64,000 nt of DNA from Streptomyces vietnamensis (GTDB taxonomy: Bacteria > Actinomycetota > Actinomycetes > Streptomycetales > Streptomycetaceae): assembly GCF_000830005.1 (NCBI RefSeq), contig NZ_CP010407.1, positions 7,514,001-7,578,000 of the forward strand. Reading direction: 5' to 3'. The translations under genes were made by a program, and so were the position numbers. Shown here piece after piece: positions 1 through 64,000 of this stretch. Positions within the stretch are counted from its first letter, which is position 1. Every line of letters starts with the position of its first letter. Below the pieces are notes generated by a model that saw only the letters and a program-made list of their open reading frames with translations, was not told the DNA's origin and did no database searches.

Positions 1-27
1 TGCCTCTGGTTCTCAGCGCCACCCGGA

Positions 28-876
28 TTACCTGACCCGTCCCGGGGCCGACTGAGTGGTTACGGCAGTCGGCACCCGCGGTTGCGGCTGGGAGCCGTGG
101 CTGAACAGGGCGCTCGGTACGGCAGCGCTCCGGCGCAGGGCTGCTGCGGTTCGGGCGCCGTCCGACCCCAACGGGACAGTGGAGTGGGTCCGCTGGGTCG
201 TCGCGACGGGGACAGGGGGCGACGGGGTCCACCGGGTGGACAAGGGGGCGCTCCAGCGCTCGACGGTCGCGTAGACGGGGCCCAGCTCCTGGCCGGCATC
301 GGTCAGTGTGTAGGGGGCGCCGTGTTGCGGTCCCGTGCGGGTGACCAGGCCGTCGGCCTGGAGCCGGAGGAGGCGCTGCCGGGTGAAGGCGTCGGCCCGG
401 CCGATGCCCTCGGCGATGTGGCCGAACCGCATCGGGCCGCCGTCGGCAAGGACTTGGATCAGGGCAGTGGAATGCCGTGGTCGTAGACGCCGTACAGCGT
501 CCTCGACGCGTTCGGCTTCGGCCGTCGCGTCGGGCGCCAGGTAGATCCGGGACCAGTCGGCCAGCGTGCGGTGCACGTGCGTCAGGGACTCGCCGAGGGC
601 GCTGAGCCGGTACGGAGCCCCGTGGCGGGTGTCGGTTCGGGTGACCAGCCCGCCGGTTTGCATGGCGGCCAGCCGCAGGCCGAGCACCTGCTCGCTGACG
701 AAGGGGAGCTTGGCGGCGATGTCCCGTATTCGCATGGGGCGGCCCTCCTGGGCCAGGGTCATCACGGACCAGGTGGTCCACTTCGGTCCCATCAGGGCGA
801 ACGCGTCCTCGATGCGCTGGGCGTCGAACGAGTTGATGGGGAAGACGGGCCGGGCGGGGACGTGGGGCTGGTTCAT
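28..876 (-). CDS. Tandem HxlR-like winged-helix transcriptional regulator
   Basis: A 282-residue protein with two HxlR-type winged-helix units in one chain, at about residues 20-110 and 120-210. Both units carry the same wing signature (GLVTRT followed by HGAPY and L..LGE/L..AGQ), so they look like an internal duplication. HxlR proteins usually bind DNA as dimers of single domains; the fused pair could act as a single-chain dimer. The tail after residue 215 is Pro/Ala/Ser-rich and contains GARTAAALRRS (240-250), one of the recurring tail motifs of this element. The ATG overlaps the stop of the upstream gene by 4 nt (ATGA), so it is probably the last gene of a long conjugation operon. It may regulate the element; no operator can be assigned. 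Confidence 0.75.
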   Translation of the reverse strand: MNQPHVPARPVFPINSFDAQRIEDAFALMGPKWTTWSVMTLAQEGRPMRIRDIAAKLPFVSEQVLGLRLAAMQTGGLVTRTDTRHGAPYRLSALGESLTHVHRTLADWSRIYLAPDATAEAERVEDAVRRLRPRHSTALIQVLADGGPMRFGHIAEGIGRADAFTRQRLLRLQADGLVTRTGPQHGAPYTLTDAGQELGPVYATVERWSAPLSTRWTPSPPVPVATTQRTHSTVPLGSDGARTAAALRRSAAVPSALFSHGSQPQPRVPTAVTTQSAPGRVR

Positions 877-1541
877 TCGGCCGCCTCCATCCGGGCGAGC
901 AGTGAACGGACCAGAGTGGGCAGTCCTCCTGGTTCGCCGCCGGTCCAGATCTGGTCGGCCGCCTCGTCGAGGACGTACGCGGCGTCTTCGATCAGGCCGC
1001 TGGAGATCTCCATGCAGGCGTCGGTGATCCGGGAGGCCGCGAGCAGCGACTGGGAGAGCACGTCGACGTAGTTGCCCGGCGGGAGCCCTGCGGCCTGGGC
1101 GGCGGTGCGGATCGCCGTCAGCTCCAGCGCGCTGAAGGCGAAGTCGAACCCGTCTTCCTCCTCGGCGTCCTCGGTCGCGGAGAAGTCCAGATTTCGAGGT
1201 TCCGTGGGGATGCCGACGCGTGTGCAGATCTGGTCGACGGCGGTGGTCAGCTCGGCGAGGGACTCGGTGAACCAGCCCAGCGCGGAGGCGTAGGAGGCCA
1301 GGGTGAACAGACCCGCCGACGTGGCGGGACGCCGCTCGGCGGCCATGAACTCTTCGAGCCGGTCGGTCAGTTCGCCCACCACGTGCGGGCCGGCGGACAG
1401 CGCGCCCAGTACGGGGTGCAGGTAGGAGCGGCTGGCGGCCGTCGGGTACTCGGCAGCGAGGATTCCGGAGACGCTCTGCGCGGCCCCGGTGAGGAGGCCG
1501 GCCAGGTCGGTACGGGACAGCGGGGCACGATCGGTGGTCAT
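873..1541 (-). CDS. Hypothetical protein of the conjugative element
   Basis: A 222-residue protein of unrecognised family. It is mostly helical in appearance, with long Ala/Leu/Glu-rich stretches, an acidic patch (TEDAEEEDGFDF) around residues 145-155, and no signal peptide or membrane segment. Its stop overlaps the next gene by 4 nt and its ATG overlaps the stop of the RelE-like gene by 4 nt, so it is translationally coupled on both sides. It is probably a cytosolic accessory of the element; no function is assigned. Confidence 0.65.
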   Translation of the reverse strand: MTTDRAPLSRTDLAGLLTGAAQSVSGILAAEYPTAASRSYLHPVLGALSAGPHVVGELTDRLEEFMAAERRPATSAGLFTLASYASALGWFTESLAELTTAVDQICTRVGIPTEPRNLDFSATEDAEEEDGFDFAFSALELTAIRTAAQAAGLPPGNYVDVLSQSLLAASRITDACMEISSGLIEDAAYVLDEAADQIWTGGEPGGLPTLVRSLLARMEAAE

Positions 1542-2017
1542 CGCTGGGGGACCTTTCGGGAAATGGCGGCCGTGGAGTGAGCCACTGTGGGAGGAGCTAC
1601 CGGGGCGGCGGCCGTAGGGCGGCTTGCGGTGAGGGAGGAACGGGACTGAGCGGCCTGGACGCGGGCCTCGGCGGCGGAGGGCGTCTCGGTGATCTGCTGA
1701 GGGGCGGTGCGCAGGTGCGCCGAGCGGTAGACCGCGTAGTCCTTCCGGCTTCCGGCGGCGACGAGGTAGACCTCGCGCTTGTGGTTCGAGGTCGGCGGGG
1801 CCGGGCGGAACTGGATGACCATCCGGTAGGAGACGGAGGGGTCAACGTAGACCTTGTGGAAGCCGGCGAGGCGGCCCTTCAACGGTAGGCAGTCGTCACT
1901 TCCGTGGACAAGGTTCTGCAGTTCCAGCAGCGCCAAGTCGCGGATACGGTCGGGAAGTTCCCGAAGATCGGCGATGGCGTCAGGGTGTGCGGCGAAGGCG
2001 AAGCGGGCGCGGCTCAC
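1538..2017 (-). CDS. RelE/ParE-fold-like protein
   Basis: A 159-residue protein. Residues 5-104 match the RelE/ParE toxin pattern: an N-terminal helix pair (HPDAIADLRELPDRIRDLAL), then LKGRLAGFHKVYVD, YRMVIQF, a REVYLVAAGSRKD strand and a final YRSAHLR. The start is taken as GTG at 2017, which overlaps the upstream stop as GTGA; a longer open frame upstream only shadows the neighbour. Residues 105-159 are a low-complexity tail containing EARVQAAQSRSS (118-129). No small antitoxin gene lies next to it, so it may be a domesticated fold rather than an active toxin. A comparable fold heads the UvrD helicase at 26,702-29,026. Confidence 0.7.
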   Translation of the reverse strand: MSRARFAFAAHPDAIADLRELPDRIRDLALLELQNLVHGSDDCLPLKGRLAGFHKVYVDPSVSYRMVIQFRPAPPTSNHKREVYLVAAGSRKDYAVYRSAHLRTAPQQITETPSAAEARVQAAQSRSSLTASRPTAAAPVAPPTVAHSTAAISRKVPQR

Positions 2018-2805
2018 AGCAGCCTCCCCTGCACCGGACGCTGGACCGGTCCCGCCGGAGGCGTACGGGGGGCGTCCATGCTGGCCTTCGGCGTCGCGGA
2101 GACCCCGGCCGACCGGGCGAGGGCGATGCGGGCGACGCGGGCCCGGACGACAGCGCCGTTGTGATCGCTGTACTCCGGCGGTTCCGGCAGCGGACCGCTG
2201 CGGTCGTCCAGCCAGGCGCGGGCGGCGCCGACGTCGGCGAAGGCGCCCTCGCGCATCGTGTACGTGCCGGCGTCGTGGTCCCACTCTTCGTGAAAGACCC
2301 GAATCGGTGCCTCGTTGGCGCGGGAGTCGCGCGTCAGTGTCCACGTCTCGCACGGGTCGGAGTCCGAGGTGTGGTTGTCGAGGACCTCGTACCGGGTGCC
2401 CGACTCGCGGATCTGCCGTTCGACCCACACCGTGAGGTCGTCGGCGGGCTTCAATAGGCCGTCGCGGACCTTGGCGATCTTCTCGGGCGGGCAGCCGCGT
2501 TCGACCAGCCAGTTCTGGGCGAAGGACACCGTGGCGTGGTGGCTCGTCTCCAGGGCGTACGTGAACCGGTTCAGGTCCCGGGCGACGGCGATCGCCATCA
2601 CCTGAGGAGCGCCGGGTACTCCCCACGTGGCCGACTGGTCGTGGGCGATGACGAAGCTGTGGGAGCCGTTGGGCGTGGTGTGGTGCTGGGACAGCGCTGT
2701 CAGGTCACCGGACCAGAACCTCTCCACCGCCTCCTCGGACGCGGTATCGGCGGGGGCAAGTTCGGCGAGGTCGAAATCGAAGGCGAAGCCGAAGTGGTCG
2801 TTCAT
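2014..2805 (-). CDS. Hypothetical protein with shared C-terminal tail
   Basis: A 263-residue protein that I cannot place in a family. The N-terminus is acidic and aromatic (FGFAFDFDLAEL); the body is soluble with no membrane segment or known catalytic motif. The C-terminal 40 residues are Pro/Ala-rich and include RARVARIALARSAG, close to tails seen on several other proteins of this element. The ATG at 2805 overlaps the stop of the DUF4913 gene by 4 nt (ATGA), and the stop overlaps the RelE-like gene (GTGA), so it lies inside a translationally coupled set. Confidence 0.65.
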   Translation of the reverse strand: MNDHFGFAFDFDLAELAPADTASEEAVERFWSGDLTALSQHHTTPNGSHSFVIAHDQSATWGVPGAPQVMAIAVARDLNRFTYALETSHHATVSFAQNWLVERGCPPEKIAKVRDGLLKPADDLTVWVERQIRESGTRYEVLDNHTSDSDPCETWTLTRDSRANEAPIRVFHEEWDHDAGTYTMREGAFADVGAARAWLDDRSGPLPEPPEYSDHNGAVVRARVARIALARSAGVSATPKASMDAPRTPPAGPVQRPVQGRLL

Positions 2806-3413
2806 GCCGCCATCCCCGGCAGCTGAGGGGCGGGAGTGGTCAGCACCCGGTGGTTGGGGCGAGTCGGGCTCGTCGTGCACGCTGCGAACGGACCGTCCGG
2901 GGCGCGGAGGTGTACCAGCGCCTGGTCCAGGTGGTCGCGGTGCCAGGTCGACGGACCGGCCAGGCCGGCTTCGGTGTCGGTGAGCTGCTGCCACGCGAGC
3001 CAGAGGGCGTGCAGCCGGGCGACGGCCTCCGGGTGCTCGTGCCACAGCGCGCACCAGGGGCGCGTTGTGCTGATCTCCCGGCCGTACACCGGCAGGAGGA
3101 GGTGGTTCACCCAGTTGCTGAGGGCCGCGAGTTCGACGGCGTACGCCTCGCCGCCCAGGGCGAGGATGAACACCGAGGTGGGGCCGTCGGCCTTCTTGGG
3201 GCCGTCCGCCCCGGCTGCCGGAGCGCCGTCAGTCTGCTGGTCGGCAGGAGGTACGGGATCGGGCTCGGAGCCGAGGCGGTCGAGGATGACGCCCTGGCGC
3301 CTGACCTCCGCGATGGTCTTGGCGAGTGCGCTGGCGAGGTCGTCGAGGCCCTCGTCGGAGACCCGGAACGGCTCAGGGCCGGGGGCGGAGGCGGTCGGGC
3401 TGGTTTCGGACAT
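2802..3413 (-). CDS. DUF4913 family protein
   Basis: A 203-residue protein. The C-terminal half (about 95-190) carries the DUF4913 pattern: VNHLLLPVYGRE, WCALWHEHPEAVARLHALWLAW, then TWHRDHLDQAL and a short C-terminal strand. DUF4913 proteins are widespread on actinobacterial plasmids and integrative elements and have no established function. The ATG at 3413 has a GGAG about 9 nt upstream; an ATG at 3428 lies in the same frame but has no visible ribosome site. It heads the five-gene coupled group running down to position 28. A repeat shared with the relaxase-like gene lies about 50-75 nt upstream. Confidence 0.8.
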   Translation of the reverse strand: MSETSPTASAPGPEPFRVSDEGLDDLASALAKTIAEVRRQGVILDRLGSEPDPVPPADQQTDGAPAAGADGPKKADGPTSVFILALGGEAYAVELAALSNWVNHLLLPVYGREISTTRPWCALWHEHPEAVARLHALWLAWQQLTDTEAGLAGPSTWHRDHLDQALVHLRAPDGPFAACTTSPTRPNHRVLTTPAPQLPGMAA

Positions 3414-3460
3414 GAGAGCGTGCTCCATCTGTGAGACGGCGACATGCCCGACATGATGCG

Positions 3461-3487
3461 GAGAATCCGCGGTTTGGCCCGGCCGGG
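3461..3487 (-). promoter_or_regulatory. Shared upstream element, copy 1
   Basis: GAGAATCCGC, 2 nt, then TTTGGCCCGGCCGGG. The same two blocks recur at 11,293-11,328 upstream of the relaxase-like gene with an 11-nt spacer. Both copies lie upstream of minus-strand genes (this one before DUF4913), so a common promoter part or operator is plausible. A small CCGGG-AAAA-CCCGG hairpin adjoins it and may also help end the methyltransferase transcript. Confidence 0.4.
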
Positions 3488-3506
3488 AAAACCCGGTAGG
3501 GAGCCG

Positions 3507-4707
3507 CTACCCGGCCGCGCAGCGCGGACAGCGCGGGAACGGCGGTGCCAGCAACTGCAGAGCCCGAGCAGCCTGTTGGGGAACGACGCCGTTGCCGAGC
3601 GCGGTGAGCTGAGCCGGGCGTCCGAGTCCCGGGGTGGCGGTGACCCAGCCGGCGTCGAGGCCCTGCATCCACTCGACGAAGTCGGCACGGAGCCGACCGG
3701 CCGCGTCGGTGGGCGCCGGCGCGGGGCGGGTGAGCGTCTCCCATCGGGTGATGGCGGCTGCGTACGGTCCCCATCGCCGCTCGACTCGTCGGTTTCCGGG
3801 GACGGCTCCGCCCACAGCGGCAGGACCACCGCCGACAGGGGAGGACGCCACCCCTTGCCGGGACGGCGGCACAGGGTACCCGTGTCGCCGTCCCGGGGTG
3901 TGGGCAACAGCGACGCCGCCGCACTGGGCAGGGCCATGTCCCCATTGCCGTGCCGATGGTTGGGAGATCCCTTGAGCCCGTCCGACGCCTTCGGGGTCGG
4001 CAGCAGGAGCCACTCGACCTCGTCGGCCAGATTCGGACCGTGGCCCCCGCTCTTCCTCTTGGCCGGGTGCTGGGAGCCGCCGTTCTTGCCGATGTTGCTG
4101 GTCGGCGTCTTGAGCAGGGCCTCCGGCGGGCCAGGCCGTGAGGAAGGTCCGCTCGCGCCGGTGCGGGGCTCCGATGTCAGAGGCGCGAAGCACGAGCCAT
4201 TTCGCGTCGTACCGGAGGTCGGCCAGGGATCCGAGTACGGCACCGAGTGCCCGCAGAGGAGGCTGACCTGCGGTGTCTCCCAGACACCACGGGCAGGGTT
4301 CCACGTCGCCAGGGGAACCGGCGGGGGAGGTGAGGAGGCCGCGCACATTCTCGATCACTACCAAGCAGGGTCGGAGGGCCTCGACCGCACGGGCGACGTG
4401 CAGCCACAGCCCCGATCGGGTCTGGGAGTTGAGTCCGGCCCGGCGGCCGGCGACCGAGACGTCTTTGACAGGGGAAGCCGGCCGTCAGGACGCACACGCG
4501 GGGGACGGTGGACCAGTCGACGGTGGTGATGTCGCCCAGGTTGGGGACGCCGGGCCAGTGACGGGTCAGGATGCGAGAGGCGTTCGGATCGACCTCCGCG
4601 TGCCAGGCAAGCGCGCCGCCGAGAGCGGCCTGCACCCCCAGGTCGAGGCCGCCGTACCCGGAGCAGAGGGACCCGATCAGCGGAGGGCGGGAGATGGTGG
4701 TGGGCAT
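3507..4707 (-). pseudogene. C5-cytosine DNA methyltransferase, frameshifted
   Basis: Together two frames encode a complete Dcm-type enzyme of about 399 residues. The first has motif I (GSLCSGYGGLDLG) and reads to AGFPCQ, the catalytic Pro-Cys loop. There one extra A in the run read as T at 4464-4466 shifts the frame. Removing it gives PCQDVSVAGRR and continues through VVIENVRG (motif VI, Glu-Asn-Val), APHRRERTF (motif VIII) and GNGVVP (motif X) to the stop at 3507. As written the gene cannot make a full enzyme. Either it is a recent pseudogene, the assembly has an error, or the frame is recoded. Methyltransferases of this kind often protect conjugative elements from host restriction. It starts 1 nt after the upstream stop. 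Confidence 0.85.
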
Positions 4708-4708
4708 G

Positions 4709-5293
4709 TTACCGACCTCGTACGGTCCGGGGCGCGACAGCCGTCGCCGGTGCCGGCACTGCGGGGGTAGCCGGTACGGCCTCGTACACGGGGGTGGGGG
4801 TCCGGCCGAGGGCTGCCCGGAGCCGCCTCGACGGCGGCGAGACCGACGTCGAGGCGGCGTGCAGGGAGTCGGCCGCCTCCCGCAGGGCCGTGTTTGCCAT
4901 CCCGAGCGCCTCGTCGATCACCCGCCCCGCCGCCTCCCGGGCATCCCGCGAGTCGGGTAGGTCGTGCAGGTGCTCGGTCCGTTCCAGGAACGCGAGCTGC
5001 TGGGCCACTTCCCCGAGGGCGGCCGCCGCCTCACCGGCGGGTCGTACGGCGACGGAGAAGCTGGAGACGGCGAGGGAAGTGCGGGAGCTGTGGTCCCTGT
5101 TGGCGGTGCGGAACAGTACCTCGTCGCCCAGCTCGGTGATCAGCTTGCCGAGTTCGGAGATCTGCTGGGCGACGGCGACGCTGCCGGGAAGGCGGTGAGG
5201 GTCGCCGGGGACCGGGAGCTTGCCGCGCTGGGCATCGAAGGCCGACGCCATGGCACGTATGGCCAGAGCATCGGCGAGAGGGTTCGTGGTCAC
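4709..5293 (-). CDS. Hypothetical helical protein of the element
   Basis: A 194-residue protein without a recognised domain. It is largely helical (VAVAQQISELGKLITELGDEVLF; EAAAALGEVAQQLAFLERTEHL) and resembles small helical-bundle accessory proteins. The start is GTG at 5293 with AGGAG about 7 nt upstream. The tail (from about residue 155) is Pro/Ala-rich and begins with RRLRAALGRTPTP, a weaker version of the common tail. It lies 43 nt below the DnaB-N-like gene and 1 nt above the methyltransferase. Confidence 0.6.
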   Translation of the reverse strand: MTTNPLADALAIRAMASAFDAQRGKLPVPGDPHRLPGSVAVAQQISELGKLITELGDEVLFRTANRDHSSRTSLAVSSFSVAVRPAGEAAAALGEVAQQLAFLERTEHLHDLPDSRDAREAAGRVIDEALGMANTALREAADSLHAASTSVSPPSRRLRAALGRTPTPVYEAVPATPAVPAPATAVAPRTVRGR

Positions 5294-5336
5294 GAGGAAC
5301 TCCTGTACGTGAGGACGAGCGGTGGATAAGGGTGTG

Positions 5337-6509
5337 TCAGCTGTGGTTGCGCGAGGGCGGGCGTGCGGCGGTCGGGGTGGGCCTGGGGCCGAGCCGGCCC
5401 GGTGGAGACGGCGCGGGGCGCGGCGTACTGCGGGTGAGAGCCGCGTGCACCCGCGCCGCCGGCGGCCCGCCTGCGGAAGCGGCGGTCGTTGGCGCCCGTG
5501 AAGCCGGCCGGCCGGTCGCGGTTTGCCAACGGGCGCGGACCTCGTCGAGCGGGCCGAGCGCGTGCAGGGCGTGGTTGATGAGCCGCCCAGGGGCCAAGGC
5601 TTCGTCCTCGGCTAGGGCGCGGACGGCGCGGGCGGAGGCGGCTGCGGTGCGAGTGAGGGAGGAACGCATCACCTGCTTGCCGAGCCACTCGGCGTCACCG
5701 GCCCCCACGCCGTCGCAGATAGCGGCGAACCGGTCTTCCGACAGCGTGCCGTCGGCCAGCAGGCCGCGCCGCTGGGCCTCCCAGAGCAGGGTGATCCGGT
5801 CGATGGGCTCGCCCCGATGGTGCAGCGCCCCGAGGCACCGGTAGAGCTGCCCGTGGACCGGGTCGGCGAAATCCCCGGGACGCAGCCAGTCCACCACCTC
5901 ACCCATGGTTTCCGGCCGCTCGACGAGGACGGACAGAAGGAACTCCTCGTCCTCGGCAACCTGATCGGACTGAGCCGGCGGAAGGGCAGGCGGGTCGGGG
6001 GTCTGCGATGTCGCGGGCGCGACAGGGCGCGGTTCGGTGCCCCACCGCCGGGCGAGATCGGTGAGTACCCCCGTCAGGACGTCCGCGTGGTGCAGCGCTC
6101 CCTCGACCTCGCCTCGCACAGCGCCCGCGCGAGCTTCCTGGTGAAGGCGGATCGCGTGCTGGGTGACGGTGCGGTGGATCGCGCCTTCCAGCACCATGCG
6201 GCCGTACACCGGAGCGTGCGCCGGCCGCGGGCAGGCCGAGACCAGGAGATGGGCGTACGACGCGGTCAATCCCCGGACATGGAGGCCGGCCTCGTCGACC
6301 GCGTCGGTCACCCACGACAGCGGCACGGGCCCCTCGCCCTCTACCGCGGGGTGGCCATTGCCTCGGAGCTTGCGCAGCGTGGCGAACAGCGCCTGGTGGA
6401 CCGGCCGGTAGAAGTGATCGGGCGCGAGCCACTCCAGGTGCGAGAGCTGGCCGGGGTCGAGCAGTACCGCGCCGAGGACCGCCTGCTCGGCCTTCAGCAG
6501 CGGGTTCAT
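5337..6509 (-). CDS. Tandem DnaB N-terminal-domain protein lacking the helicase core
   Basis: A 390-residue protein with two copies of the DnaB helicase N-terminal fold. The first is about residues 4-130 (AEQAVLGAVLLDPGQLSHLEWLAPDHFY..VHQALF), the second about 190-300 (EFLLSVLVERPETMGEVVDWLRPGDFADPVHGQLY). This fold normally contacts primase and organises the hexamer. There is no Walker A and no RecA-like ATPase domain, so it cannot unwind DNA itself. It may recruit primase or host DnaB during conjugal replication, or interfere with it. The tail carries AARVHAALTRST, the clearest copy of the shared tail. The ATG overlaps the preceding small gene by 4 nt. Confidence 0.75.
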   Translation of the reverse strand: MNPLLKAEQAVLGAVLLDPGQLSHLEWLAPDHFYRPVHQALFATLRKLRGNGHPAVEGEGPVPLSWVTDAVDEAGLHVRGLTASYAHLLVSACPRPAHAPVYGRMVLEGAIHRTVTQHAIRLHQEARAGAVRGEVEGALHHADVLTGVLTDLARRWGTEPRPVAPATSQTPDPPALPPAQSDQVAEDEEFLLSVLVERPETMGEVVDWLRPGDFADPVHGQLYRCLGALHHRGEPIDRITLLWEAQRRGLLADGTLSEDRFAAICDGVGAGDAEWLGKQVMRSSLTRTAAASARAVRALAEDEALAPGRLINHALHALGPLDEVRARWQTATGRPASRAPTTAASAGGPPAARVHAALTRSTPRPAPSPPGRLGPRPTPTAARPPSRNHS

Positions 6510-6736
6510 CGACGACCTCGCGTGTTGGAAGCGGACGGCTCACTCGGCCGGGCACGCAGATCGGCGACCGCCCGGTCGGCGGCGGCCACCGCCTCGGCGA
6601 AGCCGTCCAGCACGGTGGTGAACGCGGGATCGGCGACGGGAACCGACCCGGCATCGGCGACCAGCCACCATCGGCCCTCGCGCAGGACGGCCGGCGACTG
6701 CGCGAGCCGCGCGGAACGCGGCGTGGGCGCGCTCAT
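6506..6736 (-). CDS. Small hypothetical protein
   Basis: A 76-residue protein between the coupling protein and the DnaB-N-like protein, joined to both by ATGA overlaps. It contains a short strand pair (GRWWLVADAGSVPVADPAF) followed by a helix (TVLDGFAEAVAAADRAVADL). No family is recognised. The overlaps on both sides are the main support that it is real. Confidence 0.6.
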   Translation of the reverse strand: MSAPTPRSARLAQSPAVLREGRWWLVADAGSVPVADPAFTTVLDGFAEAVAAADRAVADLRARPSEPSASNTRGRR

Positions 6737-8521
6737 GCCGACAGCCCGAAGTCGTCGTGGCCGACGGTCTTCGCCAGGGCCCGCTCGGTGATCGCCTTCG
6801 TGGCGCGAGCGGAGGCCGGCCCGACCACCTTGGCGGAGGGCTCCTTGTACCAGGGCCGGATGCTGAGCATGGCGATGCGCAGACCGGTGGCCAGCAGTAG
6901 CACCCTTCCCTTGGGCAGGGCGCGGATCGCGTCGGGCGGCAGGATCCTCTCGGTGCGCATGCTCACCGAGGTGGACTTGCCGCTCTCGCTCGTGGAGACC
7001 GAGACGGTCTGGACGTCGTGGTCGCCGACCTGTCGGCTGAGGCGGTCGGCGAAGTCGGCGTCGTCGATGCCCGATCCGACGATCTTGACGGTGGCGGCGG
7101 ACCAGAGGGCGTCCATACCGGCCTCGCCCCAGCATCGCTGGCCCTGCCGGTAGGACTGCAGGATCGTCATCGGGATGACACCCCGGCTCCCCAAGTGCGA
7201 GTACAGGTCTGGGAGGTCGCTGATGCGGCACACGTTCGCCGCCTCGTCGAGGACGCACAGGGCGGGCGGGTCGAGCCGTCCACCGGATTGCTCGGCGACG
7301 ACCACGGCCGCGCGCATCACGGCGTCGGCCGCCGCCGCGATGATCGCCGACGCGCTGCCGCCGCCATCCTTGCTCAGCAGGTACAGCGTGTCGCGGGAGG
7401 TGGCGAAGGCGAGGGGCTTGAACTCGGGGAGGTCCTTGCTCGGGGTGACCCAGGCGGCCACCTGCGGATCGAGCAGACAGCTCGCGTACTGCCTCGCCGT
7501 CTCGTAGATGCCGTCGCGGGTTTCGGTCGCGCCGGAGACGGTGCCCTGGAGCTGGGCGGCGACGGCGTCGTGGCCGGCGTCGGTGAGCAGGTCGACCGGG
7601 GTCCGGTCGGCGGGGGAGGCGAGCCAGGCCAGCACGTCGGTGATCGGCCGCCGGTGGCTCGCGGCGGCCAGGAACAGGGCGCCGAGCGTGTTGGACGCGG
7701 CGGTGGACCAGAAGTCGGAGCCGCTCGAATCGTCCACGCTCGCCGCGACGAAGTGCCCGGCCAGCCGCTTCGCCCCTGCCAGGTCGCGGGCGTCGGCCAG
7801 GATGTCCCACCACATCTCACGCGGATGGTGGGCGATCTGCTGGGGGTCGAGGGTCCAGACCGTGCCGACCTCGGCGCGGGCGTCCACCGTGGCGGTGAAC
7901 GCGTCGTTCGCGGCCTTGTTGGAGGTGAGCAGGACCGGGCCGGGCGCCGCGAGGATCGCGGGGATCGCCACCCCGGAGGTCTTCCCGCTTCGCGGGGCCA
8001 TGATCGCGACGATCACGTCCTCCCAGGAAGCACGGACATCGGCTCGACCGGGATCAAGGGTGCCGAGCAGGATGCCGCGGTCGGCGGGAGCGACCTCTTT
8101 TGCACTCCCGGCCGCTCAGGGACGGCCGAAGGCTCTTCGCCTTGGCGGTGATCTCCTTGTCCAGCAGCGGCGCCAGGTCGCCCTTGCGGGCGAGACCGGT
8201 TTTGGCACCGGAGTGCCAGTGCAGCCACAGCACCAGGCCGGTGGTGAGCAGGGCCAGGGTGAGCATGCCGGGGACGACGCGGACGCCGATCAGCAATGCG
8301 GTGGTGCTCAGGGTCGGCCACAGCACCTCGGGGTGCAGTAGGGCGTCGGTGGCACGGAACGGGGCCCACGGGCCGCTTCCGACGAAGGAGTTGGTGAGGT
8401 TGCCGGTTAGCCAGGCCAGCGAGCCGAAGGCCATGGCGGCGCCGAGGACGCCGAACAGAAGGTAGAGGAGCGCGTCGGATCCGGTGGTGGTCGACGGCGC
8501 ACTGGTACGCGGGGAAGGCAC
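6733..8521 (-). pseudogene. VirD4/TraG-type coupling protein, frameshifted
   Basis: The type IV coupling ATPase that brings the nucleoprotein to the channel, about 595 residues if the frame is restored. The first part starts at GTG 8521 (AAGGA 7 nt upstream), has two membrane helices at about residues 18-38 and 75-105, and reads to KSLRPSLSG. An extra A in the run read as TTTT at 8098-8101 shifts the frame. Without it the protein continues KEVAPADRGILLG, RASWEDVIVAIMAPRSGKTSG (Walker A), CVLDEAANV (Walker B) and a normal C-terminus at 6733. As written the membrane part and ATPase are separated, so the element may be unable to conjugate unless this is a read error or the frame is recoded. Confidence 0.85.
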
Positions 8522-8614
8522 GGGCGGTTCCTTGGGATGTGAGCGAGCGGGGCGGGGCGCGCTCGGCTCTCGTGCAGCTCACGGGCCTACTCCTTGCGGA
8601 TCGAACGGAACGCT

Positions 8615-9712
8615 TCATCGGGAGCGGGGGACGGGACGTGCCGCGGACGGAGGTGGCGTGGCGGGCGGCGGGGCGCTGGTGCCGGTGTTGGTCTCGGCGG
8701 CCACGGGGGAGACCTGGTGGGCAGCGGCCAGCCGTCGGGCCTCGGGACCGACGGTCTCGCCGGTGTAGCCGACGGCCAGGGACGGGTCAATCGCGACGCG
8801 GTACCCCAGGTCGGCCAGCATGCTCGCGGCAGAGGAAGAGGCGAGCTGCCGGTCCGGGCCGACGATGTGCGACGCGAGGCTGTAGGAGGCGGGATCGCCC
8901 GGGTCGCCTGGGGCGGCGAACCCACAGGAGCGCAGGACGCGGTGGGCCGATTCGGGTAGGCCGGTCCGGCAGTCGGCCCAAACCAAGCCATCGGCCCAGG
9001 GGAAGATCTCGACGTCGGTGCCGTAGGTGTCGGCGAGGTTGGCCATGGAGGGCCCTTCTGGAAAGCGGAGCGGTGGGGTACATGCCGGGACTTCTTCGGT
9101 GCCGGGGGACGACGGTTGTCGGGGGCCGGTCTGCGGCGTGGAAGCACGGGCGGCACGACGGCGGTCGGCGTTCGGATCGCGGGCGGGAGGCTCTGCGGCG
9201 ACCGGGCCGGTGCCGAGGACGTCGTCGAGCAGTTCCCGGGTCCGCAGGACGTTGACCCTCTCGTGGTACCGGGGGTCGGTCCGCTCGGCAGGGCACGGGG
9301 CGATCCCGTCCTCGGCGGCTGCCAGCAGCTCCTGAACGTCCTGGAGCATGACGTGGGCGGCGGCCAGTCGCGTCCAGGTCTCGAAGACGGGGTTGTGGTG
9401 CGGGTCGTCGAACGCCAGACGGACACGGGTCCAGTCGGCGGCAGCGGCGACGAGTTCGGTCAGCTGAGGCAGAGCCCCGACCAGCGCACCGTTGACCTCC
9501 TCGATGATCCCCGCCACCTCATTGGGCGTTGCGTCCTCGGTGAGACGGGCGATCATCCCGGGGACGGAGTACGGGTCGGCGGAAGCGCTGGGCAGGTGTC
9601 GGACCAGCAGGGACTTGTCGGAGCTGGGTGCCACGCTGCGGTGGGCGAGCCGGATGTTGTGCTGCATCGCGGCGCCGATGGCCTCGCCGATGCTGGAGTA
9701 GAACTCGGGCAC
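8615..9712 (-). CDS. Hypothetical two-part protein with GF/GY domain
   Basis: A 365-residue frame starting at GTG 9712 with a strong GGAGGA site. Residues 1-195 are helical and unrecognised. After a Pro-rich linker, residues 223-320 hold the small domain seen in three other proteins here (VLRSCGFAAPGD ... YSLASHIVG ... LADLGYRVAIDPSL). An internal ATG at 9046 (MANLADTYG) has GAAGGG about 7 nt upstream, so the C-terminal 143 residues could be made separately or be an independent gene in the same frame. The tail is Pro-rich. No function is assigned. Confidence 0.55.
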   Translation of the reverse strand: MPEFYSSIGEAIGAAMQHNIRLAHRSVAPSSDKSLLVRHLPSASADPYSVPGMIARLTEDATPNEVAGIIEEVNGALVGALPQLTELVAAAADWTRVRLAFDDPHHNPVFETWTRLAAAHVMLQDVQELLAAAEDGIAPCPAERTDPRYHERVNVLRTRELLDDVLGTGPVAAEPPARDPNADRRRAARASTPQTGPRQPSSPGTEEVPACTPPLRFPEGPSMANLADTYGTDVEIFPWADGLVWADCRTGLPESAHRVLRSCGFAAPGDPGDPASYSLASHIVGPDRQLASSSAASMLADLGYRVAIDPSLAVGYTGETVGPEARRLAAAHQVSPVAAETNTGTSAPPPATPPPSAARPVPRSR

Positions 9713-9750
9713 GGTTCCTCCGTGAGTTGGTGGTGCTGGCTGGCCAGGCC

Positions 9751-9781
9751 GGGTGGAGCACGTGGCACACGTGCTCCACCC
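9751..9781. repeat. Perfect 14-bp inverted repeat with 3-nt loop
   Basis: GGGTGGAGCACGTG, GCA, then the exact reverse complement. It lies in the 252-nt gap between the relaxase-like gene (stop 9965) and the start of the next gene (9712). It has no T-tract. It could be a terminator about 180 nt after the relaxase-like gene or a protein-binding palindrome in the leader of the next gene. Confidence 0.6.
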
Positions 9782-9964
9782 GCAGGAACGGTCCTGGGTC
9801 TGGTGCCGGAAGGCAGAGGCGGCGGAGTCACGGCGTCACCGGCAAGGGAAGGCTGTCGGCGAGGGACGAGAGCCGTTCGAGGGCGGCAGGGCTGCCAGCG
9901 GTGACGCCGCATGAAACGCGTACGCGACACGCCAGCGGATGAAGCGGACGAGGAGAACACCCGA

Positions 9965-11233
9965 TCACCGCCGAGGACCGGAGGCACGCGGTGGGCGTGC
10001 GGCCGCACGGGCATCGGTGAACTCGATACCGAAGACCGAGACGACCTCTGCCTTGGCCGCCGCAGGCGACACGGCCAACGCCGCGCTTTGGGAAGCAGGC
10101 AGATCCGAGGACCGCGTCCGCGCCTCGGCCCGGGACTGGCCGCCGACACGACGCAGCTCGTCCTCCGAGTCGACGAGTTCCGACTGTGCCGAGCTGACGA
10201 ACTCCGCCGCGAAGCCGAACCGGTCAGCCAGCGCGTACGCCTCGTCGTCGAGGTCGGTGATGTGTTCGCTCGCCGCCTCCAGCGCTTCCCGGACACGTTC
10301 CAGAGCCCCGTGCTCGGGGTGAAGGAGCTGGTCGACCGCTTGCCGAAGGTCCGCCCCGTTCTCGGCAGACCTGATGCGGTCCGTGATCTGAAGGAGCGCG
10401 GCTCCGGCGGCATAGGGCCCAAGGGGATTCGCCGGAGTACTCATCCGGGCCACGTCCAGGGAAGGAGCGAGATCGACGCCGTAACGGGCGGCACGGAGCA
10501 TCTCGGCCGCGTGGCTGGCGATGGCTACCCGGTCGGCGACCGCGGTGGTGGTGGGAAGCCGGTGGCGCCGGCCGTGCCAGTCCTCGATCTGCCGGAAGCC
10601 AGCGTGCTTGAGGATCATCGCGGAAAGATCATCATTGGCCCCCTTCGCCACGACACTGCCGCTGGCCTCGGAGGAGATGGTGATGAGAGGGGCAGGCACA
10701 AAAGTCTCCTGGGCACGGGAAGTCGGATGGGGTGCGGTGGGCAGGTGTCCCAGCTCGGCCGCGATGCGGCGGCACTCGGTCTGGAGGCGGAAGGCGTCGC
10801 GATAGCCCTGGTGCAGGCCGCCGTCCTCACGAGCGAGGGTGGCCACGACGTGCACCTGACGGGGCTGGTTGCGCAGGGCGATCCACCGGCAGGCACCCGG
10901 ATCGCCCTCCGGGGCGATCCCGACGGCGGACACCAACCGGCGGGCGACGACAGCCCACTGCGCGTCGGTGAGGTCCGGTCGGCGAGGATCGGAACGGACC
11001 GAGCAGACCCACGTCGGCCGGACGGGAGCACGGGCACCGAGCCGCTCGACCGGAGCGTCGAGAGCATGGGCCAGGTAGGGCAGCGAGCCCGGCTCGGCGA
11101 GCAGCTCGATCGGCGCCCCGTGACCCTCGCCCGCGATCAGCCGGGGGCTGACGTGGGCACCGCGTTCACCCGGCCCGTACAGGTACGCGAGCAGGCCGGC
11201 GGTGTCGCTGGCGCGCTGCAGGTGGGCGATCAC
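9965..11233 (-). CDS. Relaxase-like protein with degenerate HUH motif and C-terminal GF/GY domain
   Basis: A 422-residue protein started at GTG 11233, with GAGGT 7 nt upstream; a longer frame to 11,356 lacks support. The N-terminal 170 residues follow the actinobacterial relaxase layout: VIAHLQRASDTAGLLAYLYGPG, then WVCSVRSDPRRPDLTDAQWAVVAR, then RWIALRNQPRQVHVVATLAREDG. Canonical relaxases have a His cluster (H..DH.H) in this last segment; here only one His remains. So it may use a different metal site or be an inactive accessory. Residues 215-275 carry the small GF/GY domain. The C-terminal part is helical and ends with a Ser/Ala tail. It is the only mobilisation-type protein visible. Confidence 0.6.
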   Translation of the reverse strand: MIAHLQRASDTAGLLAYLYGPGERGAHVSPRLIAGEGHGAPIELLAEPGSLPYLAHALDAPVERLGARAPVRPTWVCSVRSDPRRPDLTDAQWAVVARRLVSAVGIAPEGDPGACRWIALRNQPRQVHVVATLAREDGGLHQGYRDAFRLQTECRRIAAELGHLPTAPHPTSRAQETFVPAPLITISSEASGSVVAKGANDDLSAMILKHAGFRQIEDWHGRRHRLPTTTAVADRVAIASHAAEMLRAARYGVDLAPSLDVARMSTPANPLGPYAAGAALLQITDRIRSAENGADLRQAVDQLLHPEHGALERVREALEAASEHITDLDDEAYALADRFGFAAEFVSSAQSELVDSEDELRRVGGQSRAEARTRSSDLPASQSAALAVSPAAAKAEVVSVFGIEFTDARAAARPPRASGPRR

Positions 11234-11292
11234 GGCGGCTACCTCGAAAGAGAAGGAAGGAACGAGGGCCCGGGAGACCGGGCCAACAGGGA

Positions 11293-11328
11293 GAGAATCC
11301 GCAGGATTCGGGATTTGGCCCGGCCGGG
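11293..11328 (-). promoter_or_regulatory. Shared upstream element, copy 2
   Basis: GAGAATCCGC at 11,293-11,302 and TTTGGCCCGGCCGGG at 11,314-11,328, the same blocks as at 3,461-3,487 but with a longer spacer. Within it GAATCC-GCA-GGATTC is a perfect small palindrome. It lies about 60-95 nt upstream of the relaxase-like start and directly beside the IS110 insertion. Confidence 0.4.
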
Positions 11329-11340
11329 GATCCCTGATAG

Positions 11341-12640
11341 CGCCTCTGTGTGTCAAGCGGCGTGGGTGAGTTGGTTCCGATGGTCGCGTTTCATGATCCG
11401 GTAGACGACATTGGACAGCCGTCGCTTCAGGGCTCGGCGGGCCTCGGACGGGGTCTTCCCTTCGGCGATCTTGCGCAGGTAGTAGTCCTGGCCGCGGCCG
11501 CCGTCGCGGATCTGGCAGATCGCGATCGTGTGCAGGACCGAGTTCAGTGCACGGTTTCCGCCGGTGTTGAGCCGGTGGCGGACGTTGTTGCCGCTGGAGG
11601 CATCCAGTGGGGCACTGCCGGTGTAGCTGGCGAAGTGGTGCTCGGTCGGGAAGCGGCTGACGTCACCGACGTGTCCGAGAACCTTGGCGGCCAGCACGGT
11701 GCCCAGCCCCGGCAGATGGGTGAGCGTGGTGCGGGTCGCGGCCAGCGCCTCGCGCATCTGGACCTCGTTGTCCTTCACCAGCCGGTCCAGGCGTCGCAGG
11801 TCGGCCAGCAGGTCACGGGCTATGTCGCGGCGGCAGTTGTCGGTGGCGGTGACGGGGCGGATGCTCTTCATCGCAGCGGCGGCCTTGTCTGCGGACAGGC
11901 CGGTGGCCACGCCGCCAGGCAGCAGGTCACGCAGGACGCCATGGAGGCGGTTGAGCACGCGGGTGCGTTCGTGGACCAGGTCTTCGCGGCGCTCGGTCAG
12001 CAGCCGCAGGATCGTGGTTTGGTCCTCAGGTGTGACCTGTCGCAGGTCGGGGCGAAACAGAGCGACGTGCGCGACGTGGCGGGCGTCGGCCTCGTCGGTC
12101 TTGCGGTTGCCGCCGGTGGCCAGCATCCGGGCCCGGGCGGAGAGCGTGGACGGCACGTCGACCACGTGCTCGCCCGCGGCCGCCAGCTGCTGGGCGAGCG
12201 AGCGCCCGAGGCCGCCGGCGCCCTCGACGGCGAAGCGGCGCTCGGGCCACTGCTCGCACCAGGCCATGAGCTGGCGGAACGTACCGGCGTTGACGACGAA
12301 GCGGCGCTTGGCCAGCTGGTGGCCGGAGGCGTCGACGGCGACGGCCGTGTGGGAGGACTTGTGCGGGTCGATACCGATCAGGATCACAGGCTGTCCTTGC
12401 ACTCGACAGAAGCGGGCAGGGAGCGCGGTGGGCATCCTGACTTGAAGTCACCGTGTCGTCCTCATGCCTCTGTCGAGCCACACCGCGCGGGTGTCGGCCG
12501 GCGGCGGCACGCTATCAGAGAGCCAGCCCAGCGGCGGCAAGAAGCACTGCGGGCCCGTGCCGACCGACACCCTGGACGCTACGGCTGCAGACCGAGCATC
12601 TGGGGTCGATTCAACAAGTCAGAAGCCCTGCTCACCCGGC
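11341..12640 (-). mobile_element. IS110-family insertion sequence (ends approximate)
   Basis: A single IS110-type recombinase gene with non-coding flanks, sitting between the terminator of the gene at 12,699 and the leader of the relaxase-like gene. IS110 elements normally lack long terminal inverted repeats and target duplications, and none was seen, so the ends are estimates. It splits the minus-strand conjugation operon and may separate the relaxase-like gene from its original promoter. Confidence 0.55.
11353..12387 (-). CDS. IS110-family transposase (DEDD recombinase)
   Basis: A 344-residue recombinase. The N-terminal RuvC-like DEDD domain shows VILIGIDPHKSSHT (first Asp), FAVEGAGGLGRSLA (Glu) and GNRKTDEADARHVA (paired Asp). 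The C-terminal transposase_20 domain shows LTHLPGLGTVLAAKVLGHVGDVSRFPTEHHFASYTGSAP and the Ser-containing SSGN.VRHR.NTGGNRALN. The start is set at GTG 12387 because AAGGA lies 6 nt upstream and family members begin just before the GIDPHK motif; an in-frame ATG at 12435 is possible. The protein looks intact, so the element may still move. The recombinase is guided by an RNA from the IS non-coding end. Confidence 0.92.
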   Translation of the reverse strand: MILIGIDPHKSSHTAVAVDASGHQLAKRRFVVNAGTFRQLMAWCEQWPERRFAVEGAGGLGRSLAQQLAAAGEHVVDVPSTLSARARMLATGGNRKTDEADARHVAHVALFRPDLRQVTPEDQTTILRLLTERREDLVHERTRVLNRLHGVLRDLLPGGVATGLSADKAAAAMKSIRPVTATDNCRRDIARDLLADLRRLDRLVKDNEVQMREALAATRTTLTHLPGLGTVLAAKVLGHVGDVSRFPTEHHFASYTGSAPLDASSGNNVRHRLNTGGNRALNSVLHTIAICQIRDGGRGQDYYLRKIAEGKTPSEARRALKRRLSNVVYRIMKRDHRNQLTHAA

Positions 12641-12660
12641 CCCTGGCCTTGGCGGGAGAG
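12388..12660 (-). other. Non-coding 5' end of the IS110 element; possible guide (bridge) RNA region
   Basis: A non-coding stretch upstream of the recombinase. In the IS110 group this end usually encodes the guide RNA that pairs donor and target. Small potential hairpins are visible: TGACTT-C-AAGTCA just upstream of ATG 12435, and CTCGACAG/CTGTCGAG arms about 60 nt apart. I could not fold it or assign guide loops. Confidence 0.3.
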
Positions 12661-12666
12661 GATGCA

Positions 12667-12694
12667 CCGGTGCCCCGCAGCAGCGGGGCACCGG
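12667..12694 (-). terminator. Strong hairpin terminator
   Basis: A perfect 11-bp stem (CCGGTGCCCCG / CGGGGCACCGG) with a CAGCAG loop, 4 nt past the stop of the minus-strand gene at 12,699. It lacks a clear U-tract, as is common for Streptomyces terminators. Confidence 0.75.
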
Positions 12695-12698
12695 ACGG

Positions 12699-13196
12699 CT
12701 AGAAGTAGGGGTTCTCGCTGGGTCGGTCGGCGTCAGTGGCGGCCTGGAGCAGCTCGGTGAGGTCGTCGGGTTCGGAGGAGCGCTGGTTGATCCACCATCC
12801 GGCGCGGGTGATGGTGCGAGCGGTCTCCTCGATCTCCTCCCACTCCGCCTCGCTGGTTTCGCCCTCGACGACCAGCGCGGTGTAGGCGGCGGCCAGGATC
12901 TGGTGGCGGCAGCGCACACCCCAGGGGACGGCGCGCTCGGTTCCCTCCAACGGAGGCATCCGGTGCTGCTGCGACCAGGCTTCGGACTCGGCCTGCTCTT
13001 CGGCACGTTTGGCCTTCACCCAGGCGGCCTTGTCCTGCTCGCTGTTCTCCTTGGAAGCGCGCCAGCACTCGCTGCACTCTTGGCTGGCGAGCCACTCGGC
13101 GAAGCGCGCGCGGCGGTCGGCCGGCCGATTGGACAGGTCACGGTCGTCCTTGTGGCCGCATGAGTGGTTGATCGGCCAGATGGTCTTCACGGCCAT
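12699..13196 (-). CDS. Hypothetical protein with N-terminal Cys/His cluster
   Basis: A 165-residue protein. The N-terminus has NHSCGHKDD and, 25 residues on, ECSECW, a possible zinc site (Cys, His, Cys, Cys). The middle is charged and helical (KENSEQDKAAWVKAKRAEEQAESEAW), then a conserved-looking block PWGVRCRHQILAAAY and ITRAGWWINQR. The last 25 residues are acidic. No family is named. AAGGA lies 9 nt before the ATG. It sits 26 nt below the next gene and is followed by a strong terminator, so it ends a transcription unit. Confidence 0.65.
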   Translation of the reverse strand: MAVKTIWPINHSCGHKDDRDLSNRPADRRARFAEWLASQECSECWRASKENSEQDKAAWVKAKRAEEQAESEAWSQQHRMPPLEGTERAVPWGVRCRHQILAAAYTALVVEGETSEAEWEEIEETARTITRAGWWINQRSSEPDDLTELLQAATDADRPSENPYF

Positions 13197-13222
13197 GGGA
13201 GTTATTCCTTACGGGAGTTGGG

Positions 13223-13990
13223 TCAGCGGTTGCGGGTGAACGCGATGCGCGGGTCGACCGGCCGGGCCGCCGGTACGGAGGTGGCGGGAGCCGACACCGG
13301 CGCCTTGCCCGGGAGATCGGCCAGGGCAGGGCTGGCGGCGAGCGCGGCGGCGCTGATCGGAGAACTACGGGCGCTGGCACCCTGGATGCGGTCGCGGGAC
13401 GAGGCGGGCGCGGGGCGGTGGCGGGCCGCTGCGTCCTGGGCGAGGCGGGGCTGCACAGCGACCTGGACACCGGAACGGTGCAGGGCCAGCGTGGCGTCGG
13501 CGACCTTTCCCAGGGCTTCGTCGCGGCTGATGGCGGCGGGCAGTGTGTAGATGTCCAGGCGCGGATCGTGCCGCCAGCCGTGTTCGACCAAGGCGAGTCC
13601 GGTGAGTCCGGAGGCGCGGCTGTCGATGGCCGCGACGAGGCCGAGCTGCGGATGCTCGGCGAACGCGACATCGGGCTCGGCGTGCGGAGCCCGGGACGGG
13701 ACGGGCCCCGCGACAGGTGCCAGGGAGGGGTTGAACACGGCGTCCGTGTCGACCCGGAAGCCGGCGTTGCGCAGCAGCGCGACGGCCCGGGTGGCGCGGC
13801 CCTGCCCGTCACGCTGCTGGTCGGTCAGGGCGTACAGGGTCGGCTCGCCCAGGACGGGGCGGAAGTCGAGCCGCTTCAGCATCCAGGTGCCGGCGGCGAG
13901 GTTCTTGGGGTTCGCGGCGACGATGCCGTAGTCGGGGTGGCGGCCGACGGTGACGTCGGCGAGCAGTTCTTCGGCGGAGGTGGGCAACAC
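13223..13990 (-). CDS. Hypothetical protein with GF/GY domain
   Basis: A 255-residue protein starting at GTG 13990. Residues 15-85 hold the domain shared by four proteins of this element (GTWMLKRLDFRPVLG ... LYALTDQQRDG ... ALLRNAGFRVDTDAVFNPSL). A second partly similar unit (FAEHPQLGLVAAIDSRASGLTG...VEHGWRHDPRLDIYTLP) follows at 100-150, so it may be two diverged copies. The tail has RDRIQGASARSSP and Pro/Ala-rich sequence. Soluble, no catalytic motif seen. Confidence 0.6.
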   Translation of the reverse strand: MLPTSAEELLADVTVGRHPDYGIVAANPKNLAAGTWMLKRLDFRPVLGEPTLYALTDQQRDGQGRATRAVALLRNAGFRVDTDAVFNPSLAPVAGPVPSRAPHAEPDVAFAEHPQLGLVAAIDSRASGLTGLALVEHGWRHDPRLDIYTLPAAISRDEALGKVADATLALHRSGVQVAVQPRLAQDAAARHRPAPASSRDRIQGASARSSPISAAALAASPALADLPGKAPVSAPATSVPAARPVDPRIAFTRNR

Positions 13991-14086
13991 GGCTGATCCA
14001 TCCGGTGGCTCGGTGGCGAGGGAGGGCGAGGGCCGGAACGGTTCTGCTGGTGAGAGGCATGCGGCGTACTCCGAGACGGGAAGAGA

Positions 14087-14914
14087 TCAGCGACCAGGGG
14101 TGGTGGAGGGACGTGCGGGTGGAAGCACGGGACGTGGGGGAGGGGCCGTCGCCAGGCACGTGCGGACCGTGCGCGGTCCGGCCGACGGCGAGGGCGCGAG
14201 AGCAGCGCTCACCCGTGGCTGAGCAGAGGCCGGCAGGGCGGTCCGGTCTACCGGGCTTCGGCCCTTCGACGTGAGCAGGTCCGAGTCGCACAGGACGGTG
14301 AAGCCCTCTTCCTGCAGCGCGGCGAAAGCCCGGGTCACCGCCCGCCGCTGCTCAGCCGGATCGGTCATGGCCGTGGGCAGCCGGTGGTAGCGCTCCCCGT
14401 CGAATGAGACGGCGGCGATGAAACCCGCACGGCGGAGCACGGTGTCCGCGGCGTGCGCCCGCGAGGAGCGCTGCTGCTCGGAGCGTGGCGGCACGCCGAG
14501 CTGGTCCAGGCGTGCGTCGACGGCGGCGAGCAGACTCGGGACGCTCCCGCCGTACCGGGCGTCAGGGCCGCCGGGTTCCGAGTCGTAGATCTCCTCGTAC
14601 ACCGAGGGCCCGGTGTCCCGGTGGCGGATCGCCGTCCAGCTCTCGGGGAACTCGGGGTCCTCGCTGGGTGGTTCCTGCGGCGGCGAGATGATCAGCGAAC
14701 TGCCGTCGGGGAGGGCGGCGTGGACGATGTAGTCGCTCAGGCCGTACTCGACGGTGACCTCCAAGCCGCGCTGGCGGAGGGGAGCGGTGAGGTGGCCGTA
14801 CCCGTGATCCTCTTTCGGATCCTCGGAGACAGCAGGTGAGGAGGAGGTGCTGGTCCACGCGGTGATGTGTGGTCCCGCTCGCTCGAAGGTGATCAGGGGG
14901 TTGTCCTGGTGCAT
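14087..14914 (-). CDS. Hypothetical protein with GF/GY domain
   Basis: A 275-residue protein started at ATG 14914, with GGAG 7 nt upstream; the frame stays open further but without support. Residues 30-150 are an unrecognised acidic mixed domain (VTVEYGLSDYIVHAALPDGSSLIISPP). Residues 155-215 hold the shared small domain (VLRRAGFIAAVSFDGERYHRLPTA...FAALQEEGFTVLCDSDLL). The tail contains QPRVSAALAPSPSAG, a diverged copy of the common tail. Confidence 0.6.
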   Translation of the reverse strand: MHQDNPLITFERAGPHITAWTSTSSSPAVSEDPKEDHGYGHLTAPLRQRGLEVTVEYGLSDYIVHAALPDGSSLIISPPQEPPSEDPEFPESWTAIRHRDTGPSVYEEIYDSEPGGPDARYGGSVPSLLAAVDARLDQLGVPPRSEQQRSSRAHAADTVLRRAGFIAAVSFDGERYHRLPTAMTDPAEQRRAVTRAFAALQEEGFTVLCDSDLLTSKGRSPVDRTALPASAQPRVSAALAPSPSAGPRTVRTCLATAPPPRPVLPPARPSTTPGR

Positions 14915-15045
14915 GGGCTTTCTCCGTGGCGGGATGTTCCAGGTTGGCGGCGCGGGCTGCGGGCATGCGGTGCTGGGCGGGCAGTGGTCCACGAGGATCT
15001 GCTGATCGGACGGTTTGGTCCCGCCGGGACTCGGTGCTACGGCCG

Positions 15046-15744
15046 TCAGCGGGAGCGCCCCGGCACCGGTCGGCCGGGTGATGGTGGCGCCGGAGGAGAA
15101 GCGGGCAGGGTCCCGCGCCGCACGGAGGTGGATCGGGCGAGGGCTACGCGTGCCTGTTCGGTCCGCGAGGACTGTTCGCGGTCCGCTCGGCCGGCCAGGT
15201 AGTCGGCGGCCCGTACGAGGGCCGGGCCGCGGATGGACAACTCGTCGGCGTAGTGCCAGCCGTCGGCGTTGCGGTCCTCCTCCGCCTGGCTCTCGTAGAG
15301 CTTCCGGGAGCCGGGGAGCGAGGCGTCCATGAGGGCCATGATCTGATCCCACTCGCGCCGGAGTTGTCCTGCCCGTTCCAGGGTGGTGTCGATCCCGCGC
15401 AGCCGGCGCAGGTCTTCGCTGACCGGCCCCTCGACGTAGTCGGCACCACGGGCGGCGGCGCGGACGCCGGCTAGGACCTCGGGACCGTGGGCGAGGAAGA
15501 CCTCCACGTGTTTCCACGCCTCGGCGTCGCGTTTCACCTTGCCGTCCTCGTACCCCTGCTCGTCGACGGGCCAGCCGTCGCCGTCGCAGAAGGAGTCAGA
15601 GACCGCGTCCCAGGCGTCGGACGCCTGCCTGATCCCGGCGGCGGCGGAGGCCAGCACCGGGATGTGCCTCCGCCACTCCAGGCGGTCGGTGGCCGCCGCT
15701 GGCCGATTCTCGGCCAGGCCGGGAGAACTGGGAGAAGCAGACAT
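15046..15744 (-). CDS. Hypothetical helical accessory protein
   Basis: A 232-residue protein, ATG 15744 with GGAGGA 6-7 nt upstream. Mostly helical and charged (LRRLRGIDTTLERAGQLRREWDQIMALMDASLPGSRKLYES), no membrane segment. The C-terminus reads EQARVALARSTS followed by a Pro-rich end, one of the best copies of the recurring tail. It is the gene directly after the VirB4 ATPase (20 nt gap). Confidence 0.6.
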   Translation of the reverse strand: MSASPSSPGLAENRPAAATDRLEWRRHIPVLASAAAGIRQASDAWDAVSDSFCDGDGWPVDEQGYEDGKVKRDAEAWKHVEVFLAHGPEVLAGVRAAARGADYVEGPVSEDLRRLRGIDTTLERAGQLRREWDQIMALMDASLPGSRKLYESQAEEDRNADGWHYADELSIRGPALVRAADYLAGRADREQSSRTEQARVALARSTSVRRGTLPASPPAPPSPGRPVPGRSR

Positions 15745-15764
15745 GATCGATCCTCCGGACGGCC

Positions 15765-17270
15765 CTATGCCGACATGCGGGCGTCGGTGTCGAACAGTTC
15801 GCGTTCGGCCGGGTGCAGGATGTGTTGCGTGATGAAGGACCGGCCGGCGACCTTCCACAGGCCCCGGCCCTTGGTCAGGGCGGAGACCGCCTGGGTCTCG
15901 ACTCCGGTCAGGCCGAGCAGGGAAGCGGCGGCGTCGAGTTGGTCGGGCTCCTGGCGGTAGATGATGCGGGTGGAGCAGTCGGCCAGGAGGCCCTCGGCCA
16001 GGACCCGGCCGCGTGAACCGGCATCGCCCGCCGAGAGCAGGTCGCTGAGCCGGTGGATGACCATCAAGTTCGCGATGCCGAGACCACGGGAGAGCTTCCA
16101 CTGGCTCTGCATGCGTTCGAGCAGGCCGACGTGCCGCATCAGCCGCCACGCCTCGTCGTAGATCACCCAGCGCCGGCCCCCGTCCGGATCGGACAGAGCG
16201 CTCTCCATCCATGCTGAGGCGCAGGTCATGGCCAAGACCAAGGCAGTGTCGTCTCCGGAGCCGCCGAGGCGGGAGAGGTCGATGGACAGCATCGGCGCGG
16301 TCGGATCGAACGCCACCGTCGAGGGGGCGTCGAACATGCCGCTCAGGTCGCCGTGCACCAGGCGGCGCAGGGCGTGCGCGAGGTCCTGGGCGGCCGACCC
16401 GAGGTGTCCGGTCTGGTGGCCGAGGGCGCGGTCGAGGCGTTCGGGCGAGCCGAGGGTGCGCGCGATCTCGCCGAGCAGCGGCACGGTGCCGCGGGCGGCG
16501 GCCTCGGCGACGACCAGGTCGAGGGCGAGGTCGAGGGCGGTGTGCTCCATCGGCAGCAGGTCGCGCTTGAGGACGGTGCGCGCCAGGCCGGCCAGGAGCA
16601 GCAGGCGGCGCTTTCGGACCTCGGTCGCCCAGTCGTCCTCGCTGACGGAGGCGGGCCGGGCCGGGGCGTCCAGTGGGTTCAGCCTGCCAGGGAGGCCGGG
16701 GCCCAGGGCGATGCTGTAGCCGCCGAGGGCCTGCGCGACGCCGGTCCACTCGCCCTTGGGGTCGCAGGGGATGTAGATCCGGTAGCCGTGGGCGATCGAC
16801 CGAGTGGCGATGGACTTCGCCAGCGCGGACTTGCCCATGCCGATGATCCCGGCGAGGACCGCGTTGGGGTTCGTGAAGCCTTCGATCCGGCCGCTGCTGT
16901 ACAGCGAGAACGGGTCGAAGCAGAAGGCGGCTTCGGCGTGGACGTCGCGGCCGATGAAGATGCCCTCCGCGCCCAGGCCGCCCTCGGCGACGAAGGGGTA
17001 GGCCCCCGAAGCGGTGGCGGTGGTCATCCGGTGGGCGGGCAGGCTGAGGTTGCCGCCGCGGGCCGAGGCCGGACCGGGACGACCGGTCGGCGGGTAGGTC
17101 GGCCGCAGCTCCGGGTCGACGGTTTCCTCGGCGCGGTGCTTGGGCGGTGTTCCGGCGAGGCGCGCCTGGCGGCGGGCCTCGGCGAATCCGGCTCGGGCGG
17201 CCCTCTGCTGGGCCCGCGGAGCCTTGCGCGGCACGTACAGGGGAGAGGCGCTGGCGCGGGTACGGGGCAT
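15765..17270 (-). CDS. VirB4-like conjugation ATPase
   Basis: A 501-residue ATPase of the VirB4/TraC type that powers the mating channel. It has a basic, Arg/Ala-rich N-terminus, then IFIGRDV and the Walker A loop GIIGMGKSALAK at 141-152, followed by YIPCDPKGEW. Walker B is RRWVIYDEAWRL near 365-376, and the RxxxKHG-like arm is represented by MQSQWKLSRGLGIANLMVIHR. It lacks the usual N-terminal VirB4 domain, which appears to be carried by the separate SCO6880-type protein two genes upstream. Start ATG 17270 is supported by GGAG 8 nt upstream. Membrane-associated in the cytosol by analogy. Confidence 0.85.
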   Translation of the reverse strand: MPRTRASASPLYVPRKAPRAQQRAARAGFAEARRQARLAGTPPKHRAEETVDPELRPTYPPTGRPGPASARGGNLSLPAHRMTTATASGAYPFVAEGGLGAEGIFIGRDVHAEAAFCFDPFSLYSSGRIEGFTNPNAVLAGIIGMGKSALAKSIATRSIAHGYRIYIPCDPKGEWTGVAQALGGYSIALGPGLPGRLNPLDAPARPASVSEDDWATEVRKRRLLLLAGLARTVLKRDLLPMEHTALDLALDLVVAEAAARGTVPLLGEIARTLGSPERLDRALGHQTGHLGSAAQDLAHALRRLVHGDLSGMFDAPSTVAFDPTAPMLSIDLSRLGGSGDDTALVLAMTCASAWMESALSDPDGGRRWVIYDEAWRLMRHVGLLERMQSQWKLSRGLGIANLMVIHRLSDLLSAGDAGSRGRVLAEGLLADCSTRIIYRQEPDQLDAAASLLGLTGVETQAVSALTKGRGLWKVAGRSFITQHILHPAERELFDTDARMSA

Positions 17271-17296
17271 GAACGTTTCTCCAGGCAGGTGATGGG

Positions 17297-17749
17297 TCAG
17301 CGGCGGACGAGGCCGGTGAACGGCGCGTGCAGGTCGGCCGGGGTGGTACGGCGGCGGACCAGGTGCGCGGCGCGCTGGTGGCGCTGGCAGACGGTCAGCT
17401 GCGGTGCCCCTTCGGGCAGGCCGGCCTGGCACGCCTCGGGTTCGGGCACCTCGCCTGAATCCGGCCGGGGAGCCGCGTGGTAGGCGGCGTGGACGTGGTC
17501 GGCGGCCTGCCAGATCCGGGTGCGGGCGGCGCGAAGCTGGTCGCCCTCGATCGGTACGAGCTGACCGGTACGGGCGGCATGGGCGTCGAGCAGCCCGTGC
17601 ACCGAGACGAGATGCGCGTGCAGAGCGTCCAGCTCGGCCCGGCTAGTGACGAGCGGGCCGCTGGGGAGGTTGAGCGCTCGGTGGAAGTCGAGCGCGGCGG
17701 TAGCGAAGGGCACGAAGTCCTGCGCGGTCGGGCTGGCGGTGCGGGACAT
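17297..17749 (-). CDS. Hypothetical small protein of the transfer operon
   Basis: A 150-residue protein between the SCO6880-type and VirB4 genes. Soluble, helical (ALDFHRALNLPSG; LDALHAHLVSVHGLLDAHAAR; ARTRIWQAADHVHAAYH) with a His-rich central helix. No recognised family; position inside the T4SS gene set suggests an accessory role. Confidence 0.6.
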   Translation of the reverse strand: MSRTASPTAQDFVPFATAALDFHRALNLPSGPLVTSRAELDALHAHLVSVHGLLDAHAARTGQLVPIEGDQLRAARTRIWQAADHVHAAYHAAPRPDSGEVPEPEACQAGLPEGAPQLTVCQRHQRAAHLVRRRTTPADLHAPFTGLVRR

Positions 17750-17784
17750 GAGGGTGCTCTTTCGAAGGGAGGGAAGGGCCGGCG

Positions 17785-19251
17785 TCAGGCGGCGAGCGCG
17801 AGCGGCAGGGCGGCGGCGGTGAACGCTTCGGCCTGCTGCCAGGTCAGCGGCCGGACGTCGAGCTGGGCACCGACGGCGGCGGTCTCCACGACCGCGCACG
17901 CGGAGCGGAGTTCTTCCTCGGAGTCGGCCGAGACGGTCAGCAGCCCGGTCAGGGCGACATCGGCGTGGCCCGCAATGAGCTGGCGCTCACGGGACTTGAT
18001 GTCCTGGTACTCGATCGAGTCCGCCTCGGAGTCGACCTGGCCGCGCCGGGCCCGCTCGGCGGCATCGGCGATCACGCTGGCCTTCTTGCGCTGGACGTCG
18101 CGCAGTGCGGCGTCCAGTCCCTTCGGCTCGTAGGAGAGCGACAGCGTGCGCCGGACGCCGCCGGTGAACAGGAGCTGGTGCAGGAAACCGGCCGATGTTT
18201 CGGTCCTCGGCCAGTTCTCCACCCAGTACGTGGCGTGGACGGCCGAGTCGGTCGCGATGTGGTCCGCCTTCTCGACGACCACGACGGGGCCGGCGGCTGC
18301 GGGCTCGGCCTCGGGACGGCCGGCGGTGGACCACCGGTCCAGCGCCGTGAGGGCCTTGGGGTCGTAGGCGGTGCGCACGACGACGGCGATCTCGCGGGCG
18401 GCGAGCCAGCCGGTGGGGTTGAGCCCGGCGGTCCGCGCGGCCTGGTCGAAGGTGGAGGTCAGCTGCGCCAGAACGCTGAAGGAACCGGTCAGGCCACCGC
18501 CGGCCTGGTTGATCAGCCGTCGCGCGGCCTTGGTGTCCAGCGCCACCGCGACATACGCCTCGTGCGGTGCCGCCGCCGGGCCCGCGCTCTGGATCAGCTC
18601 GCTGTAGATCGCGCCAGCCATGGGGGCGTGGGGCCGGCCGTGCTCTTCCCAGTAGCGGCGAAGCGCGTCGCCGGAGTCCGGGACGGTGCGCTCGATCACC
18701 TGGATGCGGGCGATCTGCCCGGTACGGGCCAGCGCGGCCAGCGCGCGTCCCCAGCCGTTGACGTTGGCCTGCTGGGTGCCCGGGTCGAGCAGCGCGTAGG
18801 CGCGGGAGGAGACCTTGACCACGGCGGTCAGCGTGCCGCTGTGGGGATCGTGGACCGCACCGTACCGGCCGTCGGGGGCGGTGACCACGCGCAGGCTGGC
18901 GGCGGTGCCGGGAAGGTGGAGGAGTCCTTCGCGGGTCGGCCGGCGAGAGGGCCGGGTGAGCCAGACGAGCTGGCCGCGCATCCGACGCAGGACGTAGCGG
19001 GTGACGATCGGAGCCCAGTCCGCCAAGGCACGGCCACGGTGGCGGACGAAGACGAACAGGGCGATGACGGCCCACAGCGGGATGAGTTGGAGGGCGCCGA
19101 CCACGCCGCGGGTGAGGACGACGGCGAGAAGGAGAAGGCCGGTGAGGCCGGCGACGATCAGCTGCGGGGCGGTCAGGCCGAGCAGGATGCCGCGCCTGCT
19201 GCGGTGGGGGAACTTCACGGTGGCTGTAGGGGCCTGGTGCTTGCCGGACAT
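17785..19251 (-). CDS. SCO6880-family / VirB3-VirB4N-like membrane protein
   Basis: A 488-residue protein of the SCO6880 type found in actinobacterial T4SS gene sets. The N-terminus has FPHRSRRGILLGLTAPQL, then two adjacent membrane helices (about 25-66), as in PrgI/VirB3 proteins. The rest is soluble (RYGAVHDPHSGTLTAVVKV; ISTF-like region LTSTFDQAARTAGLNPTGW; KADHIATDSAVHATYWVENWP) and resembles the N-terminal domain of VirB4 ATPases. It has no Walker motifs. It probably docks to the VirB4 ATPase at the membrane. It follows the VirB6-like gene after a strong hairpin. Confidence 0.8.
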   Translation of the reverse strand: MSGKHQAPTATVKFPHRSRRGILLGLTAPQLIVAGLTGLLLLAVVLTRGVVGALQLIPLWAVIALFVFVRHRGRALADWAPIVTRYVLRRMRGQLVWLTRPSRRPTREGLLHLPGTAASLRVVTAPDGRYGAVHDPHSGTLTAVVKVSSRAYALLDPGTQQANVNGWGRALAALARTGQIARIQVIERTVPDSGDALRRYWEEHGRPHAPMAGAIYSELIQSAGPAAAPHEAYVAVALDTKAARRLINQAGGGLTGSFSVLAQLTSTFDQAARTAGLNPTGWLAAREIAVVVRTAYDPKALTALDRWSTAGRPEAEPAAAGPVVVVEKADHIATDSAVHATYWVENWPRTETSAGFLHQLLFTGGVRRTLSLSYEPKGLDAALRDVQRKKASVIADAAERARRGQVDSEADSIEYQDIKSRERQLIAGHADVALTGLLTVSADSEEELRSACAVVETAAVGAQLDVRPLTWQQAEAFTAAALPLALAA

Positions 19252-19344
19252 GGTGGTTCCAGACGGTGGTAGCGGGCGGAGGACGGGGCGCGCGCGGCGC
19301 TCTTCTGGAGGTCATGGGGGGACTCCTCTGCTGGTCGGTCAGGG

Positions 19345-19375
19345 CGGGGCGGGCCATGGCGTACGGCCCGCCCCG
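19345..19375 (-). terminator. Hairpin terminator after the VirB6-like gene
   Basis: An 11-bp perfect stem (CGGGGCGGGCC / GGCCCGCCCCG) with a 9-nt loop, 12 nt past the stop at 19,387. No T-tract. It may set the ratio between channel genes upstream and ATPase genes downstream. Confidence 0.6.
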
Positions 19376-19386
19376 GGTGTGATGGG

Positions 19387-20784
19387 TCAGGAACCCGACG
19401 GCGGCTGGGTGGGGAACACCCAGTTCGTCGGCGTCGGAGAACCGGTGGCCGACGGTCCCGCAGGGGGCGGCGGCGCAGTCGCGGGGCCGACAGGCGGCAG
19501 GGAGGTCATGCTGCCGCCCGGCGCTGAGGCGCCGACGAGATAGCCGGAAGTGCCGGTGACGCTGTGGACGACCCTCTCGGACCCTTCCGTTTCGTCCGTG
19601 CTGGGACGCGTGATCAGCGGTGGGATCCCGGGCCGCTGGATGAGGGCACGGCCCTTGTCGCCGGTCGCGTTCGGGTCCTCGCCGTAGCGGAAGCGGGTCT
19701 GCTGCTTGGGCGGACCGGCGTCGATGCCCTCCTTGCTGAGGTTGCCGCCGGCGGGATTGATGCCGGAGGCGACGCCGTCGGCGCCCGCACCGGGGACCTG
19801 GCTCGGCCCCTGGGGAGCGGGAGCACCGGTGCCGGCCCGCATCGCCAGGGTGGCCGCGGTCTTCGCCGCTCCCGCGGCGACCGCCATGCCGGCGATGCCG
19901 GTGCGGTGCAGGTCGTCGTGGCCACCGCCGTCGCTGGCCCAGTGCACGAACTTGTACGTCGCGTACGGGCAGAGCAGCACGAGGACCATCACGACGATGC
20001 CCGCCATCGCGTCGGACAGGGCCGACATCCCGTCGCCGGCGTCGGACTTGCCCATGGCGGAGACGCCAATCAGGAAGACCACGGTCATCAACAGCTTGGA
20101 GACGACCAGGGTGGCAGTGGCCTCGATCCAACCGCGCCGCCACCGCTTGGCCACCTCCCAGCCGCCGCCGGCACCGGCGAACACGGCGAGCGAGACCATG
20201 ATCAGGACGCCGACCTTGCGGGCGACCATGACGCCCCAGTACAGGAAGGCGCCGATCGCGCACCCGAGGGCGACCAGAGCTGGGACGCCCCAGCCGAGGC
20301 CGTACATCGCCCCCAACTCGTTGACCTTCACCACGCGCCGGATCGCGTCGTCGACGGAGGTGTTGGCCGCTTGGAACAGTCCGTCGGACAGCGCGTCGAC
20401 CACGGTGATGGCGACGGTGGTGAAGGCGATGGCGCAGAAGCTGAAGAGGACGCCGGTCATGGTGCCGAACGCAGCCTGAGCAAGAGCGCGTTCATCGCGT
20501 CGCCAGGCCGCGGTCATGAGCTGGATACAGAAGATGCCGACGGTCAGGGCGAGCCCGATGGGCAGCAGGAGCTCGTAGTTGTCCCGGAACCATCCGGCGT
20601 TGAGGTCGATGGCGGTCGTTTTGTTGACGGCCTGGGCGGCGAGATCGGCGGCGCTGGCCGCCAGTTCGCCCATCGACTTCGCGATCCACGCGCCGATGCC
20701 GTCGGTGACGGTTCCGGCGGGGTTGGTGGCGAAGTCGACGGCACCGCATACCTTGTCCATCAGCGGGAAGTCGCAGACTCCCAT
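19387..20784 (-). CDS. VirB6-like polytopic conjugation protein
   Basis: A 465-residue membrane protein with several hydrophobic helices: about 70-95 (ELLLPIGLALTVGIFCIQLMTA), 105-130, 160-185 (GWGVPALVALGCAIGAFLYWG), 190-210, 228-250 and 262-285 (AMAGIVVMVLVLLCPYATYKFV). The C-terminal 150 residues are hydrophilic, Gly/Pro-rich. This matches VirB6/TrbL-type inner-membrane channel parts of actinobacterial T4SS. It has a strong ribosome site (GGAGGT, 7 nt before ATG 20784), so it is probably well expressed. It lies 27 nt below the VirB8-like gene. Confidence 0.8.
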   Translation of the reverse strand: MGVCDFPLMDKVCGAVDFATNPAGTVTDGIGAWIAKSMGELAASAADLAAQAVNKTTAIDLNAGWFRDNYELLLPIGLALTVGIFCIQLMTAAWRRDERALAQAAFGTMTGVLFSFCAIAFTTVAITVVDALSDGLFQAANTSVDDAIRRVVKVNELGAMYGLGWGVPALVALGCAIGAFLYWGVMVARKVGVLIMVSLAVFAGAGGGWEVAKRWRRGWIEATATLVVSKLLMTVVFLIGVSAMGKSDAGDGMSALSDAMAGIVVMVLVLLCPYATYKFVHWASDGGGHDDLHRTGIAGMAVAAGAAKTAATLAMRAGTGAPAPQGPSQVPGAGADGVASGINPAGGNLSKEGIDAGPPKQQTRFRYGEDPNATGDKGRALIQRPGIPPLITRPSTDETEGSERVVHSVTGTSGYLVGASAPGGSMTSLPPVGPATAPPPPAGPSATGSPTPTNWVFPTQPPSGS

Positions 20785-20811
20785 GGTGCTACCTCCTTTC
20801 TCGGACTGGGG

Positions 20812-21492
20812 TCAGGGCGCGACGGACGGCATGACGCCGACCAGGGCGCAGGGACGGTCGGGCCGGCACTGGACCGCGAGCGTGGTGGCACGGCTCTCCG
20901 CACCGCCGGTGGGCGAGCCCTTCCAGGCGATCGCCTGCTTGCCGGAGACCGTGACGGCGTACACGTACGCCTGGGTGATCGCCCCGGGATCTTCCTGAAG
21001 GGCCCGGGTGAACGCGTTCGGGAAGTGCCCCTCGTACACCTTGGCCGTGGCGAACTGGCCGTTGGCGGCCATCTCCTTCCACAGCACCGCCGAGGGAACG
21101 ACCTTGTCGACCGAGGTCGGGTCGGCGTACTTCGCCTCTGTGGTCAGCCACCCGCGCAGAGCCTTCCGCAGCTCGGGCTGCGAGTACGCACGGGTGTCGT
21201 AGGACCACAGCGCGGCTGCGGCTGCCTTCCCGAACGCGATCGGGTCGTGGGTCTTTGGCGGGACCGGAAGAGCACGGGGACGGGTGAGCGGCCCGGACGG
21301 CGACGCAGGTGAGGAGGAAGCCGTGGGTGAACTCGGTGGTGGAGCAGGAGTTTCGGCGGGGCCCCTGCCGTCGCGGGTGAGGTACGCGGCCAGGCCGGCG
21401 AGGGTGACGAGCACCACCAGGACGACGGTGCCGAGCAGCGCCCGGCGGCGCACGCGAGATGCGCCGCCGGGGTGGGTGGAGTGCTGAGCCAT
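20812..21492 (-). CDS. VirB8-like membrane-anchored conjugation protein
   Basis: A 226-residue protein with a single N-terminal membrane helix (ALLGTVVLVVLVTLAGLAAYLT, about 18-39), a Pro/Ser linker, then an extracytoplasmic domain from about 80 (FGKAAAAALWSYDTRAYSQPELRKALRGWLTTEAKYADPTSV...AYVYAVTVSGKQAI). This layout matches VirB8/TcpC-like channel scaffold proteins; the assignment is by architecture and context rather than a specific motif. Its ATG overlaps the stop of the DUF6112 gene by 1 nt (TGATG). Confidence 0.65.
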   Translation of the reverse strand: MAQHSTHPGGASRVRRRALLGTVVLVVLVTLAGLAAYLTRDGRGPAETPAPPPSSPTASSSPASPSGPLTRPRALPVPPKTHDPIAFGKAAAAALWSYDTRAYSQPELRKALRGWLTTEAKYADPTSVDKVVPSAVLWKEMAANGQFATAKVYEGHFPNAFTRALQEDPGAITQAYVYAVTVSGKQAIAWKGSPTGGAESRATTLAVQCRPDRPCALVGVMPSVAP

Positions 21493-21800
21493 CAGTGGAC
21501 CTGCGTCCCCAGCGTGCTGAAGAAGGCCACCACGCCGTTCGCCGCGCCGAGCAGAAGGGCCGCGCCGGCGCTCACCAGCACGCCCTTCTTGCCGTTGGCC
21601 TCCGCCTGGTGGCCACCGGAGTGGTGGCCCCAGGCCCAGACACCCGCGCTGACGGCGAGGGCGCCGACCACGGCGATGAGGCCGAAGAGGTTGATGGAGC
21701 CCATCACCTGCTTGAGGACGGACAGACCCGGCAGACCGCCCTCGTTCGGCTTGATCCCGGGATCGTAGGCGAGCTGAATGACCTGGTAGGCGAGATACAT
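21492..21800 (-). CDS. DUF6112-type pilin-like membrane protein
   Basis: A 102-residue protein with LAYDPGIKPNEGGLPG near the N-terminus and two hydrophobic helices (INLFGLIAVVGALAVSAGVWAWG and KGVLVSAGAALLLGAANGVVAFF), separated by a short polar loop with GHHSGGHQAEANGKKG. This is the DUF6112 layout found beside VirB6-like genes in actinobacterial elements and is comparable to VirB2 pilins. ATG 21800 is chosen because GGAG lies 6 nt upstream; a GTG at 21827 in the same frame has no ribosome site. Confidence 0.8.
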   Translation of the reverse strand: MYLAYQVIQLAYDPGIKPNEGGLPGLSVLKQVMGSINLFGLIAVVGALAVSAGVWAWGHHSGGHQAEANGKKGVLVSAGAALLLGAANGVVAFFSTLGTQVH

Positions 21801-21891
21801 GAAGAACTCCAGTTCGATTGCGCGCACGCCAAAGCCCCGCTGGGGCGAAGCGGCGGTGCGAGGAAAAGGGGAGAAGAGGGGAAAACACCGG

Positions 21892-23037
21892 TCAGACGAC
21901 TCGGCGGGCCGCGAGAATCCGCGGCTTCCAGGACGCGAGGGTCGTGATGCGGACCACGTCGCCGGTGCGCGGGGCGTGCACGATCAAGCCCTGCCCGATG
22001 GCCATCCCGACGTGCTCGGGTACGGCGGCCGTCCCCTCGGTGAAGAGCAGGTCACCCGGCCGAAGGGCATCCACCGACACCGCCTTGCCCTCCTTGACCT
22101 GCGTGTACGTCGTCCGCGTCAGGGTGACCCCGGCGGCCTTGTACGCCTGCTGCATCAGAGAGGAGCAGTCGCACCGGCCCATGGCGTCCTCGCCGTGGGA
22201 GTTCGTGCAGCTCCCGCCCCACTGGTACGGCGTGCCGAGCTGCCCGAGCGCCCACCGGATCGCCGTCTGGACCTGCGGCGGAGCGTCGGCGGGGATCTTG
22301 TACTCGGCTGGCAGCGCGCCGGGCGGGATGGTGCCGAAGTCGGTCCCGTCCCCCTCGGCACTGCAACCGCCCGCGATACCGGGCGAAGGGCTGCCGGTGC
22401 CGGCCGAGCCGGACGGCGAAGGGTCCGGTGACGCGCCACCGGCCTTCGGCAGCAGCGGCTCGATGGCCTTCTGCAGAGCGGTGGCCAACGGCTCCCACTT
22501 CGCGTACGCCTCCGGGAAGCCCGACCGCTGAACCGCCTGGGCGGCCTGCGTGATCGACAGGGACTGCCAGCCCGAGACCTTCCGCAGCCCCTCGTAGAAC
22601 TTGGTCGAGGCGTGCACCGGGTCGAGGATCTCGTTCGCCGTGCCCCAGCCCTGCGACGGCCGCTGCTGGAAAAGCCCCAGCGAGTCCCGGTCGCCGTAGG
22701 CCAGGTTCCGCAGGCCGCTCTCCTGCAGGGCGGTCGCCAGGGCCACGACCTGCCCGCGGGCCGGGATGTTCATCGCGACGCCGGTGGCCTGGATCGTCTT
22801 GGCGTTGGGCACCTGCTCGGCCGGGTCGTCCAGGCCCGGCACGGAGACCGAGCCCTTGTCGCCGCCGTCCAGGATGGCCTTCACCTGGGTGGCGACGGCG
22901 GCGGTGTCCACATCCTGTGCCCCGCCGGTCGAGCAGGAGGCCGCGGCGGTCCCGGCCCCAATGGCGAGAATCGGAACGGCCATCAGCAGCGGAGCGGTCG
23001 CGCAGAGACCGACGACGGCTCCGGTGGTCTTCTTCAT
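21892..23037 (-). CDS. Secreted NlpC/P60 cell-wall hydrolase of the transfer system
   Basis: A 381-residue exported protein. It has a signal-like N-terminus (MKKTTGAVVGLCATAPLLMAV, possible cleavage near ASC). Residues 85-190 look like a muramidase/transglycosylase-type region (VVALATALQESGLRNLAYGDRDSLGLFQQRPSQGWG). After a Ser/Pro/Gly linker, residues 255-375 form an NlpC/P60 peptidase: catalytic Cys in RCDCSSLMQQAY, His in PEHVGMAIG and the third polar residue in LIVHAPRTGD. Such double hydrolases open peptidoglycan locally for the conjugation channel. It is the first gene of the transfer operon. Confidence 0.88.
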   Translation of the reverse strand: MKKTTGAVVGLCATAPLLMAVPILAIGAGTAAASCSTGGAQDVDTAAVATQVKAILDGGDKGSVSVPGLDDPAEQVPNAKTIQATGVAMNIPARGQVVALATALQESGLRNLAYGDRDSLGLFQQRPSQGWGTANEILDPVHASTKFYEGLRKVSGWQSLSITQAAQAVQRSGFPEAYAKWEPLATALQKAIEPLLPKAGGASPDPSPSGSAGTGSPSPGIAGGCSAEGDGTDFGTIPPGALPAEYKIPADAPPQVQTAIRWALGQLGTPYQWGGSCTNSHGEDAMGRCDCSSLMQQAYKAAGVTLTRTTYTQVKEGKAVSVDALRPGDLLFTEGTAAVPEHVGMAIGQGLIVHAPRTGDVVRITTLASWKPRILAARRVV

Positions 23038-23616
23038 CGCCGCTGCCGTTCACCGAGGCGGCGGTGCCGGCCGGGTGACGGCGTCGGGTCGGGGCGCGGA
23101 TGTATCAGGGCATGCTGCATCGCAGCGGCTCCTCGGTGTTCGTAGGAGGCGCGGTGCCGACTTCTCGTGCAAAGCCGCCGGCACCGCGCCGATGTGCATC
23201 CGCCGCTCGGGCGGTCCCGGGTCAGGGGAGTTGGTAGCTCCCGGACGCCGGTCTCAGGTCACGCGCGGCAGCCAGCCGCGCTCGTAATCTCAGGCAGTAC
23301 ACCGAGGCTCCTGACGGCGTGCGGGAAGGAAGAGGACAACGTGCCTCCGATACCGCTCGACTGAACGAGACAGCACGGATAAGCACAGGTCAGCGAGGGT
23401 GGAGTAAGGCTCCTGCCCGGTGACACGGCGAGACAGTAGACAGGGATTCCGGCCGCACCAAACGACTCCCGGACCGGGGCCCGCAGCGCGGCCCGCCTCG
23501 TTAGGTACGGCCGGAGATCGCCGCTAACCTCCGGCACAACCCCGCCCCGGAAGAACGCCGTTGAACGCTGCCCGGAGCGGTCCCAGCCCTGCCATGCCCT
23601 GAGAGAGGCCCTTCCC
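23038..23616. other. Divergent intergenic region between transfer operon and methyltransferase
   Basis: 579 nt between divergent genes. It must hold the promoters of the NlpC/P60 operon (-) and the methyltransferase (+). No convincing ORF, tRNA or repeat was seen; only the methyltransferase ribosome site (GAGAGG, about 8 nt before GTG 23617) is clear. Confidence 0.4.
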
Positions 23617-24363
23617 GTGAGCTACACGCTGCACCGAGGCGACGCCCTGACCGTGCTGAAGTCCCTGCCGGACGAGAGCGTCAACGCCGTGATCACCGAC
23701 CCGCCGTACAACTCCGGCGGCCGTACGAGCTCGGAACGCACCGGACGGACCGCGCGCGCCAAGTACGTCACCAGCAACAGCGCCCACGACCTCGCCAACT
23801 TCCCCGGCGAGAACCGCGACCAGCGCTCCTACCGCTCCTGGCTGACCGAACTGCTCACCGAGGCGTACCGGGCCTCCACCGAGCACGCGGTGGCCATGGT
23901 CTTCACCGACTGGCGCCAGGAACCGACCACGACCGATGCCCTGCAGATGGCAGGCTGGACCTGGAGCGGCACGCTCCCGTGGATCAAGCCGGCCAGCCGG
24001 CCCCGTAAGGGCGCGCCGAAGCAGGACTCCGAGTTCATCGTCTGGGGTGTCAAGGGATCCGTCGACAACACCCGCGACCTCTACCTCCCCGGCCACTACA
24101 TCGCCTCGCAGCCCCGCAAGGGCCGGGTCCACATCACCCAGAAGCCCGTCGGGATCATGCGGCAGCTCGTCCAGGTCTGCCCCGAAGGCGGCACCGTCCT
24201 CGACCTCTTCACCGGAAGCGGGTCCACGGGCGTCGCGGCCCTCCGGGAAGGCCGGAAGTTCGTGGGCGTCGAACTGTCCCCGCACTACGCCGACATCGCC
24301 GAACGGCGCCTGCGCGCCGAGCTGGAACAGGATGACTTCGCCCTGGCCGGTCCGGAGGAGTGA
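23617..24363 (+). CDS. Beta-class site-specific adenine/cytosine-N4 DNA methyltransferase
   Basis: A 248-residue amino-methyltransferase. Motif IV DPPYNSGG (residues 28-35) precedes motif I LDLFTGSGSTGVAAL (about 197-211), the order of beta-class enzymes (N6-adenine or N4-cytosine). The central region has TLPWIKPASRPRKGAPKQDSEFIVWG and HITQKPVGIMRQLV, typical of the YhdJ/MboII-like family. The start is GTG 23617. It reads away from the transfer operon and converges on a NucS-like gene. It may protect the element on entry, or pair with one of the two nucleases next to it. Confidence 0.88.
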   Translation: MSYTLHRGDALTVLKSLPDESVNAVITDPPYNSGGRTSSERTGRTARAKYVTSNSAHDLANFPGENRDQRSYRSWLTELLTEAYRASTEHAVAMVFTDWRQEPTTTDALQMAGWTWSGTLPWIKPASRPRKGAPKQDSEFIVWGVKGSVDNTRDLYLPGHYIASQPRKGRVHITQKPVGIMRQLVQVCPEGGTVLDLFTGSGSTGVAALREGRKFVGVELSPHYADIAERRLRAELEQDDFALAGPEE

Positions 24364-24405
24364 TCATGAGAACGAAGGACCCGGGGCCAGCGGGCCGCAG
24401 ACGTC

Positions 24406-24451
24406 GAAGGGCGGCTGGAACATCGAGAAACCGATGCTCCAGCCGCCCTTC
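24406..24451. terminator. Bidirectional hairpin terminator
   Basis: A stem of about 20 bp with one mismatch: GAAGGGCGGCTGGA and CATCG pair with CGATG and TCCAGCCGCCCTTC around an AGAAAC loop. It lies between convergent stops at 24,363 (+) and 24,460 (-). Confidence 0.85.
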
Positions 24452-24459
24452 TGCTTCTG

Positions 24460-25395
24460 TCAGGCTGCCTCGAACGCCCGCCGGATCAACGGCGCCGCCT
24501 TCTCCAGGTCCGCCGCCGAAGCGAGACGCACCTCCAGGTCCCCCGTCCCGAGGTGCCCGACACCGCGCATGTCCCGGGTGAAGCCCTCCTCCAGCACGAC
24601 CGAGTCCGGGTCGAGTCTGAGATAGACCAGGATCGCCTCGTGCTTCGGACGGAAGATCACCGATGCCACGTTCACCAGGCGCCGGTAGACGATGTAGTGC
24701 CGCAGCGCCGCCACCTCCACCTCGCCCCACGCCGTGAGCGCCTCGTCCAGCTCCGCGTACAGGTCCCGCAGGGACTCCGGTACGAGGCTGGCACCCGCCG
24801 GCGAAGGCGTCGCCGGGGCCGCCGGCGCGCTGTCGGCCACCGCGTCCCGCTCCCGGCTCCGCCGAGACGAAGCGGCGCTGGGTGAGCCGGGCGAGGAGTC
24901 GACGAGCAGCAGGCTCAGCAGGCCGCCCTCGAAGACCCGGTAGCGCACCAGGTCGATCCGCTCGGGCAGCCACTGCACGGCCACCCGGTCGTGGTGGGAG
25001 AAGCCAGCCGCGATGCAGACCATCCGCGGACGGCGCCAGTCGATCGACTCGGCTGCCTCCGCGCCCAGCACCTTCCGGACGAGCGCCTCGAACTCGTGCT
25101 GCGCCGAACGCAGCCAGGACAGGTACGAGACGGCCTGCGACAGCACCCCGCTGTCGGAGCCCTTCTTGAACTCGATCACCACCGGGCTGCCGTTCTCATC
25201 CAGCCCCAGGGTGTCGATCCGCCCCCGGTGCCACGGACCAGTCGCATACTCCGACGCCACGAACCGGATGCCGAGCATCTGCTCCAGCCCGGCCTCGACC
25301 CGCCGCTGCAGCTCCACCTCCAGCGCCACCGTCGAACCGGACAGCTCGACATCCCGCCCGTCCGCGTCCCGCCGGAACAACATCAGCTCGGCCAC
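24460..25395 (-). CDS. NucS-like nuclease fused to DUF5655
   Basis: A 311-residue protein. The N-terminal half has a PD-(D/E)xK core: GRIDTLGLDENGSPVVIEFKKG (Asp, then Glu-x-Lys), followed by SQAVSYLSWL, as in NucS/DUF91 nucleases. A Ser/Ala/Pro linker (about 190-215) leads to a DUF5655 domain (SLRDLYAELDEALTAWGEVEVAALRHYIVYRRLVNVASVIF). The GTG at 25395 is chosen because GGGAGGGG lies about 6 nt upstream. Related proteins occur near restriction systems; the substrate is unknown. It could cut unmodified or mismatched DNA. Confidence 0.75.
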   Translation of the reverse strand: MAELMLFRRDADGRDVELSGSTVALEVELQRRVEAGLEQMLGIRFVASEYATGPWHRGRIDTLGLDENGSPVVIEFKKGSDSGVLSQAVSYLSWLRSAQHEFEALVRKVLGAEAAESIDWRRPRMVCIAAGFSHHDRVAVQWLPERIDLVRYRVFEGGLLSLLLVDSSPGSPSAASSRRSRERDAVADSAPAAPATPSPAGASLVPESLRDLYAELDEALTAWGEVEVAALRHYIVYRRLVNVASVIFRPKHEAILVYLRLDPDSVVLEEGFTRDMRGVGHLGTGDLEVRLASAADLEKAAPLIRRAFEAA

Positions 25396-25585
25396 CAGCG
25401 CCCCCTCCCGTGATCTATGCAAAGACCAATCAGCGGGAGGCTCTGGGTATTCCGCCGCTGGGTATCGGTAGAGCGGCGTAGGCGGGGTACTGGCTGAAGG
25501 CCCGGTGGTTAGCGGTGCCGGGAGTCTGCCGAGTGGCCCATGAGATGATCAAGCGGGGCCTGCTTGGTGATGTAGGGGGTTGACC

Positions 25586-26644
25586 ATGGTTAAGGGCGCC
25601 GCGCTGCGGGGGTATTTGCTGGAGGAGGCGCTGGCATGGCTTCTGCGCTCCTCCGGTTACCGCCTGCTGGTGCACGAGAGTCAGGATCCCGAGGAGTTGG
25701 TGACTGACGGGAACACGCTTCGGGTGCGGGGCCGGGGTGCGCTGCATCAGGTGGACGCGCTGGGGGAGTTCGCGTTCACGCCGGCGTTCTCGATGCCGGT
25801 GCGGCTGTTCCTGGAGGCGAAGTTCTACCAGGAGCGCTGTGGGCTGGAGATCGTGCGTAATGCTCACGGTGTGCTGCACGATGTGAACGAGAACTTCATG
25901 GTGCATGCCGGCAGAAGGCCGCGGCAGCGGTATCAGTACGCGTACGCGCTGTTCTCGACGAGTGGGTTCACGGCGGATGCCCAGAAGTACGCCTTGGCGC
26001 ACCAGCTCTCGCTGGTGGATTTGTCGGGTGCCTCGTTCGCGTGGCTGCTCGGGGCGATCGGAACCACTGCGTGGACGCTGGAGCAGGCACAGTTCCACCT
26101 TGGGGCGTCCGGGACATTCCCGGTGACGTGGGTGCGTACGGAGCTGCGTAAGGAGCTGGGGACCTGGACTGCGTCTGCGGGGCTGCTGCCGACGGCGACG
26201 CCGGCAGCTAGCAGGTTCAGGGATGAAGCTGGGGCGGCGATCGCCGGCTTCGCGGCCGCGCTCCAGCAGAACAGCGGTGTCGAGTTGCTGCTGGGCTTCC
26301 CGTCGGCACCGTTCATCCTGCCGCTGGCCGCCAGCGATCATCTGGCGTTCACGACGTACGCGGATGCCCAGCCGGACCATGCGGTGCGTATTCGTCGACG
26401 CGGCAGTGGCGGTTCGGCGGAGTGGACGCTGTCGCCGCTGGGTGAGGAAGGTGCTTACGAGCTTGCCTTCAAACTGCCGAATCATGTGGAGGACTGGATC
26501 AGTGACATCGATGGGAAGGAGCGGCGGCGCACCCTGGAGGTGAAGGAGCAGTTCCTCTCCGCGATCACGATCTACCGGATGAACGGCGGTGGCGTGCGGG
26601 CCTATCAGCTGCGGTACGAGGCGAGTTCCCTCTCGCAGTTCTGA
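25586..26644 (+). CDS. Mrr-like restriction endonuclease
   Basis: A 352-residue protein with an N-terminal PD-(D/E)xK nuclease fold: GYLLEEALAWLLRSSGYRLL (first helix), HQVDALGEF (catalytic Asp) and RLFLEAKFY (Glu-x-Lys), followed by GLEIVRNAHGVLHDVNENF. The C-terminal half is unrecognised and could be target-sensing. ATG 25586 follows GGGGG by 6 nt; a TTG two codons before is less likely. It diverges from the NucS-like gene (about 190 nt shared promoter region) and converges with the UvrD operon. It may work with the 23,617 methyltransferase or as a modification-dependent enzyme. Confidence 0.78.
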   Translation: MVKGAALRGYLLEEALAWLLRSSGYRLLVHESQDPEELVTDGNTLRVRGRGALHQVDALGEFAFTPAFSMPVRLFLEAKFYQERCGLEIVRNAHGVLHDVNENFMVHAGRRPRQRYQYAYALFSTSGFTADAQKYALAHQLSLVDLSGASFAWLLGAIGTTAWTLEQAQFHLGASGTFPVTWVRTELRKELGTWTASAGLLPTATPAASRFRDEAGAAIAGFAAALQQNSGVELLLGFPSAPFILPLAASDHLAFTTYADAQPDHAVRIRRRGSGGSAEWTLSPLGEEGAYELAFKLPNHVEDWISDIDGKERRRTLEVKEQFLSAITIYRMNGGGVRAYQLRYEASSLSQF

Positions 26645-26661
26645 TCCCACCGAGCAGAAGA

Positions 26662-26696
26662 ATGTCGGCCTCCCCGAGGACAAGGGAGGCCGACAT
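26662..26696. terminator. Bidirectional hairpin terminator
   Basis: A 13-bp perfect stem (ATGTCGGCCTCCC / GGGAGGCCGACAT) around a 9-nt loop, placed between the convergent stops of the Mrr-like gene (26,644) and the helicase operon (26,702). Confidence 0.88.
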
Positions 26697-26701
26697 CTGT
26701 G

Positions 26702-29026
26702 TCAGACCGGCAGGTAGGGGCTGGGCTTGCCGTGCCAGCTGATGTTCAGTGCGTCCCGGGCCCGCGTAGTCGCCACGAACAGCAGGGAACGGGCCTTGCG
26801 CTGCTCGCGTTCGTAGCGGGGCGGGTCCTCGGTGCGGTAGCGGTCGATGACGTGGGTGCGGGGGACGATGCCGTCACTGGCGCCCACGATGGCGAGGCGC
26901 TGGTACTCAAGGCCCTTGAAGCGGTGCATGGTGCCGACGTGGACCTCGCCGTCACCCTTGGGACCTTCCTTGGTGAGTTCGGCGCAGGTGATGCCAGCCT
27001 TGGTGACGAGGTAGTACATGGTCTGGCTGACCATGTCACGGTCGGCGACGCAGACGGCGATGTGGCCGCTCGGGTCTCTGGGCGAGCCGTTCTCGTCGGT
27101 GGAGAGCTCCTTGCGCCACGTGGTCAGGGTGGCGGCGAGGCCGGCGAGCTCGTCGTCCCAGGTGTCGTACGGGGTGAAGGCCGGGGCAGGGCCGTGGAGG
27201 ACGGAACGGTATCCGGCGAGGTTGTCGGTGCCGTCGTCCAGGTCGTCGTAGCTCACCTTCTGCCCGGGCTTCACGGGGTCGACCACACGGAGGGCCTCGG
27301 TGAGGATCTCCTTCGTGGTGCGGTAGCTGAGGGTCAGGCGGGAGGAGCGGCCGCGGATGTTGATGCCAAGGGCGCCGAGGGCCACCTGGTGGTCGTAGAT
27401 GCGCTGGTGGGTGTCGCCGGCGATGAACATGTCGTTGGGCTGGTCGGGGTCGGCCATGGCACGGAGCATCTTCCAGTGTGCGGGGCTGAGGTCCTGGGCC
27501 TCGTCGACGACGATGTGCCGGTAGCGGTGGTTGAGGTAGCGCATGCCGGAACTGTTGTCGCGGTGGATGAGGTCCTTGCCGCCGACCTCCTCCTTGTACT
27601 CGCGCCGCGCCCTGATCTTCGCGGCCCGCTCCATCTCGAAGCGGGCAGCGCGTTCCGATGCCTGGCCCCAGGTTTCCACGCCGAGCTTGTCGAGGCGGGC
27701 GGTGAACTGCTCAATGAGCTTCCAGATGTGGTTGCGCTCGGGCCGGGTCAGCGAGCGGCCCCGCCCGGCACGGCGGGCCTGGAAGTAGGCGGAGCGGGTG
27801 GGGACGGACTGGCCGAGGATGACCTGCTCCCACTCCTCCAGGAGGAATTCGGGCTCCCAGCGGCGGTCGTCGAGTTCGGCGAGGAGCTGGCGCATCTCGT
27901 TCAGCGCCACGTGGTCGTAGACACGCTGTCGGCCTCGGCCGGGTGCGGTGTTCTCGCCCAGGACGCGCGCGGCGAGCTGGTCGATGTGAGCGATCTCGAC
28001 CCGGGCGAGGAGTTCGGGCTCGATGAGCGAAGCCAGACGCAGGCGCAGGTCCGTGGTCAGGTTCTTGGTGAACGTGGTCAGCAAGATCGCCTTGTTGCTG
28101 CCGGGAGGCAGCTGCTCGGCCAGGTGCTTGACCCGGTGCAGGGCGACGATCGTCTTTCCGGTGCCGGGCCCGCCGGAGACGCGAGCAGGGCCCTTGTAGT
28201 GGCGGTGGACGATGCGCTCCTGCGTGGGGTGGAGGAACACCTTCCAGGCCCGGAAGTCTCCCTCGTCGATGGCCGCCTGCACGGCATCGTCGACGGCGGT
28301 GACCTTGGTACGGCTCAGGGCCGCGGCGAAGTCTCCGAGATCGGGCTCGTGGCCGAGCTCGACGGGCTGGGTGATTTCCTTGCGGACCTCGTCGATGGAC
28401 ATACCGGCGGCGAGGCCGTAAAGGACGTCCTTCGACAGCAGCGGGGCGCCCTCGACGAGCTGGTCCAGCTCGGCGCTGTCGGTGACAGCGAGGGCCAGCT
28501 CGATCAGCTGGTCCGCGACACCCAGCTCACGCAGCTGATCGGCGCCGTACGCGGCGAGCAAGGGAGAAGCCTCGGTCTCCGCCGTGGGCAGAGGCTGCGG
28601 CGTCGGCTCGGGCTCGGCCGGCACCGTGGTCCGGTCCGGTTCGGACGGGGTCAGGGTGATGCCGACGCGGCGCAGGGCGCTGTCGCCGACGACCGCGAGG
28701 TCGACGAACTCGATCTCGCCGGTGACGCGGTTGACCGCGACCTGGAGCTCTTCGTAAACATCCTTGCGGTGGCGGACGGCGATGACCAGCCAGCTCTCGG
28801 TGCCGTCCGTGTCGACCCCGGTCGGGGTGAGCAGGGCGCGGTAGGAGTCGTTGACCCGCGCGGACCAGATGCGCGAGTCGCCCTTGAGCTTCTTCAGCTT
28901 CAGGCCCGGCTGGTTCGGGTTGTTCCGGAAGACGTGGCAGAAGTCGTAGAACTGGGCCTTGACCGAGCGGTCGAGCTTGTACAGCTCCTGTTCGGCCTTG
29001 CGGTACAGGCTGAGCCGGGCGGTCAT
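26702..29026 (-). CDS. UvrD-family SF1 helicase with N-terminal RelE/ParE-like domain
   Basis: A 774-residue protein. Residues 1-95 look like a RelE/ParE fold (SLYRKAEQELYKLDRSVKAQFYDF, LKLKKLKGDSRIWSARVNDSYRALL, WLVIAVRHRKDVY). After a linker comes an SF1A helicase: Walker A SGGPGTGKTIVALHR near 280-293, VVDEAQDLSPAHW near 505-517, LSYRTTKEI, VGTMHRFKGLEYQRLAIVG near 700 and LLFVATTRARDAL at the end. The start overlaps the upstream stop as ATGA. It is the last gene of the four-gene run. Fusion of an RNase-like or ribosome-binding fold to a DNA helicase suggests a coupled effector; which surface is active is unknown. It ends at a strong terminator. Confidence 0.85.
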   Translation of the reverse strand: MTARLSLYRKAEQELYKLDRSVKAQFYDFCHVFRNNPNQPGLKLKKLKGDSRIWSARVNDSYRALLTPTGVDTDGTESWLVIAVRHRKDVYEELQVAVNRVTGEIEFVDLAVVGDSALRRVGITLTPSEPDRTTVPAEPEPTPQPLPTAETEASPLLAAYGADQLRELGVADQLIELALAVTDSAELDQLVEGAPLLSKDVLYGLAAGMSIDEVRKEITQPVELGHEPDLGDFAAALSRTKVTAVDDAVQAAIDEGDFRAWKVFLHPTQERIVHRHYKGPARVSGGPGTGKTIVALHRVKHLAEQLPPGSNKAILLTTFTKNLTTDLRLRLASLIEPELLARVEIAHIDQLAARVLGENTAPGRGRQRVYDHVALNEMRQLLAELDDRRWEPEFLLEEWEQVILGQSVPTRSAYFQARRAGRGRSLTRPERNHIWKLIEQFTARLDKLGVETWGQASERAARFEMERAAKIRARREYKEEVGGKDLIHRDNSSGMRYLNHRYRHIVVDEAQDLSPAHWKMLRAMADPDQPNDMFIAGDTHQRIYDHQVALGALGINIRGRSSRLTLSYRTTKEILTEALRVVDPVKPGQKVSYDDLDDGTDNLAGYRSVLHGPAPAFTPYDTWDDELAGLAATLTTWRKELSTDENGSPRDPSGHIAVCVADRDMVSQTMYYLVTKAGITCAELTKEGPKGDGEVHVGTMHRFKGLEYQRLAIVGASDGIVPRTHVIDRYRTEDPPRYEREQRKARSLLFVATTRARDALNISWHGKPSPYLPV

Positions 29027-32000
29027 CGGATGGTGCCTTCCGTGTCGGGGAGCTGGTCGAGCAGGGTGTCGAGGTGGTCGATCCATGCAGCGGCGGTCCG
29101 GACCGTCCAGCCGTCCTCGGCGTAGGCGGCGTCGCGCCGCTGGGACTCGACGTCCTCGTCGCCTTGGTGGATGGCGACGACTGCGATCTTGAGGTTGGGA
29201 GTCTGCCAGGCGAAGTCCGCCTGCCAGCGGCTGTTGCCGAGTTCGAATCCGAAGACCGGAGCCTGCTTGCCGTGCTCAGCGAGTGTCTCGGCGAGGCGAA
29301 GGAGGTCTGGTGCCTCGTCGGGGTCTTCGCGCAGGATCTCCAGGATGTCCTCGTCCCAGACCGCGTCCCGGATGATCTGACGAAGGGCGGCTTCGGCCGG
29401 CGAGTCGACGCTCGGCTCGGAGACCACAGGCCGTACAGCAGGCGCGGGCGTGGGTACGGGTGCGAGGGCGGCGGAGAGTGAGTCGAGTTCGCCCAGACCA
29501 CCACAGACGGCGAGGACCTCGACCTCGAAGTCTGCGGCGCGACTGGCCGCGAGCTGTACACCGTCCCCACCGGCGAGGGACAGGAACTGGGTGATGTTCG
29601 TCCAGTACAGCCAGGACCGCCACCGCAGTTTGTGCTCGTCCGTGTCGAGGACGGCGTCGCTGTCGTCGAGGACCGTCAGGGCGGTCCACCGCAGGTTGTC
29701 GGGGTCTGCGACGTCCAGCGCGAACACGATCGGAAGGCCGTGCTCGTCCTGGGTGCGGAACACGTGGACCGGACCGATGCCGCCAGTGTCGGATACGACC
29801 GGCTTGTCATCCCGTCGGCCGGCTCCGAAGGCGCCGAGCTGCTCGCGCAGCGCGGCGACGAGCTCACTGCGCTTGCCAGTGGCGGCCACGGGGGCCGTGG
29901 CGGGAACGGCGGTGAGCCCAGTGACCAGGGCGCGGGCCCGCCGGGTCCAGCGGGTCGCATCAGGGTCCCGCAGATAGGCGATGAGCGTGTCGATCGGGTT
30001 GGCGAAGATCGCTTCGCCGAAGTGGGCACGGTTGCCGCCGTACTGCTCGTACGCGGCCTTGGCCTGCTCCTGGGCGGTGCCCCGGTACGGCGGCCAGACG
30101 GGCTTGGTGCGCCCCGGACGCTGTTCGAACAGGTCGATGTCGGCCCAGGTGATCTGGAAGACGATCTTTCCGTCGGCACGGAGCAGGGTGCGCTGGGACG
30201 CGTTCTTGGCGATGAGGTTGTGCTCCCGGCTTGCGTGGAAGCGGAAACCCTCCAGATAGACGTGCACGCTCTGCACCGGACCGCCGACGCGGGTGAAGGT
30301 GAAGTCCGTCCGGGTGCCTTCGAGCTGCCGCTGGGCGGTCAGCCTCCAGTGCATCACGTCCGAGCCGTCGGTGAACCGCAGATGCCCGCTGGCGTGGCCG
30401 TCCTCGTCCAGGGCCGCGTCGTCGGTGACCTTCACCCAGTCCCGCAGGGCGGTCAGAAAGCGTGCCTCCAGGTCGGATTCGACCTGGGCGTCCAGCCCGA
30501 CCAGCCCGGTGTGCTCCACATCGCTGATGTCCCAGCCGTCCTCGCCGTCTCCCTTGAACAGCAGCGACTCCAGCATGCTGAGCGCCGCCTGCCGGGACAC
30601 GAGGTCCTGGAACTGCTCGGGGGTGTAGCGGTGCAGGCAGCGGTGGCAGGCGCGCCGCTGCTCTTCCGCGCACGGACATGCCTTGAGTTGTTCGTACGCG
30701 CGAGCAAGGGTGTTCCGGAAGGCATGGCGATCGGTGAGCCGGTCCAGGTAGCCGGTACCGCCCGGGAGGGAGTCGAAGAGCACCAGGAACCAGCGGCGCT
30801 CGCCGCTGGCGACGTCCGGCATGGAGGCCACCGTGGTGTCCAGGTGCTGCGGGTCACCGCCGAAGTGCAGGTCGACACCGAGCCGCAGGGCGGCCCGGAA
30901 GGAGTGCACCCGTGCGTCCACGTCGGCTGTCGCGGCCGGGATGAGGATCCGCAGGGCCTCGGTCTGCAGCTGGTGGGCGAGCAGCACCTGCTCCTGCGTG
31001 ACGCCGTCCTTCTTGCCGCGGCGCAGCGGGCACCACGGGCGGTGGTGCTTGAGCTGCGGGGCACGGGCCGCTGCCGATTCCAGGGCATCGGCGTCGTGAT
31101 CGAAGACGGGACGGCCGTCCGCGCTCGCGGCCCCGCAGGCGGTGCACACGTGGAACGGGTTCAGCCGGACCAGATGGCCGGCGAAGTCGTCACGGGCGGG
31201 AGCGTCGTAGCGGACCGGGCCCACGTTGATCCGGCGGATCATCGCCGTCCGGCAGTAGTCCACGCCGAACGTCTCCCGGTCGTGCCGCCAGGACAGGCCC
31301 TGCTCGATCCTCTCGACGGGGATGTCCACCGCGTCCACGACGGTGTACGAGCGGCGGTCGCGGTCGTCCTTGTCGTCGCGGATCCGGGCGTCCTCACGTT
31401 TGTCCCGCGACGTCACGGTGGCCGGCTCGACGACCTGGAACAGGCAGGAGCCGTCGTCGGCGATCTGGCTCGTCCTGCACCGGGGGCACGGCGAGCGATC
31501 GTCGGTGGCGTTCTCGGTGCGCACGTAGCCGCACCCCGGGCACACTCGCCATGTCCGCCACTCCTGGCGCCCGCCCGTCGCGAGCTCCAAGCCCGTGATC
31601 TCGTGCCGGTAGCCGTTGACGTAGAAGGTGTTGCCCGGCGCCAGTTCCTGGATCGCGAGGCGGCGGGGACGCTCGTAGGAGAGGGTCTCGGACGTGAACA
31701 CCACCTTGTCCGTCTTCGGGTCGATGCCGTCCTCGCCGTACAGGGTCGCCGACAGCGTCGTCGTCGAGTCGATGAGGGCGTAGTTCGGAAGCAGACCCAG
31801 GTCACACAGGGCGCTCTGCGCCGTGATGTCGCCCAGGTGGAGCAGCTGCCTGCCCACCCCGCGCCGCTCGGCGTCGAGTTCTGCTTTCTGGCGCGCCTGG
31901 TCGGGGTCGCTGTCGTGCAGCTCGCCGTGGGCCTCGTCGATCTCGCGCAGCCGCGCCCGCAGGGCGTCCTCGGCACGTCGCCACTCGCGTTCCGCCTTCT

Positions 32001-35000
32001 CCACGGTGCTGCGCAGGCCGTGCGTCGCGAAGGCCTCCAGATCGGCCTTGGCCTGCTCGCTGACGCCCGTCGGGAACAGCCGCAGGAACCCCTTGACCAG
32101 CTCCTCGCCCTGATCGAGGGCCAGCTCCACCAAGTCGGTCAGATAGCCGGACGGGCCGAACAGGCGAGGCGCCTTGTGCGGCAGTGCGCGCAGCACGACG
32201 CCGTCCGTGCGGACGAGACGGCCGGCCGCTGCAAGGTCGAGCAGATGTGCCAGGTACTGGCGCCGCAGGATCTCGACGGCCGACAGGTAACACCCGGGCG
32301 GCACGATCGTGCCCGCGATCAGGTCCTTCGGCCGCTCGAGGAAGTACAGGTCACGGCGCCGACGGTCGGGGATGGTCAGCAGGAAGGCATTTCCGGTACG
32401 GCGGCCGGCCCGGCCGACCTGCTGCGCGTAGGAGGCGGGGCGGCGCGGCAGCGCGGCCAGCACGACGGCGGACAGGTCGCCGATGTCGATACCCATCTCC
32501 AGCGTGGGCGTGCAGGACAGCACGTTGGGGTCCTTGAACCCGCTGCCGTGCTTGAACGCCTCCTCGACCTTCTCGCGCTGGTGACGCGTCAGCATGCCCG
32601 TGTGCTCGGCGGTGACCACCTGATAGGTGCCCGCGCCGAGGTAGAGCCGACGGTAGTAGTCATCCCTGTAGTCGCGGTCGCGGTGGTGTATCCCCAGACC
32701 CTCGGGCCGGTCGCCAGCCACCAGGCGACCTCGGCGGCACCGGTAGGACGGGCAGGGCTGGCCGTGCCACTGGTCCAGCAAGGACGGGTGGACCGTCTGC
32801 TCCCAGAAGCACACCGGGCACCTCACGTACGAGACCCGTACCTGCTCGTCGTCCAGCAGCCGGGCCTCGATGTTGCCGGGCTTGAGCCCGTACACCCGCA
32901 CCGAGGTGTCGTTCGGGGTGCGCACCGACAGCAGCCCCATCGAGGCGAGTTCGGGCAGCAGTCGGCTCCACAGCTCGGGTGCCAGTTCGCGCGGCAGCTC
33001 CAGGCACCGCCCGGCCCACCGTTCGTACCAGGACAGCCGACCGGTCGCGAAGTCGAACTCGCTGCCGTTCTTGGGCTGCCCGAGGAGAAACACGGGGGCG
33101 GCGATGCCCTTCGGGAAGGCCCGCATGCCCGGAGCCCGCTTGCCCCAGATGTAGTACCGGCTGGTGCCCGCCTCGTCGATGTACTTGTCCAGCCATCGGT
33201 GTGCGACCGCACCGCGGGTGCGCAGTCGCTCCAGGAAGATGCGTACGAACGCCAGATAGCGGGCGTCGTCCTGTGCCATCAGCGGCAGCCCGTCCTGTAC
33301 GCACTCCTCGTGCAACTGCTTGACCAGCGCGATCACGGCTGCCGGGTCGTCGATGCGGACCTGTGCGGCGGCTGTCCGTGTCAGCTCGAGCGTACGGCCG
33401 TTACGGGACCGGAAGCCGAACTCCATCAGCGCCTCGAACGCCAGCCGCTGACCGATCAGCCGCCACGTCTTCAAGTCTCCACCGCGGCCCTGGCCGGACA
33501 GGAGTCGGTCCACGCCCTTGAAGCCGTGCAGGTCCGGTGGCACCACTGCAGAGAGGGTGTCCCTGTCCGTCGTGGCGGTGACGACGTTCGCGATCAGATC
33601 GTTCAGCGCGGTCGGCTTATCGTGCCGCAGATGATCGGTGAGGAGGGCGCGGAGCGAGAAGGTGTACGAGCGGTTGGCGACGAACCCGGCCCGGTGCGCG
33701 GCATCCTGCACCGAGTCGTTGAACATCAGCGTCTTGTCCTCGCGGAGCTCCCTGTCGAGCTCTCCGCCGGTGAACAGCTGCGTGACGGACGCCGCGGCCA
33801 TCGCGGCGGCGCCCGTACCGAGGTAGCGGATCGCGTTGCGCTCACCGCACGCCGGACACCAGTCCTCCTTGGCCGCGGTGTTCGCGGTCTCCCCGAAGTT
33901 CACCAGTACGAATGCCGAGTCACGGGCCGTCAGCCGGGGCTCCTTGGTCTCCCGGTCGTAGTCGTTCAGCGGATCGGGCAGCCGCAGCCGCTTACGGGTG
34001 CCGTCCAGCACCATCAGCAGCCCGCCGGCACCCTGCGATGCGGCCGAGCCTCCCTTGCCACTGGTCGCCGTGAGCAACGCGGCCCCGGAGCCCTCCCGGG
34101 CCTCCCGGTCCGTCGCAGCGATCAGGTTCCGCACCCGGGCCTTGTCCTGGCCGAGCGACGCCCGCCGGATCTTGTACGTGTCGAACTGGACGTCGTGGTC
34201 ATCGCTCTCCGGTGAGAACACCGCCCAGCCCGACCGCCCGCAGTCACGGCAGTAGATCGCCGGCAGGAACAGGTTCGCGCTCTGCCCCGACGTCGCCGTC
34301 GTCACCGGAGCCATACGGCCGCTGTCGGCCGCGCTCGCGTCGGCCGCGCCCGCCGTGTCCCAGCGGAACTCCGCCTTCGGCCACGGCAGTACGCCGCGCA
34401 GCAGTCGCGATACCGAACGCGCCCACTGGTGCACCTCGACGTGCACGAAGGGCCGGGGCTCAGCGGGGGAAGACTCAGGGGCACGCGCGTACGACAGCAG
34501 CGCGACGAACCGCGCCAGCGCCTCAGCCGCCTTCTCCGGCTGCCGCGCCACGGCCTGGGACCAGCCGGCCGCGCCCGCACGCCACATCACGTCCAGCACC
34601 TCGGCGCTGGTCTTCACCCCGCCGCCGAGCGCCTGCATCACCGCACGAGTGAACAGATGCCGCTTGAGGTTCCCACCGAGCACGAAGGGATCGAGGTCAC
34701 GGACGTCCGTCACCTTCTCGATCAGATCCAGCAGCGCCCCGTCGCCGGTCGCCGGATCGGGCAGCGCCAGCAGCTCGTCGGGCGTCGGCATCGGCTGCAT
34801 GGTCACCTCGCCGAGCGGGATGAACTCCTCGACCGTGAGCCGGTTCTCCCCGACGATGGAGTCCTTCGTGAACTCCGTACCGAAGACGTGGGTCGCCACC
34901 TCCAGCAGTTGCGCCGTGCCATCCTCGTCCGTACCGGAAGCGAGCGTCGCCGACGTTGCCACCGGACAGATCTTCCCAAGCGGGCGGCCTTCCTCTGCCG

Positions 35001-35754
35001 CCCCCACGGCGGCGGCCAGACGACGCAGCAGCATCCCGACGTCCGTGCCCTGAGCGCCGTCGTACGTGTGGAACTCGTCCACGACGACGTAGCGGATGTC
35101 CGACTCCCGCCACAGGGGGGCGTCGTCCGCACGCTGGAGGAGCAGGTCCAGCATCTTGTAGTTCGTTATCAGGATGTCCGGCGGGGACATCTGCATGTCC
35201 GAGCGCCGGGTCCGCACCTTCTCGTACTGCGTCGCCGCGCGCTCACCGATGTACAGGCCGGCCGACAGCTTCCCCAGTTCGGCGTTCTCCGTGAGGAGCT
35301 CGTTGATGCGCTGTGCCTGGTCGGTGGCCAGGGCGTTCATCGGGTAGAGGAAGACCGCCTTTACTCCGGTCTTGCCCGCGGCCCGCTCCCGACGGCAGTG
35401 GTCCAGCACGGGGTACAGGAACGACTCCGTCTTACCGGAACCGGTACCGGTGGTGACCAGCGTCGGCTGCGGGGTGTGGCCATGCGCCGAGGTCAGTCGC
35501 GTGAAGGCGACCGCCTGATGCACGTACGGCTTGAAGCCCTCCCGCTGCCATTCCAGATGCTTGCGCCACTCCTCGCCGGCCACGGTGAACGGGGTCCGGA
35601 TCCGCAGATACGGGCCCCGGAACATCCCCGACGTCTCGTCCCCGAGGAACCGGTGCAGCGCCTCACGCGCACCCTCGTCCGTGAGCGCGTACGTAGTCGA
35701 CAGATACTGCAGCAGGCTCTCCTTGAGCCCGCGTGCCTGAAGCGTCGGCCTCAC
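29023..35754 (-). CDS. Giant DEAD/DEAH helicase with DUF1998 (DrmA-DrmB fusion or DruE-like)
   Basis: A 2,243-residue SF2 helicase. Motif I is TTGTGSGKTES (101-111), motif II VVDEFHTYDGAQGTD (about 224-237), motif III SATLASG (268-274); motifs V-VI (LEMGIDIGDLSAVVLAALP; QQVGRAGRR) lie only near 1,085-1,115, so about 800 residues are inserted between the RecA domains. A DUF1998 zinc domain follows (CPGCGYVRT, CPRC, CTACG, DSLPGGTGYLDR near 1,660, CPCAEEQRRACHRCL near 1,700). The end (ADFAWQTPNLKIAVV...DGWTV) resembles a decayed Vsr-type nuclease fold. DISARM carries helicase (DrmA) and DUF1998 (DrmB) as neighbours; here they are one chain, as in DruE. GTG 35754 is chosen because it overlaps the upstream stop (GTGA); the frame extends to 35,787. 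Confidence 0.85.
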   Translation of the reverse strand: MRPTLQARGLKESLLQYLSTTYALTDEGAREALHRFLGDETSGMFRGPYLRIRTPFTVAGEEWRKHLEWQREGFKPYVHQAVAFTRLTSAHGHTPQPTLVTTGTGSGKTESFLYPVLDHCRRERAAGKTGVKAVFLYPMNALATDQAQRINELLTENAELGKLSAGLYIGERAATQYEKVRTRRSDMQMSPPDILITNYKMLDLLLQRADDAPLWRESDIRYVVVDEFHTYDGAQGTDVGMLLRRLAAAVGAAEEGRPLGKICPVATSATLASGTDEDGTAQLLEVATHVFGTEFTKDSIVGENRLTVEEFIPLGEVTMQPMPTPDELLALPDPATGDGALLDLIEKVTDVRDLDPFVLGGNLKRHLFTRAVMQALGGGVKTSAEVLDVMWRAGAAGWSQAVARQPEKAAEALARFVALLSYARAPESSPAEPRPFVHVEVHQWARSVSRLLRGVLPWPKAEFRWDTAGAADASAADSGRMAPVTTATSGQSANLFLPAIYCRDCGRSGWAVFSPESDDHDVQFDTYKIRRASLGQDKARVRNLIAATDREAREGSGAALLTATSGKGGSAASQGAGGLLMVLDGTRKRLRLPDPLNDYDRETKEPRLTARDSAFVLVNFGETANTAAKEDWCPACGERNAIRYLGTGAAAMAAASVTQLFTGGELDRELREDKTLMFNDSVQDAAHRAGFVANRSYTFSLRALLTDHLRHDKPTALNDLIANVVTATTDRDTLSAVVPPDLHGFKGVDRLLSGQGRGGDLKTWRLIGQRLAFEALMEFGFRSRNGRTLELTRTAAAQVRIDDPAAVIALVKQLHEECVQDGLPLMAQDDARYLAFVRIFLERLRTRGAVAHRWLDKYIDEAGTSRYYIWGKRAPGMRAFPKGIAAPVFLLGQPKNGSEFDFATGRLSWYERWAGRCLELPRELAPELWSRLLPELASMGLLSVRTPNDTSVRVYGLKPGNIEARLLDDEQVRVSYVRCPVCFWEQTVHPSLLDQWHGQPCPSYRCRRGRLVAGDRPEGLGIHHRDRDYRDDYYRRLYLGAGTYQVVTAEHTGMLTRHQREKVEEAFKHGSGFKDPNVLSCTPTLEMGIDIGDLSAVVLAALPRRPASYAQQVGRAGRRTGNAFLLTIPDRRRRDLYFLERPKDLIAGTIVPPGCYLSAVEILRRQYLAHLLDLAAAGRLVRTDGVVLRALPHKAPRLFGPSGYLTDLVELALDQGEELVKGFLRLFPTGVSEQAKADLEAFATHGLRSTVEKAEREWRRAEDALRARLREIDEAHGELHDSDPDQARQKAELDAERRGVGRQLLHLGDITAQSALCDLGLLPNYALIDSTTTLSATLYGEDGIDPKTDKVVFTSETLSYERPRRLAIQELAPGNTFYVNGYRHEITGLELATGGRQEWRTWRVCPGCGYVRTENATDDRSPCPRCRTSQIADDGSCLFQVVEPATVTSRDKREDARIRDDKDDRDRRSYTVVDAVDIPVERIEQGLSWRHDRETFGVDYCRTAMIRRINVGPVRYDAPARDDFAGHLVRLNPFHVCTACGAASADGRPVFDHDADALESAAARAPQLKHHRPWCPLRRGKKDGVTQEQVLLAHQLQTEALRILIPAATADVDARVHSFRAALRLGVDLHFGGDPQHLDTTVASMPDVASGERRWFLVLFDSLPGGTGYLDRLTDRHAFRNTLARAYEQLKACPCAEEQRRACHRCLHRYTPEQFQDLVSRQAALSMLESLLFKGDGEDGWDISDVEHTGLVGLDAQVESDLEARFLTALRDWVKVTDDAALDEDGHASGHLRFTDGSDVMHWRLTAQRQLEGTRTDFTFTRVGGPVQSVHVYLEGFRFHASREHNLIAKNASQRTLLRADGKIVFQITWADIDLFEQRPGRTKPVWPPYRGTAQEQAKAAYEQYGGNRAHFGEAIFANPIDTLIAYLRDPDATRWTRRARALVTGLTAVPATAPVAATGKRSELVAALREQLGAFGAGRRDDKPVVSDTGGIGPVHVFRTQDEHGLPIVFALDVADPDNLRWTALTVLDDSDAVLDTDEHKLRWRSWLYWTNITQFLSLAGGDGVQLAASRAADFEVEVLAVCGGLGELDSLSAALAPVPTPAPAVRPVVSEPSVDSPAEAALRQIIRDAVWDEDILEILREDPDEAPDLLRLAETLAEHGKQAPVFGFELGNSRWQADFAWQTPNLKIAVVAIHQGDEDVESQRRDAAYAEDGWTVRTAAAWIDHLDTLLDQLPDTEGTIR

Positions 35755-38700
35755 GGCTTCGGCACCTCCTGCTTCTCCGGATCCCACTCGCCACGGGCGA
35801 CGGCGTCATTAAGCTGCTTCTGAAAGACAGCGTGGGCAGCTCGCATTTCCGCCTCTCGATCTGCCTTGTAGAAGGGTGCAATGTAGCCGTCGGGTGCAGC
35901 AGCAATCTCGGGATTTGCAAGGTGAGTTAGCAGCTGCTCATAGTGTTCCTTCGTTTGGCCATGTCCAAAGATCTTGTAGTCTTCGGCGATCTTCCGTCCG
36001 TGCGCGTCGAACCATATTTTCTCTTCTCGCTCAAAGAGAACCGGAAATCTGGTCTTGTAAATCGTGCAGAGTGACTCTGCATCCATGCCGAGCCAGACCG
36101 CAACGAGAGCATCAAGTTCGACCATTGCGCACCAGCGGCCGTGATCCGTCCGCAACGGACTTGAACGTGACCACTCACCTATGGGGCGTCCCAACGGTTC
36201 CCGAGGAGGATTTGACAGGATCCATCGGTCCGTTGCCCAATTTTGACTGGCTGCAATTCGCCAAATATCTGAGTACGCGGATGTCAGGCAGTTGAGCCGG
36301 GCCGTCCTCAGGCTGAGCTTCTCGGCGAGAGGGTGATTTGCCTGAGGTACGGGCATCTTGCGCACATCTCGGTCGTGTAGATTCTTCTTCCCTGTCAGGC
36401 GAAGAATGTATTCGACGGGCAGGGTGCTCCAGAATCCGACGGTCAGTAGGTTGAGATGGGCGTCCCCGCGTGACATTGAGTAAAGACCGTCCACGTGCGT
36501 TGGGCCAGGCGGGATCAGGGCAACGTTGAGACACCTCTCCATATTATTTGGCGTCAGCTTACGCCAACAGACACGGAAGTATTCGGAATAGGGCGAATCG
36601 TTCCACTTTCGCAGGGATTCGGAGAAATCTGCCTCAGAAGCGGCTCGTCGGTAATTTACTGCGGGAATCGCGTCTGAGGAGAGTGTCTCCAGGTTGACTG
36701 GCTTTCCGTGGCTCCCCAGATTGGGACTTTCTTTGGAGAAAGGATTTGAGGCGGTGATATGAGACCCGCTGAGGATGGCCTCGTGGAAGGTGGAAGGCTC
36801 AAAATGACCCTTCTTAATGATGCCCTTCTTTTGAGCGCCCGTCTCATGGAATCCAGAACTGATGTATTCCGTTTTGCCGAGCCGGTTTGTGTAGCTCCTG
36901 AGTGCCGACATCGCCGCGCGCTCGGCTGTCGTGGTCGGGGTGAAGAGGACGGTGTGTCCGATTGGCTCACCAATCTGATCCGAAAGGTCCTGCCACTCGG
37001 CCAGTAGCTGATCATTCACTCGAATGAGGCGGCTTCGATGGGGTCGCAAGTCAGGCTTGCCGGAAATCCTTATGCCGGGGATCGGGCCGTTCCCGTCATG
37101 CTTGAGTGAATCCATGACGACGGAGGAGTGGTACAGATTTCCCAGCTGAATGAATGAAATCTCGCCACTTGATCCGTAAATATGGACACCGAAATGTGTG
37201 TTGTGGTCTACGGGTTCGGGGAAGGCCCAGTTTCCGCCGTTGACAAAATGGCAATGGACCTTCAGACGATGCAGTGCTGCCGCACGTACCCTCTCGAATC
37301 CCGTGCTTGTGAGATGGGTTTCGGAGTGCACCATGCCGGAGATGCCGCTGTCGTTTGCGTGATTCCATGCCGCGCACATGAAGGCCAGGTATAGATCGGT
37401 CTGTTCGGCCGCGAGTTCAGGGTACGTCGTTTCGGACCCGAGGAAGGTGGAGTTGGCTGACGCGAAGCTATTGCGTCTGGCGAGACTTGTCTTCGCGTTG
37501 GACCCGGCGACAAGACGGGAACGGCGTTCAGCGTACTCAGGGTGAGAGATGCCACCCACAACTCCGAACCACGGGTCGAGTTCCGCGAATTCGGAAATTT
37601 CGTCCCATGTTGGCTGAACCCAGGGCGGGTTGCCGACCTGGAGGTCGAATCCGCCTGCCTGAGCGAAGACAAGCGCAAAATCTAGTTCCCAGTGCAGGAA
37701 GCCCTGTTCCTCCGCGATATCACGCGCTCGCCTCAGCCACGGGAAGCGGTCCTCCGGGTTGCCAGCGTCCATGCCCATGAAGCTTGGCAGCGTCTCCTCG
37801 AAGCTCTTGAGCGCTTCGAGGTCCTTGAAGCTGTCGATGAGGGTTCCCTCGGGCACGTCGGCCGTGCCGAGCATGGCCTCCAGGAACTCCAGCCAGTCGT
37901 CCAAGTCCTTGAGCGGGACGATCGGCCGCCGCTCCGCGGCCTTCGGCTTCGGCGCTGAGCTCTGGGACCCTCCCCGCGGCTTGATTTCCTTGACCTCCAC
38001 GACCGAGTCATCGGCACTCAGCTCAAGGTCCGCAAAACTGGTCTGCTCTGGACCGAACGCAAACAGGGCCGTCGCCTCGACGAACCGCGGAACGGGTGCG
38101 GGCGTCGGCACGGCGACTGGTTCCGGATCGGCGGGAGGCGCGGGCGGCTCCGCAACCAGCGGCGCGCCGTCCAGCAGGCGGCTGAGGCTGTCCGCTCCCG
38201 TCACCTCCAGCCGTGCCGAGTACTCCCCGGCCGTCCCGTCGAGCAGCCCGGCCTTGTCGACGGGCCAGAACCACAACGCGCACCAGGCGTCCATGATCTT
38301 CTTCAGGCGCCAGTACGGAGTGTCCGCGGCGTTGAAGAGGTCTTCGAGGACCTGCTCCTTCGTAACCGCCTGGTCAGGGCGGTGGAGGAAGGCGTACTCG
38401 GGGTCGGTGGAGTCAGCGCCCCAGACGTCTATCCGGCGGGCGATCGCCTGCTCGGAGAGCTCCATGCGCTTGACGACAAGCGACCAGAGGAACTCGACGC
38501 GACGGGCGGCGTCCCGGAGCCGGGTGAACTGAGACACCGGCTCCTTCTTCGCCCTGCCGGTCTTGTTGCGCTTGGGGCGCTGGAGAATGCCCTTCTTCCA
38601 AGCCGCGAGCTGTTCGACGCCCTCCTTCGCCAGCTCCTTGGCCTCCTTCGAGCCCGCGACCGCGGCCCACCCGGGGCTCGGCAGCAGGAACTGATGGACT

Positions 38701-41027
38701 GCGTCCTGGGGCAGTGGCTGGGGCTCGCCGTCCTTGAGGAAGGGCAGCGGGGCCGGGGCCAGGGCGCCCTTGGCCTTGAGCCATTCCTTGCCGGTGACGT
38801 CGTCCGCCGCGTAGACAGCACGGCGAGCGCCGATGAGGCTGTTTCCTCGGCGCAGGTGGAGGCCGAACCACGGGGCTCGCATGCCGGGGTGCATGGTGTT
38901 GAGCCAGAGCGACACCTCGGCGAGCTCGACACCAGTGGCGTTCAGGTCGACGCCGTACGCATTGTGCAGAGCGATGTACGCCTTGGCCTTCTGCTTCTCG
39001 GTGAGGGCGTCTGCGGTCGGGATGGTGACGCCCAGCTCGTCCTGTCGGCGGCGCAGGTACTCCTCGGCGACCTGGTTGATCGCCTCGTTGAGGAAGGCAC
39101 CGGAGCCGAGGGCCGGCTCGCAGATCTTGTACTTGAGCAGCTCCGACGCGCGGGTCTTGATGACGTTGTCGTCGGCGTCGCGCTCCTGGTCGAGGCGGTG
39201 CTTGAGCGTGAGCTCGACCGTGACCTGGGTCAGCGACTCGGGCGTGTAGTACGAGGCCGAGGTCTCGCGGTCGCGGCCGGCGAGGCGGTAGACGAACGAG
39301 CCCTGCTCGTACTTCTTGACGCCGCGCAGACCCTTGCGCGCGTCGTCCTCGTCGTAGTGGACGAGGGTCTTGTCGGGATACTGGTCCTGCTTGTGAGAGG
39401 GGATGAGCCAGGAGCCCTTCTCCGGGTCGCCGCCCTTGGCGACCTCGCACAGTTCCTCCTCGGCGATGATGCCGGTGTACGACATCAGGCCCTCGTAGAC
39501 GGCGCCGAGCTGGTTGATGCCGAGGTTGCGGTAGGAGATGAAACCGCCCCGCTCGCCGCGCTTGCCCTTTTTCATGGTGAGCAGGCGCAGTACCTCGTGC
39601 AGAGCGGCGTTGCGCAGGCGCAGGTCGAGCCAGCGCGGGGCGTCGTCCTCGTCGCTGCGGGGGTCGACGACACCCCTGCCGATGAGGCGTACGGAGCCGG
39701 GCTCGAAGAGTTCGCTGCGGAGGGGTTCGAAGCGCAGGCCGCGGTCCTCGCTGCGGCGGGCGGCCTTGGCCGCGCGGGTCTCCTCGTCGTCGCCGGGCTG
39801 GTCGTCGTCGTCCTCGGTGCCGTACGGACGGTGGCCGAAGTTGACCTTGTTGAAGAGGACGTCCAGGGATTCGTGCAGGTGGAAGCCGTTGCGGGCCTCC
39901 TCCTCGACGAGCTCCTCGTCGCGTTCGACGAGTTCGCGCAGGCGGGCCATGGAGTAGCCGGCCTCGTAGCTTCCGTCGTCTGCGGGGAGGATGCCGAGCT
40001 CGGGACGGGCCTCGGCGTAGAGGAGGAACAGGATCCGGTAGAGGTAGCGGAGGGATTCGCGGGTGAGTTCCCGGGCGAAGGGAATCTTGGGGCTTTCGAT
40101 GTCGGCCGGGGAGACGCCGTTCTTCGGCTCGGCCATCCGCGCGAGGACTTCGTTGGCGATGATTTCGACCGAGCGCTGGAGCCCGTGGCGCAGTTCGCCG
40201 GAGACGCCGGCGGCGTTGGCGCCGGAGGACTTCAGCAGGGCGTCGATGGCCCGGCTCTGGTCGTTCTCGCCGGGCCGGAGCACGTCCAGGCTGAACAGCG
40301 CGGCGATGGTGGCGAGTTCGCCCTGCTGGGTGCGGTCGTTGCGTTCCAGGGCCGCGTCGAGGTTGACGGCGAGGTAGCGGCCTTCGTTCCAGGACTGGCG
40401 GTCGGCGAGGACGAGCACGCCGCCGCACAGCAACAGGACGAAGCGGGGGCGGGGTCCGCCGGCCTCGCCGAGTTCGCTCTGGAACAGCCAGGACGCCAGG
40501 GTCTGGCCGGTCTCGTACGTCTCGCTTGCACTGACACGCAGCGGGTGCAGCAGTCGGCCCGGTCCGGTCGCGTCGAGGGCGGCGTCGTTGTCGGCGGCCC
40601 AGCCGCAATCCAGGGCGATGATCCCGTGGCCGTGGTAGGCCACAGGCAGGGAGTGGTCGCGTCCGGCACGGTGGACGGTGATCTCGGTGGGAGTGGCCTC
40701 GAAGCCGAGGGCGTGCAGGATCGTCTGGTGCCACTCGGCGAGGTGCTTGCGCCACTCGGGGTTGTTGTGGGTGTTGAGTCGGATCTCGTCCCCGGCGTCG
40801 CGCTCGGCGGCGTCTGCGAAGTAGCCGCGTACGTCTTCGGAGAGGTAGGCGCCGCGCAGCGAGCGGAGCAGCTCCCGAGGTGTCTTCCGCGGGTCGTTCT
40901 CATCGCCTTCGCGCAGGGCCCAGGTGGCGAACAGGCCCTTCTTCAGGTCGGTTCCGAGCTGCTCGGCGAAGTAGTGCGCGGCGAAGTACTCGCCGCGGTT
41001 GCTGAAGGAGTCGAAGTCGGTGCTCAT
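35751..41027 (-). CDS. Large N6-adenine DNA methyltransferase (DrmMI/PglX-like)
   Basis: A 1,758-residue protein. A long N-terminal region (1-560) without clear motifs is followed by SYYTPESLTQVTVEL, motif I CEPALGSGAFLNEA near 640, YGVDLNATGVELAEVSLWL, and motif IV GNPPW near 1,133, the order of gamma-class Eco57I/PglX enzymes. There is no obvious nuclease core, so it probably marks self DNA or primes recognition. Residues about 1,115-1,720 (35,870-37,690) are the presumed specificity region and are visibly AT-richer than the rest. ATGA overlap with the SNF2 gene upstream and GTGA with the helicase downstream indicate coupled translation. It is longer than typical DrmMI. Confidence 0.85.
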   Translation of the reverse strand: MSTDFDSFSNRGEYFAAHYFAEQLGTDLKKGLFATWALREGDENDPRKTPRELLRSLRGAYLSEDVRGYFADAAERDAGDEIRLNTHNNPEWRKHLAEWHQTILHALGFEATPTEITVHRAGRDHSLPVAYHGHGIIALDCGWAADNDAALDATGPGRLLHPLRVSASETYETGQTLASWLFQSELGEAGGPRPRFVLLLCGGVLVLADRQSWNEGRYLAVNLDAALERNDRTQQGELATIAALFSLDVLRPGENDQSRAIDALLKSSGANAAGVSGELRHGLQRSVEIIANEVLARMAEPKNGVSPADIESPKIPFARELTRESLRYLYRILFLLYAEARPELGILPADDGSYEAGYSMARLRELVERDEELVEEEARNGFHLHESLDVLFNKVNFGHRPYGTEDDDDQPGDDEETRAAKAARRSEDRGLRFEPLRSELFEPGSVRLIGRGVVDPRSDEDDAPRWLDLRLRNAALHEVLRLLTMKKGKRGERGGFISYRNLGINQLGAVYEGLMSYTGIIAEEELCEVAKGGDPEKGSWLIPSHKQDQYPDKTLVHYDEDDARKGLRGVKKYEQGSFVYRLAGRDRETSASYYTPESLTQVTVELTLKHRLDQERDADDNVIKTRASELLKYKICEPALGSGAFLNEAINQVAEEYLRRRQDELGVTIPTADALTEKQKAKAYIALHNAYGVDLNATGVELAEVSLWLNTMHPGMRAPWFGLHLRRGNSLIGARRAVYAADDVTGKEWLKAKGALAPAPLPFLKDGEPQPLPQDAVHQFLLPSPGWAAVAGSKEAKELAKEGVEQLAAWKKGILQRPKRNKTGRAKKEPVSQFTRLRDAARRVEFLWSLVVKRMELSEQAIARRIDVWGADSTDPEYAFLHRPDQAVTKEQVLEDLFNAADTPYWRLKKIMDAWCALWFWPVDKAGLLDGTAGEYSARLEVTGADSLSRLLDGAPLVAEPPAPPADPEPVAVPTPAPVPRFVEATALFAFGPEQTSFADLELSADDSVVEVKEIKPRGGSQSSAPKPKAAERRPIVPLKDLDDWLEFLEAMLGTADVPEGTLIDSFKDLEALKSFEETLPSFMGMDAGNPEDRFPWLRRARDIAEEQGFLHWELDFALVFAQAGGFDLQVGNPPWVQPTWDEISEFAELDPWFGVVGGISHPEYAERRSRLVAGSNAKTSLARRNSFASANSTFLGSETTYPELAAEQTDLYLAFMCAAWNHANDSGISGMVHSETHLTSTGFERVRAAALHRLKVHCHFVNGGNWAFPEPVDHNTHFGVHIYGSSGEISFIQLGNLYHSSVVMDSLKHDGNGPIPGIRISGKPDLRPHRSRLIRVNDQLLAEWQDLSDQIGEPIGHTVLFTPTTTAERAAMSALRSYTNRLGKTEYISSGFHETGAQKKGIIKKGHFEPSTFHEAILSGSHITASNPFSKESPNLGSHGKPVNLETLSSDAIPAVNYRRAASEADFSESLRKWNDSPYSEYFRVCWRKLTPNNMERCLNVALIPPGPTHVDGLYSMSRGDAHLNLLTVGFWSTLPVEYILRLTGKKNLHDRDVRKMPVPQANHPLAEKLSLRTARLNCLTSAYSDIWRIAASQNWATDRWILSNPPREPLGRPIGEWSRSSPLRTDHGRWCAMVELDALVAVWLGMDAESLCTIYKTRFPVLFEREEKIWFDAHGRKIAEDYKIFGHGQTKEHYEQLLTHLANPEIAAAPDGYIAPFYKADREAEMRAAHAVFQKQLNDAVARGEWDPEKQEVPKP

Positions 41028-44000
41028 CGGTCGGTGCCTCCTTCAGCGGCGTTGAGCGGTTCCAGGACGGCGAGCAGACGCAGCATCGGCTCGCCCGTGG
41101 TCTGCAGGGACTTGAGCAGGCTCAGGCGCCTGCTGGCGCTGAGGTTCACTCCGCGTTTGCCCGTCCCGTCGGAGGAGAACAGGGCTTCCTGCTGCCAGTG
41201 CACGACGCGCTTGCGGGACGGGGCGAGGATCTCCTCGATCTCTTCGCCGTACGCCTCCCTCAGGTCTCGGAGGTGCTGCTCCGCCCTGTTGATGGCGCCG
41301 GGGACGAGCTCCGTCAGGCTGTCGAGGTCGTGCGGCGCGGCGCGGCCGGGCATCGTCGGACCCAGGCCGTAGTCCTCCAGCACCTCCGGGGTCAGAGGTG
41401 TCACCTGAAGGTCGTTCGGGTCGCCGTGGACGGCCATCCACTCGACGATGGTGGGCCGGCCCAGCGCGTTGGAGCAGATGCCCTGGACCAGGAAGGTCGG
41501 TGAGTCCACGGATGCGGCGAGGACGGGGGCCTGGTGGCGGCCGACCTCGACGAGCACCTTGTCGGTCAGCCAGTCCAGGACTGGGTGGACGTCGGTGACG
41601 TAGGAGACGTTCGGCCACTGCGACTTGGACGACTCGCGGGCTGCCTTCAGACGCCGGTCTGCGAGGTCCTTGGAGAAGGTGATGCGCATCCGTCCCGGCT
41701 CGGCCTTCCGGGGCATGATCCGCTGCTCGTCGAGGTACGACTTCGGCAGCGCCTTCAGCCGGTACAGCAAGTCGCGCGGGGGTTCGAAGGCGATCGTGCC
41801 GTCGTCGTCGCGGCGCAGCGAGAGCTGGTCCTCGGGGTTGGGACGGCAGACCTGACGCAGTGCCTCGTCGAAGTAGTCAGCGGTGGACGAGAACAGGCGT
41901 GGCACATATGCCCGCCGGACCTCGGGATGCTCCGGAACGGCGCCCACCTGGCCGAGCAGTCCGGAGAGGAACGCGGCACCTCCCAGCTGGGACTGCTTGA
42001 TGGACTCCTCGACGGTCCGGCCGGCGATCAGGTCCTGGGTGAGGCGGTTCTCCTCCTCCTTGGCCCGGTACAGGCCGGTGACGGCCTCCACCGATCCCTC
42101 GATCTTGTGCGCTTCCTCTTCGCGCTTGAGCAGCTTCTCGCCCACGAGACGGTCGTCCAGCGTACGAGGCTCCCCGCTGGTCTCGTCCGTCCGCCAGGGG
42201 AGGTCGCTGGTGAGGATCAGAGCCCGGAACTCCGGCCGGTGCTCCTGGCCGTAGCGGTCGATACGGCCGTTGCGCTGCTCGATACGGATCAGGGACCACG
42301 GTAGGTCGAAGTGGATCAGCCGGTGGCACTGTTGGTGGAGGTTGACGCCTTCGGAGGCGACGTCGCCGGTGAACAGGATGCGTACGGGGTCGTCGCGCAG
42401 CCCGAACTTCTCGACGATGGCCTGCTGCTCCTCGTCGCTGGTGGCGTCCCCGTGCATGACCTGCACCGCGCCGCCGAAGGCTAGCCAGGGCTTGTTCTCG
42501 TCGGGGCCGGCACCGCGCGGGAAGCCGAGCGCGGTCGGGACTGCCTCCGCGAGCCACTTCAGTGTGGGGATGCGCTCGGAGAACACCACCACGCGGGTCT
42601 CCGAGCCGGGTCCGACACCCATGGTGCGCAGCTCGTCCAGGAGAGCCGACAGTTTCGCCGAGTCCTCGTCCTGGATCCGCTCGGCCACGTCCCGGAGGTC
42701 CAGCAAGGCCGCTCGCTCCGCCTGCCTGGCCGCCTCCCGGACCGTCGGGTCGACCGGGCGTGCCGTCCGCTGCCCGCCTCTCGCGGACTCGGCAGCCGGT
42801 TGCTTGTCCAGCGTTGCCAGCCGCGTCTTCACGGCCTCCAGCAGCGCCTTGTGTGAAGACAGGAAGGATTTCAGGAGCTGGTAGGGCACCAGTTGGTGCC
42901 GACTGACCGAAGACTGGTCGGGGTCGGCCGGAATCCAGCGCGTGGCGAGCTCCTGGAAGACGGCGAGCTCCTTCTCGCCGGCCGCTACGTGGATCGGCTG
43001 GGACGGTCCGCGGTCGGCCCAGGAGCCCTTCAGCGAGTCGCGGACCTCCGCCGTCGTCTTCGTACGCCGGATGTAGAGGTGCTCGAGGTCCTTCACCTCG
43101 TACTTCGACGGGTTGGCGATGGCCGCTTCGTCCAGCATCTTGATCAACTCGGCGAACGACTCGGCACGACCGTTGTGGGGCGTGGCCGACGCCAGCACCA
43201 GCGCATCGGTCTTCCGGGCCAGGAGGCGGGCGAGCTCGTTGTTCTTGGTCCCCCGGTTGACCAGATTGTGGGACTCGTCGATGACGACGGCGTCCCAGTT
43301 GGTGTGCTCGAGGTGGTGCGCGTAGACGTCGCTCTTGAGCGTGTCCACGGAGATGATCGCGCGCTTGAAGTACGCGAACGGGTTCCGGCCGGCCGGAATG
43401 TCCTGCTGGATGCGCTGGATGCCGGTGGAGTCCAGACGGACGAGCGGGATCGCGAACCGGGTCCACAGCTCCCGCTGGAACTGCTCCAGCACATGCTGGG
43501 GGGTCACGACCAGGATGCGCTCACCGCGCCCGCGCCGGATCAGCTCGGCGAGCAGCACCCCGATCTCGAGGGTCTTGCCCAGACCCACCACGTCGGCGAT
43601 GAGGATCCGCGGCTGCGGGTTCTTCTCCAGCGACAGCGCCAGCTCGGCGGGCCGCAGCTGGTGCACCTGCTGGTCCATGAGGAACCCGTCGGCCAGCGCG
43701 AGCCCATGCTCGGTCTGCGGCAGGAACGTCTTGCGCATCACCGCTTCAAGGAACAGGCGGCCTCGCCGGTGGTTGGGTGAGTCGTCCGGGACGAGCCGCG
43801 TCTCCCGCGGGTCCAGCACCTGGATCGCGTCGAGCCGGCTGTAGAAGACCGCGTCCGTGCCGCGCACGAAGGACGAGATGCCGGTGACCTCCACCATCCA
43901 CCCGTCTTCGCCGACGTCCTTGGAGTTCCGGACGAGCCACAGCTCGTCGCGGATCAGCACCTGCGACCCCGGGGCGTAGCCGGCGGGTCCGGTGGTTCGC

Positions 44001-44113
44001 CGCGAAGCCGCAGCATCCTCCGGCACCCAGGCGTCCCACGCCGCATCGCCCTGGCCGCCCACGGCTTCCGCCTCGACGCTCAACGTCCGCTCCGATCCAT
44101 CACCAGCGGCCAC
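41024..44113 (-). CDS. SNF2/RapA-type helicase, DrmD-like
   Basis: A 1,029-residue SF2 ATPase. The N-terminus has GSQVLIRDELWLVRNS, a small barrel-like module. Motif I ADVVGLGKTLEIGVLLAEL near 170-187, motif II VVIDESHNLVNRG near 277, motif III LASATPHNG near 305, and motifs V-VI ILFTGDVASEGVNLHQQ and IRIEQRNGRIDRYGQ near 580-620. This arrangement matches DrmD, the SNF2-like helicase of class 1 DISARM. The start is GTG 44113, 100 nt after the kinase stop; no strong ribosome site is visible. It heads the coupled SNF2-methyltransferase-helicase-UvrD run. Confidence 0.88.
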   Translation of the reverse strand: MAAGDGSERTLSVEAEAVGGQGDAAWDAWVPEDAAASRRTTGPAGYAPGSQVLIRDELWLVRNSKDVGEDGWMVEVTGISSFVRGTDAVFYSRLDAIQVLDPRETRLVPDDSPNHRRGRLFLEAVMRKTFLPQTEHGLALADGFLMDQQVHQLRPAELALSLEKNPQPRILIADVVGLGKTLEIGVLLAELIRRGRGERILVVTPQHVLEQFQRELWTRFAIPLVRLDSTGIQRIQQDIPAGRNPFAYFKRAIISVDTLKSDVYAHHLEHTNWDAVVIDESHNLVNRGTKNNELARLLARKTDALVLASATPHNGRAESFAELIKMLDEAAIANPSKYEVKDLEHLYIRRTKTTAEVRDSLKGSWADRGPSQPIHVAAGEKELAVFQELATRWIPADPDQSSVSRHQLVPYQLLKSFLSSHKALLEAVKTRLATLDKQPAAESARGGQRTARPVDPTVREAARQAERAALLDLRDVAERIQDEDSAKLSALLDELRTMGVGPGSETRVVVFSERIPTLKWLAEAVPTALGFPRGAGPDENKPWLAFGGAVQVMHGDATSDEEQQAIVEKFGLRDDPVRILFTGDVASEGVNLHQQCHRLIHFDLPWSLIRIEQRNGRIDRYGQEHRPEFRALILTSDLPWRTDETSGEPRTLDDRLVGEKLLKREEEAHKIEGSVEAVTGLYRAKEEENRLTQDLIAGRTVEESIKQSQLGGAAFLSGLLGQVGAVPEHPEVRRAYVPRLFSSTADYFDEALRQVCRPNPEDQLSLRRDDDGTIAFEPPRDLLYRLKALPKSYLDEQRIMPRKAEPGRMRITFSKDLADRRLKAARESSKSQWPNVSYVTDVHPVLDWLTDKVLVEVGRHQAPVLAASVDSPTFLVQGICSNALGRPTIVEWMAVHGDPNDLQVTPLTPEVLEDYGLGPTMPGRAAPHDLDSLTELVPGAINRAEQHLRDLREAYGEEIEEILAPSRKRVVHWQQEALFSSDGTGKRGVNLSASRRLSLLKSLQTTGEPMLRLLAVLEPLNAAEGGTDR

Positions 44114-44213
44114 CGAGGGCCGCCCACACTCCAGGCGCCTGCAAACAACGGACTACGCCGTCCGGGCACGCCATTCCGACAAAGACTCTCACCTGGCACT
44201 GTCAGCGCAGGAG

Positions 44214-45389
44214 TCACAGAACGGGATCGGCGGCATACAACGCGCGCAGTTCGTCCGCGATCCGCTTCGATGCAGGGGGGCGTCCCCTGGCCGCCCCCGG
44301 CTTCGGTGGGTCGTTCCGCGTCTTGGAGCCCGGGGCCGGCTCGGGCAGGAGAACCTCTGGCTCGTCCGGATCTGGCTCTGATTCGTCTGCTTCGGCCTGC
44401 GATACGCGCGCAGGGTCGTCGAGCGGGCTTGCCGGTTCGTCGTGCTCGATGCGGTCGGCCTGCTCGTGGATGAGCTTCTCGAAGGACACCGTCAGTGGCT
44501 CACCCGGCGCCGACGAAGCCCCGCCCCCGTTGGTGTGGGCGATCAGCGCGAGACGGGCGGCGGCCGGTGTCGTCCCGGAGTCGGAGAGAACCCTCGCGCA
44601 CGCATCGGAGACCACCTGCAGAGTCGGCCGCTCCTCCGGCGCGTGGGCGAGCATCGACTCCAACAGAGGCACCAGCGGCGCAGGCACACCAGAGAGGTCT
44701 GGAGCGATCTCGGCATTGGTGACCTGCGCCGCGATCGCTTCCCAGCGTGATCCGTCGTACGGATAGTGGCGAGCCGCCGCATACAGCAGGACCGTGCCCA
44801 GCGCGTACACATCCGCTGCAGGTGACACCTGCGGATGACCGCCGGCCTGCTCAGGCGGCATGCATCGGACCGTGCCGATGATCATGCCGCTGTGCGACAG
44901 CGTCTCCTGCGAGGCATCCATGAACGCGCCCAGCCCGAAGTCGATGATCATCGGTCCGTCATCACCCAGGATGACGTTCTGCGGCTTCAGGTCTCGATGG
45001 AGCAGCCCTGCGGAGTGGACTGCCGACAAGCCCTCGGCGAGCAATGCCCCGAGGCTGGCCACCAGAGGCAGGGGAAGCAAGCCATCGCTGTCCACGCAGG
45101 CCAGCAGCGTGCGCCCAGCCACGTACTCCATGGCCAGCCACGGCCGGTCTGCGTAAGGGTCCGCGTCCAGGAAGCGGGCCACCCGGTTCGTGCCGATCAC
45201 CGTGCGGGCGATCAGCGCCTCCTTCTCGAAGCGCGCACGCGTCAGCGGATCGAGCTTGTCGTTGCGGATCACCTTCACCGCGACCAGATCACCTGCCGGC
45301 GTGTAGGCGAGATAGACCTCACCCATCCCGCCCGAGCCGAGTTCCCGCGCCACCGTGTACCGGCCGATCCGCGTGGGCACCCCGCTCAT
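44214..45389 (-). CDS. Soluble Ser/Thr protein kinase (PknB-type)
   Basis: A 391-residue eukaryotic-type kinase. It has the glycine loop GSGGMGEV (18-25), catalytic Lys in AVKVI (39), HRDLKPQN (131-138), DFG (150-152), PPEQ in place of APE, and DVYALG. The kinase ends near residue 270; the tail is Asp/Glu/Pro-rich and then basic ([29 protein letters not shown]), with no membrane segment or sensor domain. ATG 45389 places the kinase fold at the very start; a GTG at 45446 gives 19 more residues. It lies 100 nt upstream of the DrmD-like gene in the same direction, so it may phosphorylate members of that system, much as PglW-type kinases accompany Pgl. Confidence 0.85.
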
Positions 45390-45683
45390 CCGTACCGACT
45401 CACCTTCTCCGACGCGCCTCACTCGATCGGCGCTCTGATCTGCCACTACTCTAATCGGCCATGAGATCAGCTTGAGGAGCTTTCGGCCTGATCAGGACAT
45501 CGGGCAGCTGGATGCTGACCGAAAGTGACCGCTGTGAGTGGTGCAGCAAAGCCCGGCCACCAGAGGTGCGCGGTCCGCCAGCAGCGGGACGCCATGGCCG
45601 ACCACTGCCCGGAGACCGTTTCCACCCCGCTCGCGTATCACCCCCAGTAGTCGGGACCGTCTGCAAGAACGGAGAAACGCACC

Positions 45684-48311
45684 TCACACGAGGTACTCGT
45701 CCATGAGCTCTGCTAGGTGCATGAGGGCCGGCCACTGGGTGTCGTTGGCCGTGTGGGTGTAGGAGCGGCGCTGGGCCTGGACGTACATGGCGAACTCGGC
45801 AGGGTCGTCGCCGTCCTGGAGGAAGGCGGTGGTGATCTCCAGGGGGCGGGGATTGCTGACGGACCAGGTGGCGTTCTGAAGCTGGGTGGGGTCGAGCTTC
45901 GTGATGCCGAGGGGTGTCTGGTTCTGGTCCGAGCGAGGGTTGATGCCGTAGAAGACGGTGTCGCTGACTCGGGCGAGGCCGGAGTATCGGCCGCTGCCGG
46001 GTGTGCGCTGTTGGCGTTCTTCGTCCCACGGGACGCCGAAGAGGTGGGGGACGGCATCCCTGTCATCGGCCTCGCGCACCCGGATGATCCGCAAGCCGGG
46101 GTGATCGCCGGGCTTGCGAGGTGCGGGTACCGCATCAGGCCTCTCGAACCCGGTGCCAGGCAGGTGCAGGGCATTCGGGGTCAGGTACGAGTCCTGGAGC
46201 CAGGGCCAGAGATCGCGGCGGCGCAAGACGGCGGCGCGTGCGAGGAAGACGCGGTCGGTGGTCGAGTCCAGGGCCAGGGCTTGGATGAGGAAGTCCGCGA
46301 CGGCGCGGTAGCTCTTGGCGAGACGGATACGACCGCGTCCCGCGGTGAGTGCTTCGGGCAGCTCGGTGAAGGGGATCTCGGGTTCGACGCGCTGGCTTGG
46401 GGTGGGCATGAGCTGGGCTGTCGGGTCGTGTCCCGGACGCATGCGGATGAGCATGGGGACGGCCCGTCCGTCCGGGGCGTACGACATCCATACGGTGGAG
46501 AGCTCGAAGGAGTCGGTGATGCCGAGTGGAGCGGGGATGTCGGCGACGTGGCCGACTTGGCGCAGTGCGTCGAGAACGGAGGACGCCGCTCGCTCGACGT
46601 CGCTCACACGGTGGTCCGTGCCCTCTAGTAGTTTCTGCTTGCTGCCAGGCTCCGGGGCCGGGCGCACGGGACGCATGCACTGTACGCGCCGGCCGAGGGC
46701 AGGAAGCGTCCTCTTCAAGAGAGGCTTGGGATCGCCTTGCCGTGTACGCAGGAAGAAGCCGTCGTCTTCCAACTCGATGACCGTGGCGCGCAGGTCGGCG
46801 GGCCTGGGGAATGCCTCGGTGATGCGCCGGACCCGTTCAGCGACGGCTCGCTCGTCCTCGGTGCGCCGCACTGATGGTTCGTCGTGGCCGGACCGGGGGA
46901 TGCCGCCGACGAGGTCGCCGGGGTCACAGTGGTGGATGGTCAGGACGAATGGACCGGCGTAGGTGATCTGGGAATCCGACGCTGCGGTGCCGTCCAGTTT
47001 CGTGAGTCCCAGCTTATGAGTGAGGGCGAGATGAAGCGTCTCCCGCGTGCGTGGGGAAGCCGTCCAGTGCTCCAGCTGGTAGTGGCACTCAGGTGCGGTG
47101 TTGACTGGCTGGAGGGCCTTCGTTTTGGTCTTCGCCTTGGTCGTCGGGCTGGCGGGGAGCAGCCCGAACGGTGCGAGGACGGGGGCGAGGGCATCGAACA
47201 CCTCAAGGTGGTCGATGGGCTGGTATCCAGGTGCTGCAGGGTGCCCAGCAGTGCGCCGGCGCGCATTCTTGTCCGCTTCTGGATCAGCGGGAAGGTAGTA
47301 CTTCATTCCGCTGCTATGAATCGCGAACGCGGCGACCGCATCATTGCTGCTTTCGGAGAGTGTCTCGGGAGCGGTGCGGAGAATGTCGGGATCGGGGTAA
47401 CGGTGACGTGTGAGCAGGGCCAGCAGCTTGCTTACGCCCGGTGACCACTTCCAGCGGGCTTCGTCCCCGCTCCCCAGGACGGTTGCGGACGCCTGCACGA
47501 GCATGCGCCGTTCCTCCGAGGTCACGAAGCCCGCGTCAGCGTGCAGCAGCACGGTGACGCTCGCAGGGTGGGCGCCACGGCGGGGTACGTACGACGAAGG
47601 GAGCGCAGCGAAGCGGGCCATGTGGAGGTCGGCGTGGACACGGACCTGGGCTTCGCCGGGGATCGTCTCCAGGTGAAAGTCGATGTATGGGGTGTACAGG
47701 CCAGTCGCGCCGTCGCGATCGGTGAGTGTAGCGGGCGGCCCGAGGTAGACCGCGCGTCGGCCGTCGCTGCGAGTGGGGCCGAGCCACGCCTTGTAGTCGT
47801 GACCGCGCAGATTCAGGCCGGACGCGGCGACGCGCTCGGCGAGCAGACTGGGCAGCAGGCTGAAGACCGCGTCTCCGGGGTTCCCGGTTCCATTGGGGTG
47901 GAGCTGGTGCTGTGCGAGGTCGATGTCGTGTGGCTCCCACACGAGTGGGTGCTCGCCGAGAATCTCGGCCCAGTCCTTCTCGGGCAGGTGTGGGGCCACG
48001 TCCGTGGCCGCCCAAGCGGCAACAGCGAAGTGGAAGGGCATGTCGACGGGGGTGGTTGCCCGGATGTACTCCGGCTCGTGCAGGTTCCAATGGATGGAGC
48101 TGATCCGCGGGTCGAGAAGCTGGACGATCTGCTTCAGAGAACTGGTCGGAAGGCTCCCGGGCTCCTTGCGTCGGCGCGGAAGAGAAGCCCAAGCGGGTTC
48201 CAGGTGCTTGAGCCACGCGGTGGGGCACGCGGCCGTATACCCCTGAACGGGCAGATGAGCGTGCTCGTCGAAGACAAACACGGCAGCTTGCTGGTGTCGG
48301 TAGGCGGGCAT
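45684..48311 (-). CDS. pPIWI-RE protein (MID-PIWI/RNase H-like)
   Basis: An 875-residue protein matching the prokaryotic PIWI-RE family. Regions in order: X-type N-terminal domain (about 1-350), MID-like region, and a C-terminal RNase H-like PIWI module (LSTVWMSYAPDGRAVPMLIRM, then DFLIQALAL...RVFLARAAVLRRRDLWPWLQD, LRIIRVREADDRDAVPHLFG, YSGLARVSDTVFYGINPRSDQ). The conserved Arg and Glu of the family appear as NPRPLEITT near the end. ATG 48311 overlaps the helicase stop by 1 nt (TGATG). The family is predicted to bind a guide and target nucleic acid in defence; catalytic residues cannot be confirmed by eye. Confidence 0.85.
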   Translation of the reverse strand: MPAYRHQQAAVFVFDEHAHLPVQGYTAACPTAWLKHLEPAWASLPRRRKEPGSLPTSSLKQIVQLLDPRISSIHWNLHEPEYIRATTPVDMPFHFAVAAWAATDVAPHLPEKDWAEILGEHPLVWEPHDIDLAQHQLHPNGTGNPGDAVFSLLPSLLAERVAASGLNLRGHDYKAWLGPTRSDGRRAVYLGPPATLTDRDGATGLYTPYIDFHLETIPGEAQVRVHADLHMARFAALPSSYVPRRGAHPASVTVLLHADAGFVTSEERRMLVQASATVLGSGDEARWKWSPGVSKLLALLTRHRYPDPDILRTAPETLSESSNDAVAAFAIHSSGMKYYLPADPEADKNARRRTAGHPAAPGYQPIDHLEVFDALAPVLAPFGLLPASPTTKAKTKTKALQPVNTAPECHYQLEHWTASPRTRETLHLALTHKLGLTKLDGTAASDSQITYAGPFVLTIHHCDPGDLVGGIPRSGHDEPSVRRTEDERAVAERVRRITEAFPRPADLRATVIELEDDGFFLRTRQGDPKPLLKRTLPALGRRVQCMRPVRPAPEPGSKQKLLEGTDHRVSDVERAASSVLDALRQVGHVADIPAPLGITDSFELSTVWMSYAPDGRAVPMLIRMRPGHDPTAQLMPTPSQRVEPEIPFTELPEALTAGRGRIRLAKSYRAVADFLIQALALDSTTDRVFLARAAVLRRRDLWPWLQDSYLTPNALHLPGTGFERPDAVPAPRKPGDHPGLRIIRVREADDRDAVPHLFGVPWDEERQQRTPGSGRYSGLARVSDTVFYGINPRSDQNQTPLGITKLDPTQLQNATWSVSNPRPLEITTAFLQDGDDPAEFAMYVQAQRRSYTHTANDTQWPALMHLAELMDEYLV

Positions 48312-51300
48312 CAGCGTCCCCAGTCGAGAGTTTCGTAGAGGTGGCCGGCAAGACTCCAGCATGCCTGGGCCAGTTCGTAGGACAGGCGCTCCTCGGGTCC
48401 CGCGGTGGCGGGTGGCTCGGTAAGGAGTTCACGCAGCATCGTGCGCGCGGCGACGAGGACGCTGGTCCGCTCGGTGTCGGCGGCGGTCTCGTCCAACTGG
48501 GCGGCGCGGGGTGCGAACGCGGCATCGCAGAGGTAGATCAGGATCGGCTCGTTGCCGCGGATACCTCGCCCGCTCGTCTGGTAGGTCGAGTTGAGCAGGT
48601 TGGACGTGAACGCGTCCCGGTGGGCCTTGTCCGTGAGCCGGCTGAAAAGAATCGGTTGCCCGAAGTGGCGCCACGTTCTGCGCGCACCGTGGCGGAGGTT
48701 CAGAGCCAGGTCGACAGCGTCGAGAGCTGGATGGCTGAGGTCAGCCGGGTTATTGAGGCGGCGCATGGCGTCCGCGCCGAGCAGCGACAGCACGAAGGAG
48801 GGGTCGTCGGCCGGCGGGTGGATGCGAACGAGGTAGAAGATCGCGCCCAGGGCCGCAACCCCGCGAGCGTTGAGGATGTTGTGACCGCGCTGGATGGCAC
48901 CTTCGGAGGCGACCAGGATGTCCGCGCCGCTGCGCGCGAAGGTCGAGACTCTGCGGCGGATGAGTCCGTAAGGGCCGGGATCGTCGTGATCACGGACCAC
49001 GTGAAGAGCTTTGTACGGAGTCTTGTGGTTCACGTAGTCGGCGACGGTTTCGGCGTCGCGGGTGCTGAGCACCACGAACAGGGCTTGCTGCCGGTCGGCG
49101 GCCAGGTGCTGGCGTACCTGGTTCAGCAGGGACTCTGGGGCACCCGGCCGGGGCACGCAGACAGAGGCTGTCACCTGCATCAGGGCCTGCTCTCGACGAG
49201 CTCGGTCACCTCCGCTTCCAGAGACGAATACCGGCGCGGCCCCGGCGACGCGTCCTGGCCGCAGGTGCATGCGACTCGCGCGGAGCGCATCTTGGGAGGC
49301 GGGCGGGGTCCGCAGGACCAGTGAGACGGGAAGGTCGATGTGGTACTTGGGAGACGTCGGCATCCAGGACGTCGCCGAGGTGAGGATGACATGAGGGCCG
49401 TCGATGCCCTCCGGAGCCAGAAGATCGTGCAGGTGATGGAGCAGCCATCGGCCGACACCGCGCAGCCAGACCAGGTGCAGGGCGCCGCTGTCGCCAGCCG
49501 GGTTTGGCTGCCATTGCAGCGCCATGAGATTGCCGGCCGGTTGTTCGGGCACGAGGGCGAGAAGATCCTTGGGCGGCTGCTCACCGAGGAAGCTCAGATC
49601 TTCCGGAAGCCGCAAGACCTCGGCAACTGCCGGATAGAGCTTGCCCATCTCGAAGAAGGATGCTGTGATGCGGGCCGCCCAGATGCCTGCCTGGAGGAGC
49701 TGGACGCGTGCAGCCTCCTCCTGGGTGGCCTCGTCCTCGGTATCGGTGAGCTCGCGCTCGACGTCAGAGCCCTCGCCGTCCCCAGTGATGGCCTCCTCAT
49801 CGATGTCGACTGGCTCGTCCTCGTCCTTGTCTCCGGGGGTGTGCTCACGGAGCCAGTCGAGTGCGAGACCGTTCGGGTCGGTACCAGTGTCATGCGCGGC
49901 GGTCATCGCGTGGAGCAAGGGAGCGAAGCCTTCGGAAGGCTCGCTGAAGGGCTGTGAGGCCAGTGGTGCGAGGAACTCCTCGAAGAACTCCTTGGCTGCG
50001 TCCTCGCCGTCGGCGTCGTGGCGGAAGTCCTGGCGTTCACCGAGCCCGTACATGTCGCGGGTGAGGCGGAAGAGAAGGGAGTGGCCGGTGAACGGGCCCT
50101 CGGCAAGCAGGGCACGCAGCGATTCCCCTTCCGGGGCGACCAGCAGTTGGTAGAGGTGGACCCGCGCCTGTCCGTGGCGTCGTTCGAGCTCCTCGAACTG
50201 CTGGACCTTCGGGTGCTGCAACGGCCGGTGCCAATCGCGGTCGAGGCCATCGGCGATGCCGTGCCGCGTGCGCGTGCTCCAGCCGCTGTCCGGGGCGGTG
50301 AGGACCTCATGCTGCAGGAACGCCTCGTCGAAGGCGCGTTGTACGTCGTCGGCTTCGTCGACATACAGGAAGTCCAGGTCGTGCTGGAAGCGTTCCACGA
50401 CCCTCATTGAGGCGTTCGACCAGGTCGCCCGAGAGAATACAAGGCCTGCCGGCGTGGTGATCTGCACCTGCGCGGTGCCCAGCTCGTTGTCGGCACGCTG
50501 CCGAGGACAGACCGGCAGAAGCGGGCAGTCACACTTTCCGCGCTGCCCGACGACTTGGAGGGCGTTTCGGCAGGGCCGTTCCCCCTCCTCCAGCGGCTCA
50601 CCCCCGATCAGCGGATCGAGGAGGCATACATCGACCGCGAAGCGCGCTGCCGCATCTGGATGCTCCGGAAACGTGGACTCGCCGTCCTGGAGCAGACTGC
50701 GCCAATACGCAGCGACGTGCCGGATTCGCTCGCGCTGCCCGATCTTCGGCACGGCATCGATGCCCAGGGTCCGGAAGAACGACGTCTTCGCGAAGCTCTC
50801 ACCGACCGAGGGCAAGACGTAGCCGCCCCGCATCCCGCGCTTCACACCGAGCACGGTCAACCCATCCAAGAGCGTCGACTTGCCGGCGTTCATCAGCCCG
50901 ATCGACTGCATGACACCGTTGACCATGAAGTCCGTGCAGTCATCTCGCAACTTCCCCGTCGCCACGTCCGGGACCGCCATGTCCAGGTCGCCGAGACGAC
51001 CGGCGAAGTTCCTGTTGGTGATGTGAGGGTGATGCTCCAGACCCCGGTCCATCTCCTCCCCGGTCTCCACGAGCTCGCTCCGCGTGAACGAGAATGCCTC
51101 CCGGGTGCGCCCGGTGGCGGGTGGGGCCGACACCGGAACCTCGCCCGGATTGATCCACTCCGGGAGATGTACCGACTCCGTGGAACCGTCTGCGCGCTGG
51201 AAGATGCACACGGAGCCGGGCGGTGCAAGGCGGCGCTGTGTTTGCGTGCTGTACGGCACCGGCTCCTTCAGGACCTGACGATAGGTGTCGTGACGGCCCA

Positions 51301-51688
51301 CGAGGTAAGGCGAAGATTTCGGGGCGAACACAGTGGAAGGACGGACCTGACGGCCAGGAGCCTCGCCACGCTCGAAGCCGCGGACCTGCGCCGGTAGCTG
51401 GGCATACGCATCCAGAGTCCGCAGAAACTGTCCGGAGCGAGCCATGTCGCCCATCAACAGCCGGAGCGCCCGTACCTCGCGTTCCAGACCAGGTCTGGGG
51501 GAGGCGTACGTGGAGAGCACCGGCCACAGAGCACCGACTCCCTGTCCCGGCATGTGATCGGCCAGGAACGTGAGCCCGAGCTCGAGCTGGCAGAACTCAC
51601 GCGGCAGCAGCGGGCCGAGGAGTGTACGGACGGACTCGTCTCCGAGCTCCTTTACCAGGCCGCCCATCCAGGTTCGGGTGTCTCTCAC
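48311..51688 (-). CDS. DinG-like helicase of the PIWI-RE island (Z domain)
   Basis: An 1,125-residue helicase. The N-terminal 240 residues correspond to the pPIWI-RE Z region. The helicase follows with Walker A GLMNAGKSTLLDG near 265-277, a Cys cluster KCDCPLLPVCPRQ near 385-397 that probably holds an Fe-S centre as in DinG/XPD, LYVDEADDVQ near 443, HVILTSATSWMPTSPKYH, and motif VI YQTSGRGIRG near 1,038. An acidic insert (DEDEPVDIDEE and on) lies between the halves. The GTG start overlaps the REase stop (GTGA) and its stop overlaps the pPIWI start. It likely unwinds target DNA for the PIWI protein or the REase. Confidence 0.86.
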   Translation of the reverse strand: MRDTRTWMGGLVKELGDESVRTLLGPLLPREFCQLELGLTFLADHMPGQGVGALWPVLSTYASPRPGLEREVRALRLLMGDMARSGQFLRTLDAYAQLPAQVRGFERGEAPGRQVRPSTVFAPKSSPYLVGRHDTYRQVLKEPVPYSTQTQRRLAPPGSVCIFQRADGSTESVHLPEWINPGEVPVSAPPATGRTREAFSFTRSELVETGEEMDRGLEHHPHITNRNFAGRLGDLDMAVPDVATGKLRDDCTDFMVNGVMQSIGLMNAGKSTLLDGLTVLGVKRGMRGGYVLPSVGESFAKTSFFRTLGIDAVPKIGQRERIRHVAAYWRSLLQDGESTFPEHPDAAARFAVDVCLLDPLIGGEPLEEGERPCRNALQVVGQRGKCDCPLLPVCPRQRADNELGTAQVQITTPAGLVFSRATWSNASMRVVERFQHDLDFLYVDEADDVQRAFDEAFLQHEVLTAPDSGWSTRTRHGIADGLDRDWHRPLQHPKVQQFEELERRHGQARVHLYQLLVAPEGESLRALLAEGPFTGHSLLFRLTRDMYGLGERQDFRHDADGEDAAKEFFEEFLAPLASQPFSEPSEGFAPLLHAMTAAHDTGTDPNGLALDWLREHTPGDKDEDEPVDIDEEAITGDGEGSDVERELTDTEDEATQEEAARVQLLQAGIWAARITASFFEMGKLYPAVAEVLRLPEDLSFLGEQPPKDLLALVPEQPAGNLMALQWQPNPAGDSGALHLVWLRGVGRWLLHHLHDLLAPEGIDGPHVILTSATSWMPTSPKYHIDLPVSLVLRTPPASQDALRASRMHLRPGRVAGAAPVFVSGSGGDRARREQALMQVTASVCVPRPGAPESLLNQVRQHLAADRQQALFVVLSTRDAETVADYVNHKTPYKALHVVRDHDDPGPYGLIRRRVSTFARSGADILVASEGAIQRGHNILNARGVAALGAIFYLVRIHPPADDPSFVLSLLGADAMRRLNNPADLSHPALDAVDLALNLRHGARRTWRHFGQPILFSRLTDKAHRDAFTSNLLNSTYQTSGRGIRGNEPILIYLCDAAFAPRAAQLDETAADTERTSVLVAARTMLRELLTEPPATAGPEERLSYELAQACWSLAGHLYETLDWGR

Positions 51689-52905
51689 GCGTGCTGCCCC
51701 ACTTCCCTGGATCGCTTGGTGACCCGGCGGATGAAGGTGTCCTCGTCGACGACCTCAACACCGTTGACCCGGCCATCGAGCTCACGGCCGAGGTCGGCGA
51801 AGTACGCTGGCGTGGCTCGGTGATTGGCCATGACAAGAAAGCGGTGAACGGCGCGCAACCGTCGGTCGCAGGTGAAGCGACGTCCCAGCAGCGTCGCGCT
51901 GACGCAGTCCTTCGCGTCGAAGAGCCAGCACTCGGCTTGGTCAGAGCCGGGCTGGCGGAACCACACGGCACCGTCCCAGGCATCCAGCCCGGGATACTCC
52001 TCCAGGCGCACGAGATCCTTTGGCAGCGTGTTGATTGCGTCGAAAATTCGGGCTTCGACCAGACCCGGGTCATGGTGGAAACGACGAGTGGCCCGGTGTT
52101 GAACCCAATAGCCCTCCACGGTCCGCAAGCTCTTCTGCACCGCGCTCCCCTGGCACCCCGGGACCTGGCAGGAGCGGTCCACGCCGGGCATCGGGTTGCC
52201 GCACGAGCCGCAGACTCGTAGCGCGGCGCCCCCGGGCGCCTGCTGAAACCGATAAGCGGTGTGGACCAGCTGCTTGAAGTGCGGTTCGCCGCTCGTGCCG
52301 GCAGCTGGCATCTGTTGCGCGCGCCGCAGCACATCAAGATCGCTTAGGACCGGGTTGCGGATGTGCATCAGGCGGAGCTCTACGTAGGCCCGCTGCACCT
52401 CCTCCTCGGTCCGGCCGTTGGCTTGCGCGGTCGCGAGCAGCTGGGCGAAGATCTGGTTCTCGACGAGTTCGGCCTCCACGTCGGTCTTGGCCGCCAGCGC
52501 GGATGCTTGCTCGGAGAACTCCGACAGCTCGTCGCCCTCCAGCAACGATTGATCAAGGTCAGCCCCGGACAGGGCGAGTCGCACCGGCCACTCGCCCAGG
52601 GGAAGTCGACACGCGGCAAGCACATCGAGATCGTCCTGCGGCCAATTCACCGACTGGTGATGGCCCACCCACCACAGCCTGGTAAACCCCGTCCGCCATG
52701 CACGAGGCAACAACCCCGCGCTCGGGTCACGACCGTCGGGTACGTGGCCCTCGAGGGCGTGCTGCCGATCGAGCCGGATCTTGGCCAACCCGGCGCAAAG
52801 GAGTTCGACAGTCAGGTAGTCGTCTACAGCGACATCCCGTTTGGGGCCGGAGGGCATCTCAATAGCGGTAGGCGAGAGCGTCACGACTGACAGGATGGTT
52901 GCCAT
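51685..52905 (-). CDS. REase of the PIWI-RE three-gene island (Y domain)
   Basis: A 406-residue protein with an N-terminal Y-type region (about 1-210), a zinc ribbon (CGSCGNPM ... CQVPGC, about 230-250) and a C-terminal PD-(D/E)xK-type nuclease: DAWDGAVWF (Asp) and CWLFDAKDCVSA (Asp-x-Lys in place of Glu-x-Lys). This is the third partner of the PIWI-RE island described from comparative genomics. Start: ATG 52905, with GTG 52914 also possible; neither has a strong ribosome site. It is first in the 26-kb same-strand run, so the promoter should lie just upstream. Confidence 0.82.
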   Translation of the reverse strand: MATILSVVTLSPTAIEMPSGPKRDVAVDDYLTVELLCAGLAKIRLDRQHALEGHVPDGRDPSAGLLPRAWRTGFTRLWWVGHHQSVNWPQDDLDVLAACRLPLGEWPVRLALSGADLDQSLLEGDELSEFSEQASALAAKTDVEAELVENQIFAQLLATAQANGRTEEEVQRAYVELRLMHIRNPVLSDLDVLRRAQQMPAAGTSGEPHFKQLVHTAYRFQQAPGGAALRVCGSCGNPMPGVDRSCQVPGCQGSAVQKSLRTVEGYWVQHRATRRFHHDPGLVEARIFDAINTLPKDLVRLEEYPGLDAWDGAVWFRQPGSDQAECWLFDAKDCVSATLLGRRFTCDRRLRAVHRFLVMANHRATPAYFADLGRELDGRVNGVEVVDEDTFIRRVTKRSREVGQHA

Positions 52906-53454
52906 TGAGGCCACGGTGCCGACGAGGTTCCGCAGCCCCTGGCGGCCCTAGCCGCCTCCTTGCGGGCGTTGAGCGTGAGTGCGCCCTGGGCGGGATTCCC
53001 ACGGTCGGGGGAATCCCCTAGGTTGACGTAGCCGGAGATCTCAAGGGGCGCTGGACGCTGCTCGAGTCGATGGTGAGCACCTGAGACAACTGGGGAGCGC
53101 GCCATACGATCCTGAGGCTGATTGATCCAGGGACGCGTATCTGGGTGGTGAAGGCGCCCGCCCCTGCCGCCCTCAATGACGTGTACGGCAACCGGGCCGT
53201 CTGTGGCATCGGCCGCAAGCGATTCCGCCATGCGCGTCGCCAGCGGCAGGCTCAACACCCTTGCTCGCCTCGGCGAGGCCATCGAGGTCATCCGTGATCT
53301 TGCGGAGGACCGGGAGCCGAGGTCGACGGGAACGCGATCCGCATCCCCTGGATCGAGAACGGCAGGCTTCCCGTCTGGATAGAGGCGTACGGCCCCAAGG
53401 CGCTCGCTCCGCCGACGAATCCATCGAGTCGGAACCCCTGCCGTACGAATTCTG
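52906..53454. other. Intergenic region with decayed coding sequence
   Basis: About 550 nt upstream of the PIWI-RE island. Plus-strand pieces read like broken protein (LARLGEAIEVIRDLAEDRE, then after a shift IPWIENGRLPVWIEAYGPKALA) but no intact ORF or known family emerges. The promoter of the PIWI-RE operon should be here; none was resolved. Confidence 0.4.
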
Positions 53455-54052
53455 CTGGGTTACGGCGGCCTTCCCTTCGCTTGCGCCGAGTACACACTGC
53501 CGGCTGGCACCCCCCTCTGCCTGTACTCGGTGAGTTCATCCCCGCACACCGGCCCGATCACGGAACGTCCGACTCCTGCCCTCGCCCTCCTCGGCCGCAG
53601 CCCTGACACATGGCGGACGACGTGGCGGCCCCTGCCTTCCGACGACGAAATCCCCCTCGTTGCCCGCACCCGGCTCCTCCCGCAGACGGATCTGGTCGAG
53701 TGGGACGTCCCCGGTGGCCGTGGGACGGGCACGCTGCGAAGTCGACCGACGCCTGACCGGGTAGGGGCGGGCGACGAGGCGTTCGCCGTGCCACTGGTCG
53801 TCAGCGAACTGGTGACCAACGCCATCCGCTACGGCGCCCTGCCGATCACCCTGCGCCTCCTCGGAGGGGATGCATGCTCACGTGCGAGGTGAGCGACGGA
53901 GCCCTCACAGCCCCACCTGCGGCACGCCAAGACCGTCGACGAAGGTGACCGCGGGTTTCACATCTGTGCGAGTGACACGGGTAACTTAGGGTGTCCTGTA
54001 CATGGCCGAAGGCAAGACCGTCTGGGCAGAAGTCCCCGTTCCGTCGCTCTGA
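53455..54052 (+). pseudogene. Remnant of SpoIIE-type phosphatase with HATPase domain
   Basis: Pieces in different frames follow the C-terminal layout of Streptomyces SpoIIE/PP2C phosphatases with an anti-sigma-type ATPase: YGGLPFACAEYTLPAGTPLCLYS, then DDEIPLVARTRLL, FAVPLVVSELVTNAIRYGALPITLRLL (N-box of HATPase), LTCEVSDG, LRHAKTVDEGDRGFHI, and finally MAEGKTVWAEVPVPSL ending at TGA 54,050-54,052. At least three frame changes and the missing N-terminus show decay. A 120-residue open frame (53,530-53,892) is only part of it. Confidence 0.75.
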
Positions 54053-54180
54053 CCGCGAGGGCGGGCCGTCTCCGTCCGACCCCCTTCCTGCATGCTGCCA
54101 GGCCATCGACGACACGACCACACATCTGTGGGAAGCGTCGGCGGCCGCCCTCGGCCCCACGCTCGCGCTCAGCCGAGTCT

Positions 54181-54885
54181 TCAGTCGTCGTTGCCCCGGC
54201 TGATGCGCTCGCGGCGAAGCAGCCCCACACGCTCGGTGTCGTATCCGATTGTCTTCAACGCTGTGATCGCCTTCCCTCTCAGGCCGGGCCATGACGTGAA
54301 CCTCCCTTCCACCGCCTGCCGAAGAGCCTTCTTTCTGCCACCCGGAATCGACCGGACCAATCTCGGGAGATACGAGAGCGCAGTGTCCGCTGCGGTCTGA
54401 TTGGTGCCCAGCATGGGGATGAGAACACGGTCCAGGAGGAGACGCCGTGCCGTATCGTCGGTGACGGCCGCAGCGTGCCACAGGTCAAGGACCGCCTGCC
54501 GTTCGAGCTTGTTGCTCGCGGTGTCGTAACGATCGGACAGGAGTTCAGCGGCGTACGCGTCGGGGAGTTGCTGCCAGCCGGCGGCGACCAGGACATCGAT
54601 GGGGTGGGCCGTGCGGGCCCGGCCTATCAGCTCGCGCCAGAACTCGGCCTGGTCGAGGACGGGAAGCAAACTGAGACGGTCCCGGACGGCCGAGGCGAGG
54701 GAGCTGATGGCCGAGGACTGAGAAGTCTTGATGAGCGCGGCGGCCGCCGAGTGGAGATCTGCGGGAGACGGCTCCTCCACACGGATCCAGTCCGCCACCG
54801 TGGTGGGTCCCAGTTCGGGATGCCGCCGGGCGTAGGAAGCCATCTGCAGCGCGGACGGGGGCGCGTCGAGCGACATCCGTGACAC
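54181..54885 (-). CDS. Hypothetical helical-repeat protein, possible continuation of the KAP NTPase
   Basis: A 234-residue helical protein (YARRHPELGPTTVADWIRVEE; LERQAVLDLWHAAAVTDDTARRLLLDRVLIPML; ALSYLPRLVRSIPGGRKKAL) that looks like HEAT/ARM-type repeats. It has no own motif. It is in the same reading frame as the KAP NTPase upstream, separated only by TGA at 54,907-54,909 and 21 sense nucleotides. So it may be the detached C-terminus of that protein or a coupled separate gene; GGGAGG lies 11 nt before its ATG. Confidence 0.6.
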   Translation of the reverse strand: MSRMSLDAPPSALQMASYARRHPELGPTTVADWIRVEEPSPADLHSAAAALIKTSQSSAISSLASAVRDRLSLLPVLDQAEFWRELIGRARTAHPIDVLVAAGWQQLPDAYAAELLSDRYDTASNKLERQAVLDLWHAAAVTDDTARRLLLDRVLIPMLGTNQTAADTALSYLPRLVRSIPGGRKKALRQAVEGRFTSWPGLRGKAITALKTIGYDTERVGLLRRERISRGNDD

Positions 54886-54906
54886 GGCCTCCCGGCCGGC
54901 GTGCAG

Positions 54907-57897
54907 TCAACAGAGAATGCGCAACCGGGTGCGCTGCGGGTCGGGAAGCCACCCGCAGTGCTCCACGGCCTCCACGAGCGTGGTGACCTGCTCCAGGGAT
55001 AGCGGGTGCTCGGCCGCGGTGGTGAAGTCGCGCAGGCACTCGACGACGGTGCCGACGAGGTAGTTCAGCAACTCACCGTCTTCCCGGGGCAGCGTAGTGG
55101 TGTCGGATTCGGACAGCGTGGCTGCCACCGAGGCGCTCTCGTTCTGAAGTATGACCCGACGGTCGAGCAGCCCGCTCTCCACCAAGGGATGGAGTGCGCC
55201 GATGACGATGGACCGTGCGGCCGCGTCCTCATCGCTCTTCGCGAATCCGTCGAGTGAGGCCAGGACGATGGCAGCGATGTCTGGGTGCTGGGAGGCTGGC
55301 CTGTCGTTGACGAGACGAACGAAGGCGTCCGCCGCATCGCCGACGATGTCCGCTTCCAGAGGAGACTCGTCCTCCGTCGCCAGATTCCACAAATGCTGGT
55401 ACATAGATTCGATCTGGGGCTTGACGGCGTCGAGTTCGAGTCCGGGAGCAAGAACGCCGAGCCACTTCGGCCAACTTTTTACGTCTCGGCGCCTCGCGCT
55501 GATGAGAACGAGCCGGGCCAGGGACACATCCCGTACCGCGGGGACGTACATGAGATTCGCCTCCACCGTACTCCGGCCACCCGTCGACCCGAGACCGAGA
55601 AGGATCCGGACGATGGTGTGCGCTGCCGCGGGGGCACCCTCATACCAATGTTCTAGTGTCGAGGCGAGGGCCCGCAGCGCCGGATCAGGTGACGAGGGCT
55701 CCTCCATGTCGGCCACAGGCGTGGTAGTGGCTATCGCCCCGCTAGTAACGGCGGGGTCCGGTTCCTGAGCCGTCCTCTTCCACGCGTCGTGGTTCTCGAT
55801 CGCTGTGGTGAGCTCCATCGTCAGGGTTTCGGCGCAGGCTTCCACGAGGCGCTCGGCTTCCCCGAAAGGAAGCTGCTTGAGCATGGCGACGACCTCGTCG
55901 GCTCCGCTGCCCAGGAGGTGGTCTGAGAGCAGCTGCCGCACCCGCTCCGCGTCCACCGCCAGTGCGGCCGAGGCGTGGCCGAGGAGAAGCATCGCGAGAT
56001 CGACGTCCTCGTCGAGTTCCGCATGCTGAAGAGCGATCCGGCCCAGGTCCGTGGCTGTCCCCCGCTTCCCGGCCAAGGCCAGCCGCCAGCACCCGGGCAC
56101 CACATCTGCCGGAAGTTCTTGAGGAGAGCCGACGAGGTGGGCGGTGATGCTCTCCAGCGCCGCGTCCGCTCCGCCGTTGAGGGGGAAGGAAGGGTCCGAG
56201 CAGATGGCCAGGACGGCCAGCGCAACGTTCCTGCCCTCCAGGCCGATCACCTCCCTGGCTTGTTGGGCCAGGAGGGAGAGAACGGCCACCCGGTCCCGGA
56301 CGTCGAGTTCGGCCACCAAGGATTTCAACGCCACCAGGTCTGCGTTCTGCGCGTGCTGCTCAATGGTCTCGGCCAAGGCGGCCGGCAGGCCGAAGACGCT
56401 GCCGCTGCTCTGGAGGAAGATCAGGTCACGTCCCGGTCCCGGAATCCTCCGGGTCTTGAGGAGGTAGGCCACCAGCTGGCGTCCGTGATTCGTACGGGCC
56501 GCCTCACGGCCCTCCGCGCGCTCGTCGGCAGCAGTGAGATGAACATCGACGGAGGCCTGTGCTCGCGCGTACGCCTTGGCCGCCTCCTCGACGTCGGCAG
56601 AGACGAATCCGTCAAGCTCGGCCTCGGCGTCATCCGCGTAGCGCACGACGTGTTCGCACAGTCGGTGATCCAGCAGCAGATCGCGAGCGAACAAGGGGAA
56701 CTCCACCCGAAGGCAGACCAGGCGGGCGATCTCTTCCGCGCGCAAAGACGGATCGGTTTCCAGAAGCCCGTCCGCCGCTCGCTGCTCAGCCAGACGGTAC
56801 GTGAGGACGAAGGCGTTGAGCAGGGCCTTCACCCGGCGAGGGCTGCGGACGTGGGACGGAATCAGGATGCTGACGATGAGGTCGACGTCCACCTTCGCCC
56901 ACACCCCACCGCGCCCGCGGACAAGTCCGGCGGCGAAGCTGGTCACTCGCCCGACGAACAGAGGAGGCAGGCTGATCTGGTAGGGGAAAACCTTGTCGAG
57001 ATAACCGCTTCCGCTGCTGTAGTAAGGGTTCACCGTGTCGGCAGGCGTTGCCTGTTGCAGAGCGCGGGTCAGCGCTTCCTCAAGGACCTGCTGGTCAGCC
57101 GCCACGATGAAGACACACCGTTCCACACCGAGGAACGTCCTCAGCGCGTCCAGGGTTGCCACGACATCCGAGGGAGCGCAGCGGTCCAGCTCGTCCACGA
57201 AAACGACCAGGCGCTTGACCTTCGATTGCTCCACCAGCGAGCTGAAGAGCCTCTCGAACTGCTCGTCACTGTCGGCGGCGTCGGTCTTGTGCTCACGAGT
57301 GAGCGTGCGGGATACGAGCACCGTCAAGGACGTGAGCAGCGCTGCCGGCGCCAGACCGGCCTTGAGGACGTCGGTGACCATGTCGATGAACGTCTGCTGG
57401 AACGGGCCACTTCTCACCCACGCCAGCACGGCTACCACCAGCACAGATGCGCTGGCGATCACCGCAAACATCCGTGCGTAGGTCCACAGCAACTTCAGAA
57501 AGGCGCCACCGCTGAACTCGATTCTGGCGGTGGCCTGTCCGCTGTAGAGGTCTTCGTGGTACTTGCGGTCCTCGATGCCCAGCGCGGTGGCGACGGCGAT
57601 GATGAAGTTCCTACGCAGCGGGTTCTCCGCGTACTTGAACGCGTCGAAGCGCACGAACCGCACACCTCGGTCCCTGGCCAGCTCACCTCGGAGGAGGTTG
57701 GCCACACCTGACTTGCCCGACCCCCACGGCCCCCACACGGCGATGTTCGTCGGTGTCGGAACGGAGCTCACCAGGTGGTGCAGCTGTCCTGCGATATGGC
57801 CATGGGCGAGTCGATCGCCTCGGCCGTCCTCGATCTCCCGATCCTGCACCAGGTCGTCCGACTCTAGTCGGCCACCGCCCCCACCCGCCACGTTCAC
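54907..57897 (-). CDS. KAP-type P-loop NTPase with two membrane helices
   Basis: A 996-residue KAP NTPase. Walker A GPWGSGKS (56-63), FVRFDAFKYAENP, two membrane helices inserted in the P-loop domain (about 142-160 and 176-195), and Walker B KRLVVFVDELDRC (228-240), then VFIVAADQQVLEEAL and DKVFPYQISLPP. The C-terminal 600 residues are helical repeats. KAP NTPases are membrane-bound and several are linked to phage exclusion; this one sits beside a defence island. The start is GTG 57897 (GGGGA 5 nt upstream) with GTG 57891 as an alternative. The frame reopens right after the stop (see the 54,181 gene). Confidence 0.85.
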   Translation of the reverse strand: MNVAGGGGGRLESDDLVQDREIEDGRGDRLAHGHIAGQLHHLVSSVPTPTNIAVWGPWGSGKSGVANLLRGELARDRGVRFVRFDAFKYAENPLRRNFIIAVATALGIEDRKYHEDLYSGQATARIEFSGGAFLKLLWTYARMFAVIASASVLVVAVLAWVRSGPFQQTFIDMVTDVLKAGLAPAALLTSLTVLVSRTLTREHKTDAADSDEQFERLFSSLVEQSKVKRLVVFVDELDRCAPSDVVATLDALRTFLGVERCVFIVAADQQVLEEALTRALQQATPADTVNPYYSSGSGYLDKVFPYQISLPPLFVGRVTSFAAGLVRGRGGVWAKVDVDLIVSILIPSHVRSPRRVKALLNAFVLTYRLAEQRAADGLLETDPSLRAEEIARLVCLRVEFPLFARDLLLDHRLCEHVVRYADDAEAELDGFVSADVEEAAKAYARAQASVDVHLTAADERAEGREAARTNHGRQLVAYLLKTRRIPGPGRDLIFLQSSGSVFGLPAALAETIEQHAQNADLVALKSLVAELDVRDRVAVLSLLAQQAREVIGLEGRNVALAVLAICSDPSFPLNGGADAALESITAHLVGSPQELPADVVPGCWRLALAGKRGTATDLGRIALQHAELDEDVDLAMLLLGHASAALAVDAERVRQLLSDHLLGSGADEVVAMLKQLPFGEAERLVEACAETLTMELTTAIENHDAWKRTAQEPDPAVTSGAIATTTPVADMEEPSSPDPALRALASTLEHWYEGAPAAAHTIVRILLGLGSTGGRSTVEANLMYVPAVRDVSLARLVLISARRRDVKSWPKWLGVLAPGLELDAVKPQIESMYQHLWNLATEDESPLEADIVGDAADAFVRLVNDRPASQHPDIAAIVLASLDGFAKSDEDAAARSIVIGALHPLVESGLLDRRVILQNESASVAATLSESDTTTLPREDGELLNYLVGTVVECLRDFTTAAEHPLSLEQVTTLVEAVEHCGWLPDPQRTRLRILC

Positions 57898-58517
57898 TCC
57901 GATCCCCGCGCATCCGCGTTACGGGAGCAGCTGACGCATGACGCCGTCATATTCTTGAACCATCACGCATGACGATAGACCTGGGCACTGACAGTGGGCA
58001 GTGAGTGGCGGAAGAGTGCTCGACCGAACCGCGCACAGGTGCCTTTGCCGGTGGGGTCTGGCGCCCTATGACGTTGCTCAGGCCGCACGGCGAGGCTGCA
58101 GACTTCCCTGACGCCTCTGCGCTCAGCAGCGACCGGCCGTGCGGGGCTGGCGGTCCCTGGACGCAGTGATGGCTCTGCGGCGGTTCGGCTAGAGTCGGGG
58201 TTGTTCTAGTGGAGGTTGACGGAGTCGCGGGACAACAACCGAGACGACCCGTGCGGCATGTCGCACGTAAGGCTGGTGTCGTTCTGCTGGCCATAGTCGA
58301 CCAGGGCATCACCACGGCCGGGCCGGGATCCCCCGTGCTGGGGGCTGGCCCCTTCATCATGTTAGATGTCTGCCCATATCTATGTGTGTCAGGCGAAGAC
58401 GGATGGACGCGGTCGATCGTCGAGAGCCATCAGCTTCGGATCCGGGCGGTGCCGGCTGGTGCATGGATGCGGTGGGCCCAGGCGCGTAGTGGCTGTGGGG
58501 GATGGACAGGCTGCACC
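57898..58517. other. Intergenic region between two conflict genes
   Basis: 620 nt with no recognisable gene. A plus-strand stretch from about 58,209 reads openly (VEVDGVAGQQPRRPVRHVAR...) but ends without a known motif. A short CCCCC-GTGCT-GGGGG hairpin lies near 58,330-58,345. The KAP promoter should be close to 57,900-57,950. Confidence 0.4.
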
Positions 58518-61500
58518 TCACAGCCGGTAGGCGAAGCGGAGCGCGCCACCCTCCTCGCGGTAGAGCCCGCGGCCGCGCTCGCTGAACGGATTCGGCAGCA
58601 TACGTACCTGCCGCTGCTCCGCGTCCAGTACCGAGGTGACCACCAGGATCCGCCAGCGGTCACTGCCGGAGTACTTCTGCGCCGCCCGTACCTCGGTTTC
58701 GCCGAGCTCGATCTGTCCGCCCGGGCCCTGGGTGGCCTTGACCTCGTACAACCGCGGGTTCTTGCCGGAGCCGACCATGAAGTCGTAGCCGAGGCTGTCG
58801 TCTCCGCCGGGCCCGGGAAACACGTGGGTCCGGTTGCCGGAGACCCAGCTGGTCTCGTCGGTTGCCTGGTCCTGTTCGCGAAGCCATTGGTACGCGTACC
58901 ACTCGCCTACAAAGCCGATCGCCGAGCGCTGGACCGACGACAACCCGCGCTCCCCGTCGGCGCGCGCGCCCGGCCGTCCACCTGAGGGGCCAGCCGCCCT
59001 CCGTAGCGGCATCGGTTTCAGCGCGGCCCAGCGCCTGCGGGCACTGCCGCTGGGGGGCGGGTCGGCTTCCAGAGCGCGGCGAAGCTCCGAGGCCAGCTCG
59101 GTGAAGTCGCCTGACTCGATGTCGAAGTCCTGTTCACCGATAGAGATGATCCGCTTGCGCTTGGCTCGTTCGGCGCGGGCCTGCTCGGTAGCGTTCCGCG
59201 CTCGGTCCAGATCGGCGGGAGTGAGCCCGTGTGCCTGGGGCTCCGAGGAGGCAGCTATGCCGGCCGGCCACTGGCCCAGGGCCGCGAGCCAGCCGACGAC
59301 ATCGTCGGCCGAGAGCTCGCGGAAGTCGAGTGCGCCCGCCTCGTCTAGCAGGGCGGTGACTTCTTCTGCGGCGGCCGCCTTCGCCAGCGCTGCGGGTAGC
59401 GGCCGTTTCGCGGCCTTGAACAGGGCGATCAGGTCGGGTGTTGTCTTGGCGATGACCGCGTGGTTGTGGCTGCGCAACCTGTCCATGGCGGCAAGCCGTT
59501 CGCCCTTGGTCGGGGCGGGCGCCCCTAGACGGGCGGTGAGTGCCTGTTCGACGAGGGCCCGCAGGAGGTCGTCGTCGGCGGTGTCGACGGTGAGTGCCCA
59601 CTCTTCCGGAGCCGTGATCCATTTCAGGGAGCGGGTAGCGGGCCAGTCGGCGATGGGTCTACGGGCATCGAACTCTTCCCGACGGGCCCAGCGCAGCCGG
59701 TCGATGAGGATGCCGCGACCGAAATCCACGTGTCGGCGTACAGCCTCGTCGTGGGCCTCCGCGTGGCTGATCGGGCGGTACCGGGGCGCAAGCCCTGCCA
59801 GAGTGCGGTTCAGGTCCGCGAAGTCGACTTCGGCCAGGGCCCGGAGGCCGTCGATGTCTCGCGCGTCGCGCGCGGCCCCGATGAGCTGCGCGGCGGGCAG
59901 GGGAAGTGCGCCTGCGTACGGTTCGAGCCGGGCGAGGAACTCCCGGGCGTCGGCCGGAGCCGTGTCCGTCAGCTCCCTGGCCCGGTCGGAGCCGAGGGCG
60001 TGTACGAGGAAGGGGTGGCAGCGCTCCAGTACTCCCGCGAGGGACCCGTCGAGGCGGTGAGCGGTCTCCCTGACCTGGTGGAGGGAGAGATCGAGCACCG
60101 CCGCGAGCTGCCGCTCGGTCGGCTCTTCGAGGGATGCGTGCCCCCGCTCCAGTTCGCGGGCAGCGAGCTTGAGCGGGACGGTGTATTCCGGACGGTCCAG
60201 GACCTGGCTGACCGCGTAGCCGATCCGGGCCACGAAGTCCCAGGAAAGGGGCAGGTCCGGGGTGAGGATCAGCGGATGGGAGGGGTCGGGTAGGGGGAGC
60301 ATGCCGTCCTGCCGCTCCGGGAGTTCCACGTCGGCTCCGTCGAGAGTGATCTTCAGCGAGACGTAGCGGTGGATGCGGACGCGGCGGACGGCGGCGACGA
60401 AATCGGTGAGCTCGGCGTCGGTCGGGCGGCCGCCCCGGGGCGGATGGTCGACCAGGGCGCCCACCGCGAGTGGAAGCCACGGCAGCTCGTCGACGAGCGG
60501 CGTTCCCAGCCCTTCGGTGGAGCCGGAGGCTCCGACGACGGTAGTGCCGGAGGTGCTGACGATTTCGACCGCCAGATCAGCGTCATCGGCATGCCGTATC
60601 GTGTTCGGGCAGCGGTGACGGAGGATGCGGGCGACTTTAGCCGCCGCCCCCGGCACCACGAGCAGCGGAAGCTTGAGCTCCCTGGCCAGGCGTGCCTTTA
60701 GATTGTCCCGGTCTCCGGTGACGTACAGCCGTACTGAGCCGTCGAGGAGCGTAGCGAAGTCAACCGCGATGAGCTTCTTACCCCGCTCTGCGAGCAGGGT
60801 CGAGCCGATGAGCGGCTCGATCGAGGTCATCTGTGCGGCCAGGTTCTGCCAGGCGCGTTCGTTGGCCCGCTGAAGGGAGGGTCGGTCCCCGTCGTCCACG
60901 GCATCCGTTTTCACCAGCTCGCCCAGGGTGGCGATGAGCCTGGCGCTGTCCCTGTGGTCGCCCCAGGTCGGCAACCCGGCGTTACGCAGCCGTCGTAGGA
61001 CCTGATCGTCGTCCAGCAGGGGGCGGAGCTGCCGCAGGACGGTCGGGGCGAAGGCCGGCTCCTGCTCAAGGGTCGAGGGGGCATGCCACGCTTCGTCTGG
61101 CCGGACGAAGCGGATGGTTCCGCCACGGCCTCGCACCGGGAGCCAGCGCTGGCCACGGATGAAAGCGGACAGGGGGGTTGGGACGTGCTGCGTGTCCTTA
61201 TTGCCAGTTCGGTCCCGGTTCCAGTTGCTGGTGAGGTGAGTGTTGTTCCATCGGGCCAGGCCGTGAAGGACCAGCCGTGCATAGGCGATCCTGCCCGGTT
61301 CGCTCAGCCGCCCGGCGACGTCCTGACCCGGTAGCCGGAACGCGGGGGTTCCCACATACGGGGTGTACGGATGGGCGACACGGCTCTTCGCGCGGTCGAT
61401 GAACGGCCGCCACTGATTGGCGACCTCCTCGGACACCTTCGCCATGCTGATCAGTCCGAGCGTGGTGAGCGTGCCACCCTCGGCCTGCGTCTCCGCGCCG

Positions 61501-63923
61501 GAGGACACTACGGGGAGCAGTCCGTCGGTGACGCCGAGATCGCTGAGGAACTCCCGCCACTCCTCTAGGGTTTCGCCCCGTCTGAGGAAAACCTCAGGAG
61601 GCGCCAGGAGTCGCTCTGCCATGAAGCGGAGACCGGCCGAGGACTCACGGCCCTCGGCCACGACGGAGGCGAGATCGTCGCCGTGGGTCCCGGTCCATCC
61701 GGCCCCGAAAGCAGCGCCGGCAGCCTTGATGGCGGGGCCCTCGGCAGAGGGAACGTACAACCCCAACAGACGCAATTGCAGTGACTGCGCGGATTGCCTC
61801 GACCGGTAGAGGCGGAACACGAAGCGAAGGGCCTGGTCGCGCAGCCGCGCCGAGTTGCTCTCGGTGAGGGCGCGGCGGACGTGGTCGAGCAGGCCGGCGG
61901 CGTCGAAGCGCCGTACGAGCTTGAAGCGTTCCAAGAACAACCGAGCTTCCTGGCGTCGTACGTGGCCTTCCTCCTCCACCCAGTTCAGCCCCGGGTGTAG
62001 ATAGAACATGCGCCTCTTCAAGGCGTCGGGCACGGCCAGGCCCTCGTCGCCCGCTGTCTCGCCGCGAGTCGGCTGGAAAAAGGCCTCCCGCCTGGTCGCC
62101 TTGCGCCGCGAGCCGTCCTTTGTGCCCGTGGCAGAGCCGCCGTTGGCACGCCGGAGCTTCCCATCGTCCGCCAGCAACAGTTTTCTGCCCTGCAGTACTC
62201 CGCCCTCGTCCTTGAACAGTAGGGCGAGATCGGCGTAAACGCTGTTCCAGTTGTCGACGGGCGCATCGGGGGCGGGCAGCGGCAGGGCCTCCACGATCCG
62301 CTCGGCGTGGTCTGCCCGCTGCTGTGCCGAGGGCTCCAAGGGGCACTTGAGCGCATCGCACAACCTCGCGAGACGCTTCAGGGACTTGGCCCCGACGGCC
62401 GGATCCGCCACGGCGATGCCGACCGCCCCGGCCGCCTCGGCTGTGAGTACCGACAGTCCGAGGTCGGGCCAGAGCACAGAATCGCGGGGCGTGCCCCAGG
62501 AACCGTGCGGAGCTTCCCGGTTCAGGAGTGGTACGACGGGAACGTCCGCGAACTCAGCCCCGTGCACCTGATGCGCCGCTTCGCGCAGCAGGTTGTGGGA
62601 GCGCGGCTCGTGCTCCCAGGTCACAAGGTCGACCGCCAACTTGCGGTCTGAAGGCCGGTCTCGCTCCCGCAGCGCGGAGGCTGCCGCCAGAGAGGTCTCG
62701 GCGGCCGCCGCGAACAGCATGCTGTTCAGCGGGTGCTCCCGGTCCAGGGCCGTACGGTCCACCTTCGTGAAGAACGGTGCGTTGAGGTGCCCGCGCAGGG
62801 GTGCGGCGGCGTCCTCGCCCAGCGGGAGGAAGGTGTAGATCCGGCCACCGCGCAGCGACTCGGTGCCGTCGAGGGGCAACGCCACCTCTACCACCGCTGG
62901 TTCCTTCCAGTCACCCCACGAATCATCTAGCTGCCCGAGCTCGGTGGCCGCCTCGATCGTGCCGCGCAGCCGTGCCACGGGGACGCGGCCTCTGGCCACG
63001 AGGTATGTGCCCAGTGAGCCGAGTTCGACACGGGCAAGGGAGACGGTCGGGACGGTCCGCGCAGCACCGGCATGTGCGACGTGTGCCTGGGTCCGGACGC
63101 TGACGGTCCCCAAGGGCACTTCGTTCCGGGTGAGTTCCGTACGCTGGGGATTTTTGCCCCCTCGTCGTTCGATGAGCAGTCGGTTGAGCCGGTCCAGGAA
63201 CAGCATCACTGGGGCCTTCGCGGCGCCGAGCTCGTCGAGGCGCCGGACGGCCGCGCGTCGGGAGGCCTCGTTGCGCAGCGGGATCCTGATGGCCGTCACA
63301 TGACCGTCGGCGGCCAGCTCCTTGCAAGTCAGAGGCACGTCCGAGAGAGGGAAGGGGACCTGGAAGGGCGGGAGTTCTTCCTCCGCTTTGCGTACGAGGT
63401 CCTCGTTACCGAGCAGCACCCGCAGGTCGTCCCGTACCGCGAACCGGAAGCAGTACCCATCCAGTACAGCTGGGCCCTCTCGGGTTGTGCTGGCGCTGTA
63501 GACTTCCGGGGCATCCGTGATTTCCAGGATGCTACGAAAGCCGACACCCTTGTTCCCGATGCCCTCGCCGACGGTCTTCTCGCTCCGGGCGAGCTTGCAG
63601 ACGGCCTGGATGCTGGACCAGGTGAAGGGCGTGCCGCCGTTGGCCACATAGAGCGTGCCGTGTGCCCCTTCGTCCTCGTCGAGCAGGACGTGCACGCTTC
63701 CGTCGTTCCGGCCTCCGCGGTGAGCATCGTGGCCGTTCTGGAGTAGCTCCAGGAGGAAACGGCCGGCGTAGTCGCGTGCGTTGCTGTGCGATGCTGCACG
63801 CAACTGCTGGGCGGGTTGCCATACCTGCGTGGACTGCCACTCCTTGAGCACGGTCTGCGCGTAGTGCCAGAGCTCGCGCGCCCACGTACCGCTTGGGCCG
63901 TCCTCGTCCGTGTTACCGGCCAT
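58518..63923 (-). CDS. Sacsin-like GHKL ATPase with C-terminal DUF3883 domain
   Basis: A 1,801-residue protein. The N-terminus has a GHKL/Hsp90-type ATP site: N-box FLLELLQNGHDA (57-68), VANGGTPF (93-100) and GEGIGNKGVGFRSILEIT (119-136), as in sacsin-repeat and HATPase_c_3 proteins. About 1,400 residues of helical sequence follow. The C-terminus (about 1,660-1,790) is a DUF3883 domain: GFVGEWYAYQWL, GYDFMV (Asp) and RLYEVKAT (Glu-x-Lys), a Mrr-like PD-(D/E)xK core. So an ATP-driven switch is joined to a probable nuclease. ATG 63923 is preferred over an upstream TTG at 63950. Similar proteins occur in defence islands; no named system is claimed. Confidence 0.82.
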   Translation of the reverse strand: MAGNTDEDGPSGTWARELWHYAQTVLKEWQSTQVWQPAQQLRAASHSNARDYAGRFLLELLQNGHDAHRGGRNDGSVHVLLDEDEGAHGTLYVANGGTPFTWSSIQAVCKLARSEKTVGEGIGNKGVGFRSILEITDAPEVYSASTTREGPAVLDGYCFRFAVRDDLRVLLGNEDLVRKAEEELPPFQVPFPLSDVPLTCKELAADGHVTAIRIPLRNEASRRAAVRRLDELGAAKAPVMLFLDRLNRLLIERRGGKNPQRTELTRNEVPLGTVSVRTQAHVAHAGAARTVPTVSLARVELGSLGTYLVARGRVPVARLRGTIEAATELGQLDDSWGDWKEPAVVEVALPLDGTESLRGGRIYTFLPLGEDAAAPLRGHLNAPFFTKVDRTALDREHPLNSMLFAAAAETSLAAASALRERDRPSDRKLAVDLVTWEHEPRSHNLLREAAHQVHGAEFADVPVVPLLNREAPHGSWGTPRDSVLWPDLGLSVLTAEAAGAVGIAVADPAVGAKSLKRLARLCDALKCPLEPSAQQRADHAERIVEALPLPAPDAPVDNWNSVYADLALLFKDEGGVLQGRKLLLADDGKLRRANGGSATGTKDGSRRKATRREAFFQPTRGETAGDEGLAVPDALKRRMFYLHPGLNWVEEEGHVRRQEARLFLERFKLVRRFDAAGLLDHVRRALTESNSARLRDQALRFVFRLYRSRQSAQSLQLRLLGLYVPSAEGPAIKAAGAAFGAGWTGTHGDDLASVVAEGRESSAGLRFMAERLLAPPEVFLRRGETLEEWREFLSDLGVTDGLLPVVSSGAETQAEGGTLTTLGLISMAKVSEEVANQWRPFIDRAKSRVAHPYTPYVGTPAFRLPGQDVAGRLSEPGRIAYARLVLHGLARWNNTHLTSNWNRDRTGNKDTQHVPTPLSAFIRGQRWLPVRGRGGTIRFVRPDEAWHAPSTLEQEPAFAPTVLRQLRPLLDDDQVLRRLRNAGLPTWGDHRDSARLIATLGELVKTDAVDDGDRPSLQRANERAWQNLAAQMTSIEPLIGSTLLAERGKKLIAVDFATLLDGSVRLYVTGDRDNLKARLARELKLPLLVVPGAAAKVARILRHRCPNTIRHADDADLAVEIVSTSGTTVVGASGSTEGLGTPLVDELPWLPLAVGALVDHPPRGGRPTDAELTDFVAAVRRVRIHRYVSLKITLDGADVELPERQDGMLPLPDPSHPLILTPDLPLSWDFVARIGYAVSQVLDRPEYTVPLKLAARELERGHASLEEPTERQLAAVLDLSLHQVRETAHRLDGSLAGVLERCHPFLVHALGSDRARELTDTAPADAREFLARLEPYAGALPLPAAQLIGAARDARDIDGLRALAEVDFADLNRTLAGLAPRYRPISHAEAHDEAVRRHVDFGRGILIDRLRWARREEFDARRPIADWPATRSLKWITAPEEWALTVDTADDDLLRALVEQALTARLGAPAPTKGERLAAMDRLRSHNHAVIAKTTPDLIALFKAAKRPLPAALAKAAAAEEVTALLDEAGALDFRELSADDVVGWLAALGQWPAGIAASSEPQAHGLTPADLDRARNATEQARAERAKRKRIISIGEQDFDIESGDFTELASELRRALEADPPPSGSARRRWAALKPMPLRRAAGPSGGRPGARADGERGLSSVQRSAIGFVGEWYAYQWLREQDQATDETSWVSGNRTHVFPGPGGDDSLGYDFMVGSGKNPRLYEVKATQGPGGQIELGETEVRAAQKYSGSDRWRILVVTSVLDAEQRQVRMLPNPFSERGRGLYREEGGALRFAYRL

Positions 63924-64000
63924 GTCCCCCTGCTTCCATGATGATCTCAAGCAGACCGTAGCGCGGGGGTCGTCGGTGGCGCAGGGCTGTCCGAGAACCG

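Follow-up and report, generated by a model that had tools for sequence, protein, structure and literature searches.

The five genes at positions 26702-45389 of the 64,000-nucleotide stretch of DNA analysed here (the window) probably encode a form of the ARMADA Type II anti-phage system that has five genes, one of them for a kinase; among the loci examined this form occurs only in Actinomycetes, and it would act by the mechanism proposed below. Sequence comparison establishes the anatomy of the locus and its orthology to ARMADA Type II: the last four genes are collinear orthologs of ArmA-B-C-D of that system (PMC12458937). Two features set the window's operon apart, a kinase gene before armA as a fifth component and the exchange of a cassette within ArmB; neither is described in the main text of PMC12458937, in which the word "kinase" does not occur. 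Our best reading of the whole is DNA restriction tied to methylation, with an exchangeable specificity and a PglW-like kinase gate, the roles of kinase and cassette being those that we infer.

All five genes lie on the minus strand, at the positions reported by the first-pass annotation. Along that strand they comprise a Ser/Thr kinase gene (44214..45389; 391 aa); armA, encoding a SNF2/RapA-like helicase (41024..44113; 1029 aa) with Walker A K180 and Walker B D279; armB, encoding a PglX-like adenine methyltransferase (35751..41027; 1758 aa) with its SAM motif at G641 and NPPW at N1133; armC, encoding a giant YprA/DruE-like helicase (29023..35754; 2243 aa) with Walker A K108, Walker B D226 and DUF1998/MZB; and armD, encoding a RelE-like domain joined to a UvrD/GajB-like helicase (26702..29026; 774 aa) with Walker A K291 and Walker B D508. 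The last four are joined by three 4-nt overlaps, also on the minus strand, that can be read directly in the sequence: ATGA at the armA stop and armB start (41024..41027), GTGA at the armB stop and armC start (35751..35754), and ATGA at the armC stop and armD start (29023..29026). A 100-nt gap (44114..44213, strand not applicable) lies between the kinase gene and armA; in relatives it measures 30-132 nt. For the kinase, ArmC and ArmD, the list of open reading frames allows longer upstream starts, and we used those at which relatives also have a start codon; the relatives' starts were picked as the nearest to the window's, so this agreement supports the chosen starts rather than proving them.

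One search gave 46 ArmD-like places outside the window, of which 40 were taken, the six omitted having scored below 251 bits; counts are of loci rather than genomes, and two genomes (G161 and G324) hold two ARMADA loci each. The gene order is conserved in other genomes rather than being unique to this one, and because the same order recurs with -4 or -1 overlaps, the overlaps are more than chance. Two Streptomyces plasmid loci have a gap before armD (102 and 120 nt) instead of an overlap, and one locus (L012) has 5.1 kb between ArmB and ArmC, in which no clear long gene was found. The 4-nt overlaps and the order kept in relatives bear out the earlier proposal that the helicase and methyltransferase genes form one unit.

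ARMADA Type II was described and tested as a four-gene type by Bell et al. 2025 (PMC12458937), with the order ArmA (BrxHII/RapA), ArmB (PglX-like), ArmC (YprA) and ArmD (RelE-GajB/UvrD). The window resembles it in having four proteins in this order, with RelE-UvrD last and a YprA helicase that carries a putative C-terminal nuclease-like domain. The ArmA-B-C-D set of E. coli ATCC 8739 is collinear with the window's four genes and matches their products at 467 bits for ArmA (35% identity), 376 and 244 bits for two segments of ArmB, 633 bits for ArmC and 303 bits for ArmD. The deletion test was done on the system of ATCC 8739, and the point mutants were those of the NCTC 12900 system, at ArmA K136/D236, ArmB N971/G605, ArmC K110/D234 and ArmD K266/D454 (PMC12458937). 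These residues are found at identical numbers in the ATCC 8739 proteins, all eight are conserved in the window proteins, and alignments of 25-27 relatives per gene contain zero substitutions at them, with two gaps in the ArmA columns. The first-pass annotation had suggested a distinct type between DISARM and Druantia: the set is real, is canonical for neither and does fall between the two, but as the four-gene type is already published as ARMADA Type II (PMC12458937), it is not a new type.

The same annotation had read the giant helicase as a fused DrmA-DrmB. One protein does hold both the DEAD helicase and DUF1998/MZB, but its family is DruE/YprA, in which a single gene is usual (PMC12458937). 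Towards its C-terminus ArmC has a candidate PD-(D/E)xK nuclease-like domain at about residues 1751-1933 (29956..30504, minus strand) and a second, weaker nuclease-like domain at about residues 2144-2236 (29047..29325, minus strand); a search of solved structures with a profile of the ArmC tail returned nothing useful. ArmC of ARMADA II is described as having a C-terminal Vsr-type nuclease, often plus inactive domains, as well as BrxA-like, zinc beta-barrel and MarR-like insertions (PMC12458937). In the window's ArmC, seven CxxC motifs were noted.

For ArmD, the proposed RelE-like N-terminus on a UvrD helicase, at about residues 1-91 (28754..29026, minus strand), gained support from a profile of 14 N-termini that matched YoeB/RelE structures (2khe, 1.2e-5; YoeB, 1.4e-4; RelE3, 0.0028); the profile comprised 12 ArmD N-termini, including a divergent one from Thermus, and two RelE-UvrD proteins from other contexts. 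By itself the window's ArmD sequence gave Pfam matches to ParE_like (0.0041) and ParE_toxin (0.013), both below cut-off. The RelE-UvrD fusion is not exclusive to ARMADA, being found beside other restriction genes at two further loci (L101 and L102). A model of full-length ArmD was set aside for its poor quality.

The kinase has the catalytic motifs VAVK (residue 36), HRDLKPQN (131) and DFG (150), which are retained in nearly all related kinases in our alignments, and matches Pfam Pkinase at 1.4e-35 (on the longer open reading frame, 44214-45446). A variable, acidic/Pro-rich linker is present, and near the C-terminus stands the motif ADELRALYA (residues 378-386; 44232..44258, minus strand), a candidate docking helix. 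The pattern A..[LIM]R..Y[AD] occurs in 40 of 46 ARMADA kinases, the remaining six being off at one position, and the C-terminal pattern, with its [LI]RxxY core, was found in none of the 28 complete C-termini available from 30 further kinase loci in this genome.

A kinase gene stands directly upstream of armA at 48 of 50 informative actinobacterial loci (25/25 in the genome_contigs sample, 21/23 in the class sample and both Streptomyces plasmid loci), and at none of the four loci from outside Actinomycetota, one of which (L103) was included despite a weak ArmA match of 190 bits. For this count, L042, L044, L045, L047, L048 and L051 were scored through their upstream extensions (L078, L079, L080, L082, L083 and L084); L012, L027, L039/L085, L041/L077, L043 and L046/L081 were uninformative, with armA absent or truncated at the 5' end; and the loci without armA (L060-L070, L072, L074, L101, L102, L105 and L107) were left out. 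L099, with 430 nt upstream only, stands outside the four and is labelled kinase-free in the ArmA tree. In that tree of 52 rows, a quick build with long branches at its base, the kinase label changes once and the kinase-bearing loci form one clade (SH-aLRT 99); nine truncated or weak rows (L012, L042, L044, L051, L077, L078, L079, L084 and L103) were omitted, and L035 was entered with the first of its two ArmA pieces. Identities of the kinase co-vary with those of ArmA (rho 0.93 over 46 loci) and, taking ArmA, ArmC and ArmD, at rho 0.92-0.94, the pairs being non-independent in these rank correlations; broken, cut or mis-started rows (L012, L019, L027 and L033) were omitted from the pair comparison of ArmB parts given below and from the correlations across all parts, and L013 also from the latter. 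Upstream adjacency, a single clade and co-variation with ArmA together uphold the view of the first-pass annotation, which had listed the kinase, that it belongs with the four-gene unit. When 23 rows that have the kinase (17 for ArmD) were set against six kinase-free rows (five for ArmD, one of them short), no clear kinase-linked docking domain emerged as an insertion in ArmA-D, only short segments, two in ArmB and one in ArmC.

The C-terminal third of ArmB contains a cassette, at about residues 1140-1715 just after NPPW (35883..37610, minus strand), that was probably swapped in from elsewhere and is a putative target-recognition region, with a presumed role in sequence specificity. Its DNA is 49-62% identical to that of three relatives which elsewhere are mostly 90-100% identical; against one of these, L008, six 300-nt bins fall at 49-62% and the remaining bins at 90-100%, save one edge bin at 83%. 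GC3 is 63% for the cassette versus 90%. The cassette gives a rho of 0.02-0.10 with all other parts, versus 0.87-0.96 for the other parts among themselves, and 14 of 276 pairs combine an N part at least 85% identical with a C part at most 55% identical, 13 of the 14 involving the window or L015. Over its full length, the best other match in 392 Streptomyces-group genomes is 43%. The window's own genome contains no other match at E 1e-20 and so no sign of a shufflon. Solved structures searched with an ArmB profile yielded nothing useful.

It is highly improbable that the locus is a canonical or divergent DISARM class 1 system. Like that system, it has a SNF2 helicase and a PglX-like methyltransferase that match the DrmD and DrmMI models, but the NCBIfam DrmD model, whose cut-off is 610 bits, scores only 273, the best PADLOC model for ArmB is REase_MTase_IIG (848 bits, versus 173 for DrmMI), and that for ArmC is Druantia DruE (311 bits, versus 55 for DrmA). 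Helicase and MZB also lie in one protein rather than in a split DrmA/DrmB, no separate DrmB was seen among the genes scanned, and no PLD domain (DrmC) was found in the five genes or eight scanned neighbours; membership was set aside on these grounds. Druantia Type III (DruH-DruE) is alike in having, in DruE, a YprA helicase with kinship to ArmC, but the window has further genes, and its ArmC resembles E. coli ArmC (633 bits) much more than it does the DruE3 encoded at that E. coli locus, to which the match is patchy (119 bits in the best segment); Druantia too was set aside, with no DruH beside the helicase among the best 25 PADLOC matches listed for the five genes and six neighbours. In MADS (methylation-associated defence system), the kinase MAD6 stands beside a methyltransferase-based defence, and membership was set aside with the window kinase at 117 bits against the MAD6 model (cut-off 460). 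Pgl/BREX type 2 likewise pairs a Streptomyces Ser/Thr kinase with a PglX-like methyltransferase (PMC4365076), but the window's motors are SNF2, YprA and UvrD helicases, and its 391-aa kinase has none of the NERD, pseudokinase and C-terminal parts that make up PglW, a protein of 1400-1600 aa, besides its kinase domain (PMC12839542). With neither PglZ nor PglY among the matches listed for those genes of the locus that were scanned, this membership was also set aside.

Recognition regions can evolve fast, and the closest donor candidate seen for the cassette is from Lentzea (L025), yet fast in-place divergence under diversifying selection is a very unlikely substitute for exchange, given the sharp edges of the block, its GC3 step of 27 points and its length differences; there are also reverse pairs (L018 with L016 and L034), with higher identity in the cassette (91%) than in the part before it (78%). 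Rather more room must be left for a kinase that controls expression, phosphorylating not the Arm proteins but a transcription factor by which the operon is switched on. The kinase gene is first and has its own gap before armA, and kinase-controlled expression of an immune operon is described for CapK with the repressor CapS (PMC13373217). We nonetheless regard this as doubtful: no repressor gene was seen travelling with the unit, in a search that for genes further upstream covered seven named island genes, and the correlation of kinase identities with those of ArmA, ArmC and ArmD, which shared inheritance would also explain, is at least as consistent with a physical partner. It is also unlikely that the kinase acts as an effector in its own right, in the manner of the stand-alone PD-T4-6 group of defence kinases, and accompanies ARMADA as a second layer. 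Its top PADLOC scores are 184 bits for PD-T4-6 and 166 bits for mad6, but these matches span the general kinase domain, and stable adjacency, a single gain and co-variation with ArmA favour a subunit.

We return to a kinase-gated restriction system as the preferred reading. The exchangeable C-terminal cassette of ArmB would determine which DNA sequence this protein methylates or recognises, and ArmA (SNF2/RapA motor), ArmC (YprA, with a nuclease-like tail) and ArmD would translocate along, unwind and cut DNA without the mark, RelE possibly adding RNA cleavage. The kinase would most likely gate this complex: it would dock via the conserved helix at its C-terminus and, once infection occurs, phosphorylate an Arm subunit (ArmB or ArmA), much as control of PglX by PglW has been proposed for the Pgl system of Streptomyces (PMC4365076). 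Trading of the cassette between strains on a nearly constant operon would change DNA specificity without the machine being rebuilt. Tentatively, and with confidence just short of even, we suggest that actinobacterial ARMADA II may be a phospho-regulated restriction machine: its kinase would have been gained once, dock by the C-terminal helix and switch the complex on during infection, convergently with PglW acting on PglX, and its methyltransferase recognition cassette would be traded between strains, leaving populations that differ in the specificity they show to phages.

ARMADA is counted among the systems that restrict by unknown mechanisms (PMC12904381). A lineage with a built-in kinase would offer a handle on how ARMADA is switched on, and operons that are nearly identical apart from a naturally swapped cassette may serve as ready-made experiments on methylomes and phage ranges.

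The unit occupies positions 26702-45389 (18.7 kb) and is filled by five genes, all on the minus strand: a Ser/Thr kinase gene (391 amino acids; 44214-45389), a SNF2/RapA-type helicase gene (armA; 41024-44113), a methyltransferase gene (armB; 1758 amino acids; 35751-41027), a DEAD/DUF1998 helicase gene (armC; 2243 amino acids; 29023-35754) and a UvrD helicase gene (armD; 774 amino acids; 26702-29026). The kinase gene ends 100 nt before armA, and the junctions from armA through armD are exact 4-nt overlaps (ATGA, GTGA and ATGA). Just past armD, at 24460-25422, lies a gene that matches DUF5655 and a NucS C-terminal nuclease-like domain.

Domain libraries alone gave a mixed picture of the four proteins. 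The SNF2 protein was DrmD-like at 273 bits, below the cut-off of 610; the methyltransferase matched a type IIG model (848 bits) and DrmMI (173 bits); the giant helicase scored higher against Druantia DruE (311 bits) than against DrmA (55 bits); and the UvrD protein was GajB-like. The first-pass annotation had proposed a possible distinct defence type between DISARM and Druantia, but the same four-gene set was published in September 2025 as ARMADA Type II (PMC12458937), and the system is already known rather than new. The four proteins are collinear orthologs of those of Escherichia coli ATCC 8739, whose ARMADA system was tested by deletion in PMC12458937: ArmA matched at 35% identity (467 bits), ArmB in two segments (376 and 244 bits), ArmC at 633 bits and ArmD at 303 bits. 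The best segment between ArmC and the DruE of the adjoining Druantia III system in ATCC 8739 reached 119 bits. In the ARMADA system of E. coli NCTC 12900, mutating eight residues was reported to abolish protection or, at two of them, to weaken it (PMC12458937). These residues have identical numbering in the ATCC 8739 proteins, and all eight are conserved in the window, with zero substitutions among aligned relatives. The unit almost certainly belongs to ARMADA II.

In a divergent ARMADA-like set on a Thermus plasmid, BrxL lies upstream, and the helicase and methyltransferase genes are separated by an NYN-domain gene. One further set (L039/L085) carries armC, armD and a partial armB, with no armA or kinase found, and is apparently a decayed copy. 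Two loci from other gene contexts (L101 and L102) place an ArmD-like RelE-UvrD next to a restriction endonuclease of the BPTD_3080 type and a site-specific methyltransferase, with no matches to ArmA-C, indicating that the RelE-UvrD pair occurs in more than one defence type.

The kinase gene accompanies the system at most informative actinobacterial loci. Of 27 loci carrying an ArmB relative, 25 extend upstream of armA, and the kinase is present there in every one of the 25, at gaps of 30-132 nt. A class-wide sample of 394 genomes contained 42 (the window's own counted) with an ArmD-like protein at E 1e-60; 40 fetched stretches and nine extensions yielded 23 informative loci, 21 of them with the kinase (exceptions, L071 and L073). 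The kinase is also present, with a protein kinase annotation, at both informative Streptomyces plasmid loci, and it was absent from all four informative loci outside Actinomycetota (E. coli, Pseudanabaena, Haematobacter and the divergent Thermus set). Sequence upstream of the kinase varies by locus, just two relatives (L008 and L033) having any of the window's neighbour genes there, which places the start of the unit at the kinase. A single branch (SH-aLRT 99) sets the 46 kinase-bearing rows apart in an ArmA tree with 52 rows, and the kinase label changes once in total; the tree was made by a quick method, and its basal branches are long. Over 46 loci, identities of the kinase correlate with those of ArmA (rho 0.93).

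The kinases of ARMADA loci have a long variable linker followed by a conserved C-terminal motif: 40 of the 46 carry A..[LIM]R..Y[AD] within their final 40 residues, and the remaining six are off at one position. Of 30 other kinase loci fetched from the S. vietnamensis genome, 28 had a complete C-terminus and none of these showed the motif, a check covering fewer than half of the genome's 64 kinase-domain matches. Two kinases (L016 and L034) have the catalytic loop HRDLTPKN instead of the usual HRDLKPQN in an otherwise kept gene, possibly reflecting altered activity.

The C-terminal third of ArmB holds a block that appears to have been exchanged (35883-37610), which we call the cassette. Compared with its near relative L008 in 300-nt bins, the unit is 90-100% identical outside six low bins (49-62%; approximately 37.6 to 35.8 kb) and one edge bin at 83%. 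The same block is 50-62% identical to L015 and L030, with flanks at 81-99%. The block starts immediately past the catalytic NPPW motif (residue 1133) and extends to about residue 1715. GC3 is 63% in the cassette versus 90% in the preceding part of ArmB; at other loci, cassette GC is also below that of the preceding part, by 0.6 to approximately 12 points of total GC, and is lowest (55-58%) in L015, L025, L029 and L030. The nearest cassette seen, from Lentzea (L025), is approximately 42-64% identical per 100-residue bin, and the best other full-length match among 392 genomes of the window's genus is 43% identical.

Across 23 loci (253 pairs), the kinase, ArmA, ArmC, ArmD and the N-terminal part of ArmB co-vary in identity (rho 0.87-0.96), and the cassette shows rho of 0.02-0.10 against each of them. 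An N-terminal part at least 85% identical with a C-terminal part at most 55% identical was found in 14 of 276 pairs. The window or L015 is a member of 13 of them, so few events are represented. The reverse pattern also occurs, L018 sharing a 91% identical cassette and a 78% identical preceding part with L016 and L034. As the target-recognition domain of BREX BrxX is the region after the methyltransferase domain (PMC11842806), the cassette would, by analogy, most simply be a specificity module.

The unit lies among other defence genes. Directly upstream of the kinase is a three-gene pPIWI-RE set (45684-52914; pPIWI, 271 bits; DinG-like, 361 bits; REase, 61 bits), whose pPIWI protein was found in L008 just as a 222-residue piece. 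Farther on are a KAP-family ATPase (54907-57897) and an 1810-amino-acid TmtA protein (58518-63950; a very strong match, 1751 bits), known as the Tiamat defence protein. Four loci from a sister lineage in the same genus (L041, L044, L047 and L048) have a whole NsnABC set, known as Menshen, between armB and armC; at L043 it lies upstream of armC, where the contig stops before armB. The same junction holds a HEC-01A ATPase in L042 and an AbiEi-like gene in L051; one more frame each in L045 and L051 had no match. The armB-armC junction appears to be a nesting site for further defence genes. In a metagenome-derived contig (L012, 6871-11970), armB and armC are 5.1 kb apart, with no clear long gene in between. 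Positions 6772-22263 of the window hold relatives of genes from a Streptomyces plasmid with conjugation genes (T4CP, 49%; ATPase, 30%; lytic transglycosylase/C40, 38%; a relaxase piece, 44%), and a fuller relaxase relative lies approximately 7 kb left of the window. No tyrosine-integrase match was found within the window. The island of defence genes is possibly part of, or adjacent to, a conjugative element.

Among the matches listed from open-licence PMC articles, we found no published description of an ARMADA II kinase or of ArmB cassette exchange, and the word "kinase" does not occur in the main text of PMC12458937. In E. coli, all four ARMADA proteins were reported to be required, with protection given without cell killing or shutdown (PMC12458937). 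A precedent for gating in the kinase-bearing systems is PglW-PglX of Streptomyces Pgl, in which PglW kinase activity, itself essential, was proposed to control the PglX methyltransferase via phosphorylation (PMC4365076). Alternatively, the kinase might exert transcriptional control, in the fashion of CapK/CapS (PMC13373217). Under kinase gating with cassette specificity, the cassette would set the sequence read by ArmB, ArmA, ArmC and ArmD would act on unmarked DNA, and the kinase would gate the complex. Taken as a whole, and given how few events the discordant pairs represent, we consider this account of the kinase-bearing ARMADA II somewhat probable.
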